Assembly: GCA_017417055.1 (NCBI GenBank)
Contig: JAFPZX010000055.1
Span: 1-56,236, forward strand
DNA length: 56,236 nt
Reading direction: 5' to 3'
Source of the DNA: Anaerolineaceae bacterium
GTDB taxonomy: Bacteria > Chloroflexota > Anaerolineae > Anaerolineales > Anaerolineaceae
The translations under genes were made by a program, and so were the position numbers. The notes under the pieces were generated by a model. That model saw only the letters and a list, made by a program, of their open reading frames with translations. It was not told where the DNA came from and did not search any database. Position 1 is the first letter of the stretch, and each line of letters opens with the position of its first letter. Shown here in pieces: positions 1-56,236 of this stretch.

Positions 1-115
1 CTTCTACATTGTCGCGGCAGGTCCCAAAACGGGTGATATGCGCTAATTCATCCGCATCCGGTGTCTGCACCTGGATCCGGTCGCCGTTGATAATCTTTTC
101 AACTGTTCCGCTCAT
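1..115 (-). CDS. Start of an unidentified protein (partial, runs off the window)
   Basis: Only the first 38 codons are visible, on the minus strand, beginning at the ATG whose complement is at 113-115. A strong ribosome binding site (complement of CCCTCCTT at 121-128) precedes it at normal spacing, which fixes the start. The peptide begins MSGTVEKIINGDRIQVQTP and continues with an acidic stretch and a cysteine. There is no signal peptide or membrane segment. The fragment is too short to assign a family, so no function is proposed. A period-7 repeat array starts just upstream of the ribosome binding site. Confidence 0.7.
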   Translation of the reverse strand, partial: MSGTVEKIINGDRIQVQTPDADELAHITRFGTCRDNVE

Positions 116-130
116 ATCAACCCTCCTTCA

Positions 131-220
131 TTAGTTAGGAGTTAGGAGTGAGGAGTTGTTTGGGTTCAGTCCCTGATCTTCGGGAACCTCATCACTCCTT
201 ACTACTTACTTCTTACTCCT
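131..220. repeat. Class A period-7 array, two inverted arms
   Basis: Left arm 131-158 is four heptads (TTAGTTA, GGAGTTA and relatives). Right arm 193-220 is four heptads of roughly complementary sequence (CACTCCT, TACTACT and relatives). The 34-bp centre holds a small GGTTC/GAACC hairpin. The arms could form an imperfect long hairpin. It sits directly upstream of the ribosome binding site of the partial minus-strand gene. Confidence 0.75.
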
Positions 221-315
221 TATACCCAGAGTTTACAGCGGGAATTTCAAAATGTAAACGGGCAATGTTGTCCCTTGACTTTTGTTTAAAAATGTGGTAG
301 GGATATAGAACAAAG

Positions 316-346
316 AACGGGACAGCTCCGGAATAACCGTCCCGTT
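316..346. repeat. GGGAC-type hairpin, class D-like
   Basis: An 8-bp perfect stem, AACGGGAC at 316-323 and GTCCCGTT at 339-346. No T-run follows on either strand, so it is not a classical terminator. The rest of the 221-460 gap shows no gene. The only other signal seen is a TTGACT at 275-280 with a poor -10. Confidence 0.5.
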
Positions 347-463
347 TGGGGTACATCTCATTCTAAAGATACGAATCTCTATGAGTTAAGCGTGCAAGAA
401 AAGTGCCGATTAGATATTATTTTTGTAATATTTTAGTCAATAAATAAGTCACTATAAGATTTT

Positions 464-492
464 TTGCGGATTTTAACCGTTTATTGTATAAT
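464..492 (+). promoter_or_regulatory. Sigma-A-type promoter of the secreted Pro/His-rich protein
   Basis: TTGCGG at 464-469 and a perfect TATAAT at 487-492, separated by 17 bp. The predicted transcript starts near 499, just ahead of the ribosome binding site of the gene at 512. Confidence 0.65.
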
Positions 493-511
493 ACAGGCAA
501 AGGAGTGGAAC

Positions 512-964
512 ATGAAACGATATATTTTTGCAATTCTGTGTATCTGCCTGCTGGCGGCTGCCTCTGTTGCTTCGGCACAGGAGCCTGCCTTCTATAAGGT
601 AACTTATGAAGGAAACAATTGTCTGGCATCTGTCCCAACGGACACCAACACTTATAGCGCGGGGACACCCGTTACGGTGCTTTTTGACCCTGTGACCTAT
701 ATGAACGGTTTAATTTTCTACGGTTGGGATTGGAACAATGACGGTGTTGCTGATTTCGGCTATGCTTATAACACCTTCAATATGCCTGCAAAGGACGTAA
801 CAATGAAGGCCATCTGCATCCTGCCGTATTCTCCGGAACCGGCACCGCACCCGCATCCGGGTCCATGGCATCCGGGCCCGTGGGGTCCTTACCATCCGGA
901 ACCGTGGGGCCCTCACCATCCGGAACCGTGGGGTCCGCGTCCTCATAATTTTCCTCACAGATAA
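512..964 (+). CDS. Secreted small protein: InlB-B-repeat-like domain and Pro/His/Trp-rich tail
   Basis: The 150-aa protein starts at the ATG at 512, after AAGGAGTGG at 499-507. Residues 1-23 form a signal peptide (Lys-Arg, hydrophobic core, ASA-Q cleavage site). Residues about 27-105 resemble one InlB B-repeat ('Listeria/Bacteroides' repeat): VTYEGN near the start, VTVLFDP, a GWDWNNDG turn and FNMPAKDVTMKA at the end. Residues about 110-150 are a low-complexity tail of repeated (H)HPEPWGP units, rich in Pro, His, Trp and Gly. Such tails can bind metal ions or cell-wall polymers, but that is inference. It is monocistronic, with its own promoter and a bidirectional terminator. The combination of one B-repeat with a histidine tail is not a family I can name. 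Confidence 0.85.
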   Translation: MKRYIFAILCICLLAAASVASAQEPAFYKVTYEGNNCLASVPTDTNTYSAGTPVTVLFDPVTYMNGLIFYGWDWNNDGVADFGYAYNTFNMPAKDVTMKAICILPYSPEPAPHPHPGPWHPGPWGPYHPEPWGPHHPEPWGPRPHNFPHR

Positions 965-991
965 GAAGAAAATTGATGATGTTATAGGATA

Positions 992-1032
992 AAACAAAGA
1001 CGGTATGAATAAACAACATACCGTCTTTGTTT
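992..1032. terminator. Bidirectional terminator between convergent genes
   Basis: A 16-bp perfect stem (992-1007 with 1017-1032) with a 9-nt loop. T-rich tracts on both sides let it serve the plus-strand gene ending at 964 and the minus-strand gene ending at 1088. Confidence 0.85.
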
Positions 1033-1087
1033 TTCATCCGGAAAGGAATGATACTTCATGTCATTTTTTATGATCCGGATTGAATCG

Positions 1088-1831
1088 TTACTCCGAAAGT
1101 TTGAGAATCCACAGCGGCAGTTCGCTGAGAACAATAACCAGTAAAATCATGATCAGCGCGTAGGCGTAGATATCCTGATATTCATTGAAATAAATGCTGG
1201 TATTGATGGCTTTTCCGAGGGAGTTCCGTGTCTGAACCAGATATTCGGTGGAGATCACAAGCTTGACGCCCATCCCAACCGCGTTGATATAGGCCTGTTT
1301 GAGGTACCCTGCCATCAATGGCAGATGGACATTCCACAGAACCTGAAGATTAAACCCGCTGTTCAGCCGGTAAACATCCATCAGGTCTTTGTCAAGACTG
1401 CGGAATCCCTCGCAGACGGCTTCGCTGATCATGGGAATCAGGATCAGCGAGGTCCCGATAAGAGGTACACGATCATATGTCGTGAGAACCATGATGATCA
1501 CCACCAGCATCAGCATGGGGATGGAGCGCAGCATCATCATTAATGGCCGCAGCAGGATCCGTATAAAATCACTGGCGCCTTCCGCCATTCCAATCATCAA
1601 TCCAAGCACGGTAGAAACAGCCATCGCGCTCAGCAGATGGAGCAGGGTTGTCCGGATCAGCAGCCAGGTTTTGGGTGTAGAAAGCAAACGAAAAAAAGCT
1701 CTCAGAATCTCAGCGGCATCCGGAAAAACCAGTTTGTCGTTTTTTATCCAACCGGCTGCCTGGATCAGGCAGCCGATCAGAATAATTCCAAGAGTGAAAG
1801 CTAAAACTTCTAAAGCTTTACTTCGCCTCAT
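1088..1831 (-). CDS. ABC transporter permease, SsuC/TauC (NMT1-type) family
   Basis: This polytopic protein of about 247 aa has six or so hydrophobic segments and the permease loop near residues 165-190 (EGFRSLDKD ... SGFN ... LPLMAGYL), the EAA-like ATPase contact. Family knowledge places it as the membrane subunit of an aliphatic sulfonate, taurine or pyrimidine-type importer. It follows the binding protein on the same strand and overlaps it by 14 bp. I chose the ATG at 1831, next to the upstream gene's TAA. An in-frame ATG at 1843 is possible. Neither start has a good ribosome binding site, so translational coupling is likely. No ATPase gene lies in this operon, so the complex must borrow one or be incomplete. 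The substrate is unknown. Confidence 0.82.
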   Translation of the reverse strand: MRRSKALEVLAFTLGIILIGCLIQAAGWIKNDKLVFPDAAEILRAFFRLLSTPKTWLLIRTTLLHLLSAMAVSTVLGLMIGMAEGASDFIRILLRPLMMMLRSIPMLMLVVIIMVLTTYDRVPLIGTSLILIPMISEAVCEGFRSLDKDLMDVYRLNSGFNLQVLWNVHLPLMAGYLKQAYINAVGMGVKLVISTEYLVQTRNSLGKAINTSIYFNEYQDIYAYALIMILLVIVLSELPLWILKLSE

Positions 1832-2738
1832 AATAAAAATCATCTGTCGGTACGGAACCGCCGAACTGGCTCAGGTCGATCTCCGCAGTCGCTTCGATTT
1901 GATCTTTCGCGTCAAGCGCCTTCACGAAGGAAATTGCGCAGTTCGGGATGGCAGTCTGCGCCACCTTGACATTCGGCAGGATCTCGAGCGCAACAGCAGC
2001 TTCCGCAAGGGCATTCGGGTCTGTCTGTGCCAGGTTGGCTGCTTCTTCAGCCTTGTCAAGATATTCGGCGGCAGCTTCCGGATGGTTCGCGATGGTGTCC
2101 GCGTTTACAAACAGCCCGGCCTGGGTGAAGCCTTCAAAACCGTTTGCGGCTTTCAGCAGATCGTTGACCGCATAGGCGGTGATAGCTTCATTCTTCATCT
2201 TTGCTGCAGTCAGGGCGGGTTCCGCAGTGACGACGATGGCATTTTCATCCGTGAGCAGCAGAGTCTGGGTGTTGGCTGCGCCGGCGAGATAGTCAACCTG
2301 TGCCGGTTCCAGACCGCTGCCGGCAAGCGCGAAGAGCACAACCGATGCATTGATGGTGTTTTCGCCGAAAAGCGTGATGGCGGCACCATTGATGTCTTCA
2401 AGCGCAAAATCTGCCTTTTGTGAGGCGATGTAAAGGTTGCCCCATGTAACCACGGCAGCCAGCTTGTAGTCTGATTTACCGGCTTTGTAAAGCTTGGCGC
2501 CCGCATTGATCGGCGCGATGATGAAATCAGCGGTTTTGTTGGCAAATTCCGCCGGGATGGTGTCAGCCGCAACGAAGGTGTAATTTTCCGGGGCTTCAGC
2601 TGCCAGAGCGGCAACCGCCAGGGCCGGTGCGCCATTCGGCGCGGAGACTTTGATGGTATATGTGTCATCAGCTGAGACCGGTGCCAAAAACACCGATATC
2701 AGGAAAACGGACAGAATTATGATAATTATTTTTTTCAT
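1818..2738 (-). CDS. ABC transporter substrate-binding protein (SsuA/NMT1-like)
   Basis: The 306-aa protein has a clear signal peptide (residues 1-23, MKK, Ile-rich core, VSA-D). A periplasmic-binding-fold body follows, starting KVSAPNGAPALAVAALA and containing ADFIIAPINAGAKLYKAG, typical of NMT1/SsuA-like proteins that bind small organic ligands. No lipobox cysteine is present, so anchoring is unclear. An AAGGAG site at 2747-2752 supports the start at 2738. It heads a two-gene operon with the permease that overlaps its 3' end. The protein is unusually rich in Ala and poor in Cys and Trp. The ligand cannot be told from sequence. Confidence 0.82.
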   Translation of the reverse strand: MKKIIIIILSVFLISVFLAPVSADDTYTIKVSAPNGAPALAVAALAAEAPENYTFVAADTIPAEFANKTADFIIAPINAGAKLYKAGKSDYKLAAVVTWGNLYIASQKADFALEDINGAAITLFGENTINASVVLFALAGSGLEPAQVDYLAGAANTQTLLLTDENAIVVTAEPALTAAKMKNEAITAYAVNDLLKAANGFEGFTQAGLFVNADTIANHPEAAAEYLDKAEEAANLAQTDPNALAEAAVALEILPNVKVAQTAIPNCAISFVKALDAKDQIEATAEIDLSQFGGSVPTDDFYYEAK

Positions 2739-2920
2739 TGAGATTCTCCTTTATCTCAAAGCCTTTATAGGCTGTGAGCCGGCGGCAGTTTGTATTGTTT
2801 CTATAAACCTGTCACCTTAGGTTCATTATACTCTGATGTGCTGAATTATTATGTTTTTGAGGTACTAAGTCGACATTTTATTTATTTATCGTGTCAGAAC
2901 GTAATTGTATACTGCAATAA

Positions 2921-2950
2921 TTGAGCGGTTTCATAGTATGATTGTATATA
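2921..2950 (+). promoter_or_regulatory. Candidate promoter of the GH13 glucosidase
   Basis: TTGAGC at 2921-2926, an 18-bp spacer and TATATA at 2945-2950. It is the best match in the 290-bp divergent gap, but the -35 is weak. Confidence 0.45.
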
Positions 2951-3026
2951 TTGTTTGTTGAAATTAACGGAGCAGGGACCGCAGTTTTCTCTGTACATTA
3001 TTCAAAAATATATTGGTGGAGGTTGT

Positions 3027-4571
3027 ATGGCAGCTGCATGGCTGAAGGACGCTGTTTTTTATGAAATTTATCCGCAGTCATTCTGTGACTCGAATGGTGA
3101 CGGAATCGGGGATATCAACGGGATCATTTCAAAGCTGGACTATATCAAGGACCTGGGCTGCAATGCTTTGTGGATCAACCCATGTTTTGATTCGCCTTTC
3201 AAAGACGCGGGGTATGACGTTCGGGATTATAAAAAAGTCGCGCCGCGTTACGGGACGAACGAAGATCTGTATCGGCTGTTTGATGAGGCCCACGCAAAGG
3301 GGATTCATGTGCTGCTGGATCTGGTTCCCGGTCACACTTCTGAAGAACATGCCTGGTTCCGTGAGAGTCAAAAAGAAGAGCGCAACGAATACAGTGACCG
3401 CTATATCTGGACGGATTTCTGGCTGCATGGAGCGTCCGGGATGCCTTACATCGGCGGCGAATCGGAGCGGAATGCCTGCTACGTTCTGAATTTCTTCAAA
3501 TGTCAGCCGGCTTTGAATTATGGTTTTCTGCATCCGACCGAATCCTGGCAGTTTTCAATGAACCATCCGGAACCGCTCAAAACCCGGGAGGCTATGAAGG
3601 ACGTGATGCGATTCTGGCTTTCTCATGGCTGCGACGGTTTTCGTGTAGATATGGCGAATTCCCTGGTGAAGGGAGATGACGAAAATAAAACGGGAACCAG
3701 CCTGATCTGGCGGGATGTCCGCAGAATGTTGGACCTCGAATTCCCGAATGCCGCCATGGTTGCGGAATGGAGCGCTCCGAAGCTTGCCCTCCGTGCCGGT
3801 TTTGATATGGATTTTTATCTGAATTACGGCGGAGTGAACGGATACTGCACGCTGATGCGTGACTATTATTATGACGAAAAACACAATGCCAGTTATTTCA
3901 AAAAGGATTCCGGCGGCAATATCAACCGTTTTCTCGGACAGTACCTGGACTGGTATGAAGATACAAAAGACCTGGGCTACATTTCCCTGCTCACCTGCAA
4001 TCACGACACCACCCGCCCGCGCTTTGGACTTGAGCCTGATGAACTGAAACTGGCTTATGCTTTCATTTTCACCATGCCGGGTGTTCCGTTCCTGTATTAC
4101 GGTGATGAGATCGGCATGCGCTTTTTGGATATTCCGACCAAAGAGGGCGGTTATACACGAACCGGTTCCCGCACGCCGATGCAGTGGAACACGGGGAAGA
4201 ACCTTGGATTTTCTGAAGCGGACGAAAAGGATATCTATCTCCCGGTTGACGGCTCGGATGACGCACCGACTGTCACGGATCAGATGAAAGATCCCGATTC
4301 CCTGTTGAACACGGTCAAAGCTGTTCTGAAGCTGCGCCATCAGGAAGAGGATCTGCAGGCAGATGCTGCGTTCCGTGTCGTGTGTTCGGAACCGGGAAAA
4401 CCATTTGTTTACAAACGCGGTGCCTTGTTGTTGGCTGTGAACCCCAACAGCAATGAGGTGAGCCTTGATTTGCCTGATGAAAGTGGAACGAATCTTTTTC
4501 GTATCGGCAGCGGAGATCTCAAAGATGGAAAATTGACGGTCGGTCCGCAGTCTTTCCTGATTTTCCGCTAA
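3027..4571 (+). CDS. GH13 alpha-glucosidase / oligo-1,6-glucosidase-like
   Basis: The 514-aa cytoplasmic enzyme (no signal peptide) hydrolyses or transfers alpha-glucosyl units. The GH13 (beta/alpha)8 barrel begins at once with DAVFYEIYPQSF (residues 8-19). Catalytic residues are visible: nucleophile Asp208 in GFRVDMA, acid/base Glu247 in VAEW, and the transition-state Asp327 in NHD. The length and the barrel-first layout match the oligo-1,6-glucosidase/trehalose-synthase group. The start is the ATG at 3027 after GGTGGAGG (3015-3022); a TTG at 2955 lacks a ribosome binding site. It is a single gene, divergent from the ABC operon. Substrate (maltose, isomaltose, trehalose, sucrose) cannot be decided. 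It probably acts with the other GH13 enzyme and GlgB found at 31.7-36 kb. Confidence 0.9.
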   Translation: MAAAWLKDAVFYEIYPQSFCDSNGDGIGDINGIISKLDYIKDLGCNALWINPCFDSPFKDAGYDVRDYKKVAPRYGTNEDLYRLFDEAHAKGIHVLLDLVPGHTSEEHAWFRESQKEERNEYSDRYIWTDFWLHGASGMPYIGGESERNACYVLNFFKCQPALNYGFLHPTESWQFSMNHPEPLKTREAMKDVMRFWLSHGCDGFRVDMANSLVKGDDENKTGTSLIWRDVRRMLDLEFPNAAMVAEWSAPKLALRAGFDMDFYLNYGGVNGYCTLMRDYYYDEKHNASYFKKDSGGNINRFLGQYLDWYEDTKDLGYISLLTCNHDTTRPRFGLEPDELKLAYAFIFTMPGVPFLYYGDEIGMRFLDIPTKEGGYTRTGSRTPMQWNTGKNLGFSEADEKDIYLPVDGSDDAPTVTDQMKDPDSLLNTVKAVLKLRHQEEDLQADAAFRVVCSEPGKPFVYKRGALLLAVNPNSNEVSLDLPDESGTNLFRIGSGDLKDGKLTVGPQSFLIFR

Positions 4572-4587
4572 AGCTGCTTATTGCTTG

Positions 4588-4710
4588 GGTGAGGAGACAG
4601 TTTTGCGCGAAGCGCAGAGCTGCCCCCTCGCCTTCACTGTTCACGGATCACATGAGGTCTGCCCTGATGTTGCCGCGCACCCGGCACAGCAGGACTAAAC
4701 GCTGTGATGA
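4588..4710. repeat. Class D fragment followed by a class C element
   Basis: 4588-4645 carries a GGAGACAGTTTTGCGCG motif with a partly complementary GAGCTGCCCCC stretch, as in class D copies. 4646-4710 matches class C: GAGGTCTGCCCTGATG, a Gly-Cys-rich centre, then GCACAGCAGGACT. The rest of the 4571-4980 gap holds the terminator below and an AT-rich leader with no clear promoter. Confidence 0.6.
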
Positions 4711-4757
4711 GGCATAGCAAAACCGGCGGACGCCTGAATCGTAACAGCGTTTCTTTT
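4697..4757 (+). terminator. Probable terminator of the GH13 gene
   Basis: AAACGCTG at 4697-4704 pairs with CAGCGTTT at 4745-4752. A smaller AGGC/GCCT stem lies inside, and CTTTTTATTTT follows. Its 5' arm is formed at the edge of the class C repeat. Confidence 0.5.
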
Positions 4758-4979
4758 TATTTTGCCATTTTCTGATTTATTCAGTGTTTTATAGCCTTTT
4801 GTATGATAAAATCAAAAAAAAGCGAATTTGAAAATTCCGGATTTGAAAACCACGGCAGAATTGAGTAAATATAAATTGATTTATAAAAACTCATTCGGAA
4901 CCCGGCTGGTACTTGTCTTTTTGGAAAAAGGTGAGAATATATAACTGAAGTTTATTTGAGTACCGGGTGACAGAGGAAC

Positions 4980-7900
4980 ATGAATATGGTCATAAACAAT
5001 GAAAATTTTCATACCGCGGGTGTAAAACGACAGATTCTGGTTGTAGACGATGATGTTGTCAACCGTGAGATCCTCGGAGAGATTTTAAAACAGAGCTATT
5101 CCGTTCTTTATGCGGAAAATGGCCAGCAGGCACTTGAAATTATACGGGAAAACCAGGAGACCTTATCTTTGATCCTGTTGGACCTGCTGATGCCGGTGAT
5201 GAACGGCAAAGAGGTTTTGAAGCGTGTTACGGAAGACGTCGATCTTGCCCATATTCCGGTGATTGTCCTGACTTCAGACCAGCAGTCGGAAGTAGAATGT
5301 CTGAGCCTGGGGGCTATTGACTTTATCCCCAAACCCTATCCGCAAATCGATGTGATCCTTGCGCGCGTTCGACGTACTATAGAGCTTTCGGAAGACCGGC
5401 GTATTATTCAGGTCACGGAACGGGACACACTTACCGGGCTTTATACAAAAGAATATTTTTTCCGTTATGCTGAACAGTTTGATAACCGTCACAAAGGAAT
5501 GGATACTGACGCGATTTTGGTTGATGTCAACCATTTTCATATGATCAATGAGCGTTATGGAAAAGTCTATGGTGATCAGCTGCTTCGGCAAATTGCTGAT
5601 AACATTCGCAAAGTTACCATGGACCATGGCGGTATCGTCAGCCGGAAAGAGGCTGATACCTTCCTGATTTATTGTCCGCATCGTGATGATTATGAAAACA
5701 TGCTGGAAACCATTTCCTCCGGGATTTATGGTGAGGAAATCGGCGGCTCCCGGATCCACCTGCGAATGGGTGTTTACTCCGTTGTGGACAAATCGCTGGA
5801 TATTGAATTGCGTTTTGACCGCGCCAAAACCGCGGCGGATACAGTGCATGGCAGTTTCACCAAAATGGTGGGTATTTATGACGATGATCTGAACCAACGT
5901 GAGCTTTACGCGGAACAGTTGGTTGAAGATTTTTCCAAAGCGCTGGAAACCAATCAGTTCCTGGTTTATTTCCAGCCGAAATTTGATATCCGTCCCCGCA
6001 ATCCGATTCTCACCGGTGCGGAGGCGCTGGTCCGCTGGAACCATCCAAAATTCGGCATGATCAGTCCGTCTGTTTTTGTTCCGTTGTTCGAAAATAATGG
6101 TTTGATCCAAAAACTGGATGTGTTTGTTTGGCGTGAAACCGCACGGAAGCTTCATGAATGGAAAGAACGTTTTGATTATTCGGTCCCCGTTTCCGTTAAT
6201 GTTTCCCGTGTCGACATCTATGATCCGAATCTGTTGGATACACTGAATGATATTCTCAAATCCAATGATGTGACGACCGACGATCTCTATCTTGAAATAA
6301 CAGAATCCGCGTATACAACAAATTCGGATCAGATCATTGATAAAGTCAAAGAACTGCGGCATGAGGGCTTCCATATCGAAATGGATGATTTCGGTGCCGG
6401 GTATTCCTCGCTGAACATGATTTCAACCCTGCCGATTGATGCGCTGAAACTGGACATGCAGTTCATCCGCAATGCTTTCAAAGAAGGCGGCAGTACCCGG
6501 ATGATCGAGGTCATCATTGATATCGCAGATTTTCTCGGTGTTCCTTCTATTGCGGAAGGTGTCGAGACCGAAGAACAGCTAAAAGCGCTGCGCATGATGG
6601 GATGCGCAGTTGTCCAGGGATATTATTTTTCCAAACCGATTCCACCGGAGGATTTTGAACGATTTATTGCCGAGGGAAAAACTGCCCGTGCTGAGTTGGA
6701 CGCCGCACAGAAGGCTGAAAAAGAAGAAGCTGACGCGAAACTGGCCGCGGAACTGTCCTCAATGCGTCAGGCACATGATCAAAGAATTCAACAGTTGGAA
6801 TCAACAGAAAAAACCGGAGAAAAGCACGCGGAACGGAAAGGCATTTCGATGCGTGCCTTCAATATTTTCCTGACTGTGATCTCAATTTTGATATCGATCG
6901 GTCTTTTTATTATCGACAGAAACGTGAATCGCGGTTATCAGGCATCTGTTGAGGCGGGTGATCGTTTTGTAACGGCGCAGCAGGCAGCTTTCAATATGGA
7001 GTCAGTTTCGGATTATCTGACTGACCGTGTCCGTCTTTTTGTTGTCAGCGGTGATGTTTCCTTTATGAACGAGTTCTTTGAGGAAGTTGATGTTACCAAA
7101 CGCCGCGAAAAGGCGCTTTCCGATCTTGAGTATCTGATGGGGAACAGCAGCGGCAGCAGTGCTTATCAAAGTCTTTCAAACGCGCTTACGCTTTCTAATG
7201 AACTTGTTCAGCGGGAATATCTGGCAATGCGCCTGCGTCTGATGTCCCTTGGTTATTCTTTGGAAAAAATGCCGGCTGTTCTTTCTGAAATACCGGTCGA
7301 TCAAAAATATGCTTCGCTGGCAGCGGAAGAATTGAAAAATGAGTCGATCAATCTTGTGTTTGACGACTATTACATGGGGTATAAAAATCGTATCAAAGCG
7401 AATGTCGGCCAATGTACGCAGGACTTGATAGCAGCAGAGAGCCGGACTATGGATAAAGCTTCCGGTGAGATGCTGAACCTGCTGCAAATTCAATCGATTC
7501 TGACAGCCGCTCTTTTGGTCGTTGTTTTTATCCTCGCTGCTTTTATCAGTACGCAGATCCGAAAACCGCTTACGAATCTGGTGAAAAATATTCGTGCTCA
7601 GCATCCTGACAAACCGACCGGCGCGGAAGAGCTGCGCTTTGTTTCCCGGACATATAACGATTTTCTGGCTGACAGCCGCAAAGTGCGGGCTCAGCTGACT
7701 TATGAAGCAGCCCATGATCCGGTGACCGGACTGTTTAACCGCGGTGCTTATGATTTATTGATCCGCAGCGTAGACATTAACCATGTTGCCCTGATGATTT
7801 TTGATATCGATCAGTTCAAAAAAATCAATGAAATATACGGGCACGATGTGGGTAACCTTGTTTTGAAGCGGGTTGCCGGTGTGCTGAAGCGGAATTTTCG

Positions 7901-8171
7901 CTCGGTTGATTTGATCTTCCGTATGGGAGATGATGAATTTGTCGTGATTTTGACCCGTATGAACAGTTCGCTGCGTCCGTTGGTTCATAATAAGTTTTTA
8001 ATGATCAACAAACAGCTGCAGAACCCGGAAGGTGATGTCCCCGGCGTTTCCGTGTGTGCCGGTGCCGCTTTCTCAGACCGGCAGAATCCGCAGGATAATC
8101 TTTACAATGACGCGGAAAGCGCTCTCAGCAAAGCAAGGGAATCCGGCCGCAGAGAGTGCGTGATTTATTAA
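4980..8171 (+). CDS. REC / degenerate GGDEF / EAL / membrane sensor / GGDEF c-di-GMP protein
   Basis: The protein has 1063 aa. Domains in order: receiver (about 17-137) with phospho-acceptor Asp68, acidic Asp23-Asp24 and Lys118; a GGDEF-like domain (148-300) whose signature is RKEAD (222-226), so inactive as a cyclase; an EAL phosphodiesterase (320-565) with EALVRW at Glu348, LEITES, DDFGAGYSS, AEGVET and QGYYFSKP all intact; a charged coiled coil (566-620); a membrane segment (627-645); an extracytoplasmic region of about 190 residues; a second membrane segment (839-857); and a C-terminal GGDEF with an intact GDDEF signature (983-987). It could both make and break c-di-GMP, one activity driven by phosphorylation and the other by an external signal. 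The start follows AGAGGA; an ATG six bases on is also possible. No cognate kinase adjoins it. A receiver N-terminal to a membrane-spanning diguanylate cyclase is an unusual order. Confidence 0.92.
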   Translation: MNMVINNENFHTAGVKRQILVVDDDVVNREILGEILKQSYSVLYAENGQQALEIIRENQETLSLILLDLLMPVMNGKEVLKRVTEDVDLAHIPVIVLTSDQQSEVECLSLGAIDFIPKPYPQIDVILARVRRTIELSEDRRIIQVTERDTLTGLYTKEYFFRYAEQFDNRHKGMDTDAILVDVNHFHMINERYGKVYGDQLLRQIADNIRKVTMDHGGIVSRKEADTFLIYCPHRDDYENMLETISSGIYGEEIGGSRIHLRMGVYSVVDKSLDIELRFDRAKTAADTVHGSFTKMVGIYDDDLNQRELYAEQLVEDFSKALETNQFLVYFQPKFDIRPRNPILTGAEALVRWNHPKFGMISPSVFVPLFENNGLIQKLDVFVWRETARKLHEWKERFDYSVPVSVNVSRVDIYDPNLLDTLNDILKSNDVTTDDLYLEITESAYTTNSDQIIDKVKELRHEGFHIEMDDFGAGYSSLNMISTLPIDALKLDMQFIRNAFKEGGSTRMIEVIIDIADFLGVPSIAEGVETEEQLKALRMMGCAVVQGYYFSKPIPPEDFERFIAEGKTARAELDAAQKAEKEEADAKLAAELSSMRQAHDQRIQQLESTEKTGEKHAERKGISMRAFNIFLTVISILISIGLFIIDRNVNRGYQASVEAGDRFVTAQQAAFNMESVSDYLTDRVRLFVVSGDVSFMNEFFEEVDVTKRREKALSDLEYLMGNSSGSSAYQSLSNALTLSNELVQREYLAMRLRLMSLGYSLEKMPAVLSEIPVDQKYASLAAEELKNESINLVFDDYYMGYKNRIKANVGQCTQDLIAAESRTMDKASGEMLNLLQIQSILTAALLVVVFILAAFISTQIRKPLTNLVKNIRAQHPDKPTGAEELRFVSRTYNDFLADSRKVRAQLTYEAAHDPVTGLFNRGAYDLLIRSVDINHVALMIFDIDQFKKINEIYGHDVGNLVLKRVAGVLKRNFRSVDLIFRMGDDEFVVILTRMNSSLRPLVHNKFLMINKQLQNPEGDVPGVSVCAGAAFSDRQNPQDNLYNDAESALSKARESGRRECVIY

Positions 8172-8199
8172 TTTCTGACAGGTATCTATTAAAAATAAT

Positions 8200-8260
8200 G
8201 CGCATGGGGACTGGCATCTTGTGCCGCGAAGCCGACACAAACGTACCTGTCCCCATGTGC
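8200..8260. repeat. Class B palindromic element, copy 1
   Basis: An imperfect palindrome: GCGCATGGGGACTGGCAT on the left, CCTGTCCCCATGTGC on the right, with a GTGCCGCGAAGCCGACAC centre. It closely resembles the copies at 27112, 39529, 49925 and 55918. It lies between convergent genes and may act as a terminator, though the T-run is weak. Confidence 0.8.
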
Positions 8261-8299
8261 ACTGCAGCGGGTTTTGAATAGATACGGAATTGTTATGTT

Positions 8300-9346
8300 T
8301 TATCGTCCAACTGCTCTTTTAACCTGATTTTTCAATCGGGATACATAAGAACTTTCTTCAACCTTTTGTTTTTGCGGCAGATAAACCTGAACAAATTTCC
8401 AAACGCGCTGCCAGTAATTATCATAGTCAGCAAACATCGCGTAGCCATGAGAAGCATCCCTGACAACCAGGATATCTTTGCTGCAGTCCGCGGCTTCGTA
8501 AAGTTCATAGCACATTTCAACAGGGAAGATGTCATCCTGCCCGCCATGAATGAACAGTGTCGGTGTGTGGCTTTTGCAAACCTGATTGACAGCGTTTGCT
8601 TCCATAAATGAATAACCTGCCCGCAGATAGGTGACCAGGCTGGTGGAAAAGGTCAGTATTCCGGGCAGCACGGATGGCACGCTGCGCCGGCGAAGAACGT
8701 AATTGCTTAAGTCTGTCAGCCGGGAATAAGCACTGTCCGCAATAATGCATTTAACATTGACCGGCAGGTTATCCTCTCCCGAAGCCATCAATACAGCGTC
8801 AGCTCCGGTTGAAAGACCAAAGAGCACAATTTCCGCTTTCGGCTGGTCCGCGCTGATCAGCCGGCACCATTTTACAATGTCCAGACGGTCTGCCCAGCCC
8901 AGTCCGTAATAATTTCCTCCTGATTGTCCGAATCCGCGGCATTCCGGGATAATTATGTTGTATCCTTCTTCATAAAATGGTTTTACGAAGGGGAACATCG
9001 CGGAAGCGGATTGACCGTATCCGTGGACGGCAATGAGCCAGCGCTGGGAGGTTTTCGGTTGTTCAAAACAGTACGCATTCAGTGTTGTCCCATCATATGC
9101 GCGGGTTTGCCGCTGGGATATCGTCGTTTGTTCAGCCCACCGGATCGTTTCTTCCGAAAGATCCATACGGAAGAATTCGCCGATTTTTACCGATTCTTTA
9201 TATTTCTTCAACGGACCAAACATATACTTTTGGTTCCGGTTGATAACATAATCATAAAGAACATTCCCTGCTGCGGCCATTATTCCCAGACCTGCAGCGG
9301 TGATTGTCAATGCAGTTTTAATTTTTCCGTCCCAATCCTGTGTCAT
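8300..9346 (-). CDS. Membrane-anchored alpha/beta hydrolase
   Basis: The 348-aa protein has an N-terminal hydrophobic segment (about residues 8-35) that probably anchors it. An alpha/beta-hydrolase domain follows: oxyanion-hole HGYGQSA, nucleophile elbow GLSTG, a late Asp in HGGQDDIFP and the catalytic His in ASHGYAMF. The family (S9/BD-FAE/'YqiA-like' hydrolases) cleaves esters or peptides; the substrate here is unknown. I start it at the ATG at 9346, which follows TTGGAG at a good distance; an upstream in-frame TTG only adds four residues. It is monocistronic and convergent with the c-di-GMP gene. A lid-like insertion lies between the nucleophile and the Asp. Confidence 0.85.
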   Translation of the reverse strand: MTQDWDGKIKTALTITAAGLGIMAAAGNVLYDYVINRNQKYMFGPLKKYKESVKIGEFFRMDLSEETIRWAEQTTISQRQTRAYDGTTLNAYCFEQPKTSQRWLIAVHGYGQSASAMFPFVKPFYEEGYNIIIPECRGFGQSGGNYYGLGWADRLDIVKWCRLISADQPKAEIVLFGLSTGADAVLMASGEDNLPVNVKCIIADSAYSRLTDLSNYVLRRRSVPSVLPGILTFSTSLVTYLRAGYSFMEANAVNQVCKSHTPTLFIHGGQDDIFPVEMCYELYEAADCSKDILVVRDASHGYAMFADYDNYWQRVWKFVQVYLPQKQKVEESSYVSRLKNQVKRAVGR

Positions 9347-9569
9347 AATAATCTCCAATCATAAGTTTATTAAGTATAATTCAATTTTCATTTATAATCG
9401 TTTTCGGTTACTTTTCATGGTGTATGTACGGGACAGGCCTTTGGTCCTTTCCACTGTGAAGCACATGACCGCATGTTTATTGCAATACTATTAAATCTGC
9501 GGATCGTAACCGGCATTTATCACAATTTTTAATGAATTTGTCGGAAAAACTCGTAATATTAAAAAATTG

Positions 9570-9578
9570 TGGTAGAAT
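9570..9578 (+). promoter_or_regulatory. Extended -10 promoter of rpmB
   Basis: TGG followed by TAGAAT at 9573-9578 makes a TGn-extended -10 element. No convincing -35 is seen. The transcript would start about 85 nt before rpmB. The preceding 9350-9560 stretch is AT-rich and shows no gene; it contains a GGGACAGG/CCTTTGGTCC hairpin at about 9430-9455. Confidence 0.5.
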
Positions 9579-9672
9579 ATTTTTTTGTTGGTTGAGAAAC
9601 CGGCAAAACTCAAGAGAAATATATTTGCAGCTGAAACAATGCTGACCAAAGATACGAAAGGAACTGTACAAA

Positions 9673-9858
9673 ATGGCAAAATGTGAAGCATGCGGTAAAG
9701 CGACAACTTTCGGTCACGCCCGAAGTTTTTCACAGCGCGCGACGAACCGGGCATTCCATCCGAATCTTCAGCGTGTCACCGTTATGGAAAACGGTAAACT
9801 GGTGAAAAAGACATTGTGCGCCAAGTGCATCCGCACACTGGCGAAAACTGCAAAATAA
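9673..9858 (+). CDS. rpmB: 50S ribosomal protein L28
   Basis: The 61-aa protein is part of the large ribosomal subunit, near the tRNA exit site. It starts at the ATG at 9673 after AAAGGAA (9656-9662). The family signature is clear: FGHARSFSQRATNRAFHPN followed by QRVTV, and the C-terminal IRTLAK. It keeps both zinc-ribbon pairs, Cys4-Cys7 and CAKC near the C-terminus, so it is the zinc-binding (C+) form that needs zinc for folding. Many genomes also hold a zinc-independent paralogue under Zur control; none is here. It is monocistronic, between an extended -10 promoter and a strong terminator. Confidence 0.97.
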   Translation: MAKCEACGKATTFGHARSFSQRATNRAFHPNLQRVTVMENGKLVKKTLCAKCIRTLAKTAK

Positions 9859-9880
9859 GTCAGTATTATTTTTATAAACG

Positions 9881-9910
9881 AACTGCCGGGGAAACACCGG
9901 CAGTTTTTTT
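9881..9910 (+). terminator. Rho-independent terminator of rpmB
   Basis: AACTGCCGG (9881-9889) and CCGGCAGTT (9897-9905) form a 9-bp perfect stem with a 7-nt loop, followed by a T-run. Confidence 0.93.
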
Positions 9911-9934
9911 ATCCGCGTTTTTTTTATTCAAGGA

Positions 9935-10018
9935 AGCATTGATTAGTTGGTGTTCGGGCAGTTTAGCGCGAAACGCGGAACTGTCCTTACGCCTTTTCGG
10001 AAATTACTCAGCGTCCGT
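9935..10018. repeat. Class D element containing the stop codon of the PHP gene
   Basis: It starts AAGGAAGCATTGATTAGTTG, has GGGCAGTTTAGCGCG and GGAACTGTCC as inverted inner arms, and ends GGAAATTACTCAGCG. It matches the copies at 27238 and 39613 in layout. Its right end includes the complement of the TGA stop of the minus-strand gene at 10008-10010. Confidence 0.7.
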
Positions 10019-10733
10019 TCATCAGTTGATGATATTCATTTATATACTGTGGAAATTGCGGTGCGTAAAGATCATAGTTCCCGGAGCGGATGACTTCCGC
10101 GTATTCGTGGGAATCCCTGATTCTCCTGTGTGATATGATTCCTGCCTGACAGCGGTCCGGTATCTGATGCATGTCCGATCCTGCCTGAAGATAATATTCG
10201 GGATGACGTTTGGCAAGGTCAACAGCGCGGTCTGTATGGTTTTCGTGCCGCGGATTGGTGTTGATCAATTCTATCCCATGGACCGCGTCCTCAAAAACAG
10301 TCAGATTCCCGTCCCGATAAGGATGTGCATGCATAATGAGCACTTCGTTGTGAAATTTCTCATAAAATTCACGCGCTTCTCTGCAGATGACATAAGGATG
10401 ATTGCGCAGCCAGGCTTCATTAATATCATAAACAAGGTAGTCGTTATTATTGTCTTCGAAACGCATCTCAGCACCTAAAATCACATCGAACCCGATAGTA
10501 TCACCGCGTTTCTTCGCGGCCCGGTATCCGTCCAGGTAAAGATCAATGACATGATTCCATCCCTTTCCATTGTCAGATTTCCTGATGAACTCCGCATGGA
10601 GATGGTCTGTAATGACCAGCCCGGCGTAACCGTGCGCGGCATAATAATCAACCGTGTCCGCAGCGTCAAGCTTCCCGCAGGGACTGGTTTGAGCGGTGTG
10701 AATATGTGTATCATATAAATAATGCTTTTCCAT
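10008..10733 (-). CDS. PHP-domain phosphoesterase (histidinol-phosphatase-like)
   Basis: The 241-aa cytoplasmic protein opens with the PHP metal-binding motif DTHIHT (residues 8-13), followed by a His in ITDHLHAEF and later HAHPYR and GSDMH. These are the residues that hold the two or three metal ions in PHP phosphatases and 5'-nucleotide phosphoesterases. It most resembles stand-alone PHP hydrolases of unknown substrate annotated as histidinol phosphatase-like; no other histidine genes are nearby, so a role in histidine synthesis is not supported. Its start has no clear Shine-Dalgarno sequence. It is divergent from the CBS-domain gene. The stop codon lies inside a class D repeat, so the last two or three residues may be repeat-derived. 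Confidence 0.85.
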   Translation of the reverse strand: MEKHYLYDTHIHTAQTSPCGKLDAADTVDYYAAHGYAGLVITDHLHAEFIRKSDNGKGWNHVIDLYLDGYRAAKKRGDTIGFDVILGAEMRFEDNNNDYLVYDINEAWLRNHPYVICREAREFYEKFHNEVLIMHAHPYRDGNLTVFEDAVHGIELINTNPRHENHTDRAVDLAKRHPEYYLQAGSDMHQIPDRCQAGIISHRRIRDSHEYAEVIRSGNYDLYAPQFPQYINEYHQLMNGR

Positions 10734-10953
10734 GGTGTTGATTTTATCTTTCCTGAACCGGAATTATCTGAAAACTGTTACGTGAAAAAATTTATGAACT
10801 TATAAAAATAAATGTTGCCAAAAAATGTCATCTTTTCTGCGTTTCTGTCTTTCCTATGGCCTATTTTAGGTAAAATATTAGGCATTACACTGACAATGGT
10901 CATGTAATAAATGTGACATTTCAGCAATGTATCGCAGGTGATGGTGATCGTTT

Positions 10954-11577
10954 ATGCTTGTTCGTGAAAGAATGATATCCCCTGAAAAGCGGCTTACCGC
11001 TAACCTTCCAATGACTTCCGTGATTGGAATTTTTGATAAAATTAATTCCTCGTGGCTGCCTGTTATTGACCAGGAAGGTACTATGTTAGGTTTGCTTACC
11101 TGGGCTGACTCAAAACGTGCTGAGCAGATGATTGATAATGGCAATAAGTCTTCTGAAAAAGAGATGACCGTTCGGGATTTTATGACGACAAAATATCTGT
11201 TCGTCAATGAGAACATTCCGATTGAAGAAGCTGCCAGGATCATGATCGATTATGATATGTCGGAACTGCCTGTTGTGAAGGACGGCTATTTCACAGGGGT
11301 CATTACAGATAAAATCATGCTGCGCGTTTTGATGGAAATCACCGGCGCCAGACGTCAGGGAATCCGCCTGATGGTGCAGTTGGAGAACAAAACCGGTGAA
11401 TTGCTGCGCCTGCTGCAAATCGTCAGTGATAATCAGGGCTCTGTGGAAGGACTTTGTACCTATTGCGGTTCGGAAAACGAATATCTGATTGCTACCATGC
11501 GTGTGGAGGGGATCGATAAGTATATTCTCAAGCAGGCATTAAAGGGTATGGATTGTAAAGTGATCGACATCCGCTGA
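10954..11577 (+). CDS. CBS-pair and ACT-like regulatory protein (AcuB-like)
   Basis: The 207-aa protein has two CBS motifs (about residues 1-55 and 70-130; the second reads DFMTTKYLFV ... MSELPVVKDG). An ACT-like domain (about 137-207) starts RLMVQLENKTGELLRLLQIV. CBS pairs bind adenine nucleotides and ACT domains bind small molecules such as amino acids, so this is probably a cytoplasmic sensor. The same layout occurs in AcuB-type proteins; the acuA and acuC partners are absent, so I give no symbol. The ATG at 10954 follows AGGTGATGG. It stands alone, with a terminator 35 bp after the stop. Confidence 0.85.
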   Translation: MLVRERMISPEKRLTANLPMTSVIGIFDKINSSWLPVIDQEGTMLGLLTWADSKRAEQMIDNGNKSSEKEMTVRDFMTTKYLFVNENIPIEEAARIMIDYDMSELPVVKDGYFTGVITDKIMLRVLMEITGARRQGIRLMVQLENKTGELLRLLQIVSDNQGSVEGLCTYCGSENEYLIATMRVEGIDKYILKQALKGMDCKVIDIR

Positions 11578-11611
11578 TCCGCCAGTTTCGGAAAAGCGCC
11601 TTTTATTTAGA

Positions 11612-11656
11612 AAAAACTGCAGCCGGATCAAACATGAAACTGCAGTTTTTGTTTTT
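11612..11656 (+). terminator. Terminator of the CBS-domain gene
   Basis: AAAACTGCAG (11613-11622) and CTGCAGTTTT (11640-11649) form the stem, followed by TGTTTTT. The loop is 17 nt. Confidence 0.8.
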
Positions 11657-11756
11657 AACTGTTAGCTGTTAGTTATTAGTTATTGGCACCGAATTGACAG
11701 CCACCAGCAGCTATCTGCCAGCCACCAACTACCAACTGCTAACTACTGACTTCTAT
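11655..11756. repeat. Class A period-7 array overlapping the dinG stop codon
   Basis: The left block 11655-11682 is four units (TTAACTG, TTAGCTG, TTAGTTA twice). The right block 11701-11756 is eight in-phase units such as CCACCAA, CTACCAA, CTGCTAA and CTACTGA, roughly complementary to the left block. The dinG stop (complement 11743-11745) and its last four codons lie inside the right block. Confidence 0.85.
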
Positions 11757-14544
11757 CCTTCAGCCAGTGCTCCGCCAGCCTTGGCAAATCGCGGACGCTG
11801 CCGGTGCTCCGGGTGCATTTCGGAATAGAATTAATAAAATCCAGTCCGTATCGTTTGGTATTGATCCGGTTATCCATGATGATCACCAGGCCTTTATCGG
11901 TATTGGAACGGATCAGCCGTCCAAAACCCTGTCGGAACTTCAGAATAGCTTCCGGCAGACTGTATTCTCCAAAGGAATTTTCAAATGTAGCTGCCCGTGC
12001 GGCAACGATCGGGTCGGAAGGTACATCAAACGGCAGTTTGGCGATAACGACCACGGAAAGCGCGTCTCCCTGTATATCGACGCCCTCCCAGAAACTGCGG
12101 GTACCGAGAAGGATCGCCTTTTCTGTGTTCCGGAATGTTTTGAGCAGCGCTGATGGAGAAACGCCTTCACCCTGCTCGAAAACAGTGATCCCGTATTTGC
12201 TCAGTTCGGGCTGGATGTCATTGGATGTCCGCTTTAATTGCGCATAGGATGTAAACAGCACCAGCGTTCGCCCGCCGACCGTCCGGCACAGATTGATGAG
12301 CGTCTGCTCCAGTACATACTGTGCGGAAGGTTGGTTGGGTTCCGGAACATCCCGCGGAGTGCACAACAGGACCGCCTTTTCATAATCAAAAGGAGAGCCG
12401 ACACTGAATTCATCAGCATCCTCCGCAGCAAGTCTTTCCCGCATATAGTCAAACTGGCGGGAGGTGGTGAGCGTGGCGGATGTCAGGATCACACAGTCCT
12501 TTTCATTCCACAGGCTTTCCTGGATCATCGGACCAACCGAAAGCGGCGCGGCACAAAGAGAAAGCCGTGAACTGCTACCGGAAAGGTCGATCCAGTAAAT
12601 CATGTTTTGATCCGGGCTCATGAACATCGCTTCCAGTGTGTCATGGATTTCTTTGAGCTGGTCAGCCAGTCCCTGGAACATCGCGTTCATCTCATCCGTT
12701 TCTTCGTCCGGGTCGCTTTCCAACGCTTCATCGATTTTCTTGCCCATTTTCAAGGCTTTTTTGATGATAGATTTCATCAGCGTTTCGCAGTTCGACCAGA
12801 TGATCTCAATTTCATCCCAGCCGTCCTGAGAACGGGTTTCTTCGGCAAGCCGGTACTGTTGTCCGTAGATGGTCAGCGGTCTTCCCTCTCTGGCATCATC
12901 CATGAATTGACGCAGACAGTCAAACAAATTTTTTAATTCAGGACCTAATTCTTCTGCCTTTTCCGTAATTTTCTCCGTTAAGTCCCGCAGTTCTTCGTAG
13001 GTGTCGTCGGCAATTTTGGGCTGTATCGCGGTCAGGAGCCGGCCGGTATATCCGCTGTTGAGCGTACCAATATCCTGGATCAACCGGTTGATATCAAACA
13101 AGGATGTTCGGAAACTCAGTGCACCGGTAGCCGCGGATTCCAGATGATGCCCTTCATCGATGATCAGATATTTGTAATCCGGAATCACGCCTTTCGCGTA
13201 AACAGCGTCCGCAAGCAGCAGCGCATGGTTCACGATAATGACGTGGGAGTGCTGTGCCTGTGCCCGGATGCTGTAAAACGGACACTGATTCTTCCTGCGG
13301 AATGGACAGAGATTGGGACGGCAGCCTTCATTTTCTGCTGAGATCCGTCCCCAGACTTCTCCTTCGATCGGTCCGTTGACATTCAGATCGCCGCGGTCAC
13401 CAGTTCCATTTTCACTGAGCCAGACGAATACCTTACCCAGAACGCGCATCTCTTCCGGAGTCGCTGCGGTTCGGGACTGCATCCCTGCCAGCCGCTTGGG
13501 ACAAAGATAGTTGCTGCGTCCTTTTTGAACGGTTGCCCGCAGTTCAGTTTCAAGAATCTCCTCAAGTTGTGGAATATCCTTGTTGATGAGCTGGTCCTGC
13601 AGGTTGATAGTGTTGGTGGAAATAACCACCCGTTCCCCGTTCTGCATCGCCCATTGAAACGCAGGGATCAGATAGGCAAAAGACTTTCCGGTGCCTGTTC
13701 CGGCTTCAATGAGCATGTGGTGCCCATGGGAAAAAGCATCGCAGACCGTCTGCAGCATTTCAATTTGCTGTTCCCGTGGTTCGAATCGTTCATCATGCCG
13801 GCTGAAAGCACCTCCGGCGGAAAGGATCCCGCTCAATTTTTCGCTGTCCAGTTCTTTGGGAAATTCTGCCGGTTTTAATTCGAATTGTTCACCGTCCCAT
13901 TTGGGGGGGAAGGTCGGAAGTTTGAATGTTTTGCTGTTATTATAGTGTTCCCCGGCTTTGACCCGGGCTGAATAAACCTCCCTCAGCGGGCTGAGACCGT
14001 TCCACTGTGAGGAGCCTGCCAGGTTGATTAGTGTGGAGAGCAGTTCAAAGGGCAGCTCGTATGCCTTTTGGAGCAGCCTGTTGTAAAGTTTCATCGTCAT
14101 GGTGCAGTCAGCCAGTGCCCGGTGTTTTCCTTCCGCGTCAATGCCGAATTGTTCGGCTAATGCGGATAGCTTATACCGGCCGGCACGGGGCAGCAGCACA
14201 CTTGCCAGTTCATACGTATCAGTGCAGCGGTTTCGTGTGAGGATCTTATAGCGGCGCAGAAATCCGAGGTCAAACCCAATATTGTGCCCGACAATGGTAT
14301 CTGAGCCTACAAACTCAGATACCTCATCCAGAACATCGAGAATGTGCGGAGCCTTGGTGACCATCGGATTGGTGATGTGCGTCAATTGGGAAACAGCGGG
14401 CGGGATTGGCCGGTCCGGATTGACAAAAGTCTGGTACGTTTCCAACACTTCAGCGCCATCAAAGCGGATGATACCGATTTCGATGATTTTGTCCTGCCGG
14501 ATATCCAATCCGGTTGTTTCCAGATCCAATGCTACCATGCTCAT
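11743..14544 (-). CDS. dinG: DinG-family helicase with N-terminal DEDDh exonuclease
   Basis: The 933 aa match the length of the Bacillus-type DinG (exonuclease plus XPD-like helicase). Residues about 1-165 are a DEDDh 3'-5' exonuclease: LDLETTGLD, GHNIGFDLGFL and HRALADC. The helicase has Walker A GTGTGKS (Lys287), DEGHH box II (Asp463), and SATL, GTRSFWEG and QGFGRLIR late motifs. Four cysteines between Walker A and box II (NYLC, then GC, LC and QC in GCRPNLCPFRRKNQCPF) look like an XPD-type iron-sulfur site, which Bacillus-type DinG is usually described as lacking; worth noting. It acts in DNA repair or processing of single-stranded and R-loop structures. ATG at 14544 follows AGAGGA at long spacing. 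Its last codons lie in a period-7 array. Confidence 0.92.
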   Translation of the reverse strand: MSMVALDLETTGLDIRQDKIIEIGIIRFDGAEVLETYQTFVNPDRPIPPAVSQLTHITNPMVTKAPHILDVLDEVSEFVGSDTIVGHNIGFDLGFLRRYKILTRNRCTDTYELASVLLPRAGRYKLSALAEQFGIDAEGKHRALADCTMTMKLYNRLLQKAYELPFELLSTLINLAGSSQWNGLSPLREVYSARVKAGEHYNNSKTFKLPTFPPKWDGEQFELKPAEFPKELDSEKLSGILSAGGAFSRHDERFEPREQQIEMLQTVCDAFSHGHHMLIEAGTGTGKSFAYLIPAFQWAMQNGERVVISTNTINLQDQLINKDIPQLEEILETELRATVQKGRSNYLCPKRLAGMQSRTAATPEEMRVLGKVFVWLSENGTGDRGDLNVNGPIEGEVWGRISAENEGCRPNLCPFRRKNQCPFYSIRAQAQHSHVIIVNHALLLADAVYAKGVIPDYKYLIIDEGHHLESAATGALSFRTSLFDINRLIQDIGTLNSGYTGRLLTAIQPKIADDTYEELRDLTEKITEKAEELGPELKNLFDCLRQFMDDAREGRPLTIYGQQYRLAEETRSQDGWDEIEIIWSNCETLMKSIIKKALKMGKKIDEALESDPDEETDEMNAMFQGLADQLKEIHDTLEAMFMSPDQNMIYWIDLSGSSSRLSLCAAPLSVGPMIQESLWNEKDCVILTSATLTTSRQFDYMRERLAAEDADEFSVGSPFDYEKAVLLCTPRDVPEPNQPSAQYVLEQTLINLCRTVGGRTLVLFTSYAQLKRTSNDIQPELSKYGITVFEQGEGVSPSALLKTFRNTEKAILLGTRSFWEGVDIQGDALSVVVIAKLPFDVPSDPIVAARAATFENSFGEYSLPEAILKFRQGFGRLIRSNTDKGLVIIMDNRINTKRYGLDFINSIPKCTRSTGSVRDLPRLAEHWLKDRSQ

Positions 14545-14916
14545 ATATGTATTTGTCCTCTCTGATACGCGTTAAGAAGCTTCCTGATTCTGTGTCGGAA
14601 CCGCTGCGAGCCCTTCAAACTCTTCATATATTATATACGCTTTTCTTCTCTGTGGGCATTGCTCAAATTCTGAATAGTAACTTTTTATATTTTGATAGAA
14701 TTGGACTGTGCTTTTATACAAATGACATTTGTCAGACAATTTCGTGATGGATTGACTGTATAAAATTTTGATTTCATCGGATAAAATGGATTAAATACAT
14801 GAAGTCAAAATGTGAATACGGGCATGTTTCTCTGAATGAAAAGAATGTGAACATGACGCAGAGATCCGTTTTCCGTATCCTTATACTCAATTATTTGCAG
14901 AAATGGAGGCTGTTGG
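14545..14916. other. 372-bp intergenic region between dinG and ade
   Basis: This divergent gap is AT-rich. A TTGACT at 14752-14757 and TAAAAT at 14782-14787 are present, but the 24-bp spacing is too long for a normal promoter. I looked for a purine riboswitch and saw no conserved core. No gene, strong hairpin or repeat is evident. Confidence 0.6.
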
Positions 14917-16746
14917 ATGAAAGAACCTTATATTCATCGTCGGGAAAAACTGAGCGACGTCACACGGGACCTGGCCGCGGTAGCAATGGGGTACAAAGCG
15001 GCAGACCTCTTGATTAAAAACGGAAAACTTGTCAACGTCAATGTGGGATATATCCAGGAAAACATTGACGTTGCTGTATCTCATGGGTTCATCGCCTATG
15101 TCGGACCCAACGCAAAGATCCTGACGGATGAGCACACCAGAGTGGTTGATGCTTCCGGGCGGTATATCGTTCCGGGCTTTATTGACGGTCATATGCACAT
15201 CGAAAGCTCCATGATCGATCCGCGGAACTTTGCCTGCGGTGTTCTGCCGAATGGCGTGACGACCATCTGTCCGGACAACCATGAAATCACCAATGTTTTC
15301 GGTATGAAAGCAGTCAAGCTTTTCCATGACGTGATGGAAGGGGTTCCGATCAAATGCTTCCTTGCCATGCCGGTGTGTGTTCCTGCGCTGCCTGGACTGG
15401 AGGATGCGGGTGCAGTCATCGGTCCGGACGATGTAGCTGCGGCTTATGACCGCGGCTGGGCACAGCTGCAGGGCGAACAGATGAACTTTGTGGGGATGAT
15501 CCATGGCGATCCGAAGGTTCATGAAATCAATAAGGCAACACTGGACGCCGGTGTGGTGGCGACTGGACATTATCCTTCCCATGAATTGGAACAGGGCCTG
15601 AATGCTTTTATCGCAACCGGTCAGAACGCCTGCCATGAGCTGACGGATAAAGCCGGAGCTATGCGGCGTGCGGAATTGGGAATGTATGCCCAGATGCGCT
15701 ATGGGACGGCCGGTTACGACATGCCCAACGCTATCACGGCCTATACTGACAATCCGGGAATTGATGACCGCTTTTTCTGCATGGTCACGGATGACGTGGA
15801 TCCTGCCACAGTTTACAATGACGGACAGCTGCTGCGTGTCGTCCGGACTGCGATTCAACAGGGTGTCCCGCCGGTGAAGGCGATTCAGTATGTCACTATC
15901 AATCCGGCACAGATGCTGGAAAAAGCCCGCTGGATCGGCTCTATTTCGCCCGCTAAGGCTGCGGATATCCTGATCGTCAGCGACCTGCCGGGAATGGTGA
16001 TCGACGAGGTCTACAGTGACGGCGTACTGGTTGCGGAAAACGGACGTATGGTTGTGAATGTGCCTCCTTATGAATATCCGGACTGGGCGCTGCATTCCGT
16101 CTTTTTGGATAAACTGACACCGGATTTCTTCAAAATCTCAGCGGAAGGAAAAGAAAAGCTGAAGGTCCGCGTGATGGACTGCATTCCGAATGTGCTAAAG
16201 GTCCCGGAAGTTTTTCTGGATATGTATGCAGTAGATGGTGAGCTGAAGGCTGATCCGGAGAGGAACCTGGCCAAGATTTTTGATATTTACCGCCATACGC
16301 AGGATTATGGAGTGACTGGAAGCCATGGCGTCGGTTTCATCCGTGGGATTGGGATGCGTGAGAATTGCGCATATGCATCAACTGTGGCGCATGATTGCCA
16401 TAACCTGATGGTGGTGGGGACCAGTGATGAGGCTATGTGCATTGCGGCGAATGCCCTGATTGATTGTAAAGGGGGCATCGCGATCGTTGTGGACGGTAAA
16501 CTGGCGTATGTGATGGAACTGCCGCTGGCAGGTCTGATGACGCTGGAATCCGCGGAGGTTGCCGCGGCTCGGGTTTTGCGGGTTGAAGAGGCGATTGCCG
16601 CCACCGGCTGCCCGCATTCCAAGATGGAAATGACGCTGAGCTTTGCCGCGCTGCCGGTTCTGGAGGAGCTGCATATCACCAACCACGGTTATGTGCTGCT
16701 GAAGGAAGGCAAGGCACCTGAGCTGGTACCGCTGATTGTGGAGTAA
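14917..16746 (+). CDS. ade: Adenine deaminase
   Basis: The 609-aa enzyme converts adenine to hypoxanthine and ammonia in purine salvage. It belongs to the amidohydrolase superfamily, Ade branch, distinct from adenosine deaminase. The metal-binding motif is PGFIDGHMHIESSM near residues 87-100. Also present are NGVTTICPDNHE, a GMIHGDPK segment, and ATGHYPSH with further metal ligands; the late MVTDDVDP supplies the catalytic Asp. The C-terminal third (from about 400) carries the Ade-specific domain with TGSHGVGFIRGIG. The start at 14917 follows TGGAGG. It is monocistronic. A period-7 array begins at the base after its stop, ahead of a bidirectional terminator. Confidence 0.95.
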   Translation: MKEPYIHRREKLSDVTRDLAAVAMGYKAADLLIKNGKLVNVNVGYIQENIDVAVSHGFIAYVGPNAKILTDEHTRVVDASGRYIVPGFIDGHMHIESSMIDPRNFACGVLPNGVTTICPDNHEITNVFGMKAVKLFHDVMEGVPIKCFLAMPVCVPALPGLEDAGAVIGPDDVAAAYDRGWAQLQGEQMNFVGMIHGDPKVHEINKATLDAGVVATGHYPSHELEQGLNAFIATGQNACHELTDKAGAMRRAELGMYAQMRYGTAGYDMPNAITAYTDNPGIDDRFFCMVTDDVDPATVYNDGQLLRVVRTAIQQGVPPVKAIQYVTINPAQMLEKARWIGSISPAKAADILIVSDLPGMVIDEVYSDGVLVAENGRMVVNVPPYEYPDWALHSVFLDKLTPDFFKISAEGKEKLKVRVMDCIPNVLKVPEVFLDMYAVDGELKADPERNLAKIFDIYRHTQDYGVTGSHGVGFIRGIGMRENCAYASTVAHDCHNLMVVGTSDEAMCIAANALIDCKGGIAIVVDGKLAYVMELPLAGLMTLESAEVAAARVLRVEEAIAATGCPHSKMEMTLSFAALPVLEELHITNHGYVLLKEGKAPELVPLIVE

Positions 16747-16781
16747 GGTTTCAGGTATCAGGTATCAGGTTTTAGGGATTA
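16747..16781. repeat. Class A period-7 array abutting the ade stop codon
   Basis: Five in-phase heptads: GGTTTCA, GGTATCA twice, GGTTTTA and GGGATTA. The first begins at the base after the TAA at 16744-16746. In sequence they match the complement of the array at 21661. Confidence 0.85.
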
Positions 16782-16785
16782 AAAA

Positions 16786-16828
16786 ACAGTCCTGCTTTCG
16801 ATGTTTCGTTTCAGCAGGACTGTTCTTT
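16786..16828. terminator. Bidirectional terminator between ade and a convergent gene
   Basis: ACAGTCCTGCT (16786-16796) pairs with AGCAGGACTGT (16813-16823), an 11-bp perfect stem with a 16-nt loop. TCTTTTC follows on the plus strand and a T-run on the minus strand. Confidence 0.85.
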
Positions 16829-16899
16829 TCTTCTTAGGTTGTTGGGACCGGCTCCTTGTGGTCGGAAGTTGACAGAAGTATGCCGATCCTCATGTGTTT

Positions 16900-17820
16900 T
16901 TATCTGTCGAAGCTGTCCAGTTCGACCTTCTGGTAAGGATAGGTCGCTTTCAGGTAGGATGCTTCACTTTCGCTCAGCAGCTGATCATTGTCACTGACTT
17001 CATGAGCCGAAGAGGTGGAAAGGCGCCACGGGTTTTCAGAATTGGCGTTGGAATTGTAAATCAAGGACTGCATCAGACGGAGTTCGCCGTCGGTGTAATA
17101 GTAATATGCAGTAGATGATTCAAATGCGCTGCTTGAGCCTTCATTGGCAAAGCCACCGTTGGTGCACAGGTAGTAGCGGTTGCGGTCCCAGCCGTCGAAC
17201 ACGTGAACGAGTTCGCCATCTTTGATGGTGTAAAGATCGTAAAAAACCGTGCTGTCGCTCATCGGCTGGTTTTCGCCAAGCAGCAGTTCCGGGGTGCCGT
17301 TGCCATCAAGATCCGTTACGTAAAAACCAGCGTTGGCGGCAAAGTCGGTACCGGCAAGCATATTGAAAATGACGCTGATGGTTTTGTTTTCGTTGGCAGC
17401 CGGATTCCCGTTTAGAACTTCCTTCGCCACATTGAGAATGTTTTCATAGGCTTCGGGAAGAGTGAGTTCCGTCCAGCTGATTGTCAGAATCGGGGATTCC
17501 TTTCCGACTTCGGTGTAATTATTGGTTGTGTTGGCGGGCAGGAGCAAATAGCTGACATCCGCAAAACCGTGCTGTTCATCTTTGAATTGAAGCGCGGGGT
17601 CGAATTTGAAATTCAGTCCCTCTGCCTGTTTTTCCTGAACTTCCAGGGTTACATCGGTATCTCCGAGTCTGATGGCTATTTTGTTTCCAGTGGAAACAAT
17701 CACGGAAGTTTCAAAAGCCGGATCGGAAATCGCGAGCGAAACCTGAAACGGTGCGTCAGCAGAGGCGATGCCTGTCAATATACAAACCACGAATAATAAG
17801 ATGGGTAAAATTTTTTTCAT
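16900..17820 (-). CDS. Secreted protein of unknown function with an EF-hand/FG-GAP-like loop
   Basis: The 306-aa protein has a signal peptide (residues 1-21, MKK, hydrophobic core, ASA-D). The N-terminal half (about 22-120) looks beta-rich. Near residue 165 the segment FYVTDLDGNGTPELLLG resembles the calcium-binding DxDxNG loop seen in EF-hand/dockerin-like and FG-GAP repeats. It is followed by a tyrosine-rich stretch describing a single beta-propeller-like repeat. I do not recognise the family. AAAGGAAT in front of the ATG supports the start at 17820. It is monocistronic and shares a bidirectional terminator with ade. A palindromic element with CTGTTCAG ends lies upstream. Confidence 0.75.
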   Translation of the reverse strand: MKKILPILLFVVCILTGIASADAPFQVSLAISDPAFETSVIVSTGNKIAIRLGDTDVTLEVQEKQAEGLNFKFDPALQFKDEQHGFADVSYLLLPANTTNNYTEVGKESPILTISWTELTLPEAYENILNVAKEVLNGNPAANENKTISVIFNMLAGTDFAANAGFYVTDLDGNGTPELLLGENQPMSDSTVFYDLYTIKDGELVHVFDGWDRNRYYLCTNGGFANEGSSSAFESSTAYYYYTDGELRLMQSLIYNSNANSENPWRLSTSSAHEVSDNDQLLSESEASYLKATYPYQKVELDSFDR

Positions 17821-17847
17821 GAAATCAATTCCTTTCTCTCTCAGTTA

Positions 17848-17929
17848 CTGTTCAGAACACGCTGCCGCGTCATGCCTTGTGACCTTTTGTCCCGGCAAGG
17901 CGGCTGTGGATGTACTCCGTCCTGAACAG
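17848..17929. repeat. Palindromic element with CTGTTCAG / CTGAACAG ends
   Basis: The ends at 17848-17855 and 17922-17929 are exact reverse complements. Inside is a GCCTTGTGACC / GGCAAGGCGGC imperfect stem. The same ends flank the class B element at 55918, so this may be a diverged class B member. Confidence 0.5.
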
Positions 17930-18033
17930 ACAGCTTTCTGTTTCTTATCTTATCATAATCCATGGATTCTGACAAATCGTTCGTTACGATTCATCATCCG
18001 GAAAATGAGGCTCATAACTTTCTGATTTAGGGT

Positions 18034-18062
18034 TTGACCAAAATCAATTCTTGTGGTTAAAT
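18034..18062 (+). promoter_or_regulatory. Candidate promoter of the ileS leader
   Basis: TTGACC at 18034-18039, 17-bp spacer, TTAAAT at 18057-18062. The -10 is weak, but the position, just ahead of the T-box stem I, is right. Confidence 0.45.
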
Positions 18063-18072
18063 TACATGCAAT

Positions 18073-18304
18073 GCGTTGATGGAAACGAGTAACGCGCAGT
18101 GCGGTCACAGCGAATCCGGGAGGGTGGAAGCCGGAGGACAGGCAGCGCGTGAAAATCCTTCCGGAGCACAATGCTGAACACGAAAGTAATTAAGCGGCGC
18201 GGGGTGATTTCCGATATCAGAATCATAAAGTGCCTGCCGCATCCGGCAGGAATTAGGGTGGTACCGCGGAATTCCCGTCCCTTCTGTTTTGGGACGGTTT
18301 TTTT
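18073..18304 (+). promoter_or_regulatory. T-box leader (tRNA-Ile sensing) of ileS
   Basis: Stem I spans 18073-18174, closed by GCGTTG (18073-18078) pairing with CAATGC (18169-18174). The AGTA loop-E half follows GGAAACG. An ACGCGC/GCGCGT helix holds the specifier loop. The specifier codon reads ATC (Ile) at 18155-18157, after GAAA. The distal part has the usual AG-bulge and GGTGG terminal loop (about 18108-18135). The T-box AGGGTGGTACCGCGG is at 18255-18269; its TGGT bulge matches an uncharged ACCA end. The 5' arm of the terminator is part of the competing antiterminator. Uncharged tRNA-Ile should turn the gene on. Confidence 0.95.
18275..18304 (+). terminator. T-box attenuator terminator
   Basis: CCGTCCC (18275-18281) pairs with GGGACGG (18291-18297), followed by seven T. 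It is the OFF state of the ileS T-box. Confidence 0.93.
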
Positions 18305-18307
18305 ATT

Positions 18308-18412
18308 TTAGTTGTTAGTTTGTAGTTGGTAGTTGGCAGCAGTTCAAGATCCTGTTTCATCATGCTGTCAAGTATGAAACTGCCAACCAACAACTACCAA
18401 CTGCCAACTCAA
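18308..18412. repeat. Class A period-7 array inside the ileS leader mRNA
   Basis: The left arm 18308-18342 is five heptads of the TTAGTTG/GTAGTTG type. The right arm 18378-18412 is five heptads of the complementary AACTGCC/AACTACC type. The 35-nt centre is unique. The array lies between the T-box T-run and the ribosome binding site, so it must be transcribed whenever ileS is on, and could fold into a long imperfect hairpin. Confidence 0.85.
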
Positions 18413-18428
18413 AAAGTGAGGAAATTTA

Positions 18429-21575
<3,147 letters not shown>

Positions 21576-21596
21576 TAACATATTGATTAAATAAAC

Positions 21597-21632
21597 AAAA
21601 CGGGAGGGTTGTAAATAAGCCTTCCCGTTTTT
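21597..21632 (+). terminator. Terminator of ileS
   Basis: AAAACGGGAGGG (21597-21608) pairs, with one G-T wobble, with CCTTCCCGTTTT from 21620, and a T-run follows. Confidence 0.85.
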
Positions 21633-21660
21633 CGTTTATTTATTCTGCTGAGGTGTTGAC

Positions 21661-21716
21661 ACCTAAAACCTGAAACCTAAAACCTAAAACCTAAAACCTA
21701 AAACCTAAAACCTGAT
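21661..21716. repeat. Class A period-7 array, ACCTAAA x 8
   Basis: Eight heptads in perfect phase: six exact ACCTAAA, one ACCTGAA and a final ACCTGAT. It ends two bases from the stop codon (complement 21719-21721) of the minus-strand GGDEF gene. On that strand it reads TTTAGGT repeated. It is the most homogeneous array in the window. Confidence 0.93.
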
Positions 21717-21718
21717 TC

Positions 21719-22777
21719 TTATTCCAGTTCCAGCTGCCTGCCGCGCATATATTCACCCAGCATCCTGGCGAAAAAGAGCATGACCGCGTATTCGTTTTCC
21801 TGCCAGATCCGCAGCGTATGCGGTTCCGCGCACATCAGGTACCCGTAATTCTGGCCCCCGGAGCTGATCCGCATGACCAGCAGTGCCTCCACTTCATTTT
21901 TGCTGAGGATCTTGTAGAACTTCGGACATTGGCTTCTGATTTCGGAAATTTTGTTGGTGGCATATACATCTTCTGATATCAGGCAGTCGATACAATCGAA
22001 GGAGCCGAGTGAATGAAGCCCGATAACGCTTTTCAGCTCATAATTTCCGCCGGAATAATACAAATTGTTGATATGCAGGTCGTTTTTTATCGATTCAAAC
22101 CCGGCTTTGAGTTTTTCGTACAGATCTTCCGAGGTGTCGAAGGCAGCGGCAAGATTCTTGAAAATTTCGTAGAGACTGTTGTTTCTGAGTTTTTTGATCT
22201 CGATGTCTTTATGCTTTTCCGGGACATATATGATGTAGCAATTTCGGCCCTTTGTCTTCCCTCGGTACAGGGTTTTGTCGATCATGGTGAACAGTTCGTT
22301 GTAATCCCGGGTGTCATGAGGAAAACTGGCAAGCCCCGCTGTGCCGCTCATTAACAGATGGTATTCATCCGCAATATAGATTTTCATCAGGACCGTATTG
22401 TTGCGGAAAAGATCGTTGCAGAATCTTTTTTTGTCGTCATATTCCAGGTCCCGAAAATTGATGAACAAAAACTCATCTCCGCCAAACCTTCCGCCGATCC
22501 CGAAATCCCCGAGAATTTTCTGCAGTTCTTCGGCAACGCCCTGCAGCACCTTGTCCCCGATTGAATGACCGTAGGAATCGTTGATATATTTGAAATTGTC
22601 CAGGTCGATCATTCCGAAGGTGAAGGGAATATCATTTTCCATCAGGGATTTCACAAAGGCGATCATGTGGGCTCTGGAAACAAGACCGGTCAATGGATCC
22701 AGTACATCAGTGACGCGGCGTCCGTCCAGAGCCTGCTTGAAGTAATCGTATTTGAGTAATTGTTCTCTTTTGTACAT
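21719..22777 (-). CDS. GGDEF diguanylate cyclase with C-terminal GAF-like domain
   Basis: The 352-aa cytoplasmic protein has a GGDEF domain at residues about 20-180: DPLTGLVSRAHM at the start, FGMIDLDNFKYIND for the metal site, and the intact signature RFGGDEF near 97-103. No RxxD inhibitory site is obvious just upstream. The C-terminal half (about 195-345) looks like a GAF domain, with YLMCAEPHTLRIW near the end, and probably senses a ligand. The GGDEF-before-GAF order is the reverse of the usual. It lies 27 bp after the sugar-kinase gene on the same strand, so the two are likely co-transcribed. The start at 22777 has only a weak ribosome binding site. Confidence 0.88.
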   Translation of the reverse strand: MYKREQLLKYDYFKQALDGRRVTDVLDPLTGLVSRAHMIAFVKSLMENDIPFTFGMIDLDNFKYINDSYGHSIGDKVLQGVAEELQKILGDFGIGGRFGGDEFLFINFRDLEYDDKKRFCNDLFRNNTVLMKIYIADEYHLLMSGTAGLASFPHDTRDYNELFTMIDKTLYRGKTKGRNCYIIYVPEKHKDIEIKKLRNNSLYEIFKNLAAAFDTSEDLYEKLKAGFESIKNDLHINNLYYSGGNYELKSVIGLHSLGSFDCIDCLISEDVYATNKISEIRSQCPKFYKILSKNEVEALLVMRISSGGQNYGYLMCAEPHTLRIWQENEYAVMLFFARMLGEYMRGRQLELE

Positions 22778-22804
22778 AATTTCTGCCAGCGCTTATTTAT
22801 TTTT

Positions 22805-23836
22805 TCAGCGGTTCATTTCACTGTGGAATCCCGTCGAATAATGATCTTCGATGACCGCTTCGATCTCGGAAAGTGTAGACTGCGGCAGGTCGCCCGGGAT
22901 GGTGTTTTTCATGGCGCTGACCGCGTTCCCGAATTTGACCGCTTTTTCCACGTCGCCGTCGGAGGAAATCAGCCCGTATAAGGCCCCGGCGATGTAGGAG
23001 TCACCGGAACCGATGCGGTCAACGACATCGATGTTTTCGTATGGTTTTTCATGATAATAGCGGTCTTCCTCTGCACTGTAGGCCAGCGACCCGAAAGAAT
23101 GCAGCTTGGGACTGTGCACGGTCCGCTGTGTGGCAAAGACTGCTTTGATGGGGAATTCTTCCGTAAATTCCTTGAGCATTTTCTCCGGAGTTCCCTCTTT
23201 CCCGAAGGTCAGCCGGGCGGTGGACTCGGAGCAGAAGAAGATATCCACATAAGGCAGAATGCGCAGGATCGTGTCCCGTGCCATATCTCCGGACCACAGG
23301 TTCCCGCGGTAGTTCACGTCAAAGGAGATCAGCGCTCCTGCTTCTTTGAATTTTTGGATAGCACCGATAGTGGTTTCCCGCAGGTCTTCTGAGAGTGCGA
23401 GCGTGATTCCCGATGTGTGGAAGCAGGCGGTGTCGCCATAGACTTTTGGGTTGATTTCGTCGCTGTGCAGGGAAAAGAAGGATGAGTTTTTGCGGTCGTA
23501 AATCACCTGAGGTTTGCGCGGATAAGCACCGTATTCGTAAAAATACATGCCGACACGGGCATCCTGACGGCGGTCATAGATGAAATAGTCATCCGAAACA
23601 CCATAGGAGCGCACGGTAGATTTCACATACTGTCCGATATCGTGAGAAGGAAGGCGGGAGATGATCCCGGTGTGCAGTCCCAGCAGGGAAGCTCCGACGG
23701 CAACGTTCAGTTCCGCTCCGCCCACGTTTTTTTCGAAGACATCCGAACGGGCGAGGCGTTCGTTCCCCGGGGGGGAGAGTCTGAGCAGTATCTGACCGAG
23801 AGTGATGAGGTCAAAATTTCTCTTTGGAAAATGCAT
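22805..23836 (-). CDS. PfkB-family sugar kinase, probably 2-keto-3-deoxygluconate kinase
   Basis: The 343-aa cytoplasmic kinase has both PfkB signatures: GGAELNVAVGASLLG near residue 38 and DRIGSGDSYIAGALYG near residue 275, where GSGD replaces the usual GAGD anion hole with the catalytic Asp kept. It phosphorylates a sugar or sugar acid with ATP. The overall sequence, with its LRLSPPGNERL start and SFDVNYRGNLW, is closest to KdgK-type kinases of the Entner-Doudoroff or hexuronate route, but no aldolase is nearby, so fructokinase remains possible. AAGGAGA before the ATG supports the start. It heads a likely two-gene operon with the GGDEF protein and is divergent from the mgtA leader. Confidence 0.85.
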   Translation of the reverse strand: MHFPKRNFDLITLGQILLRLSPPGNERLARSDVFEKNVGGAELNVAVGASLLGLHTGIISRLPSHDIGQYVKSTVRSYGVSDDYFIYDRRQDARVGMYFYEYGAYPRKPQVIYDRKNSSFFSLHSDEINPKVYGDTACFHTSGITLALSEDLRETTIGAIQKFKEAGALISFDVNYRGNLWSGDMARDTILRILPYVDIFFCSESTARLTFGKEGTPEKMLKEFTEEFPIKAVFATQRTVHSPKLHSFGSLAYSAEEDRYYHEKPYENIDVVDRIGSGDSYIAGALYGLISSDGDVEKAVKFGNAVSAMKNTIPGDLPQSTLSEIEAVIEDHYSTGFHSEMNR

Positions 23837-23871
23837 GATTTGTCTCCTTGATCTCTGAAATCGAATCGTAT

Positions 23872-23899
23872 TTTATAAATTATACATCAAAGATTTCAA
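23872..23899 (-). promoter_or_regulatory. Promoter of the sugar kinase / GGDEF operon
   Basis: On the minus strand, TTGAAA (complement 23894-23899), 16-bp spacer, TATAAA (complement 23872-23877). A TATAAT also lies inside the spacer. Confidence 0.6.
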
Positions 23900-23919
23900 C
23901 ATGAGCATGTCATATTCGG

Positions 23920-23946
23920 TTGAAAAACAAAAAATTCTGGTATAAT
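23920..23946 (+). promoter_or_regulatory. Strong promoter of the mgtA leader RNA
   Basis: A perfect TATAAT at 23941-23946 preceded by TGG (extended -10), with TTGAAA at 23920-23925 (15-bp spacer). Transcription should start near 23953. It is back to back with the kinase promoter. Confidence 0.78.
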
Positions 23947-23952
23947 GGAATT

Positions 23953-24121
23953 AATCTATGAAAGGAGACCCGCAGTGGATAGTTTTCTAAGTTTACAACT
24001 GAATAACTTGATGGCTGTCCCGTTTTGTCGGGTCGCAGAGGCATACCTTTAACGAAATAAGGAATGCTTTTTCTGTGTATAGATACTAATACGGCCATCG
24101 TTGACAAACGGTGGCTTTTTT
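23953..24121 (+). ncRNA. Unassigned switch-like leader RNA upstream of mgtA
   Basis: About 169 nt run from a strong promoter to a terminator, with no convincing ORF. Two mutually exclusive pairings are visible. GACCCG (23967-23972) can pair with CGGGTC (24029-24034), or that CGGG can instead close a local CCCG-TTTTGT-CGGG hairpin. GATGGCTG (24010-24017) can pair over 8 bp (one wobble) with CGGCCATC (24092-24099), which is the 5' arm of the terminator. A further GCATACCTT/AAGGAATGC stem spans 24041-24067. This is the layout of an attenuation riboswitch. It does not match the M-box, yybP-ykoY, c-di-GMP, c-di-AMP or T-box cores that I know. Downstream lie a small acidic ORF and mgtA. It could also be a free-standing small RNA. 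Confidence 0.6.
24094..24121 (+). terminator. Terminator ending the mgtA leader RNA
   Basis: GCCATCGTT (24094-24102) pairs with AACGGTGGC (24107-24115; one G-T) across a 4-nt loop, followed by six T. Its 5' arm is complementary to an upstream leader segment. Confidence 0.85.
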
Positions 24122-24135
24122 CATAAGGAGGGAAA

Positions 24136-24243
24136 ATGGACGACGATTACTGCGGTAGTACTGATTCCGAAGGCTATGATCGGGAAGATCAGCCGGTATT
24201 TTGTAAAACAGTAGTTTTTTCGACGTCTGTTTTACGCTTCTGA
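24136..24243 (+). CDS. Candidate acidic leader peptide upstream of mgtA (35 aa)
   Basis: The ATG at 24136 follows AAGGAGGG at ideal spacing, one of the best ribosome binding sites in the window, and the frame stays open for 35 codons to TGA at 24241-24243. The peptide begins MDDDYC and has nine Asp or Glu in its first 18 residues, then turns hydrophobic. Proline- or acid-rich N-termini destabilise translating ribosomes at low Mg2+ in the enterobacterial mgtL leader; the parallel is inference. The coding RNA is also structured: GTAAAACAG (24203-24211) pairs with CTGTTTTAC (24227-24235), inside an outer GATCGGGAA/TTTCCGATC pairing. It lies between the leader terminator and mgtA. Confidence 0.55.
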   Translation: MDDDYCGSTDSEGYDREDQPVFCKTVVFSTSVLRF

Positions 24244-24270
24244 ACCTTTCCGATCAAGCTTTTCCGACGG

Positions 24271-24347
24271 GGTACTGTCCCTTTACGGGACTGTACCAAT
24301 TAACGAGTTATATGACGCAGGGACTGCCCCTTAAAGGGATAGTCCCC
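24271..24347. repeat. Two GGGAC-type hairpins between the small ORF and mgtA
   Basis: 24271-24297 forms an 11-bp stem (one mismatch) around TTTAC. 24320-24347 forms a second stem, GGGACTGCCCC with GGGATAGTCCC. Both use the GGGACTGTCC motif of class D repeats. They lie just before the mgtA ribosome binding site. Confidence 0.6.
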
Positions 24348-24377
24348 GGATTTCAATATGCATAGGAGGGCTTGACT

Positions 24378-27089
24378 ATGTTCAAATTTCTCGAAAAAAA
24401 TCCAAAGGCCGTAAGCAAAGAAGCTGCCGAACGGGGAAAAAACGCGAAGATGATGAAGAAAATCGCGAAGTATGCGAGCTATGATGCCTCGACGCTTTAT
24501 GCCATTTTCTCCTCTTCTGCACATGGGATGGATGAAGAAGCTATTGACGATTCCCGCGATGAATTCGGCAAAAATGTCATGGACCGCGGGAAGAAGGTTT
24601 CCGTCTTCAAGCGCGTATGGGATTCTTTTATCAATCCTTTTACCCTGGTGCTGCTCTCACTGGCGGTAGTTTCCGCCTTTACCGATATCATTTTTGCACC
24701 GTCCGGCGAAAAGAATTTCGCGACCGTCATTATTATTGTGACCATGGTGATCATCAGCGGCGTCCTGCGCTTTGTTCAGGAAACAAGGAGCGGTGATGCG
24801 GCGGAAAAACTTTTGGACATGATCACAAACACCGCGGCAGTGGAACGCGTTGAGGATGGCAAAAAGGAGATCCCGATCGACGAAATTGTCTGCGGGGATA
24901 TCATCTGGCTCAGTGCAGGCGACATGGTACCGGCTGATGTCCGCATTCTGGAAGCAAAAGACTTGTTCATCAGCCAGTCTTCGCTGACCGGTGAAAGTGA
25001 ACCGGTGGAAAAGTTCGCCGAATGTGAAAACAACAAAGTTCAGACAACGGACCTGCCGAATATCGCCTTCATGGGATCGACCGTCATCAGCGGCAGTGCC
25101 AAAGCAATCGTTATCGCGGTCGGCAACAACACGATGCTCGGCACCATGGCGAAGGAATTGAACACGGAACCGGTTCAGACCTCCTTTGACAAGGGCGTCA
25201 ACGCAGTTTCCTGGGTTCTGATCCGCTTTATGCTGGTCATGGTTCCGGTGGTGCTTTTCGTTAACGGTTTTACAAAGCATGACTGGATGCAGGCAGTGCT
25301 GTTCGCATTGTCTATCGCGGTCGGTCTCACACCGGAAATGCTGCCCATGATTGTGACAACTGCCCTGGCCCGTGGGTCTGTGGCGATGAGTCACAAGAAG
25401 GTGATCATCAAAAACCTGAACGCGATCCAGAACCTGGGCTCCATGGACATTCTCTGTACGGATAAGACCGGTACGCTGACGCAGGACCGTGTGGTGCTGG
25501 AAGTTCACCTGGATCTGCACGGAAAAGAAGATGACCGGGTGCTGCGTCACGCGTTTTTGAACAGCTACTTCCAGACCGGGTTGAAAAACCTGATCGATAT
25601 CGCGATCATCGAAAAACAGGACGACAAAGGCTCGGACCTGATCCGGGATAATTATTCAAAAGTGGACGAGATCCCGTTTGACTTTGAACGCCGCCGCATG
25701 AGCGTTGTGGTGGCGGACAAGACCGGAAAGACGCAAATGATCACTAAGGGCGCCATTGAAGAAATGCTGAACTGCTGCTCTTACGCGGAAATTGACGGCG
25801 AGGTCGTCCCGCTTTCGGATGAAGTGAAGAATTTTGTGATCAATACTTCGGATGGACTGAATGAAAAAGGCATGCGCGTTATCGCGGTGGCTCACAAGAC
25901 GAATCCGTCACCGGTGGGAAAGTTTTCTGTTTCCGATGAGTCGGAAATGGTGTTGATCGGCCTGCTTGGCTTTCTGGATCCGCCGAAGGAAACCACTGCA
26001 GAAGCGATCCAGGCTCTGAAGGAACATGGAATCACGGTGAAGATTCTCACCGGCGACAACGAAAAGGTTGCCTGCGCTATCTGCCGTCAGGTGGGTCTGG
26101 ATGTGAGCCGCACGCTGCTGGGCTCCGACATTGACGCGATGAGCGATGAAGAGCTGCTGAAGGCTGCGGAAGAAATCACCGTGTTCGCGAAGCTTTCTCC
26201 CTCGCAGAAGTCACGGGTGGTCACCCTGCTGCGGGATGCAGGGCATACGGTCGGCTATATGGGTGACGGGATCAACGACGCAGCCGCGATGACCGTGGCG
26301 GATGTCGGGATTTCCGTTGATACCGCTGTGGATATCGCCAAGGAAGCCGCGAATGTCGTGCTGCTGGAAAAGGATCTGAACGTCATCAATGACGGTGTGA
26401 TCGAAGGACGGAAGACCTATGCCAACATGATCAAATATATCAAGCTGACGGCTTCTTCCAACTTTGGCAACATGTTTTCCGTGCTGGCGGCCAGTGCTTT
26501 TCTGCCGTTCCTGCCGATGGCTTCGCTGCAGCTGCTGCTGCTGAACCTGATTTATGATATCTCCTGCACCTCGATCCCCTGGGACAATGTGGACGAGGAG
26601 TTTCTCAAGAAGCCGCGTTCCTGGGATGCCAGCTCCATCAGCCGCTTTATGCTCATCATTGGGCCGACCAGCTCTGTGTTTGATATCATAACCTACATTG
26701 TTATGTATTTCGTCATCTGTCCGCTGTTTACCGGAGGAAAGCTTTATACGGCTCTGAGCGATCCGGCAGCCAGGGCGCTTTTCGTGGCTGCCTTCCAGAC
26801 GGGCTGGTTTATTGAGACCATCTGGACGCAGTCGCTGGTGATCCATATGATCCGCACGGAAAAGATTCCATTTATCCAGAGCCATGCCTCCGCGACAGTG
26901 ACGATCCTGAGTTTCCTCGGTGCTGCTGTGGCGACGATTATCCCGTATTCGCCGCTTGCCGACCCCTTCGGCATGGTCGCGCTGCCGGCAGTATATTTCA
27001 AGTGGCTTGCCCTGATCGTCGCGGGGTATATGCTGCTGGTCTTTATCGTGAAGAAACTGTATATCAAGAAATACGGCGAACTGCTGTAA
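24378..27089 (+). CDS. mgtA: Magnesium-transporting P-type ATPase
   Basis: The 903-aa inner-membrane pump belongs to the P3B (MgtA/MgtB) group, which brings Mg2+ into the cell at ATP cost. The actuator motif TGES is at 204-207. The phosphorylated Asp362 is in DKTGTLT, and GDGINDA is at 629-634. Ten or so membrane segments are visible, with [14 protein letters not shown] early and a C-terminal group of six from about 690. [16 protein letters not shown] is the MgtA-type TM4 replacement for the PEG(L) of calcium pumps. Start: ATG at 24378, seven bases after AGGAGGG; a TTG six bases earlier is unlikely. The 430-bp 5' region holds a promoter, switch-like RNA, terminator and acidic small ORF, which points to Mg2+-dependent control. 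Repeats follow its stop. Confidence 0.95.
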
Positions 27090-27111
27090 AAGTACAGCGC
27101 ACGGAGCACAT

Positions 27112-27179
27112 GGAGCACGTGGGGACTGGCACCGAGTGTCGTGAAGCCGACACGAGTGTGCCTGTCCTCATGTGCTCCA
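27112..27179. repeat. Class B palindromic element, copy 2
   Basis: GGAGCACGTGGGGACTGGCA at the left and GTGCCTGTCCTCATGTGCTCC at the right, with a GTGTCGTGAAGCCGACAC centre. A partial extra arm (CGTCCCCATGTGCG) lies at about 27200-27215. Confidence 0.82.
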
Positions 27180-27237
27180 TCGAGCAAAGGCGTAAGCCCT
27201 CGTCCCCATGTGCGTCGCTCAAATCCGGGACAATTCA

Positions 27238-27335
27238 TAAGGAAACGCGGATTAATTTCGGTGAATGCGGGAGGACAGTTCCCCTCGTTCCTCGAGAGAA
27301 CCGTCCCGAACCTCAATTAATCAGTGATTCCCTAA
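27238..27335. repeat. Class D element between mgtA and rpiB
   Basis: Outer arms TAAGGAAACGCGGATTAAT and ATTAATCAGTGATTCCCTA, inner arms GGGAGGACAGTTCCCC and GAGAACCGTCCCGAAC. It is a near-copy of 39613-39711 in the opposite orientation. Confidence 0.82.
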
Positions 27336-27417
27336 ATGAGATTATAATAAATAAACGCAGCTGGATTATGACTGACCCGGCTGTGAATAACGCTAATTTA
27401 TCAGGGAGAGATGTTAA

Positions 27418-27882
27418 ATGAAACTGGCAATCGGGAATGATCATGTCGCTATTGAGATGAAAAATGAGATCAAGGAATACCTGGAAGGAAAAGGAATCGA
27501 GATCGTGGATATGGGTACCAATACACCCGGCAGTTTCCACTACCCGATCAGCGGCTATAAAGTCGCGAAATTAGTTGCTTCCGGTGAAGTGGACGGCGGG
27601 ATTCTGATTTGCGGGACGGGTGTCGGGATTTCCCTGGCAGCCAACAAAGTCAAAGGGATCCGTGCCTGCGTCTGTTCGGAACCTTATACCGCCCGGCTTT
27701 CCAAGCAGCATAATAACACCAATATCATCGCCTTCGGTGCCCGCGTGATCGGTATCGAATTGGCGAAGATGATCGTGGACGAATGGATCAATGCCGAATT
27801 CCAGGGCGGACGTCACGCTACCCGTGTTGACATGATCATGGAAATCGAAGATACCCAGCATCTGCAGGCAGCCGAAAACTAA
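27418..27882 (+). CDS. rpiB: Ribose-5-phosphate isomerase B
   Basis: The 154-aa cytoplasmic enzyme of the LacA/RpiB family interconverts ribose-5-phosphate and ribulose-5-phosphate in the pentose phosphate pathway. It opens MKLAIGNDH, where the family binds the substrate phosphate. The active-site loop CGTGVGIS has the catalytic Cys65. NNTNIIAFGARVIG carries the second conserved segment. It is slightly shorter than allose-type members and normal for RpiB. AGGGAGAG in front of the ATG at 27418 fits. A 330-bp gap full of class B and D repeats separates it from mgtA, so it probably has its own promoter. A class E element follows the stop. Confidence 0.93.
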   Translation: MKLAIGNDHVAIEMKNEIKEYLEGKGIEIVDMGTNTPGSFHYPISGYKVAKLVASGEVDGGILICGTGVGISLAANKVKGIRACVCSEPYTARLSKQHNNTNIIAFGARVIGIELAKMIVDEWINAEFQGGRHATRVDMIMEIEDTQHLQAAEN

Positions 27883-27905
27883 GGAACCACTGAGTAACCC
27901 ATTTA

Positions 27906-27967
27906 GAGTCAAGTGACCTGTTTTCGTTGACTCAAACTTGAGTCAACAGAACAGGTTGCATTGACTC
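27906..27967. repeat. Class E inverted element, copy 1
   Basis: GAGTCAAGTGACCTGTTTTC ... TTGACTC forms the left half and TTGAGTC ... GAACAGGTTGCATTGACTC the right half. The halves are inverted copies of each other around a 4-bp centre. Closely similar to 33868-33930. Confidence 0.88.
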
Positions 27968-28097
27968 TTTTCGTGTGATTTGGCCATTAATCAGCATTTT
28001 CCTAAGTTTAAGTGCAGCTGTTCAGTGCCGGGACCGTCACCAACATGTCCCGCTGAACATGTCCTGAATCCTTACGTCGGTTTTATCACCTACTTTA

Positions 28098-28127
28098 TCA
28101 CCCACATGAAGGTGGGTGATTAATTTT
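28098..28127 (+). terminator. Terminator-like hairpin downstream of rpiB
   Basis: ATCACCCAC (28098-28106) pairs with GTGGGTGAT (28112-28120) around a 5-nt loop, followed by TAATTTTT. It is 215 bp after rpiB and 80 bp before the end of the convergent defence gene. Confidence 0.65.
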
Positions 28128-28200
28128 TCGGTTATTCTTCTCAATAATCCGAGTTTGAATCTAATTCAGATAAACTTTGTTTGTTTTCTCTGACCTGCCA

Positions 28201-30735
28201 TCATACATTTGCCTTGATATACGGAACAAGCACGTCATAGAATTTTTTTGTCCATTCGGCATGGAAGTTAGCCATTTGGAGCCAGTCAGTTTCATTTTCA
28301 ATACTGACGTTGTTTAATTGAACATAGACTTTTGATGATTTTCCTTCATTATTCCGTTCCCATTGAAGAGGAATACCCAAAACAGATTCAATTTCTGATT
28401 TATGTATATAAAGGTTATCAAAAGCCTTCTTGTTTTCCCATTTACTTTCTTTGCTGAGGATGAGCTCTGCACGTGCTTTATCATAATTTGCTACACAGCA
28501 CAAACTAAAACCTCCAACTCCAAAAAAGCCTTTTACATAGTTATCTTTTGACGGATGAACGTTACAGAAAGGACGATGTGGACCGTGTGCTTTCTGAATA
28601 ATCGGCAAAGCAAATGCCCAATATTTTCGTCTTATATCATATCGCATATTGTCCTCCTCAGGATTTTCTTCATTCTCATCACGGAGATAAAACACTAAGT
28701 CTGAAGGATCTTCATCATATAGTTTGAATAAGCGACTCAGAACAGACATCTTACTCTGAGTGCTGGTGTTTACCCACACGTATATTCCATCACCGACTTC
28801 TACAGTTTTCGCTGAATCTTCTGAATTGGTTCTGAAGTGAAATGAAATATTATCTTCGTCAGACAAAGCTAATTTTGTGATGATACTCTTGTCTTCCGCG
28901 TACAATATCTGAACCACTTTCTGGAACATTTCCACCCAGCTTGTGACTGGCTGTTCAGTATTTTTGAAAGTGAACCTGGCTATTTGACGTCCGGTTAGTT
29001 CATCGTCATCCTCGAGTGTATATGTATCAAGTTGTTTTTCAGCCGGTTTATAATTCGTAAGAGGAATAGCCCATATTTGTAAAGCTTTGTCCATCAGATA
29101 ATCGCTGCGCTCTTCCAATTCTGTCAGCGTCCATTTATCCTTCATTGCTATCCACATGTTCATTCGAATACCACTATCAAGAAATCCATTCCGCATAGTT
29201 TTCTTTTCTATAAAGGGATTGTTGCTGTAATTCGCGTTATATGCAGTCAATGTCAGGTTAGCTATTCTATGCAGCCATATTTCATGAATTTGTTCGTAGT
29301 CCTCACCTAATTCCTTCTGCCATATAGGTGTAAGGTGTTGCGGCATGATGTGTTCAATTGAAAATGTACCATCATCACAGTGGCGGTAGACATCCTTGTC
29401 TTCATTAGTTCCAAAATTTTCGATCCGTTCCAAGACGTAAATCTTGTTTTTGTTATTCATTAGATACATTGGTCTGTCAGTGAATGCTACTGAGAATTCT
29501 TCGTCATCCGGAAAACGGGCTCGTTCCTTCTTGGAAAGCAATGCATATTTGAATTTTTCAATATAATTATCTTCTGTTCCGTCATAACGGATGATTTCAC
29601 GATGAAGCATAAGAAATATTTTATTCAATGCATTAGTTGGAAGATCACATATTGTTCTTCTGAAAAGGTAGCTTTCCGTAATCAGAAAAATCTTTCTGAC
29701 CTCGTCCAGATTCAATTTATTTTCGTCAAATAATCGTAAAACTTCCATGAAAAATGGTCTGGTTACCGTTGTCTCCAGACGGTTCAATCGGTAAATACAT
29801 GCATTCAAAGCTTTGTCAGAAGTATGTCCATCAAGCAAAATTTGGTATCGTTTTGCATAGGATAGCATTTCAGAGAGTAAAGGTTCTGTGTCGATTTTTG
29901 TAATTTCCACAAAATCTTTGAATGTACTGTAGATTTTCTTCTGTGTTGGAATTGCTTGCTGTTTTATGCTCAGATAATCTCTGATGAATGCGCTTACATC
30001 ATACTTTGTACAAATCTCGATCTTATTCCAATATTTCTCGTAATAATTATCCTGTTCTTTTATGGGTAAACCCATCAGAATGAAATTTCTGATTTTATCG
30101 CCTTCGCTAAGGTCCAGACCTGTTGAATTAAGGCTTTCAAAAATCAACTGTGGATTATCATCCTTATCTAATCGAATATTGATGATTTCAAGTCCGCAGA
30201 TAGCATCAAAAAGTTGATCGATGGTAATCTCCTGTTTCTGGATTCTATTGTAAAAATAGTCGTAATTGACGGTCAGGTTTGAACCTCTGATATGTTCATC
30301 AGGATCAGAAAACAATTTGTCAAAAGCAATTCGGTCATTCTTGACCGGTTTTAGTTTAATGCGTGTCTCTTTTGGTTTCCATCTGTCGACGAGATATTCT
30401 TCAAAAATACGTTGTTTTAGATTTGTTTTTTCTGGAATGATGATACCTTTATCAATCAGATTATGCATAGCAAGGAGAAGCAGTGAGACTGTAGTCAAGC
30501 GTTGTTGTCCATCGATGATCAGGAAGTCTTCGTTATCACCGTTAGGATCGTAGACTGAAACAATGCTTCCGAAGAAGTGGCTCTTTCGGTTTTCTCTTAT
30601 GATTTTCACAAGGTCATCATAAAGCTGTTTGCAGTTTTCAGTTTTCCAGTCATAATTTCTCTGGTAGACCGGAATCACAAACCTTTTGTCAGAACCATTC
30701 ATATATTTTACAAATTTGCATTCAGAGCCCTTCAT
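28201..30735 (-). CDS. DUF262/DUF1524 (GmrSD-like) restriction or antiphage protein
   Basis: The 844-aa cytoplasmic protein has three parts. The N-terminal DUF262 domain (about 5-220) carries IPVYQRNYDW and the hallmark DGQQRLTT (75-82), a ParB/GmrS-type nucleotide-binding site. The middle DUF1524 domain (about 400-560) has SIEHIMPQH near residue 461 and ANLTLTAYNANYSN, the HNH nuclease layout of GmrD. The C-terminal part (about 690-844) resembles DUF4268, common in defence nucleases. GmrSD enzymes are NTP-dependent type IV restriction systems cutting modified phage DNA, so this is probably a single-gene defence system. GAGAGG before the ATG gives the start. Codon use is clearly more AT-rich than in its neighbours, and class E repeats flank it on both sides, signs of transfer. 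Confidence 0.88.
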   Translation of the reverse strand: MKGSECKFVKYMNGSDKRFVIPVYQRNYDWKTENCKQLYDDLVKIIRENRKSHFFGSIVSVYDPNGDNEDFLIIDGQQRLTTVSLLLLAMHNLIDKGIIIPEKTNLKQRIFEEYLVDRWKPKETRIKLKPVKNDRIAFDKLFSDPDEHIRGSNLTVNYDYFYNRIQKQEITIDQLFDAICGLEIINIRLDKDDNPQLIFESLNSTGLDLSEGDKIRNFILMGLPIKEQDNYYEKYWNKIEICTKYDVSAFIRDYLSIKQQAIPTQKKIYSTFKDFVEITKIDTEPLLSEMLSYAKRYQILLDGHTSDKALNACIYRLNRLETTVTRPFFMEVLRLFDENKLNLDEVRKIFLITESYLFRRTICDLPTNALNKIFLMLHREIIRYDGTEDNYIEKFKYALLSKKERARFPDDEEFSVAFTDRPMYLMNNKNKIYVLERIENFGTNEDKDVYRHCDDGTFSIEHIMPQHLTPIWQKELGEDYEQIHEIWLHRIANLTLTAYNANYSNNPFIEKKTMRNGFLDSGIRMNMWIAMKDKWTLTELEERSDYLMDKALQIWAIPLTNYKPAEKQLDTYTLEDDDELTGRQIARFTFKNTEQPVTSWVEMFQKVVQILYAEDKSIITKLALSDEDNISFHFRTNSEDSAKTVEVGDGIYVWVNTSTQSKMSVLSRLFKLYDEDPSDLVFYLRDENEENPEEDNMRYDIRRKYWAFALPIIQKAHGPHRPFCNVHPSKDNYVKGFFGVGGFSLCCVANYDKARAELILSKESKWENKKAFDNLYIHKSEIESVLGIPLQWERNNEGKSSKVYVQLNNVSIENETDWLQMANFHAEWTKKFYDVLVPYIKANV

Positions 30736-30811
30736 CGAATAAACCTCTCATAATCTTCAAATAATTTCGATATATATGTAAGTGCCGAATAATTTCTGTA
30801 CTTCATCAAAT

Positions 30812-30879
30812 GAGTCAAAGCAGCCTCTTCTGTTTTCCCAAGCCTGGGACAACGAAAACGGGCTGCTTTGACTATGACT
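30812..30879. repeat. Class E element, copy 3 (diverged)
   Basis: GAGTCAAAGCAGCC at the left and GGCTGCTTTGACT at the right form the outer arms; the inner part (CTGTTTTCCC and GGGACAACG) differs from the other copies. It ends a few bases before the stop codon (30883-30885) of the HIRAN gene and lies upstream of the defence gene. Confidence 0.7.
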
Positions 30880-30882
30880 GAA

Positions 30883-31233
30883 TTATTCAACAATTTCCTC
30901 TATTACTCCTTCCTCGATAATTTCGTTTTCTGCCAGTGAATCGGCGTCGAGGGTGCAGAGGACGCATTTGAGGAGTATGTAGAGGGTGGTTCCGGAGGCA
31001 GTGGCGCCGATTTTATCGTAGATGCGGCCGGCGGACCAGCTTTCCCCGATGACAGACCAGGTGCTGTTGGCGACGTAACCGACCTTACCGAGCCCCGGAA
31101 GTTCCACGCGGATGGCTTCTTTGTCGGCTTCGTTTTCGGGTTCTTTGACCAGCCGGACTTTCATATCCTTTTCCATGAATTCATGCCCGTAATAGTGATT
31201 GGTACCGATAAGCGTAAAATAGATGGTGTCCAT
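30883..31233 (-). CDS. Small HIRAN-domain protein
   Basis: The 116-aa protein is almost entirely a HIRAN domain: FTLIGTNHYYGHEFMEKDMKVRL, then EPENEADKEAIRVE and GKVGYVANS. HIRAN domains bind DNA 3' ends or damaged DNA in helicases, but stand-alone bacterial versions have no agreed function. A short acidic tail follows (many Glu after residue 100). AGGAG before the ATG at 31233 supports the start. It lies upstream of the DUF262/DUF1524 gene on the same strand with a 147-bp gap filled by a class E repeat. Its codon use is like the chromosome average, so it is probably not part of the acquired defence locus. Confidence 0.82.
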   Translation of the reverse strand: MDTIYFTLIGTNHYYGHEFMEKDMKVRLVKEPENEADKEAIRVELPGLGKVGYVANSTWSVIGESWSAGRIYDKIGATASGTTLYILLKCVLCTLDADSLAENEIIEEGVIEEIVE

Positions 31234-31384
31234 AGTTTTCTCCTGTGTTTGATCAGTCCGGACTGCTGCTCTGCGGCGGCAATTCCTTTTTATTTCGTTT
31301 TTTACATTATATACAGGGAATTGGAAAAAAGCAATGGTTGATTATTTTGCGGACCGATAATTTGGACAAGAATAGATGTTTTCA

Positions 31385-31452
31385 TGGAACACACGAGGGC
31401 TGCCCTGATGCTGCCGTGCAGCCGGCACAGCAGGACTGCACTCATGTGCGTG
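31385..31452. repeat. Class C element, copy 2
   Basis: GAGGGCTGCCCTGATGCTGC at the left, GCACAGCAGGACTGCACTC at the right. The 31240-31720 gap holds this, the inverted-type copy at 31585, a terminator, and no gene that I can support. Confidence 0.75.
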
Positions 31453-31584
31453 ACATTGTGGTATGGACGGGCAGCTGCAGCTGTGAAAATGGTACAGGGT
31501 AAGGGAGAGAGTTGTGGAAAGAAAAATCCCGCGGGATTATACGGCAGAAAATTGCAGCACTTGTATCTCCAAATTTGAGTGGAC

Positions 31585-31645
31585 GCACAACTGTGCAGGC
31601 TTTTTGTGCCGGCTTCGCGGCAGCAAAAAGGCAGACCAGGTTTGC
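31585..31645. repeat. Class C element, copy 3 (long-stem type)
   Basis: GTGCAGGCTTTTTGTGCCG then CTTCGCGGCAGCAAAAAGGC and AGACC. The inner GCTTTTTGTGCCG/CGGCAGCAAAAAGGC stem is nearly perfect. Same type as 41632-41689. Confidence 0.78.
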
Positions 31646-31669
31646 TGCGCGGCAAAATAAAAGAATAGT

Positions 31670-31700
31670 AAAAAAGGCCGATACAAATCCTGTATCGGCC
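31670..31700 (-). terminator. Terminator of the second GH13 gene
   Basis: On the minus strand, a 10-bp perfect stem (31676-31685 with 31691-31700) with a 5-nt loop and a T-run (complement 31670-31675), 23 bp after the stop codon. Confidence 0.9.
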
Positions 31701-31722
31701 CATGAAAGATTCACCAATTAGA

Positions 31723-33813
31723 CTAATCCACCCTGCTGCGGGCGACGATCGCGGCGGTGTGCGGGGAAACGAGCAGCGTCAGGAAGCCGCGTTTGATCTT
31801 TCCCGCGTACTTCGGCACCTCGGACCATTCATTATTTTCCGTGTTGAAAATAATCGAGAATGTTTCGCCTTCCATAGCGCCTGCGTCGCGCAGACGGAGC
31901 GGAATGTGAATCGGAGTAGTGCCGTTATTGCATACCACGGCGACGCAGTCTTCCTCATCAAAACGGGTAAACGCGATCCAGCCCTTGCCGGCATCCAGAG
32001 CCTTATAAGAACCATGCCGCAGGACAGGATGTTCCTGGCGGATCCGCGCAAGGCAGCGGTGCATATCAATCAGGCTCAAATCTTCCCGTCCCCATGGGTA
32101 GCAGCGGCGGTTGTCCGGGTCCGTCCAGCCAACAAGACCGGCTTCATCACCGTAATAGATCGTGGGGGCACCCGGCCAGGTCATCTGCAAAACAACAGCT
32201 TCCCGCATGATGCGCTTGTCAATATGTGCACCGGCTGCTTCTGCGCCCATGGTACTGATGCGTCCGGTAGTGAGGTTGGTGCGGGTCAGGAAACGCGAAT
32301 GATCGTGGTTGGAAAGCTCATTCATGGCGCACTGCAGGGAACTCCAGTCCATACGGCTCATCGTTTCCTGCATGGTGCGGAAAAAGCGTATGCCATCCTG
32401 ATACAGCCCGTCGTGGAAATAGTCACTATGCTTTTCCATACCCGTGAGGAAGTAACTCACCGGATCCATAAAGGCGTCATAATTCATCACACTGTCCCAT
32501 TGGTCGCCCTGCAGCCATTTTTCGGCATTGCCGTAATGCTCTGCGATGATCAAAACTTCCGGATTGACCGCTTTCACCCTTTCGCGGAACTCATGCCAGA
32601 ATTGATGATTGAATGTCTCACTGTGACCGAGGTCTGCAGCGACATCCAGACGCCATCCATCAATGGAATAAGGCGGCTGCGCCCAGCGGCAGGCAATATC
32701 AAAAATCGTTTCGCACAGTTCTCTGGATCCCTCATAATTCAGCTTAGGCAGCGTCGGGTGTCCCCACCAGGCATCATAGGTATTGTCTCCGTTATTCTGG
32801 AATTTGAAAAACTGCCGGTACGGACTTTCATGAGACTGCCAGGCGCCGGGTTTGTCCGTGCCGGCTTTGGCGTAAATGCTCTTGCCATCCATCCATTTAT
32901 GGAAGGAGCCGCAATGGTTGAAAACACCGTCGATGATGACCTTCATCCCGCGTTTGTGCATTTCCTGACACAGGTGAGCAAATAACTCATTGGAGGCTTC
33001 CAGATTCTTTTCTGAGGTGACCCGGCGGATATAGCGGGTCATTTGCCATGGATCGGTCTCTTCCGGTGCGGCGTCCTCTTCAATAACCCCAAAGTGAGGA
33101 TCGATGTGGTCATAATCCTGGGTATCGTATTTGTGAGAAGAGGGAGAGAGGAAAAGCGGATTGAAATAGATCGCTTCCACGCCAAGGGACTGAAGGTAAT
33201 CCAGTTTGTCCATTACGCCCTGCAGATCGCCGCCATAAAAACAGCGGAAATCATCGTTTTCGGGGGCGGCATACCAGTCCTTGCGCTTCCGGATCGGGTG
33301 CCCTTCGTAATTATATTCGCCGTTGACCGGGTCATTTTCCGGATCGCTGTTGTTGAAGCGGTCTGTGAAAATCTGATATTGCAGTGCTCCTTTAGCCCAT
33401 TCAGGCGTATGGAATCCCGGCGTGAGACGGAATGCGCGTTCAAAGCCGATGGCTCTGTCCTGGTTCAGAAGGTTGGCGCCGAAGCGCTGACACACAAAGC
33501 AGCGCTTTCTGTAATGGATCAAAAAGCAGTAATATATCGGTCCGTTCGGACACTCGATTTCAGCTTCGTGCCAGGTGAAAAATTCATTTTCCCGAACCGG
33601 GTCCATCGGGATCGGATCCGGACGGTTTTTGATGAGAAGCCAGGCATGACAGTTGGAAGTGTTTTCTGTCCTCAGACGGATTTTGACCCTTTCGCCTGCG
33701 TTGGGGACCATCGGTGTGCGGTAAGATTCAGTTTCATCGCTAAACAGACTGGAAAGGAAATAAATTTCTTCCTGGGTCAAATCAGATCGGCTTTCGAGTT
33801 CAGACAACAACAT
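31723..33813 (-). CDS. GH13 alpha-glucan hydrolase (neopullulanase/cyclomaltodextrinase-like)
   Basis: The 696-aa enzyme has no signal peptide. Residues about 35-140 form an N-terminal beta-sandwich like CBM34/CBM48, then the GH13 barrel starts at WAKGALQYQIFTDRF. Catalytic residues: nucleophile Asp390 in GWRLDVA, acid/base Glu425 in IIAEHYG, and Asp504 in SNHDHSR. A large domain B insert is present, and a C-terminal beta domain ends the protein. The layout fits intracellular neopullulanase, maltogenic amylase or cyclomaltodextrinase. I start it at the ATG at 33813 after GGAG; an in-frame TTG at 33855 adds 14 residues with no support. It follows glgB on the same strand with a 357-bp repeat-filled gap, which suggests related roles in glycogen or maltodextrin turnover. 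Confidence 0.9.
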   Translation of the reverse strand: MLLSELESRSDLTQEEIYFLSSLFSDETESYRTPMVPNAGERVKIRLRTENTSNCHAWLLIKNRPDPIPMDPVRENEFFTWHEAEIECPNGPIYYCFLIHYRKRCFVCQRFGANLLNQDRAIGFERAFRLTPGFHTPEWAKGALQYQIFTDRFNNSDPENDPVNGEYNYEGHPIRKRKDWYAAPENDDFRCFYGGDLQGVMDKLDYLQSLGVEAIYFNPLFLSPSSHKYDTQDYDHIDPHFGVIEEDAAPEETDPWQMTRYIRRVTSEKNLEASNELFAHLCQEMHKRGMKVIIDGVFNHCGSFHKWMDGKSIYAKAGTDKPGAWQSHESPYRQFFKFQNNGDNTYDAWWGHPTLPKLNYEGSRELCETIFDIACRWAQPPYSIDGWRLDVAADLGHSETFNHQFWHEFRERVKAVNPEVLIIAEHYGNAEKWLQGDQWDSVMNYDAFMDPVSYFLTGMEKHSDYFHDGLYQDGIRFFRTMQETMSRMDWSSLQCAMNELSNHDHSRFLTRTNLTTGRISTMGAEAAGAHIDKRIMREAVVLQMTWPGAPTIYYGDEAGLVGWTDPDNRRCYPWGREDLSLIDMHRCLARIRQEHPVLRHGSYKALDAGKGWIAFTRFDEEDCVAVVCNNGTTPIHIPLRLRDAGAMEGETFSIIFNTENNEWSEVPKYAGKIKRGFLTLLVSPHTAAIVARSRVD

Positions 33814-33867
33814 TATATCTACTCCATAAAACGCTAATTCGTTTCTTCTTCGCAACTGTTCAGGTCT

Positions 33868-33930
33868 GAGTCAAAGTGATCTGTTTTCGTTGACTCAGAA
33901 TTGAGTCAACAGAACAGATTGCATTGACTC
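33868..33930. repeat. Class E inverted element, copy 2
   Basis: Nearly the same sequence as 27906-27967: GAGTCAAAGTGATCTGTTTTC ... TTGACTC, centre AGAA, then TTGAGTC ... GAACAGATTGCATTGACTC. One compensatory change (C to T at the left, G to A at the right) keeps the stem paired. Confidence 0.88.
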
Positions 33931-34076
33931 ATTTTTGAATAGTTACTTTTCTTCAATGGTTCAGTGCCACAGCTTCTGTGTCAAAGCGTGCCGGCGGAAC
34001 CGGTTACAGCCATATAATTATATTTTTATAACCGATTTGCGCGGCAGTATTCTTAAAAATTATTATTACAATCTTT

Positions 34077-34159
34077 CGGGGACTGTTCCTTCATGGGACT
34101 GTCCCCATCTCATTTCAGACAACAGCAGTGGGGACAGTCCCATGAAGGAACAGTCCCCG
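34077..34159. repeat. Perfect 30-bp inverted repeat (class D-like) after glgB
   Basis: The arms 34077-34106 and 34130-34159 are exact reverse complements over 30 bp, separated by 23 bp. Each arm contains GGGGACTGTTCC and GGGACTGTCCCC. The right arm ends 10 bp from the glgB stop codon, and a T-run follows on the plus strand. Confidence 0.95.
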
Positions 34160-34169
34160 ATGTGTTTTT

Positions 34170-36131
34170 TTACTTCTTTTCCGTTTCCGGTTTATTTGCA
34201 GCATCAGCTCCCGGGAATGCAACGATGATCGCCTCAAACGGACGCAGATCATAGCACAGGTGCCATTGGTACCCGTCACATTCACCTTCATAGACCGGCA
34301 GTTCCGGAACGCCGCCCAGCTCATCCGGATTTCCTCCGCCCGGAAGGCTGTCATATGTGCTGAACACGCGGTGGTAGCTTCCGCCGAAGGGGATGCCGCA
34401 GGTATAGCCGTCATGGCGGGAAGGCGAGAAGTTCAGCACCACCAGCACAGCGCCGTCATAGGTCCAAGGATTGCGGCGGATAAAGCAGACGATATCACGG
34501 TCCGCGTCATTGCGGTTGACCCACTCGAATGTCCGTGTGTCTTTTGAATCACTGTGGAGGGATGGATACTTTTTATAAACTTCCAGCAGATTGCGGTAGC
34601 ACTGCATGATGTCGCGGTGACCGAAATCATCCGCCAGATGCCAGTCGATGCTTTCCTTGACGTTCCATTCCCGTTCCTGGGCAAAGTCCTGTCCCATAAA
34701 GAGCAGCTTTTTCCCGGGGTGGGTCATCTGGTAGGTGTAAAGGACTTTCAGCCCGCCGAAGCGATCCATGATACTGCCCGGAGCTTTTTCAACCATGGAA
34801 TGTTTTCCGTAGACGACTTCATCATGGGAAAGCACCAGAATGTAATTCTCGGAGAAAGCATAGTCGATGGTGTGCGTCAGTTCCCCGTGATGCCAGCGGC
34901 GGTAAACCGGGTCTTCCTTCATATATTTCAGGGTGTCATTCATCCAGCCCATGTTCCATTTAAAGCTGAACCCCAGCCCGTTTTGGCGCACGTCAGCCGT
35001 GATGCCCCATTCCGCGGAGGAATCTTCCGCGATAAGGTAGCCGGTGGTTTTTCCGCAGACTTCATAGTTCAGCTGACGCAAAAAGTCCATGGATTCCAGG
35101 TTCATCCGTCCGCCGAACATGTTCGGACGCCATTCTGTGCGGTCGTAGTCGTTATAGAGCATGGATGCGACGGCATCGACACGCAGTGCGTCCACATGGA
35201 ATTCGTTGATCCAGTAAAAGGCGTTGGAAATCAGGAAAGAGCGGACTTCGGGTTTGCCATGGTCAAAGGCCATCGTGCCCCAGACCGGGAATTCCGCACG
35301 CAGCGGATCGCTGTTTTCGTATAATCTTGTTCCGTCGAAATGAACCAAAGCCCATTCATCTTTGCAGAAATGGGACGGGACCCAGTCCAGAATCACGCCG
35401 ATCCCCGCCTGGTGCAGATTGTCCACCAGATAGCGGAAATCATCCGGGGTGCCGTAACGGCTGGTCGGCGCGTAGTAGCCTGTTACCTGATAGCCCCAGG
35501 AAAGGTCAAACGGATATTCGCAGATACCCATCAGTTCAATGTGCGTGTAGCCCATGTATTGAATGTATTGAACCAGGTCATCGGCCAGCTGGCGGTAGTT
35601 CAAAAAGCCATCTTCATCGTTGGCGTCCCGGTACCCCTTTTTCCAGGAGCCAAGGTGACATTCATAAATGGCCATCGGGCGTTCAAACACTTTGGTGTTG
35701 TCCCGCTGCGCCTGATAGGCTTCGTCATGCCATTCATAATTGTGTAAAGAGTGAACGATCGAGGCGTTTGCCGGACGGGGTTCGGCGCGGAAAGCCATCG
35801 GGTCGGATTTCCAGCGGCGCACGTCATCGGCGCCGGTCACGATGTAACGATAGGCATCGCCTTCACCGACACCGGGGAGAAAACATTCCCAGATCCCCTG
35901 GTCATATTCAGCCTTGTGCATCCAGTTTTCATGATCCCAGCTGGTGCGGGCTGTAATGACTGTAACCCATTTCGCGTTCGGAGCCCACACAGCAAAATGG
36001 GTTCCCGCTACGCCGTTTTCTGTTGTCGGATGGGCACCGAGCTTGTGATACAACCCGTAATTGGTGCCCTCATGAAATAGAAAACTGTCGAAATCTGAAA
36101 ATACTGCCTGTTGAGAGTTTTCTGCTTCCAT
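34170..36131 (-). CDS. glgB: 1,4-alpha-glucan branching enzyme
   Basis: The 653-aa cytoplasmic enzyme makes alpha-1,6 branches in glycogen. An N-terminal CBM48 domain (about 35-125, with GTHFAVWAPNAKWV) precedes the GH13_9 barrel, which starts at MAIYECHLGSW. Catalytic residues are the Asp in DALRVDAVASMLY, the Glu in LIAEDSSAEWG and the Asp in LSHDEVVYGK. The LPLSHDEV-like and YEFPG-equivalent features of the family are present, and the length is normal. The start is the ATG at 36131, after AGGAG; the upstream extension of 26 codons lacks a ribosome binding site. It precedes the GH13 hydrolase. No glgA or glgC is in the window. A perfect 30-bp inverted repeat lies just past the stop codon. 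Confidence 0.95.
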   Translation of the reverse strand: MEAENSQQAVFSDFDSFLFHEGTNYGLYHKLGAHPTTENGVAGTHFAVWAPNAKWVTVITARTSWDHENWMHKAEYDQGIWECFLPGVGEGDAYRYIVTGADDVRRWKSDPMAFRAEPRPANASIVHSLHNYEWHDEAYQAQRDNTKVFERPMAIYECHLGSWKKGYRDANDEDGFLNYRQLADDLVQYIQYMGYTHIELMGICEYPFDLSWGYQVTGYYAPTSRYGTPDDFRYLVDNLHQAGIGVILDWVPSHFCKDEWALVHFDGTRLYENSDPLRAEFPVWGTMAFDHGKPEVRSFLISNAFYWINEFHVDALRVDAVASMLYNDYDRTEWRPNMFGGRMNLESMDFLRQLNYEVCGKTTGYLIAEDSSAEWGITADVRQNGLGFSFKWNMGWMNDTLKYMKEDPVYRRWHHGELTHTIDYAFSENYILVLSHDEVVYGKHSMVEKAPGSIMDRFGGLKVLYTYQMTHPGKKLLFMGQDFAQEREWNVKESIDWHLADDFGHRDIMQCYRNLLEVYKKYPSLHSDSKDTRTFEWVNRNDADRDIVCFIRRNPWTYDGAVLVVLNFSPSRHDGYTCGIPFGGSYHRVFSTYDSLPGGGNPDELGGVPELPVYEGECDGYQWHLCYDLRPFEAIIVAFPGADAANKPETEKK

Positions 36132-36615
36132 TGGTTCTTCTCCTGATAAATAATTGGTATTTTTATAAGATATGAGGGGAATCTTCGGAAATACTTTCTG
36201 ACAGATCAACGATCTTCTCTAAAAAAATACCGGGTTATTTTATCATAAAAAAAACTTTTACCCGCTGAAAAACGAATGATATCAAACATTCATGTTACAT
36301 GTTTCTATATCGGTTGTTATCCACCGGGGCAGACCATCAGGTCTGTCTCTGCCATCTTGCCGGCGGATGATCCTTTTGTTTTGCTTATCCCGGTTCAAGG
36401 CGGCGGGATCGAACTTTCAGGTTCGTCCCCGCAAGTTTTGGATGAATGTTGTGCAGGTGTGTTGGTTGTTTGACTGAGCTGCTGACGGTCCTCTGTGGGT
36501 ACAGTCCTTGTTTCAGTCACGCTTGCCGCTGCAGCATCAGCAGGATCGGTCCTCTGCGGGTACAGTCCTTGTGTTGTCAATTTCGCTTATAATTGAATCG
36601 GAACAGAGGGGTACG
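36132..36615. other. 484-bp intergenic region rich in hairpins and a direct repeat
   Basis: No gene is supported here. A CCACCGGGGCAGACC / GGTCTG...GCCGGCGG imperfect palindrome lies at about 36318-36366 and a GGGATCGAAC/GTTCGTCCCC hairpin at 36405-36430. A 26-bp direct repeat, one mismatch, occurs at 36486-36511 and 36547-36572 (CGGTCCTCTG then GGGTACAGTCC). A perfect TATAAT at 36588-36593 is probably the -10 of ogt; its -35 is unclear. Confidence 0.6.
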
Positions 36616-37137
36616 ATGATAAGTCAGTCAAACTATATCTTTCATTATTCTTCACCGCTCGGACTTATGACACTTGCATCCAACGGAGATGCATTGACCG
36701 GTCTCTGGTTTGATGGACAGGAGCATTTCGGAATGGGACTGGGTGCGGAATGTATTGAGATGAATCTTTATGTTTTCGAACAAACCGCGTCCTGGCTGGA
36801 TGTTTATTTCAGCGGAAAAGCGCCTGGTTTTGTTCCCCCTTTGTATCTGTCCGCGTCCCATTTCCGCCGTTGTGTATGGGAGATCCTGCTTACGATCCCT
36901 TTCGGGAAGACGATGACATATGGGCAAATCGCGGCGATTGTGGCAGAGAAGAATGGTTTGTGCCGGATGTCCGCACAGGCTGTGGGCGGAGCGGTGGGAC
37001 ATAATCCTGTTTCCTTGATCATTCCCTGTCACCGGGTGATTGGAAGTGATGGCTCCCTGACAGGCTATGCCGGCGGATTGGAGCGGAAAAAATGGCTGCT
37101 GCGGATGGAAAATGCAGACGGGACGGTTCCGGCGTAA
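36616..37137 (+). CDS. ogt: Methylated-DNA--protein-cysteine methyltransferase
   Basis: The 173-aa protein repairs O6-methylguanine by moving the methyl group to its own cysteine. The acceptor is Cys138 in IPCHRVIG. The helix-turn-helix segment GKTMTYGQIAAIVA and the following SAQAVGGAVGHNP are typical. The C-terminal GYAGGLERKKWLL is family-specific. The N-terminal half (FHYSSPLGLMTLASNGDALTGLWF) is the usual RNaseH-like domain. Start: the ATG at 36616; an upstream TTG frame runs through repeat DNA and is rejected. The stop codon lies in the loop of a 9-bp hairpin (37120-37144), so the last residues DGTVPA are shaped by a class D-like repeat. It could be called Ogt or AdaB. Confidence 0.93.
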   Translation: MISQSNYIFHYSSPLGLMTLASNGDALTGLWFDGQEHFGMGLGAECIEMNLYVFEQTASWLDVYFSGKAPGFVPPLYLSASHFRRCVWEILLTIPFGKTMTYGQIAAIVAEKNGLCRMSAQAVGGAVGHNPVSLIIPCHRVIGSDGSLTGYAGGLERKKWLLRMENADGTVPA

Positions 37138-37144
37138 CCGTCCC
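37120..37144. repeat. GGGACGGTT hairpin spanning the ogt stop codon
   Basis: GGGACGGTT (37120-37128) and AACCGTCCC (37136-37144) pair perfectly with a 7-nt loop. The TAA stop is at 37135-37137. No T-run follows. Confidence 0.85.
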
Positions 37145-37258
37145 AAACACACTACGTCCGGGATATGCGGAAAAGTTTGGACGTCATTGATTTTCGTGTA
37201 AGTTTTGGGAGTAACATATAATTAGACCTGATTTTTGGAAAGGATTTAACGGACCGGA

Positions 37259-38158
37259 ATGGTCTGTTTGCGAATGGACGAATATATTATTGCTACTTCA
37301 TCCACCTGTGATCTTCCCCGCACCTGGCTGGATGAACACCATGTACCTTTTATTTCGTATCAGTTTACGATCAATGATCAGCCGGCGGTGGATGACTGCA
37401 GGGAAGAATCCCGCGCCGCAATCTACGCGGGAATGCGGAACGGCGACATCCTCAAGACCTCTCAGATCAATGAACCTGCTTATGAGGAATTCTTCCGCGG
37501 ACTGCTGGAAAGCGGGAAAAATGTGCTTTTCCTGGATATGTCCGAAAAGATGTCGGTATCCTATGAAAACTGCCATGCCGCTGCAAAGGCTTTGAAGACG
37601 GACTTTCCGAATCAGGAGCTTTATGTGATGGACACACGCTGCATTTCCGGCGGATTGGGTCTGCTGGTGATGCACTGCGTTTCCCTGATGGAACAGGGAA
37701 AATCTTTCACGGAAGTGATCGATTGGGGTGAAGAGAATAAATTGAAAATTGCTCATCGCTTTACGGTTGATGACCTGAATTATCTCAAGCGCGGCGGACG
37801 TGTGTCCAATGCAAGCGCCCTTGTCGGTACCATGCTGAACATCAAACCGGTTCTGTATGTCCCGAACATTGGTACGCTGGATGTCGTGAAAAAGTGCATC
37901 GGGCGGAAAAAAGCGCTGAACGCGATCCGTGACAGCGTGCTGAACGATCTGAGCATGGTGGAAACCGCTGGACGGGATATGCTGATCCTGCATGCGGACT
38001 GCCTTGCGGATGCGGAGTTTATTCGTGACGCAGTTCGGAGCAATTATCCGGATATGGGTGAGATCCAAATCTCTTCATTGGGTGTGGTGATCGGTGCGCA
38101 CACCGGTCCCGGCCTGCTGACGTGCTTTTACCTTTGCAATGAACGCATTGCGGGATGA
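37259..38158 (+). CDS. DegV-family fatty-acid-binding protein (FakB-like)
   Basis: The protein has up to 299 aa. DegV proteins bind a fatty acid and, in Gram-positive bacteria, hand it to the kinase FakA. Signatures: an early SSTCDLP, a middle MSEKMSVSYEN, RFTVDDLNYLKRGGRVSNAS, NIKPVLYV and the C-terminal GAHTGPG. All sit at normal places, so the protein is complete. The first ATG is at 37259; the family's N-terminus fits better with the ATG at 37274 (MDEYIIATSS), and neither has a strong ribosome binding site. A TATAAT at 37217-37222 is a likely -10. No fakA gene is in the window. Heptad repeats begin three bases after the stop and build the terminator. Confidence 0.9.
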   Translation: MVCLRMDEYIIATSSTCDLPRTWLDEHHVPFISYQFTINDQPAVDDCREESRAAIYAGMRNGDILKTSQINEPAYEEFFRGLLESGKNVLFLDMSEKMSVSYENCHAAAKALKTDFPNQELYVMDTRCISGGLGLLVMHCVSLMEQGKSFTEVIDWGEENKLKIAHRFTVDDLNYLKRGGRVSNASALVGTMLNIKPVLYVPNIGTLDVVKKCIGRKKALNAIRDSVLNDLSMVETAGRDMLILHADCLADAEFIRDAVRSNYPDMGEIQISSLGVVIGAHTGPGLLTCFYLCNERIAG

Positions 38159-38160
38159 AG

Positions 38161-38195
38161 AGAAATCAGAAATAAGAAATAAGAAATAAGAAGAC
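38161..38195. repeat. Class A period-7 array abutting the degV stop codon
   Basis: Five in-phase units: AGAAATC, AGAAATA three times and AGAAGAC. The last units form the 5' arm of the terminator below. Confidence 0.88.
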
Positions 38196-38227
38196 TGGTT
38201 CGTGGATTCGAAGCAGTCTTCTTATTT
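38184..38227. terminator. Terminator made from heptad repeats, degV
   Basis: A 14-bp perfect stem (38184-38197 with 38214-38227) with a 16-nt loop. The 3' arm ends in TATTT, so it is T-rich in both directions. Confidence 0.8.
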
Positions 38228-38409
38228 CAGCAGCCAGTGGTCAGTAGCCAGTGGTCAGTAGTCAGCGGGCAGTTGTCAGTGGACAGTGGACAGTAGTTAG
38301 TGGACAGTGGCCAGTGGTCAGAAGTCAGTGGTCAGCAGCCACCAGTCACCAGTCTCTAACTACCAACTACCAACTACTAACTACTAACTACTAACTACTA
38401 ACTACTTTC
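38228..38409. repeat. Longest class A period-7 array (26 units in phase)
   Basis: It runs without a phase break from 38228. About sixteen units are of the CAGTGGT type (CAGTAGC, CAGTGGA, CAGTTGT, TAGTGGA and so on), then two CACCAGT, then TACCAAC and TACTAAC units, and finally TACTTTC. The second block is roughly complementary to the first. The last unit covers the stop codon (complement 38402-38404) of the acyltransferase gene. Confidence 0.95.
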
Positions 38410-39496
38410 TATTGCCTATTACCTTATAAAACCCTTTCAGCAAGAAGGATGTCGCAAGCGACAGTGCCAGGGTGATCGCCAGTGCGATGAGGGCATTGCG
38501 GGACCCGTAGATGAGCTTCACGAAGGGCGTAAAGTAAAAGCAGTAAAAACTGTGTGTCAGCCAGATGTTTTCACTGTGATCGCCGAGGAATCTGAAAACC
38601 CGGTAAATCAGTGTCGTAATGGAGCAAAAGCCCAGGCATATCGTGATATAAAACGGTGTAGTGAGAAAGTCCCAATACTCAAACCCATTGAATGTGCGCA
38701 GGCAGATAAAGCAAAGCGATCCAAGCAGAAAGGTAAAGATCCTCACCAGCGGATGCATTGACTGAACAGACTGTTTCCCGCGGTCCAGGAGCTCATATTT
38801 CGCCCAGACGATCCCGGTGAAAAACGCGGTGATCCCGGTCTGCTTGAAGAACATGTTATAGACAAATCCTTCTCTGATATTCTTGAAAGGTTCCGTATAG
38901 ATAAACATCGGGACGGCGCGGAACACGAAGAAGTTGATCAGGAAAATCACCGCGAAATCAATATACTTGTTTTTCGTCTTGATCACGTGAACGTAAAAAC
39001 ATCCCAAAACGCAGCAGATGATGAACCCCATGACGAACCACCATTCCCCGTTGTATTTTTCTGTGTCGATAGCGAGAAAGTTCACGATACATTCATTGAT
39101 GTGGAAGGTACGGTAGCTGCCGGAAAAATAATTGATCTCCTCCTGGTTTCGGAAAAAGAGAAAGGCAATTGGGATAAAAATGATGAATACTTTCCAGTAT
39201 TCGAAGTACAGTTTCTTTATCTTTTTTGCGAGCGAAAGCCTGCCCGCGGCATATTGCTTGTACAGGCCATACCCTGCCAGAAACGCGAAGAGAGGCACGC
39301 AGATTTTGCCGAACCGCCCCAGAACCAGGAACCAGGTGGGACCGTTCAGCGTGAGCCCTTCAAACGGCTTGATCAGCTTGTATTCCTCAAGAAACGGCGT
39401 CCTGTCGGAGGGATTCCACAGGTGATGCATGAGCATGAAAAGGATAGCCAGCCCTTTGATCACTTTGGTGTCATCTTTGTTGAATGTTGTTTCCAA
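38402..39496 (-). CDS. Membrane acyltransferase, acyltransferase-3 family
   Basis: The 364-aa protein has about ten membrane segments. The family motif comes early: KGLAILFMLMHHLW, with the conserved His pair, then PLFAFLAGYGLYKQY. Acyltransferase-3 proteins (OafA/NodX/WecH) move acetyl or other acyl groups onto sugars of the cell surface; the acceptor here is unknown. The reading frame needs a TTG start at 39496, preceded by AAAGGAA at fair spacing; the first ATG would be inside the catalytic motif. This makes TTG initiation likely. It is monocistronic. Its stop codon sits inside the last unit of a long period-7 array, so the lysine before the stop may be repeat-encoded. Confidence 0.88.
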   Translation of the reverse strand: METTFNKDDTKVIKGLAILFMLMHHLWNPSDRTPFLEEYKLIKPFEGLTLNGPTWFLVLGRFGKICVPLFAFLAGYGLYKQYAAGRLSLAKKIKKLYFEYWKVFIIFIPIAFLFFRNQEEINYFSGSYRTFHINECIVNFLAIDTEKYNGEWWFVMGFIICCVLGCFYVHVIKTKNKYIDFAVIFLINFFVFRAVPMFIYTEPFKNIREGFVYNMFFKQTGITAFFTGIVWAKYELLDRGKQSVQSMHPLVRIFTFLLGSLCFICLRTFNGFEYWDFLTTPFYITICLGFCSITTLIYRVFRFLGDHSENIWLTHSFYCFYFTPFVKLIYGSRNALIALAITLALSLATSFLLKGFYKVIGNRK

Positions 39497-39528
39497 TATT
39501 AATTATTCCTTTATTAGCTGTTCATACC

Positions 39529-39595
39529 GGAGCACATGGGGACTGGCACCTTATGCGGCGCAGCTTGCGGAAGCGTGCTTGTCCCCATGTACGGC
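39529..39595. repeat. Class B palindromic element, copy 3
   Basis: GGAGCACATGGGGACTGGCA at the left, GCTTGTCCCCATGTACGGCGC at the right, with a TTATGCGGCGCAGCTTGCGGAAG centre. It stands in the divergent acyltransferase/aroQ gap. Confidence 0.82.
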
Positions 39596-39612
39596 GCTCA
39601 GGCAATGAATTG

Positions 39613-39711
39613 TTAGGAAAACACTGATTAATTGAGGAGCTGGGACGGTTCTCCCGAGGAATGAGGGGAACTGTCCTCCCGCCTTCACCGGAATTAATCA
39701 GCAGTTCCTTA
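39613..39711. repeat. Class D element, full-length copy
   Basis: Outer arms TTAGGAAAACACTGATTAATT and AATTAATCAGCAGTTCCTTA are inverted; inner arms GGGACGGTTCTCCC and GGGGAACTGTCCTCCC likewise. Reverse-oriented relative to 27238-27335. Confidence 0.85.
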
Positions 39712-39825
39712 GCTTTTTTTATATTTTACCGCATGATTTTATAATTCCGTATGCAGCTTTCACTATACCCATTATTGCATAATAACAGATTGGCAATTAA
39801 ATTGCATTAATCAAAAAAAGCTGAA

Positions 39826-39854
39826 GAGTCAATGCAGCCTGTTTTCGTTGACTC
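39826..39854. repeat. Half of a class E element
   Basis: GAGTCAATGCAGCCTGTTTTC followed by GTTGACTC, equal to one arm of the copies at 27906 and 33868. The second arm is missing. Confidence 0.75.
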
Positions 39855-39868
39855 AGACAGAATTATTT

Positions 39869-39917
39869 CCGTGAAGGCGTGGGGACAGTTCTTCAATTCG
39901 CGCAAAACCGTCCCCGA
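39869..39917. repeat. Class D inner hairpin before aroQ
   Basis: GTGGGGACAGTTCTTC and GCGCAAAACCGTCCCCG pair imperfectly. It ends 13 bases before the aroQ ribosome binding site. Confidence 0.65.
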
Positions 39918-39941
39918 ATGAAAAAGCGGAGAGGAAATGAG

Positions 39942-40397
39942 ATGAAAATATTAGTGCTCAACGGACCGAATATGAATCTGCTCGGTTTGCGGGAACCGGA
40001 GCTTTACGGAAAGCAAACCTATTCCGACCTTGTCCGGGTGATGCAAAACAGAGCGGATGAGCTGGGTGTGGAGATATCCTTTCTGCAGTCCAATCATGAA
40101 GGCGCCTTGGTGGACGCGATTCAGGCAGCTTATCCGGAAACCGATGGGATCATCATCAATCCGGCTGGATATACCTTTACATCTGTGGCGATTCTTGACG
40201 CACTCGCCTCTGTGGCGATTCCCACGGTGGAAGTCCATATGACTGATTTGGGCACGAGGGATGATTTCCGTCAAAGGTCCTATATCCGGGAAGTCTGCAT
40301 CACCAATTGCATGGGCAAAGGGTTTGACTCTTATCTGGAGGCTCTGGATATCATACGAAAGCACACCGAGGTCTGCCATGATGATGTCGTGAAATAA
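39942..40397 (+). CDS. aroQ: 3-dehydroquinate dehydratase, type II, with repeat-encoded C-terminus
   Basis: The 151-aa enzyme of the shikimate pathway removes water from 3-dehydroquinate. Type II motifs are clear: ILVLNGPNMNLLG, the active-site Arg and Tyr in LREPELYGKQTY, QSNHEGALVDAIQ, IINPAGYTFTSVA, and the catalytic His in VEVHMTD. Type II enzymes form dodecamers. Start: ATG at 39942 after GAGAGGAAAT; the upstream extension is repeat DNA. Codons 140-151 (from 40359) and the stop lie inside a class C repeat nearly identical to the one at 41532, so KHTEVCHDDVVK is probably not ancestral. No other aro genes adjoin it. Confidence 0.93.
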   Translation: MKILVLNGPNMNLLGLREPELYGKQTYSDLVRVMQNRADELGVEISFLQSNHEGALVDAIQAAYPETDGIIINPAGYTFTSVAILDALASVAIPTVEVHMTDLGTRDDFRQRSYIREVCITNCMGKGFDSYLEALDIIRKHTEVCHDDVVK

Positions 40398-40416
40398 ACA
40401 TAGCAGGACTGCACTC
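40359..40416. repeat. Class C element fused into the aroQ 3' end
   Basis: It begins AAGCACACCGAGGTCTGCC and ends AGCAGGACTGCACTC. It has the same length as the copy at 41532-41589, and both ends match almost base for base; the middle differs at about a dozen positions. The aroQ stop is at 40395-40397. Confidence 0.85.
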
Positions 40417-40473
40417 TGTGTGCGGTGACGGGACTGATTCCAGAGACTATTCTTTCGTAACAGGTGGTAATTT

Positions 40474-41532
40474 ATGTCAAATGAAAACAACCGGAAAATT
40501 ACATATTTCATTCTGATCCTTGTCTTTTGTCTTTTTCTGCTTTCCGCAGTAAATGCCGCCTGGGGAGAAAACCCGCCCTCAACCCCTGCTCCCAAAGAGA
40601 CTCAGACAGAAAAAGCGCTGAAACTTGCGATCTCCACGCCCGGGAAAGTTCTTTTGACCGGTGATTTTTCAACGGGTGATACGATCAAACTGTACCTTCG
40701 CGAATACAAATCCGCAGAGAAAACCATAACCGATAAGTTGCTTTCTGAGACAAAGGCGGGCAAGGATGGGTCAGCATCTCTTTCTTATAATATCTATTCC
40801 CCTGCCTTGTCAGAAGAAAAAATCAAACCGGATTTTACATATAAAGGCGGAGATGTCACACTCACCGCGCTTTACGCGGTCATTGGAGGGAAAGATTCCA
40901 ATTCCCGCAGCAATCTCGTTTATATCAGCGGATTTCTGGATACAGGCGTCGTCAGCCAGTATTGGTGCACATACGGCGCATCGACCGCCTGCGGTGCGGC
41001 TGCCGGTGCGATCGTTTTGCAGCAGGTCGATCCGGTTTACGGGAATGATATGTACAACCGCGTCAACACCATGCGGAATTACTGCATGGATGGCGATGAC
41101 TACTGCACCGGTTACCCGATGTACGAAGACACCGGGGAACAGGTCGCCAACACGGTCAATCGATACATCAGCGAGGAAATGACCTCCGGCATGTCTCTTA
41201 TCAATCACCGGAAACCCGGAAAGTCCACGGAAGAAACGCTGATCGAATTGCTGACCACCGGCCGCTCGGCTGTGATCGAAGTCTGTTATCTGCGGGGATT
41301 CGTGATGGAGGATTATTGGGGATATTCCCACTTTATTACCATCAACGGTTTCTTTCTGGAAGGGAACGGCTACTGGTTCCGTTATTCGGATCCGGTCACG
41401 GTTTCCTATGCCTCAGTCAGTTCTGATATGATCGAAAAAAGCAATAAAAATGTGTCGTACATCTACCTGCCGGGATACACCTACGACCGCTATATTGCTG
41501 CCTTTGCTGATCCCTTGTTTTCAATAGAATAA
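40474..41532 (+). CDS. Secreted or anchored C39-like cysteine peptidase
   Basis: The 352-aa protein has an N-terminal hydrophobic segment (about 9-30), then a short Pro-rich stretch and a beta-rich domain to about residue 150. The C-terminal half looks like a peptidase C39-like family 2 domain: Cys173 in TACGAAAGAIVL, His286 in YSHFITINGF and Asp306 in RYSDPV would form the triad. YYMD- and Tyr-rich segments lie between. Family members cleave peptides or, in ABC exporters, double-glycine leaders; this one has no exporter part, so a role in cell-wall or extracellular peptide processing is more likely. AGGTGGT precedes the ATG. A class C repeat begins at the last base of its stop codon. Confidence 0.8.
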   Translation: MSNENNRKITYFILILVFCLFLLSAVNAAWGENPPSTPAPKETQTEKALKLAISTPGKVLLTGDFSTGDTIKLYLREYKSAEKTITDKLLSETKAGKDGSASLSYNIYSPALSEEKIKPDFTYKGGDVTLTALYAVIGGKDSNSRSNLVYISGFLDTGVVSQYWCTYGASTACGAAAGAIVLQQVDPVYGNDMYNRVNTMRNYCMDGDDYCTGYPMYEDTGEQVANTVNRYISEEMTSGMSLINHRKPGKSTEETLIELLTTGRSAVIEVCYLRGFVMEDYWGYSHFITINGFFLEGNGYWFRYSDPVTVSYASVSSDMIEKSNKNVSYIYLPGYTYDRYIAAFADPLFSIE

Positions 41533-41589
41533 AGCACTCCGAGGTCTGCCCTGCTGTTGTCGCGTAGCCGACACAGCAGGACTGCACTC
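41532..41589. repeat. Class C element abutting a stop codon, copy 5
   Basis: AAGCACTCCGAGGTCTGCC ... AGCAGGACTGCACTC. Its first base is the last base of the peptidase stop codon (41530-41532). Confidence 0.88.
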
Positions 41590-41631
41590 AATGTTACGAA
41601 CATCTCATCAGGGAATGAGCGGCGCACCACA

Positions 41632-41689
41632 CAGTGCAGTCTTTTTGTGCCGGCTTCGCGGCAACAAAAAGGCAGACCTGACGTGCTTC
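41632..41689. repeat. Class C element (long-stem type) abutting a stop codon, copy 6
   Basis: CAGTGCAGTCTTTTTGTGCCG then GCGGCAACAAAAAGGC and AGACCTGACGTGC. It reaches the stop codon (complement 41688-41690) of the unknown minus-strand gene. Together with 41532-41589 it fills the gap between two convergent genes. Confidence 0.88.
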
Positions 41690-43106
41690 AGGTGCTGTCA
41701 ATAACATTCAGTACTCTTCGATAAGATGTGGATAATCTTGGAAGGAATGCCAAAAAATCCGGGTCTGCTGCATTTGTCCTCAATCGGGAAAGATAATCAG
41801 GAAATCTCCGCGCGTCAGCAAGTATCGATTTTTCTCCTTCGGTCAAATCATCTTCTGATGGAATGTCTGGGACTGCTTCACCATGCGCCGTTCTATGTAC
41901 AGCGGTTGCTTTCTCTTCCGGCTCATGCTCCGGTTGAGCGGGAACTGTTTTCGGATTTTCCGATTTCATGATATCGTTGACTGGCTTCTTGATCTCACTG
42001 TTTTTTTTCTGAATCTCTTCTTCTTTTTCTGAAACCTTGACTTCGGGTTCCGCTTTTTCTTTTCCGTCCGGCTGTATTTTCTGTAGCGTTTCCTCGTTTT
42101 CAGACTGTACTGCTTCGGGAAGGCCGGATTGATTCCCGCTACTCGAAGCTATTTCATTCGCTTCGGTCTGTTCTTTTTCGCTTGACTGACTTTTTTGGAG
42201 CGTATCCTGCTTTTCAGACTTTTCAGTTTCAGAGGAACCAGGTTCATTTCCACTCATCAGAGCTTTGTTATTCTCACGTTCTTTTGAACCGTTGACGGCG
42301 GCTGCGCCTTCCTTTTTGTTATCGGCAGCGTTCATCGCGCGGGAAGATTTCTTCGCGGCAGAATCATGATGGTCAAAAGAAGTGAAAGCGCGGATCACAT
42401 TATAGGCGCCTGCATCTGCAAAAGACCCCGGTTCCCGCAGAGCGGAAACGCCCTGCGCTGATTCTGCGGAAGCCGGCATCAAACCGGCAGCTCCCGGCTG
42501 TTCATTCAGCGAACCCGCTGCGTTCGTTCCTTCCATTGATACTGTTTCCCTGTCATTCTCCGGCAGCCCACTGTCTGAACCATGCGTCCCGACAACAGCA
42601 GCCGGTTTTTCCAGCTTTTCCTTCGTCTTGTACAGACGCATCAGCGTATTGCACCACCCCAACTGGTTGAGCAGCAGCCGTTCACTGATTTCCGGTTTGG
42701 ATTTTGCCGTCTGGATCACACCCAGGTAACTCTTACGGAAATGGTAAGAGCTCAGGCTGATCAAATCTCCGATGGACATCGGTGCGGAACTCAGATCCTC
42801 CCCGCGTCCATGCATCGTGACCAGTCCGCGCGCCATTGTCGCCGTCCCGTTCATGATCATCCTGCTGAGCGTCACAAAATGTTTGCTGAAATAATCTGCC
42901 TTTTTCGCCTCATCGATCCAAACCACCATCGCCGAATAGGTCATGTTCATGGTGCCTGCCGGATCAACATCCTGTGATGCATAGGGATCCACGATGTTGG
43001 AAGGCAAAGGAGAATAAGAAAGAACTTCACGATCGATCGCGCTCACAACACCTGCGTAAAGATTCGTCAGCGTATCCTGATACATTGTACTGATCATAGA
43101 TGACAT
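41688..43106 (-). CDS. Unknown 472-aa protein with a long disordered middle
   Basis: I do not recognise this family. Residues about 1-165 look like a folded, mostly helical domain with no signal peptide (SSMISTMYQDTLTNLYAG ... QLGWCNTLMRLYK). Residues about 170-250 are Gly/Ala/Ser-rich. Residues about 255-410 are strongly polar, with repeated Glu-Lys, Ser-Glu and Gln runs and near-duplicated segments such as EKEQTEANEIASSSGNQSGLPEAVQ, so almost surely disordered. A short C-terminal folded tail has DLTEGEKSILADARRFPDYL. It might be a cytoplasmic adaptor or surface-structure factor, but this is not shown. AGGAGGG before the ATG and a strong promoter (43180-43207) show it is really expressed. 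A class C repeat abuts the stop. Confidence 0.75.
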   Translation of the reverse strand: MSSMISTMYQDTLTNLYAGVVSAIDREVLSYSPLPSNIVDPYASQDVDPAGTMNMTYSAMVVWIDEAKKADYFSKHFVTLSRMIMNGTATMARGLVTMHGRGEDLSSAPMSIGDLISLSSYHFRKSYLGVIQTAKSKPEISERLLLNQLGWCNTLMRLYKTKEKLEKPAAVVGTHGSDSGLPENDRETVSMEGTNAAGSLNEQPGAAGLMPASAESAQGVSALREPGSFADAGAYNVIRAFTSFDHHDSAAKKSSRAMNAADNKKEGAAAVNGSKERENNKALMSGNEPGSSETEKSEKQDTLQKSQSSEKEQTEANEIASSSGNQSGLPEAVQSENEETLQKIQPDGKEKAEPEVKVSEKEEEIQKKNSEIKKPVNDIMKSENPKTVPAQPEHEPEEKATAVHRTAHGEAVPDIPSEDDLTEGEKSILADARRFPDYLSRLRTNAADPDFLAFLPRLSTSYRRVLNVIDST

Positions 43107-43179
43107 AGCCCTTTCCCTCCTTTCGCTTTCCGGGTTTTTATTCGATAAATATGTGTGTAAGAACTTTATCTTAGAAAAT

Positions 43180-43207
43180 ATTTTATATAAAATTCTACAA
43201 CTGTCAA
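43180..43207 (-). promoter_or_regulatory. Strong promoter of the unknown 472-aa protein
   Basis: Perfect TTGACA (complement 43202-43207), 16-bp spacer, TAAAAT (complement 43180-43185). The transcript would have a 5' leader of about 65 nt. Confidence 0.8.
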
Positions 43208-43266
43208 GGGTAGAACATATAAATTCCAGAAAATAGTGACAAATGTCATATCAAGGGGTAAGGGAC

Positions 43267-43294
43267 AAAAAAGGACGGATCAGAAGATCCGTCC
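43267..43294 (-). terminator. Terminator of the PD-(D/E)XK protein gene
   Basis: On the minus strand, GGACGGATC and GATCCGTCC (43273-43281 with 43286-43294) pair around a 4-nt loop, followed by six T. It is 40 bp after the stop codon. Confidence 0.9.
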
Positions 43295-43334
43295 CATGTC
43301 TAAACCAACGATGTTGGAAAGATTGAGAGGCTCC

Positions 43335-44189
43335 TTACAAACGGGCTGCGTAACGGATCTGATCTGATGCCGGAATGCCCATGCTTTCCATTGCGGTATT
43401 TGCATCCCAACCATATTTTTTCATGAGATTTTTTACCACTGCAATTAGAGTAGTATCAATTGCTTTCTGATTTTCTTCCTCAATAATATCTTTCATAAAT
43501 TCCCTCAAACCATCACTCATAGCCGGATTCCTCCTTCTAACATTTTCAAAAGCTTCACGATTTGCAGGAACACTTACAGATAGTAAAGCATCCGCATTTC
43601 TCCTGTCCGATAGATCAATAAATTTGTTTGTAAGAAAAAGAAAATTTTCAATATCTTCTTCTTTTGCATTTTCAGTCAGTAAACGAAGCGTCGTGTGATG
43701 TTTTTTATCTAAACGACTTGTCAGAACAAATTGAGTCGGGATCCCGACGATACCGCTGATGTGATAAATGCCCGGATAAATTTCCCGGATGGCACCGCCT
43801 TCTGCATCAATACTTTTGAATAACCCTTCCGGCAGGACATCCCTCACCAGCGTAACGGTCAGTTCTGAAAAGGGAACCTCATCTACATGTTTTCCGAGCC
43901 CTTTGTAAAGATAAGCATAACCAACTGTTTTGATATAATCATCAATCGTCAGACTGTCCCGCGGGGATTTGAACTCGAAGATATTATACTGACGGAATAT
44001 CGCCCCGATTTGATTAGCGATGACGGCATCCTTTTTCTTCTTGATGATGAGGAGATCCATCTTCAGCGGTTCTTTGCTGAGCTGATGCTCACCATCAAAA
44101 ACAAGCTCGTCTTTATAGTCTATAAATTCGAGTTCCATTGCGCCCAGAAAACCCGGATGCCAATGATCCCGCTCAATTTTTCCCGCCAT
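43335..44189 (-). CDS. PD-(D/E)XK-nuclease-like protein (Rpn/transposase-associated type)
   Basis: The 284-aa protein is widespread in anaerobic Firmicutes and Chloroflexi under vague names. The N-terminal half has the PD-(D/E)XK arrangement: Asp in KMDLLIIKK and Glu-Lys in NIFEFKSPRDSL, then DDYIKTVGYAYLYKG. The C-terminal third is helical with a charged EEENQKA stretch and an EAM-like end. Related proteins (Rpn, PDDEXK transposase-like) cut DNA or are remnants of such enzymes, so a nuclease role is inferred from fold only. No signal peptide. The start at 44189 has a GGAG at long spacing. It is monocistronic with a good terminator. Confidence 0.75.
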   Translation of the reverse strand: MAGKIERDHWHPGFLGAMELEFIDYKDELVFDGEHQLSKEPLKMDLLIIKKKKDAVIANQIGAIFRQYNIFEFKSPRDSLTIDDYIKTVGYAYLYKGLGKHVDEVPFSELTVTLVRDVLPEGLFKSIDAEGGAIREIYPGIYHISGIVGIPTQFVLTSRLDKKHHTTLRLLTENAKEEDIENFLFLTNKFIDLSDRRNADALLSVSVPANREAFENVRRRNPAMSDGLREFMKDIIEEENQKAIDTTLIAVVKNLMKKYGWDANTAMESMGIPASDQIRYAARL

Positions 44190-44404
44190 TTCGCTTCACG
44201 ATCTCCTATACATAGAATACCACATTTGAATGTGAAAATCAAGCCTGTTTTTTGCAAATAATTTTTGGTTTTTCACTATAGTATTGTCCCGGTAAGAACT
44301 TGAAAAATCAGAAGAATTGGTGTAGACTTTTAATATCTGATATAAATGGATGCATTTTTACTAAGCGAGAATATGGTTTTACGAATAAATTTTGGAGGTA
44401 AAAA

Positions 44405-44662
44405 ATGTATGCTCTGAAAGGGTACATTGATAATAATACCATCGTTGTAGATGAGAATATTGATGTATATGAAGGATGCAATGTGATTATCACCGTTTTA
44501 GATCCAATAGAGGATGAACCCATGCTTTTACAATATCGATATTCCAACGATGAGTCGATAAAGGCTGCTGAAGGATTATCCGGAATTTGGTCAGATTATG
44601 ATTCAGTATCAGTGGAAGAAACTGTAAGGAATATGAGGAAGGGGCGTCATTTTGATTTTTGA
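44405..44662 (+). CDS. Antitoxin of a PIN-type toxin-antitoxin pair
   Basis: The 85-aa protein begins MYALKGYIDNNTIVV and has the EGCNVIITVLD strand typical of AF2212-like antitoxins: a short beta-rich DNA-binding head and an acidic C-terminal tail that wraps the toxin. GGAGGT eight bases before the ATG is strong. The gene overlaps the start of the PIN gene by 11 bp (44652-44662), as usual for translationally coupled pairs. The operon is AT-rich and stands alone between chromosomal genes. Its toxin is broken, so the antitoxin may now have no partner here. Confidence 0.78.
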   Translation: MYALKGYIDNNTIVVDENIDVYEGCNVIITVLDPIEDEPMLLQYRYSNDESIKAAEGLSGIWSDYDSVSVEETVRNMRKGRHFDF

Positions 44663-45032
44663 TACCGACGTTCTTATTTAGTATTTGCGTGGAAATTCGA
44701 AAGCAACAGAAACAGTTATAAAATTCTTGCCATTTACCATCTCAATTGTGACCTACATAGAACTTCTTCAAGGAATGCGGAATAAGCAGGAAATGTTGAA
44801 AATGAAGAAGGCTTTCAAGCAAATGAATATAAGAATCATTCCAATAAATGAAAGAATTTCTCTTCGAGCTGCGGAATTTGTTGAAATGTATGGATTGAGC
44901 AATTCCATGGAGATGGCAGATGCTTTGATTGCTGCTACGTGTATTGAAGAAAACGAAGCACTCATTACAGGAAATGACAAACACTACAAAGTTATAGATA
45001 AACTGCAAATTAATATTTTCCGAGCATCATAA
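44652..45032 (+). pseudogene. PIN-domain toxin (VapC-like) interrupted by an amber codon
   Basis: Reading from the TTG at 44652, the frame gives (M)IFDTDVLI, then TAG at 44679-44681, then YLRGNSK and a complete PIN domain to 45032. PIN toxins usually have Trp at this place, so TGG to TAG is the simplest change. The catalytic Asp residues lie at both ends: FDTD before the stop, and IELLQG, MADALIAAT and ITGNDKHY after it. A product starting after the stop (TTG at 44685) would lack the first catalytic Asp. The toxin would be an RNase; here it is probably dead. Readthrough or a sequencing error are the alternatives. A terminator follows. Confidence 0.85.
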
Positions 45033-45078
45033 TGTTTTTCAGAAACGTTATACTGAAATCGCTTATTTCTTCAGAGAA

Positions 45079-45134
45079 AAAAGCTCCTGTTTTGTAAAGT
45101 ACAGACTACGCCTGACGTACAAAACAGGAGCTTT
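45079..45134. terminator. Terminator of the toxin-antitoxin operon
   Basis: A 17-bp stem (AAAGCTCCTGTTTTGTA, 45080-45096, with its exact complement at 45118-45134). The loop is 21 nt. The stem is T-rich at its 3' end in both directions. Confidence 0.85.
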
Positions 45135-45142
45135 ATGGTTTT

Positions 45143-45211
45143 TGTCCCATGGCGGGGAGACAGTTCTGCTCTTCGTGCAAAACTGTCTCCGAACCTCAAA
45201 GAATCAGTTTA
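45143..45211. repeat. Class D element ending at a stop codon
   Basis: GGGGAGACAGTTCTGCTC and GCAAAACTGTCTCCGAACC pair; the end AAGAATCAGTTTATT includes the stop (complement 45209-45211) of the next minus-strand gene. Confidence 0.75.
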
Positions 45212-46555
45212 TTTCTCCGTAGCGGCAGAGTCTCCTTCTGTATTTTCAGCCTGATTTCCGGCAGACGCTGTGTCGATTGCCGCTTCAGATACCGCCGGTT
45301 TGACAATTTCTACCGGATCCGGATTTGGTTCAGCAATCTGTTTCCCTGCGGTTTTCCGGGTCCTTTTGCCCTTTAAGCGCAGGAAAATGACCTGGATAAA
45401 ATAGCCAAGCGTATAAAGCAGCGCGGCAGCCTGAAGAATGGAACCAAGAACAGGAATTTTGCGCAGGAGCCAGAAAACCAATGCGCCGATCAGGGAGCAA
45501 ATCCATTCATTCTTCATCCACTTGTTGTCTATAAACCGGGGCAGCAAGGTGTTTGCAAGCGTCATCCCGGTAAAGATCAGGGCATAAATACAAACGACCG
45601 CGAAGAGAATCGCCAGCAGTCCGGCTGAGGGGCCGCCAATCCCGATGAACAGCAGCATCAGAATGATACCGGGAATCACAAAAAGGCCTGCAAAACCAGA
45701 TCCAAGCATCGGGAACGGTCTTTGCAGCAGCATCTTTCCCGGCTTGCCCAATTGTTCACCGCCGAGCAGCAGACATAACAGGGCAGCAAGCAGCAAATTC
45801 CCCGCCAGCCCGCGCAGGAAGGATCCGAAACCGGAGGACTTCGGTTTCACCGGTTCTGCGGCTGCGTCTTCCGGTTTTGCTGCCGGAGCGTTTGTGTCCT
45901 GTGAACCCTGCAGTTCGATATGCGGGCCGCCTGCGTCAACATTGATGTCTACTTTCGTGGCAGCTTCGCTTTTGACGAAAACAAAATCTCCGGCTTTGGC
46001 CCCGTTTGGAAGGACTGGCTCACTTCCGCTATGAACGGTGAGTGTACCGTCGATGTTCAGATTTTCTCCAAAGACGATTTTATCCGCGAAAATATTTACG
46101 TCTCCGTTGACCTCACCGTCAAGGGTGACGTTGTTGCCGAACAAGTTGACACTGTCCGCTGTCCCGCTGAAATACAGGGTTTGACCGGCGAGATAAACGC
46201 CGCCGGCGGTGACACCTGAGGCCTGGAGGTTGTAACCGGCTGCGGTGATGTTGTCGGTCACATCTACATTGTTCAGTGTGATTGAATAGCCGGCGGCTCT
46301 CAGTGATCCGCCGATTGTGCTTTCATTGACGGTGATATTCCGCCCCGCGGCCAGGAATCCCTTCCCGATTTGGTAACCGTCGAAGACCCGGGTGCTGCCA
46401 GCCCAATAAAGGTCTCTTTCAATGGTCTGCGGCATGGCGTCGCTGTCGCTGATGAAAGCATTGCCGGCGCTGTCCGTTTGGGCTGCCGCTGTCAGACTCA
46501 TCATGAACAATAAAACAAAAATCAATGAAGTAATGTTCAGAATTTTCTTTTTCAT
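45209..46555 (-). CDS. Exported polymer-forming (bactofilin-like) membrane protein
   Basis: The 448-aa protein has a signal peptide (1-26, MKKKIL, AAA-Q). Residues about 45-185 form a regular beta-helix-like run with GGSLRAAGYSITLNNVDVTDNITAAGYNLQASG, the short-repeat pattern of bactofilin/polymer-forming cytoskeletal domains; here it would be outside the cytoplasm. A Pro/Ala/Glu-rich hinge (about 225-255) leads to four or five membrane segments (260-415) and a charged tail. The architecture is like the DUF8173/'polymer-forming cytoskeletal' membrane proteins of anaerobes, whose role is unknown. AGAGGAA before the ATG at 46555 gives the start; the 32-codon upstream extension has no signal. 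Monocistronic; its stop lies in a class D repeat. Confidence 0.78.
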   Translation of the reverse strand: MKKKILNITSLIFVLLFMMSLTAAAQTDSAGNAFISDSDAMPQTIERDLYWAGSTRVFDGYQIGKGFLAAGRNITVNESTIGGSLRAAGYSITLNNVDVTDNITAAGYNLQASGVTAGGVYLAGQTLYFSGTADSVNLFGNNVTLDGEVNGDVNIFADKIVFGENLNIDGTLTVHSGSEPVLPNGAKAGDFVFVKSEAATKVDINVDAGGPHIELQGSQDTNAPAAKPEDAAAEPVKPKSSGFGSFLRGLAGNLLLAALLCLLLGGEQLGKPGKMLLQRPFPMLGSGFAGLFVIPGIILMLLFIGIGGPSAGLLAILFAVVCIYALIFTGMTLANTLLPRFIDNKWMKNEWICSLIGALVFWLLRKIPVLGSILQAAALLYTLGYFIQVIFLRLKGKRTRKTAGKQIAEPNPDPVEIVKPAVSEAAIDTASAGNQAENTEGDSAATEK

Positions 46556-46647
46556 TATTCTATTCCTCTTTTCAAGAATTTTCTCTGTGCCATATCCTCG
46601 CCAGATATAAAAAACACAGGCACGACATAAATTATACTCCCGTCCAG

Positions 46648-49600
46648 TCACTTGATCAACTGTTCCAGGGTCTCAAACAGATGTTCGGAGTCAACCGGCT
46701 TGGTCAGGTGAGCATTCATACCTGCCTGCAGGGATCGCTGTACATCCTCATCAAAAGCGTTGGCAGTCAGGGCAATGATCGGTATGCTCTTCGCGTCTGA
46801 CCTGTTCAATGCCCGGATCGCTGCAGCAGCTTCAAGCCCGTTCATAACCGGCATACGGACATCCATCAGAATCGCGGAATAGGTTCCCTCTTCACTTTTC
46901 GTGAACAAATCAACGGCAATCTGACCGTTTTCAGCATGATCAGCCTCCACATCACGCAAGGAAAGGATGTCGGTCATGATTTCCGCGTTGATTTCTATAT
47001 CTTCAGCCAGCAGAACACGTCTCCCCGTCAGGTCGGCTTTATGGATTTCCTTGTGTGCTGCAAGACGTCTTTGGATCGCCAGCGCGAACTCATCCAACAC
47101 ACTGGAGGCGAACAGCGGCTTTGCGATGAAACTGTCCACGCCGGCATTGATCGCCTCTTCCATGACATCATCCCAACTGTACGCGGTAAGAATAATGATC
47201 GTGGATTCGTCGTTAAACTTTTCTCTGATTTTCCTTGTAACCGCAACGCCATCCTGCTCAGGCATTTTCAGGTCCACAAGGATCAGGTTATAGGGCTCCA
47301 TCCTGGCATGGGCAAGCGCCATCATTTCCAGGGCCTCAGTGCCGCTGAGACAGGAATCTGAGACGATTCCGACTTCTTCCAGCACCAGACGGGAATGTTC
47401 ACAGGAAACAGGATCATCGTCGATGATCAAAACACGCAGGTCCTGTGGGCGCACCTCCGATCCTTCATGTGCCTGTTTATCAGAGGTTTTCAATGTGACA
47501 GTCACGGTAAAAGTAGTGCCGACGCCTTTTTCACTTTCCACGGATATATTGCCGTTCATCACTTCGACAATATTTTTTGTGATTGCCATGCCCAGACCGG
47601 TACTTCCGTATTTATTGGTATTGTTTTCATCTTCCTGGGAAAATGGTTCAAAAACCTTCGGCAGATAATCTGTATCCATGCCGATACCGTTGTCCTTCAT
47701 GATAAAACGCATGGTTGCCTTGTCTTCAAAAACAGCCATTGGCTGCACAATGAAGGTGACATTTCCGCCTTTCGGTGTAAACTTCACAGCATTGCCCAGA
47801 ATGTTGATGATCACCTGTTTGAGCTTCATGTCATCGCCGATGTAGTAATCGTTCACCTTGCCCGTAATGCGGCAGTCATAAGTCAAACCTTTGTCCTGAC
47901 ACTGGCTGTTGATCATGGTGTTGATCTGTTCCAGTATTTCACGCAGGGAAAATTCCTCGTTTTTCAAGGTCATCCGGCCGCTCTCGATGCGGCTCATATC
48001 CAATATGTTGTTGATAAGGGAAAGCAGGTGCTTTGCGCTGCTGCCGATCTTTTGCAGCCGATCTCTGGTTTGCTCAGACAGGTCGGGATCCTTGAGCGCA
48101 ATGGTATCCAGACCGATGATAGCGTTCATGGGTGTGCGGATCTCATGACTCATGGAGGACAGGAAGGATGTCTTGGCAGCATTAGCTTCCTCAGCCTGAG
48201 CAAGCGCATTTTTGAGCGCTTCCTGTTGTTTGATGAGGGTTTGTTCCATTTCCCGCTGCTGCGTGATATCCACAAAGATGCCGATATAGGTGATCGGAGA
48301 GCCGTCCGGCCGGCGGGTCAGCCGTCCCAATGCGTGAAACCAACGCCATCCCTGATTCTTTGTTTTCAGCCGGTAGGTTACATCATAGGTCGTTTTCCCG
48401 GTGTAGTCCGTGATCGTATCGTTGAATTCCTTAATTACCCGCTCCTTGTCCTCTTCGTGCAGCAGATCCGACCAGGATTCAAGAACATCCGGAAAATCAT
48501 TTGTATCGGTGTAGCCGAGCATTCTGCGGAAGGTATCTGACCAGGTTACGCTTGTCATTTGACCTTTCTCGTCAAAATCCATAAACCATGGACCGGAATT
48601 GAGCATGTCGTGCATGATCTTCAAAGATTCGTTTTGCCGTTCCTGAGCCAGTAACTGATCCTGCAGCTTCAATCGTGCTTCAAGCTCCTGCTGCTTGACC
48701 CGGCTCGCGGCATCAGCGGTTTCCTTTTCCAGTATCAGCAGACTGTTTTTTCTGTTCTGCAGGTTTATCACAGCGAATACGCCGAGCATGACAAGTGCGG
48801 TGGCCGCGCTTTGGATCACACTGCGCAGGATGATGCCTTGCGTGATCGTATTGATCTGATCGCTGATAATGCTGTCCCGAATCAGATAGGTGAGCATCCA
48901 ATCCGTTCCTCTGACCGGGATGTAATACATTGATTCATCGATATTGTTGTAGTTGAAAGTAATGAGGCCTTCCCGTCCTGAGGTAAAGTCAGCGTTGACC
49001 TGCTCAAATGTGTGCCCTTCATTAAAATTCGCGTTTTTCAGTGCGTTCAGCAGGTTGTCATCGCTGGAAAGGCCGCCCAGTACCACGTTTGTAAGGGAAA
49101 TGCCGCTGCGGTCATAGAGATTGCAGAATGTCGCAGCATTCGCATCTGACTGGAGCGACAACCCTTCCAGCAGTACATCCATATCGATTTCCATAAAGCA
49201 GGTCACAAGTGTCTGCCCAATGAAGGGTATGCGGTCGATCGGCAGGGCGATAACAACCTTTTTGTCTTTGCTGTGAATATCTTTTATAGAAACCTCCGGC
49301 TCCGAGATGGTGTTGTGATCGAAGCTGTAATCCGAGATGTTGTCAAGTGTTCCCAGCGAAGTGTAAATTAAGCCGTTCGTGTCCACAAAGGCGAATTTTT
49401 CCACATTGTAGAGCTTTTTCATCCTGGCCTGAAATGCCTGAAGATGTTCCATATCCGTCAGGTCATCCTCATCCAGCAGGTCGAGCGCTTCACGCATATT
49501 CTGGATGTTGTTGTTCAGATTTGAGACAACAACCTGCTCTCGCCTGCCCGCCAGTTCCCGCAGGTAAAAATTGCTGACGGTGTTGACCGCTTTTTCGGCA

Positions 49601-49719
49601 CTGCGCCGGGCGCTGATGCCGGTCCAGACGGTAGTCAGCACCAGGACAAACGCAACCAATATGCCGCCAATAACTGCAATGTTAATGTTTTTTCTGTCTT
49701 GTATGTTCTGTCTGTTCAT
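46648..49719 (-). CDS. Hybrid sensor histidine kinase (dCache-PAS-HisKA-HATPase-REC-REC)
   Basis: The 1023-aa membrane protein has a first membrane segment at about 15-37, an extracytoplasmic dCache-like sensor (about 40-300) and a second membrane segment near 310-330. Then comes a PAS domain (about 375-495, FHALGRLTRRPDGSPITYIGIFVDIT). The phosphorylated His525 is in SHEIRTPMN. The ATP-binding domain has NILGNAVKF, DNGIGM and GSTGLGMAI. Two receivers follow with Asp816 (VDLKMP) and Asp953 (MDVRMP). Such hybrids pass phosphate through the receivers, often to an Hpt protein; none is nearby. Start: ATG at 49719 with GGGTGA in front; a GTG three codons earlier lacks a ribosome binding site. Downstream of it lies the bactofilin-like gene on the same strand, 92 bp away. 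Confidence 0.92.
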   Translation of the reverse strand: MNRQNIQDRKNINIAVIGGILVAFVLVLTTVWTGISARRSAEKAVNTVSNFYLRELAGRREQVVVSNLNNNIQNMREALDLLDEDDLTDMEHLQAFQARMKKLYNVEKFAFVDTNGLIYTSLGTLDNISDYSFDHNTISEPEVSIKDIHSKDKKVVIALPIDRIPFIGQTLVTCFMEIDMDVLLEGLSLQSDANAATFCNLYDRSGISLTNVVLGGLSSDDNLLNALKNANFNEGHTFEQVNADFTSGREGLITFNYNNIDESMYYIPVRGTDWMLTYLIRDSIISDQINTITQGIILRSVIQSAATALVMLGVFAVINLQNRKNSLLILEKETADAASRVKQQELEARLKLQDQLLAQERQNESLKIMHDMLNSGPWFMDFDEKGQMTSVTWSDTFRRMLGYTDTNDFPDVLESWSDLLHEEDKERVIKEFNDTITDYTGKTTYDVTYRLKTKNQGWRWFHALGRLTRRPDGSPITYIGIFVDITQQREMEQTLIKQQEALKNALAQAEEANAAKTSFLSSMSHEIRTPMNAIIGLDTIALKDPDLSEQTRDRLQKIGSSAKHLLSLINNILDMSRIESGRMTLKNEEFSLREILEQINTMINSQCQDKGLTYDCRITGKVNDYYIGDDMKLKQVIINILGNAVKFTPKGGNVTFIVQPMAVFEDKATMRFIMKDNGIGMDTDYLPKVFEPFSQEDENNTNKYGSTGLGMAITKNIVEVMNGNISVESEKGVGTTFTVTVTLKTSDKQAHEGSEVRPQDLRVLIIDDDPVSCEHSRLVLEEVGIVSDSCLSGTEALEMMALAHARMEPYNLILVDLKMPEQDGVAVTRKIREKFNDESTIIILTAYSWDDVMEEAINAGVDSFIAKPLFASSVLDEFALAIQRRLAAHKEIHKADLTGRRVLLAEDIEINAEIMTDILSLRDVEADHAENGQIAVDLFTKSEEGTYSAILMDVRMPVMNGLEAAAAIRALNRSDAKSIPIIALTANAFDEDVQRSLQAGMNAHLTKPVDSEHLFETLEQLIK

Positions 49720-49924
49720 AGTGTTCACCCATTTTGTTTACAGGGCATCCATTCGGTTTTTCTTCACTTTTTCGCCTGACACTGATTTTCGAAACCCAAT
49801 GAGCATCATTTATTCCGGAAGGAACTGAACAGGATCGGCATTGACAATTTGTGGAGAACTGCTGAAACAGTTCTTGAAATGCCGGCCTTTCAGATCTCGT
49901 TTTTGTAATATATCTATTCAGGAC

Positions 49925-50038
49925 GGAGCACATGGGGACTGGCACCTTGTGCCTCGATGCCGACACTGGCCTGCTTTGTAAAGAATCGGCTTCGCCTTGT
50001 TAATCCGGAGCGGGAGCTTCGCCTGTCCCTGTGTGTGT
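49925..50038. repeat. Class B element with an internal insertion, copy 4
   Basis: GGAGCACATGGGGACTGGCA at the left and GCCTGTCCCTGTGTGTG at the right match the class, but about 45 extra bases (with a GGCTTCGCC/GGAGCGGGAGCTTCG segment) separate the halves. The 49720-50247 gap holds no gene that I can support. Confidence 0.65.
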
Positions 50039-50247
50039 AGCTCAAGTTCTGAACAGTTGCTTAATAATTATAATTCTTATATCGGATCTGAAGTTCTTTT
50101 TCTTTTGTTTTTTCACTTTGGAGACAATGATTACTTGAGTTTCTGGGACGGTCTTGGCAAAGCGCAGAACAGTACCAGAAACTTACTGCGTCGTTCGACT
50201 CAATCTCCACCGTCTTCGGTTTATTCTTTTCGAGCTTCATGGTTGGT

Positions 50248-50279
50248 AAAAAAAAACACCTGATCTGTATCAATCAGGT
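50248..50279 (-). terminator. Terminator of tRNA-Gly
   Basis: ACCTGAT and ATCAGGT (50258-50264 with 50273-50279) pair around an 8-nt loop, followed on the minus strand by a G and nine T, eight bases after the tRNA 3' end. Confidence 0.92.
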
Positions 50280-50286
50280 ATTTTTG

Positions 50287-50357
50287 AGCGGCTAACGAGA
50301 TTCGAACTCGTATGATCACCTTGGAAGGGTGACGTACTGCCATTGTACGATAACCGC
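50287..50357 (-). tRNA. tRNA-Gly (anticodon TCC)
   Basis: The 71-nt tRNA folds fully: 7-bp acceptor stem (GCGGTTA with TAGCCGC), GTAC/GTAC D stem, anticodon stem TCACC/GGTGA with loop CTTCCAA, and a 5-bp T stem around TTCGAAT. The anticodon TCC reads GGA and GGG codons. The discriminator base is T, as in bacterial glycine tRNAs. CCA is not encoded. It is the only tRNA in the window, with its own promoter and terminator. Confidence 0.97.
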
Positions 50358-50371
50358 TTGTTTATGTGATT

Positions 50372-50399
50372 ATTTTAGCATAAGTTTGATTATTTGCAA
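50372..50399 (-). promoter_or_regulatory. Promoter of tRNA-Gly
   Basis: TTGCAA (complement 50394-50399), 16-bp spacer, TAAAAT (complement 50372-50377) with a TGC extension. The leader before the tRNA would be about 7 nt. Confidence 0.75.
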
Positions 50400-50558
50400 G
50401 GGCTTTTCAAAAATTCATGATTTTTTCGTTTGCAATTATCCTTTGTTTGCAATTGAGTAACTTTTTACGGAGTATTCCCGGGACAGGACCGAAGGCCTGT
50501 CCCCCTTAGGCTCATATTGGGACAATTATATAGTAATATTGACTGAGGCTTGAATATC

Positions 50559-50655
50559 TAAGGAAACGCTGATTGATTCCGTTGAAGGCGGGAGGACAGT
50601 TCTGCTCTTCGCGCAAAACTGTCCCCGAACCTTAATGAATCCGTGCTTTCTTCGT
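50559..50655. repeat. Class D element downstream of copA
   Basis: TAAGGAAACGCTGATTGATT at the left; GGGAGGACAGTTCTGC and GCAAAACTGTCCCCGAACC as inner arms. It ends 20 bp before the copA stop. A further GGGACAGG/CCTGTCCCCC hairpin lies at about 50480-50507. Confidence 0.8.
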
Positions 50656-50675
50656 TTTTCCTATGGAACCTGGTT

Positions 50676-53252
50676 TTATTCGATCCCGATAAATTCGTAA
50701 TCTTCGTCCTCCACTGCTTTCCGGACAGCAGCTTCATCAAGCGGAGCGGAAAGCGTGATGACGGCAGTTCCCGCCTGGTGACTGGCTGTGGCGGTTTTGA
50801 CAAACGGAAGTGCTTCGAGGGCTGTCTTGATGGCGTGTTCGCAGTGTTCGCACATCATGCCTTCAATCCTGACTGTCGCAGTATTCTCTGCCGGAGCAGA
50901 ACCTTTGACAGGGATATCAACCGGGCATGCGGCCAGCGGTTCCGGTTTGGCTGCCTGAACATTGATAACCTTTTTGTTTCGCATCGGTTTGTCATGGCTC
51001 GCGTCGTGCAGCTTGAACAGGTTCAGCCGCAGGGCGTTCATGCAGACGGTGAAGCTGGAAAGGCTCATGGCGGCAGCACCGATCATCGGGTTCATCTTCC
51101 AGGAGAAAAGTCCGGCTGCCACCGGAATACAAATGGCATTATAAAAGAACGCCCAGAACAGATTTTCATAGATGTTCTTCAAAACCGCGCGGCTCAGGCG
51201 AATAGCAGCGGAGACATCGGTCAGTTTGCTGTTCATCAGGACGATATCAGCGCTGTCGATAGCTACATCCGTTCCTGCGCCGATAGCGATGCCAATGTCC
51301 GCACGGGTGAGCGCCGGGGCATCATTGATACCGTCTCCGACCATAGCGACCTTTCCCTGTTGTCGCAGCTTGCGGATCACCGTTTCTTTCCCGTTTGGCA
51401 GAACGCCCGCTATGACATCATCCACGCCGGTCTGAGCGGCAATAGCCCGGGCTGTTTTCTCATTGTCTCCGGTCAGCATCACGGTGGTCAGCCCCAGCGC
51501 TTTCATCTCCTTGACGGCCTGCGGGGAATCCTCTTTGATTACGTCTGCTACCGCGATGATGCCGAGCAGCTTCCCGTCTTCTTCAAAGAAAAGCGGGGTC
51601 TTTCCCTGTTCCGCCAATTCTTCCGCTGTGGCGCTTATCTGAGGATCGAGCTTGATCAATGATTCGATAAAGGATCTGCTGCCGGCATGCAGAATGTGAT
51701 TGCCGAGTTTGCCTTCCAGCCCATTGCCGGGCAGGGCATGAAAATCATTCACGCTCTCATTTGTCCGTAAGCCTTTTGATTCAGATTCTGTCACGATGGC
51801 ACGTGCAAGCGGATGTTCGCTTTTCTGTTCGAGCGCGTATGCTTTTGCCAGAAGGGAATTGTCAAAAGCGATGACGTCAGTGACTTTCGGTTCGCCTTTG
51901 GTGATGGTGCCGGTTTTGTCCATAACGATGATGTCCATTCGACCGACGGATTCGAGGGATTCGCTGGTTTTATATAAGATCCCGTTTTTTGCTCCAAGCC
52001 CGTTGCCGACCATGATAGCAACCGGTGTGGCCAGACCGAGTGCGCAGGGGCAGGAGATCACCAGGACGGAAATGCCGCGGGCAAGGGCAAAGCTGAGACT
52101 CTGTCCGGCGATCAGCCAGCCAATAACGACGATGACCGCAATGCCGATGACGGCGGGGACAAAGACAGCAGAGACTTTGTCCGCGATGCGGGCGATCGGC
52201 GCTTTGGTCGCGGCTGCGTCGGAGACCATCTGGATGATCTGCGCCAGAGTGGTATCTTCCCCAACCCGTGTTGCCTGACAACGGATATAGCCCGACTGGT
52301 TCGTAGTGGCAGCAGAGACGTGATCGCCTGTTGTCTTGTCGACCGGGATGGATTCACCTGTCAGCGCAGATTCGTTGACCGCGGTGGATCCTTCCAATAT
52401 GATGCCATCTACCGGGATATTTTCTCCCGGTTTGACTGCGAAGATGTCGCCGGTCTGCACCTCTTCGATCCCGACTTCGGTTTCTTTCCCATCACGCAGC
52501 AGGACCGCGGTTTTCGGCGCCAGTTTCATCAGACTTTTGAGCGCATCGGTTGTTCGGCCTTTTGACATGGCTTCCAGCATTTTCCCGACTGTGATGAGTG
52601 CCGGTATCATGGCGGCGGTCTCGAAATAAAGCTGGTTGTGATACAGGTCCATCAGCTCCATGTTGTCTGCCCCCCGGGTGATCATGCCGCACATCTGGTA
52701 AAAAACAAAGGTGGACCAGGCAAAAGCGACGGAGGAGCCGAGGGCGACCAATGTATCCATATTAGGCGCTCCGTGGAAAAGAGAACTGAACCCGCTGGTG
52801 AAAAATTTGCGGTTGACCATCATGACGATGGCAGCCAGGATCATTTGGGTCAGCGCCAACCCTAAATGGTTATGATGGAAATAAGCGGGAAGCGGCCAAC
52901 CCCACATGTTGAAACCCATGGTGATATACATTAAAACAAGCAGAAATCCGGCGGAGAGGATCAGCCTTCGTTTGAGTTTCGGTGTTTCGTGGTCTTTGAG
53001 CGCTTCTTCTTCCTCGGCGATGCGGTTTGTTTGTGAAGCAGATCTTTGTGCGGTGCCTTTCAGCGATGCGCCATAACCTGCCGCTTCTACTGCGTGAATG
53101 ATATCCGCCGATGGTGCAGATCCTTCCACACCCATGGAATTGGTCAGAAGACTCACGGAAACCGAGGATACCCCGGGTACTTTTGATACTGCTTTTTCCA
53201 CGCGGGCCTGGCAGGCCGCGCAGCTCATTCCTGTTACAAGATATTGCTCCAT
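50676..53252 (-). CDS. copA: Copper-exporting P-type ATPase with HMA domains at both ends
   Basis: The 858-aa P1B ATPase moves Cu+ out of the cytoplasm. An N-terminal HMA domain has GMSCAAC (Cys11, Cys14). The membrane copper site is CPC at 401-403, the phosphorylated Asp445 is in DKTGT, the SEHPLA histidine follows, and GDGINDAPAL is present. The TGES actuator motif is intact. After the last membrane pair a linker of about 50 residues leads to a second HMA domain (Cys801 and Cys804 in GMMCEHC), which resembles a free CopZ chaperone. Bacterial CopA usually has its HMAs at the N-terminus only, so the C-terminal one is notable. AAAGGA before the ATG. It is the second gene of the csoR-copA operon; the gap between them is a period-7 array. 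Confidence 0.95.
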   Translation of the reverse strand: MEQYLVTGMSCAACQARVEKAVSKVPGVSSVSVSLLTNSMGVEGSAPSADIIHAVEAAGYGASLKGTAQRSASQTNRIAEEEEALKDHETPKLKRRLILSAGFLLVLMYITMGFNMWGWPLPAYFHHNHLGLALTQMILAAIVMMVNRKFFTSGFSSLFHGAPNMDTLVALGSSVAFAWSTFVFYQMCGMITRGADNMELMDLYHNQLYFETAAMIPALITVGKMLEAMSKGRTTDALKSLMKLAPKTAVLLRDGKETEVGIEEVQTGDIFAVKPGENIPVDGIILEGSTAVNESALTGESIPVDKTTGDHVSAATTNQSGYIRCQATRVGEDTTLAQIIQMVSDAAATKAPIARIADKVSAVFVPAVIGIAVIVVIGWLIAGQSLSFALARGISVLVISCPCALGLATPVAIMVGNGLGAKNGILYKTSESLESVGRMDIIVMDKTGTITKGEPKVTDVIAFDNSLLAKAYALEQKSEHPLARAIVTESESKGLRTNESVNDFHALPGNGLEGKLGNHILHAGSRSFIESLIKLDPQISATAEELAEQGKTPLFFEEDGKLLGIIAVADVIKEDSPQAVKEMKALGLTTVMLTGDNEKTARAIAAQTGVDDVIAGVLPNGKETVIRKLRQQGKVAMVGDGINDAPALTRADIGIAIGAGTDVAIDSADIVLMNSKLTDVSAAIRLSRAVLKNIYENLFWAFFYNAICIPVAAGLFSWKMNPMIGAAAMSLSSFTVCMNALRLNLFKLHDASHDKPMRNKKVINVQAAKPEPLAACPVDIPVKGSAPAENTATVRIEGMMCEHCEHAIKTALEALPFVKTATASHQAGTAVITLSAPLDEAAVRKAVEDEDYEFIGIE

Positions 53253-53261
53253 TTTTTCCTT

Positions 53262-53375
53262 TCAGTGGTCAGTGTTCAGTGGTCAGTGTTCAGTGGTTAG
53301 TGTTCAGTGGTTGGTGGCTCTGATCTATCAGAAACTACTCACTCCTCATTCCTCACTCCTAACTCCTCACTTCAT
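53262..53375. repeat. Class A period-7 array filling the csoR-copA gap
   Basis: The left block 53262-53317 is eight units alternating TCAGTGG and TCAGTGT, ending TTGGTGG. The right block 53334-53375 is six units (ACTACTC, ACTCCTC, ATTCCTC, ACTCCTA and others), partly complementary. The right block covers the csoR stop codon (complement 53367-53369) and the last codons. Because the genes are one operon, the array is in the mRNA. Confidence 0.92.
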
Positions 53376-53678
53376 AAGCTTCTGCATCAGTTTGACAAAT
53401 TCATCGATAGACTCATCTTTTCCTTCGCGGATATCTTCCGATACACAGCTGCGGATATGACAGGCGAGCAGCTCTTTGTTGAAGCTTACCAGCGCGTTGG
53501 TTACTGCCGAAACCTGGATCATAATATCCGGACAGTAGGCATTTTCTTCCACCATTTTCTGTATACCGCGGATCTGTCCCTCCGCAAGGCGCAGCCGTCT
53601 GATAAGGCTTTTCTGTTCTTCTTCTGAGCGGTATTTTTTCCGGTTACCGCAATGAGGACATTCCAATTCTTCGTTCAT
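53367..53678 (-). CDS. csoR: Copper-sensing repressor, CsoR family
   Basis: The 103-aa all-helical repressor lacks a classical DNA-binding motif. The copper ligands of the CsoR fingerprint (Cys-His-Cys) are Cys in AYCPDIMIQV, then His and Cys in LACHIRSCV. An N-terminal CPHCG pair is an extra metal-binding-like feature seen in some CsoR/FrmR proteins. AGGAGTGAAGAT before the ATG at 53678 fixes the start; the 10-codon upstream extension would run into the operator. It is the first gene of the csoR-copA operon and is preceded by two perfect operator-like palindromes, so autoregulation is likely: Cu+ binding releases the repressor and turns on efflux. Confidence 0.92.
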   Translation of the reverse strand: MNEELECPHCGNRKKYRSEEEQKSLIRRLRLAEGQIRGIQKMVEENAYCPDIMIQVSAVTNALVSFNKELLACHIRSCVSEDIREGKDESIDEFVKLMQKLMK

Positions 53679-53697
53679 ATCTTCACTCCTGTTACCT

Positions 53698-53750
53698 GCA
53701 ATACCCATATAGGGTATGCATATTTTTATTATACCCTATATGGGTATTGC
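53698..53750 (-). promoter_or_regulatory. Twin CsoR operator and promoter of csoR-copA
   Basis: Box 1, ATACCCATATAGGGTAT, is at 53701-53717, and box 2, ATACCCTATATGGGTAT, at 53731-53747. Each is a TACCC-N5-GGGTA near-palindrome as in known CsoR operators. The two are exact reverse complements of each other over 20 bp when flanks are included (53698-53717 and 53731-53750), centres 30 bp apart. A perfect TATAAT (complement 53728-53733) overlaps the edge of box 2, so box 2 lies in the promoter spacer and box 1 just past the start site. Binding at both should block transcription. Confidence 0.88.
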
Positions 53751-53784
53751 TGATAGCCACTTCTGTGTAAATTCATGATTTGAA

Positions 53785-55686
53785 TCAGTAAAAATATATT
53801 TCCCGAATGGACCAGTGTACATCGGCAGGCTTGGTATTTCGGATACGCAGAAATGTTGTTTCGGTTTTGGGAAAACTCAGATCGAACAAACCACTGATGG
53901 TTATGGGCAATACAGTCCAGTTTTCACCGTCTTTGGAGGTGCTGATTTCCGGTGTTCGGGCGTATTCAAGTTCATCTTCACCTGGGAGGAGCGACAGACC
54001 TCTGATTGCCGCCGGTTCGGCAAATTCAATAACAAGTGCAGATTCACCAGACTGCGTATTTTCACTGCGCCAGATCGTGCTCAAATTGTTGTCGATGATT
54101 TCCGGAATATCCGGTGTTGTGCGGAGAACGGAAGGTTCGATCCTGTCTGCTCGTTTATAAAATTCACTGAGCTTTGTTCCCTCCCGTTGTACTGTGTGAA
54201 TGGGCTCATATAATGGGAAAGTCTTTTCGTTTCCGATGCTGCCACTGTAATTGAAAATCAGATAATCCGGTGGATATCGGTGCAGCGCGTTATACTGATG
54301 AACGCTGATTTTTTCCCTTTGTTCCGGAAATAATCCAATCAGTGAGTTGTCCAGGTTCGCGTTGATCTCTCCGATACTCACTTTTTCGTCTGTCTGTGAG
54401 AGAATCCACATCAGGCTCTCTTTTGTCGAAAGCCGCCAGTAATCTCGATCAAAGTCTCCGATTCTGCCGGAAAAAACCGGATTCAGATAGAGATATTCAT
54501 ATGGATGCAGGGATCGGATTTGTATCAGGCTCCAGCCGCAGGAAATGAATATCAGAGCCATGCTCAACAGCTGTCCCCATTTTTTAGAAGAATTCAAAAC
54601 GTAATTCAATCCGGTTCCCGCGAACCAAAAAATGGGGACATAGAAGAAATACATGTGGCGCCAGCCGTTATAAAGGACCGGACGTATGATCATGACCGCG
54701 GTGATGCCGAGACATAATAAAGCCTGCATAAAGCAATCTGTGGGGGCAGTTTTCTTCCTCACGCTTTTTACCAGGCCGAGCCCTGCGGCTAACTGTGGAA
54801 TGAGCGGTGTGGAGATGAAAATCCATAAGGGGAGATAATAAAACGGCAGGTCGTTTTCGCGGAAATATTTCCCGAAAAACAGAATTTCTGCAGCCCCTCC
54901 GGTTTCCTGTGTACGCTGTTTTCCTGTGGCGAAAGTCTGGAATGCCGCAGTGATTTCGGTTATCAGGTTCCCCCAGAAGACCGGTGTTACAGCATACCAG
55001 AACAGGAAGGTCAATGCCAGCAGAAAGCCTGTGAGCCATTTCTTTTTCGCATCAGCTTTCACTGCATGAAACAGCGGGAGCGGGATCAGCACCAGTCCGA
55101 ACAGACGTGTGTTGATGGATATTGCGAAAAAGAACGCGCATACCACGGCATTGAAAATTCCCGGTTTCCGGCGGAACCATTCAAAACACAGCAGAGAGAT
55201 CCACAACAGAGAAATCAGCAAAACGTCCCGGTCGTTATAAAAAGCGTCGCCGAAAAGACGAGGTGTCAAGATATGAAGCTGCAGCAGAAAGAAGGTGACT
55301 TTGCTCTTTCGAAACCGCAGTTCTGTCAGGATGCCGAGACAAATCAGCCCCATGAAATACATAAGAAAATTCCAAAGGTGACGGAGACGCAGAACACTGC
55401 TGATATCCATTGAAAAGCCTTTTACTGCTTCGATGATGACAGTCGGAAATGTGGCTGCCTGCCCGTAGTAGCGATTGTAATAATCTTGAAGGCTCGGAAG
55501 GTTTGCAAAAGAATCCGGTACAGGTTTCCCGAAGTGTTCACAAATCGCTGCCCAGGTAATATGTCCGGCTTCAATCTGGTTGATTTCGTCTGAAGATGCT
55601 CCGTAATCACGGAAAATATGGATACCGCAAAGAAAAAAAACAATAAAAATAATAATTATCATCAATTTCCATATTTTTTGAGACAT
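53785..55686 (-). CDS. Membrane glycosyltransferase (GT-C fold) with C-terminal F5/8-type C domain
   Basis: The 633-aa protein has about ten membrane segments up to residue 420. The first loop has YGASSDEINQIEAGH, the acidic motif of GT-C transferases that use polyprenyl-phosphate sugars. DAFYNDRDVLLISLLW is a second typical motif. The C-terminal part (about 525-633, IDNNLSTIWRSEN, FAEPAAIRGLSLLPGE, SKDGENWTVL, FLRIRN) is an F5/8-type C / CBM32-like beta-sandwich, which often binds sugars. The likely role is transfer of sugar to a lipid, protein or cell-surface polymer, with the last domain outside binding the product; the substrate is unknown. Start: ATG at 55686 after AAGGAAAATAA; an in-frame GTG five codons earlier lacks support. 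It is monocistronic and next to the csoR operator. Confidence 0.85.
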   Translation of the reverse strand: MSQKIWKLMIIIIFIVFFLCGIHIFRDYGASSDEINQIEAGHITWAAICEHFGKPVPDSFANLPSLQDYYNRYYGQAATFPTVIIEAVKGFSMDISSVLRLRHLWNFLMYFMGLICLGILTELRFRKSKVTFFLLQLHILTPRLFGDAFYNDRDVLLISLLWISLLCFEWFRRKPGIFNAVVCAFFFAISINTRLFGLVLIPLPLFHAVKADAKKKWLTGFLLALTFLFWYAVTPVFWGNLITEITAAFQTFATGKQRTQETGGAAEILFFGKYFRENDLPFYYLPLWIFISTPLIPQLAAGLGLVKSVRKKTAPTDCFMQALLCLGITAVMIIRPVLYNGWRHMYFFYVPIFWFAGTGLNYVLNSSKKWGQLLSMALIFISCGWSLIQIRSLHPYEYLYLNPVFSGRIGDFDRDYWRLSTKESLMWILSQTDEKVSIGEINANLDNSLIGLFPEQREKISVHQYNALHRYPPDYLIFNYSGSIGNEKTFPLYEPIHTVQREGTKLSEFYKRADRIEPSVLRTTPDIPEIIDNNLSTIWRSENTQSGESALVIEFAEPAAIRGLSLLPGEDELEYARTPEISTSKDGENWTVLPITISGLFDLSFPKTETTFLRIRNTKPADVHWSIREIYFY

Positions 55687-55917
55687 TTTATTTTCCTTCA
55701 CAATGCTTTTTTCTCTGCTTCTAATTGCAGCTGTTGTTAATCACTAATAATATAATTCCATTTTTTATTGCATCTGTTAGTCAGGCCATTGCGCACTGAC
55801 ACCGGTTTGTTCTGTTGAGTACGAACTGATTGTTTGTTGCTATTCGCCGGGGACTTTCCCATAAAGTGACAGCCCGCGATGGCAATCCCATGATTAGTAA
55901 CAAACAAATTATATGTA

Positions 55918-56010
55918 CCTGTTCAGAATGGAACACAAGGGACTGACATCTTGTGCAGCGCAGCACGCACAAGTGTGCCTGTTCCTATGTGCGGCGTTCC
56001 GGGTTTTGAA
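55918..56010. repeat. Class B palindromic element, copy 5 with extended ends
   Basis: GTTCAGAATGGAACACAAGGG at the left, GTTCCTATGTGCGGCGTTCCGG at the right, with TTGTGCAGCGCAGCACGCACAAG in the middle. The outermost TTCAG/TTGAA ends suggest that the full element is about 90 bp. Confidence 0.78.
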
Positions 56011-56113
56011 AAGCTGCAATTATATTTTATCATTATTCAATTCTGACTAAATGTTTTTATATGGCGATATACATGATACAATGATATGCGATTATCAATT
56101 TTGTCAAAGTACT

Positions 56114-56141
56114 TTGAACTTTTCTTTAATGATGATACAAT
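56114..56141 (+). promoter_or_regulatory. Promoter ahead of a very short hairpin RNA
   Basis: TTGAAC at 56114-56119, 16-bp spacer, TACAAT at 56136-56141. Transcription would begin near 56148. Confidence 0.5.
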
Positions 56142-56147
56142 GTCTTT

Positions 56148-56212
56148 CATAGAAGCTCCTTTGTTGATTTTGTTAAGCTAAAATAATTATCTCACAAAAG
56201 AGCTTCTTTTTC
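56148..56212 (+). ncRNA. Candidate 65-nt small RNA or 5' hairpin
   Basis: AGAAGCTCCTTTGT (56151-56164) pairs with ACAAAAGAGCTTCT (56194-56207) with one mismatch, and TTTTTCTT follows. The hairpin starts at the predicted transcript start, so the RNA would be a single stem-loop ending in its own terminator. It could instead be the terminator of something that lies further upstream, but no gene is seen. It may also be the leader of a gene beyond the window. Confidence 0.4.
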
Positions 56213-56236
56213 TTCCCTTTGGCTCATTTCTATTCA

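What the first reader, a model, noticed from the sequence alone, without database searches (positions are those of the whole stretch)
131..53375. A family of period-7 intergenic arrays that start at stop codons
Eight loci (131, 11655, 16747, 18308, 21661, 38161, 38228, 53262) carry tandem heptads. Unit sequence differs between loci (ACCTAAA, AGAAATA, CAGTGGT, TACTAAC, TCAGTGG, TTAGTTG), but the period is always exactly 7 and never 6, 8 or 9. Most have a (T)AG or its complement in each unit, and many switch to the complementary unit half-way, giving a long imperfect hairpin. The arrays at 16747, 38161 and 21661 begin within zero to two bases of a stop codon; those at 11743, 38402 and 53367 run through the stop into the last codons. 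Heptanucleotide STRR repeats are established in filamentous cyanobacteria; I know of none described in this type of organism. A strict period with drifting sequence suggests a copying process that measures length.
Basis: partly seen in the sequence, partly recalled or inferred. Interest (0 to 1): 0.8.

Follow-up and report, generated by a model that had tools for sequence, protein, structure and literature searches.

The report
Seven-base repeat arrays at gene edges
Short seven-letter DNA repeats fill many gaps between genes in this Chloroflexota bacterium and nearly always point the same way relative to the nearest gene; they are a rich new example of a repeat type already reported in several other bacteria, and what they do is untested.

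Summary
The window has 13 period-7 runs and none at period 6, 8 or 9; dinucleotide shuffles give 0.025 on average. The host is a Flexilinea-like Chloroflexota. In a 714 kb sample of its genome, period-7 runs are 94 intergenic against 7 coding; periods 6 and 8 are near zero. The arrays share a core, TNAGDDD on the G-rich strand (4.93 bits per unit against 1.9-2.1 in simulated arrays). The G-rich strand runs away from the nearest gene in 105 of 121 arrays, at starts as well as stops; 31 intergenic regions have arms meeting head-on and none tail-to-tail. Stop codons are enriched, partly because the array supplies the stop: TAG in 25 of 56 against 132 of 892 elsewhere. Five of 14 same-genus genomes match the pattern and nine do not. 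Unit similarity decays with distance inside an array, which fits unit-by-unit slippage. The same kind is in print for Xanthomonas and Nostoc (same polarity), Beggiatoaceae, Geobacter and Chloroflexus. This is a large new member of a known kind; period 7 is not strict in other genera of the order.

The parts
133..156 (+). TNAGDDD array (TTAGGAG, TGAGGAG); left arm, probably at the start edge of a minus-strand gene at the window's left end (gene inferred, not called)
188..222 (-). facing arm (TAAGGAG/TAAGAAG on the minus strand)
11655..11684 (+). left arm (TTAGTTA/TTAGCTG), directly after a hairpin and T run that look like a terminator (by eye)
11718..11754 (-). right arm, runs through the stop of the minus-strand helicase gene (end 11743)
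16746..16776 (+). single array (TCAGGTA); the stop TAA of the adenine deaminase-like gene is its first TNAG unit
18308..18339 (+). left arm between T-box leader end and ileS start; arm identical in G012 while the loop differs
18384..18409 (-). right arm before the ileS start
21661..21713 (-). single array ACCTAAA (TTAGGTT on the minus strand), about 5 bp from the stop of the GGDEF gene at 21719
38161..38192 (+). TAAGAAA/TCAGAAA array after the degV stop (38158); about 4 units here, 9 TAAGAAA units in the orthologous place of G043
38235..38335 (+). CAGTGGT (TCAGTGG) array, second left arm
38331..38406 (-). GTCACCA then CTAACTA array, right arm, runs into the stop of the acyltransferase gene (end 38402)
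53262..53317 (+). TCAGTGG/TCAGTGT array at the start edge of the heavy-metal P-type ATPase gene
53334..53371 (-). ACTCCTC (TGAGGAG) array at the stop of the metal-sensitive repressor (csoR-like) gene (end 53367); a different unit family from the facing arm

Best explanation
These are intergenic heptanucleotide simple-sequence-repeat arrays. Shown: they are period 7, mostly non-coding, share a TNAGDDD core, and sit against gene edges with the G-rich strand running away from the gene; units drift locally, and copy number differs at the one orthologous array compared with the same unit. Inferred: they grow in place by unit-by-unit duplication (replication slippage with a preferred 7-nt step) from short seeds at gene edges, the stop codon plus G being one such seed, and then mutate. 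Coding sequence stops their spread, so they fill the gap up to the stop codon or to just outside the ribosome-binding site. Inferred and weakest: the polarity and the kept G of the core reflect selection on the RNA or DNA (for example against C-rich, G-free RNA directly after stops and against G-rich, ribosome-site-like RNA before starts). The arrays are present in one clade of the genus, by gain there or loss elsewhere.
For: Period spectrum of sampled DNA and whole-genome pattern counts. Unit identity in G000 falls with distance inside an array: 0.786, 0.724, 0.695, 0.654, 0.612, 0.580 at 1 to 6 units, against 0.533 between arrays, as expected of local duplication; G005 falls from 0.833 to 0.679. 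Unit order is not shared between arrays: at score 21 or more, 120 real, 109 order-reversed and 87 unit-shuffled pairs of 2602, which speaks against copying of whole arrays. The same unit with changed copy number at the orthologous degV place. A native TTCCTCACTTCAT at the csoR end in G041, where G000 has a CTCACTC array. The stop is in unit register in 33 of 62 cases: TAA/TGA at offset 0 in 14 of 33, TAG at offset 1 in 19 of 29. Coding sequence is avoided. Polarity 105 of 121.
Against: Slippage alone predicts no shared core, yet the core carries 4.93 bits per unit against 1.91-2.10 in five simulations, and the core G changes least between neighbouring units in G000 and G006 (0.929, 0.978) and nearly so in G005 (0.932, against 0.940 for the core A); the phase fit favours a conserved column. 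Slippage alone does not explain polarity. In G006 the similarity of units does not fall with distance (0.828, then 0.82 at six units; 17 arrays). At ileS both arms are identical in G000 and G012 while the loop is not, which looks like function or concerted change. The nine same-genus species without a match need a change of process or of selection that I did not find.
Confidence: 0.6

Rival explanations
1. Regulatory binding arrays: an OB-fold RNA/DNA-binding protein (cold-shock protein, ribosomal protein S1, or Rho) binds one core per 7 nt on the pyrimidine-rich CTNAHHH strand, which is the sense strand before starts. Core and polarity are then kept by binding.
For: Shared core, constrained G, polarity at both gene edges, conserved ileS arms. 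MacGregor 2015 (PMC4679880, abstract and passages) proposes S1, Csp or CsrA binding for TAACTGA heptads (rotation CTGATAA = CTNA+TAA) upstream of starts and notes that CspB can bind heptamer direct repeats, one protein per heptamer. Rho is my own addition (recalled).
Against: No binding data. Of 19 orthologous gaps seen at five loci in four relatives, 7 carry any heptad array, so most sites are dispensable. Unit families vary within one genome. Nine sister species do without. Xanthomonas and Nostoc show the same placement with a different unit.
Confidence: 0.25
2. Mobile or REP-like elements dispersed by a Y1 (IS200/RAYT-type) transposase.
For: Y1_Tnp (PF01797) is found in 5 of 5 array-bearing same-genus genomes (7, 3, 4, 2, 5 matches) and in 2 of 9 array-less ones at lower scores, E 1.9e-8 and 6e-4.
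Against: 0 of 17 Y1 gene neighbourhoods of the array-bearing species (about 54 kb; three further stretches fetched from other genera were not scored) hold a heptad chain of three units, where the G000 background of 0.19 per kb would give about ten; a hairpin repeat of another family occurs in 5 of the 17. Unit order is not shared between arrays. Two exact matches of 28 nt or more between 67 array regions. The array-bearing species are one clade, so the co-occurrence is confounded. Y1 is also present in other genera with few or no TNAG hits.
Confidence: 0.05
3. Telomere-like 3'-end extension: at a break inside a gap each 3' end is extended with TNAG heptads and the ends are then joined, giving facing arms of unrelated units.
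For: 31 facing pairs, no tail-to-tail pair, one forward-reverse-forward region; arms often of different families; loops of 12 to 401 nt. The TNAG core recalls telomere units (recalled, no call).
Against: Single arms without a detectable partner still sit at the gene behind them in 36 of 40 cases, which random breaks do not predict. No candidate enzyme was sought beyond Y1 and SbcD. Units resemble their neighbour rather than one fixed template.
Confidence: 0.05
4. Selection for a hairpin (terminator or mRNA 3' end protection) with arms kept complementary.
For: RNA folds of five window loci: z -5.35, -3.04, -2.93, -1.67, +0.85. Within-locus arm complementarity 0.693 against 0.638 between loci, p 0.018, 31 pairs. 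23 of 55 single-arm loci have a degenerate facing arm that beats 95% of shuffles.
Against: 18 of 31 pairs score under 0.70; one window locus folds no better than shuffles; many arrays are single (34 F only, 35 R only).
Confidence: 0.1

Closest known systems
GGGNATC heptads of Xanthomonas and GGGGA(C/T)T heptads of Nostoc (Rehm et al. 2015, PMC4692102; abstract, passages and section 13 seen)
   Same: Heptanucleotide, intergenic, degenerate units, nearer to the 5' neighbouring ORF irrespective of ORF orientation, overlap of stop codons, convergent pairs (70 and 75 cases in two Xanthomonas; few in Nostoc), few between divergent ORFs, length and sequence variable between relatives.
   Different: Unit TNAGDDD has no GGG tract, so no quadruplex by that rule; several unit families in one genome; a Chloroflexota clade.
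TAACTGA direct repeats of Beggiatoaceae, Thiocystis, Cyanobacteria and Bacteroidetes (MacGregor 2015, PMC4679880; abstract and passages seen)
   Same: Heptamer; TAACTGA rotates to CTGATAA, i.e. the CTNA core; mostly just upstream of starts; some sets overlap stops of upstream genes; indels mostly in 7-nt increments between two Cyanothece strains.
   Different: One fixed unit there; no TAACTGA x2 in 714 kb of G000. Another Chloroflexota genome, G107, has TCAGTTA arrays, the same unit on the other strand.
[quoted passage not shown]
   Same: Tandem heptamers; MTYCTGA is the complement of TCAGRAK, a TNAGNNN unit; the four classes are described as mostly found in pairs.
   Different: 16 sequences in class 3; annotated as predicted regulator sites.
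Short tandemly repeated repetitive (STRR) heptads of filamentous cyanobacteria (recalled; three Calothrix heptanucleotides are cited inside PMC4692102)
   Same: Heptad arrays in non-coding DNA.
   Different: Other unit sequences (recalled); not tested here.
(GATAGRA)n satellites of Chloroflexus aurantiacus (PMC6749651, passages seen)
   Same: Heptamer-derived tandem arrays scattered in a Chloroflexota genome.
   Different: 22 satellites of a single other unit.

Membership tests
Intergenic heptanucleotide SSR arrays (Xanthomonas/Nostoc type) | period 7 over-represented against other unit lengths | tested here: met
   (lags 3-15)
Intergenic heptanucleotide SSR arrays (Xanthomonas/Nostoc type) | under-represented in coding DNA and between divergent genes | tested here: met
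   94 intergenic against 7 coding runs; divergent gaps 7 of 90 array gaps against 104 of 612 of all gaps of 40 bp or more
Intergenic heptanucleotide SSR arrays (Xanthomonas/Nostoc type) | lie nearer the 5' neighbouring ORF of the repeat strand whatever the ORF strand | tested here: met
   105 of 121
Intergenic heptanucleotide SSR arrays (Xanthomonas/Nostoc type) | G-tract of three or more for quadruplex | tested here: not met
   unit TNAGDDD; so not a member of the G4 subtype; quadruplex formation itself not tested
TAACTGA repeats | unit TAACTGA in tandem | tested here: not met
   0 in 713,588 bp of G000 and in the samples of 13 other genomes
REP/RAYT elements | copies beside a Y1 transposase gene | tested here: not met
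   0 of 17 neighbourhoods
Phase-variation SSRs | array length switches expression of a surface gene | not testable with these tools
   needs strains and expression data
CRISPR arrays | repeats separated by unique spacers | tested here: not met
   head-to-tail heptads without spacers

The most novel reading that the evidence does not exclude
A sequence-specific factor builds or keeps TNAG heptads at the outer edges of genes, with the G-rich strand pointing into the gap. It was gained in one clade of the genus, and the same polarity rule holds for unrelated units in other phyla. If so, bacteria have a general, undescribed process that extends gene-flanking DNA in 7-nt steps.
Probability: 0.12. 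Interest if true: 0.85.

Novelty: new member of a known kind. Interest (0 to 1): 0.45.

Why it matters
Heptad arrays have been reported piecemeal in Xanthomonas, cyanobacteria, Beggiatoaceae, Geobacter and Chloroflexus, with different explanations. Here one genus has species with up to hundreds of pattern matches and sister species with none, so cause and effect can be sought by comparison. The polarity rule, seen in this clade, in a small set of other Anaerolineales units and in published Xanthomonas and Nostoc data, is a specific fact that any theory of 7-nt repeats must explain.

Tried and rejected
Y1/RAYT transposase as cause: it co-occurs with arrays in the genus, but its genes stand beside other hairpin repeats and not beside heptads; rejected. 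Loss of SbcD hairpin nuclease: matches occur in 14 of 14 same-genus genomes, in G002 a weak fragment only; no correlation. Dispersal of whole arrays: a first test gave an excess of up to five-fold over unit-shuffled arrays, but it included 14-nt flanks; without flanks real pairs score about as reversed ones and modestly above shuffled ones, so I take as an artefact. Avoidance of a CTNAG site as reason for the missing C before the core: CTNAG is 14-16% of XTNAG elsewhere in G000 and 18 of 519 in arrays, so it is not avoided genome-wide to that degree. Chance: excluded. A first gene caller was faulty (coding fraction 0.21) and was replaced. A second simulation mode (seeds from real 7-mers) crashed on an N and was not repeated. 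Ortholog comparisons cover five gaps by eye, not a systematic set. Gene edges come from my own simple codon-based ORF caller, so start positions are approximate. Polarity counts use arrays with a motif score over 3 (144 of 150), both neighbours called (130) and flanks summing to at most 1500 bp (121). The phylum survey used a drawn sample of 121 genomes. Paper searches listed no report on heptads in Anaerolineaceae or Flexilinea; this covers only that library and those terms, and long lists were cut (one search lists 10 of 25). Of the papers named I saw abstracts, passages and one section, none in full.
Full report
What was checked. The window comes from an unnamed assembly, G000, of 4,408,105 bases in 200 contigs. 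Its isoleucyl-tRNA synthetase is 90-96% identical to those of four named Chloroflexota genomes, one of them a Flexilinea from goat jejunum (one match covers 627 residues only). At the threshold used, the window has 13 lag-7 runs and none at lags 6, 8 or 9; forty dinucleotide shuffles gave a mean of 0.025.

Genome scale. In a sample of 713,588 bases of G000, lag-7 runs number 94 in intergenic and 7 in coding DNA; lag 6 has 1 and 2, lag 8 has 1 and 0, lag 9 has 0 and 6. In the whole genome the pattern TNAG four times at spacing 7 occurs 228 + 282 times (overlapping counts), at spacing 8 not at all, at spacing 6 three times. The pattern read backwards at spacing 7 occurs 67 + 48 times, so other heptad units exist too.

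The core. An unsupervised fit of a 7-column motif, phase and strand free, gives CTNA on one strand (TNAG on the other) with three further positions poor in G (in C on the TNAG strand): 4.93 bits per unit. Arrays simulated by copying random heptamers with the same neighbour identity give 1.91-2.10 bits in five trials. Between neighbouring units the core G is the least changed position in G000 and G006 and second to the core A in G005; at unit position 7 only 2 of 137 changes in G000 involve C. The phase fit favours a conserved column, so this is weaker than it looks; the simulated arrays, fitted the same way, reached at most 0.89 against 0.935 for the core column in the real arrays.

Polarity. 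Among 121 arrays with two called neighbours in five species, the nearer gene edge lies behind the G-rich strand in 105 (p 3e-17), at start edges (37 of 44) as well as stop edges (68 of 77). The median distance is 8 bp. Of 101 regions, 31 read forward-then-reverse, none reverse-then-forward, one forward-reverse-forward, 34 are forward only and 35 reverse only. Forty single arms without detectable partner follow the rule in 36. In seven other Anaerolineales genomes with units of 7, 8 or 9 nt, oriented by G content alone, 26 of 34 follow it and 4 regions are forward-reverse against none reversed; that set is small, and G014 (0 of 2) and G031 (1 of 3) go against it, as does G021 of the array clade by that measure (2 of 4).

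Stop codons. Arrays lie within 10 bp of a stop edge 56 times and of a start edge 14 times, although the two kinds of edge are about equally common (580 and 594; p 2e-7). The distance to the edge behind has a median of 25 bp at starts and 2 bp at stops, as if the arrays run up to the functional edge. Genes ending within 10 bp of an array use TAG in 25 of 56 cases against 132 of 892 others (p 3e-7), and the stop sits in unit register in 33 of 62 cases. TNAG units contain TAA, TGA or TAG unless N is C, so the array often is the stop. At one locus, the adenine deaminase-like gene, the protein ends at the same place in four relatives that lack the array, so there the array begins at the native stop.

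How arrays change. In G000 identity between units falls from 0.786 for neighbours to 0.580 six units away, against 0.533 between arrays; G005 shows the same trend and G006 does not. Order of units is hardly shared between arrays beyond what reversed order gives. The genomes reached through named loci, G041, G042, G043 and G044, are identical to G012, G006, G021 and G005 over 300 bp at the ileS start and are taken as the same species. The degV array has about 4 units in G000 and 9 in G043; G042 has another unit farther on; G041 and G044 have none. The ileS upstream array keeps both arms letter for letter in G012 with a different loop, has changed units in G021 and G006, and is absent in G005. 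Downstream of ileS, G006 has a degenerate trace and G021 and G005 none. The deaminase array is absent in all four relatives seen. The gap between the metal ATPase and csoR-like genes has a small heptad array of another unit in G044, none in G041, G042 and G043, and in G041 a native sequence from which the right arm could have grown. In all, 7 of 19 orthologous gaps seen carry an array. Arms of one locus are only slightly more complementary than arms of different loci (0.693 and 0.638, p 0.018, 31 pairs).

Distribution. Five of 14 same-genus genomes match the pattern (G000, G005, G006, G012, G021; 93 to 803 overlapping hits; 4.0-4.8 Mb) and nine do not (2.0-3.5 Mb, one of them a single contig). 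In sampled DNA of two of the nine (60 kb) no lag-7 run was found. At ileS the other four array-bearing genomes are 82-86% identical to G000 in DNA, eight of the nine others 68-73%, and the ninth, G001, matched only outside ileS at 66-68%, so one gain or one loss suffices. Other Anaerolineales carry 7-, 8- and 9-mers with other units. In a phylum sample 52 of 121 genomes match the TNAG heptad pattern at least once, many only once or twice and often with other heptads besides.

What it most likely is. Heptanucleotide repeats that grow in place by slippage with a preferred 7-nt step, held out of genes by selection, with core and polarity kept by selection or by an unknown bias. The slippage step is inferred. 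The 7-nt preference of a polymerase is a published hypothesis that I saw only as reported in PMC4692102 and PMC4679880. A binding role for an OB-fold protein is the main rival and can coexist with it.

What is known. Rehm et al. 2015 (PMC4692102; abstract, passages, section 13) report the same placement and polarity for other heptads in Xanthomonas and Nostoc. MacGregor 2015 (PMC4679880; abstract and passages) reports TAACTGA heptads before starts. The Geobacter metallireducens paper (PMC2700814; passages) lists tandem MTYCTGA as predicted regulator sites. Heptamer-derived satellites are reported in Chloroflexus (PMC6749651; passages). So the kind is known. Not reported in what I saw: this host clade, the TNAG core with several unit families in one genome, the facing arms of unlike units, and the all-or-none distribution in one genus.

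Noticed in passing
window 39515-39600, 49911-49975 and 8200-8258: A dispersed hairpin-like repeat containing ACATGGGGACTGGCACC, also crowded around a Y1-transposase gene in L200 and with related motifs at L203: looks like a REP family with its RAYT.
   Followed up: partly
window 39613-39700, 27250-27335, 50570-50650: A second dispersed repeat of about 88 nt, up to 95% identical between copies in G000, with partial copies beside a Y1 gene in L194.
   Followed up: partly
samples of G000, G005, G006: The tetramer CTAG is extremely rare: 0.014-0.032 per kb against 3.7-3.9 expected from base composition and 0.41-0.49 from a Markov estimate.
   Followed up: partly
window 18067-18285 and L135 (G021): The ileS T-box leader appears cut in G021: its first bases are followed almost directly by the heptad array (by eye).
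   Followed up: no
G107 contig C1 (Anaerolineales): Long TCAGTTA arrays, i.e. TAACTGA repeats on the other strand, a unit reported in the abstract of PMC4679880 for Beggiatoaceae, Thiocystis, Cyanobacteria and Bacteroidetes.
   Followed up: no
G028 (L096, L097): A relative in another genus has dense 8-mer arrays (TTAAGCTG, facing AACAGCTT) together with 7-mer arrays, a natural comparison for what sets the period.
   Followed up: partly
G104 (another family of the phylum): Very high counts of the reversed control pattern (670 and 633), so another heptad unit is abundant there.
   Followed up: no
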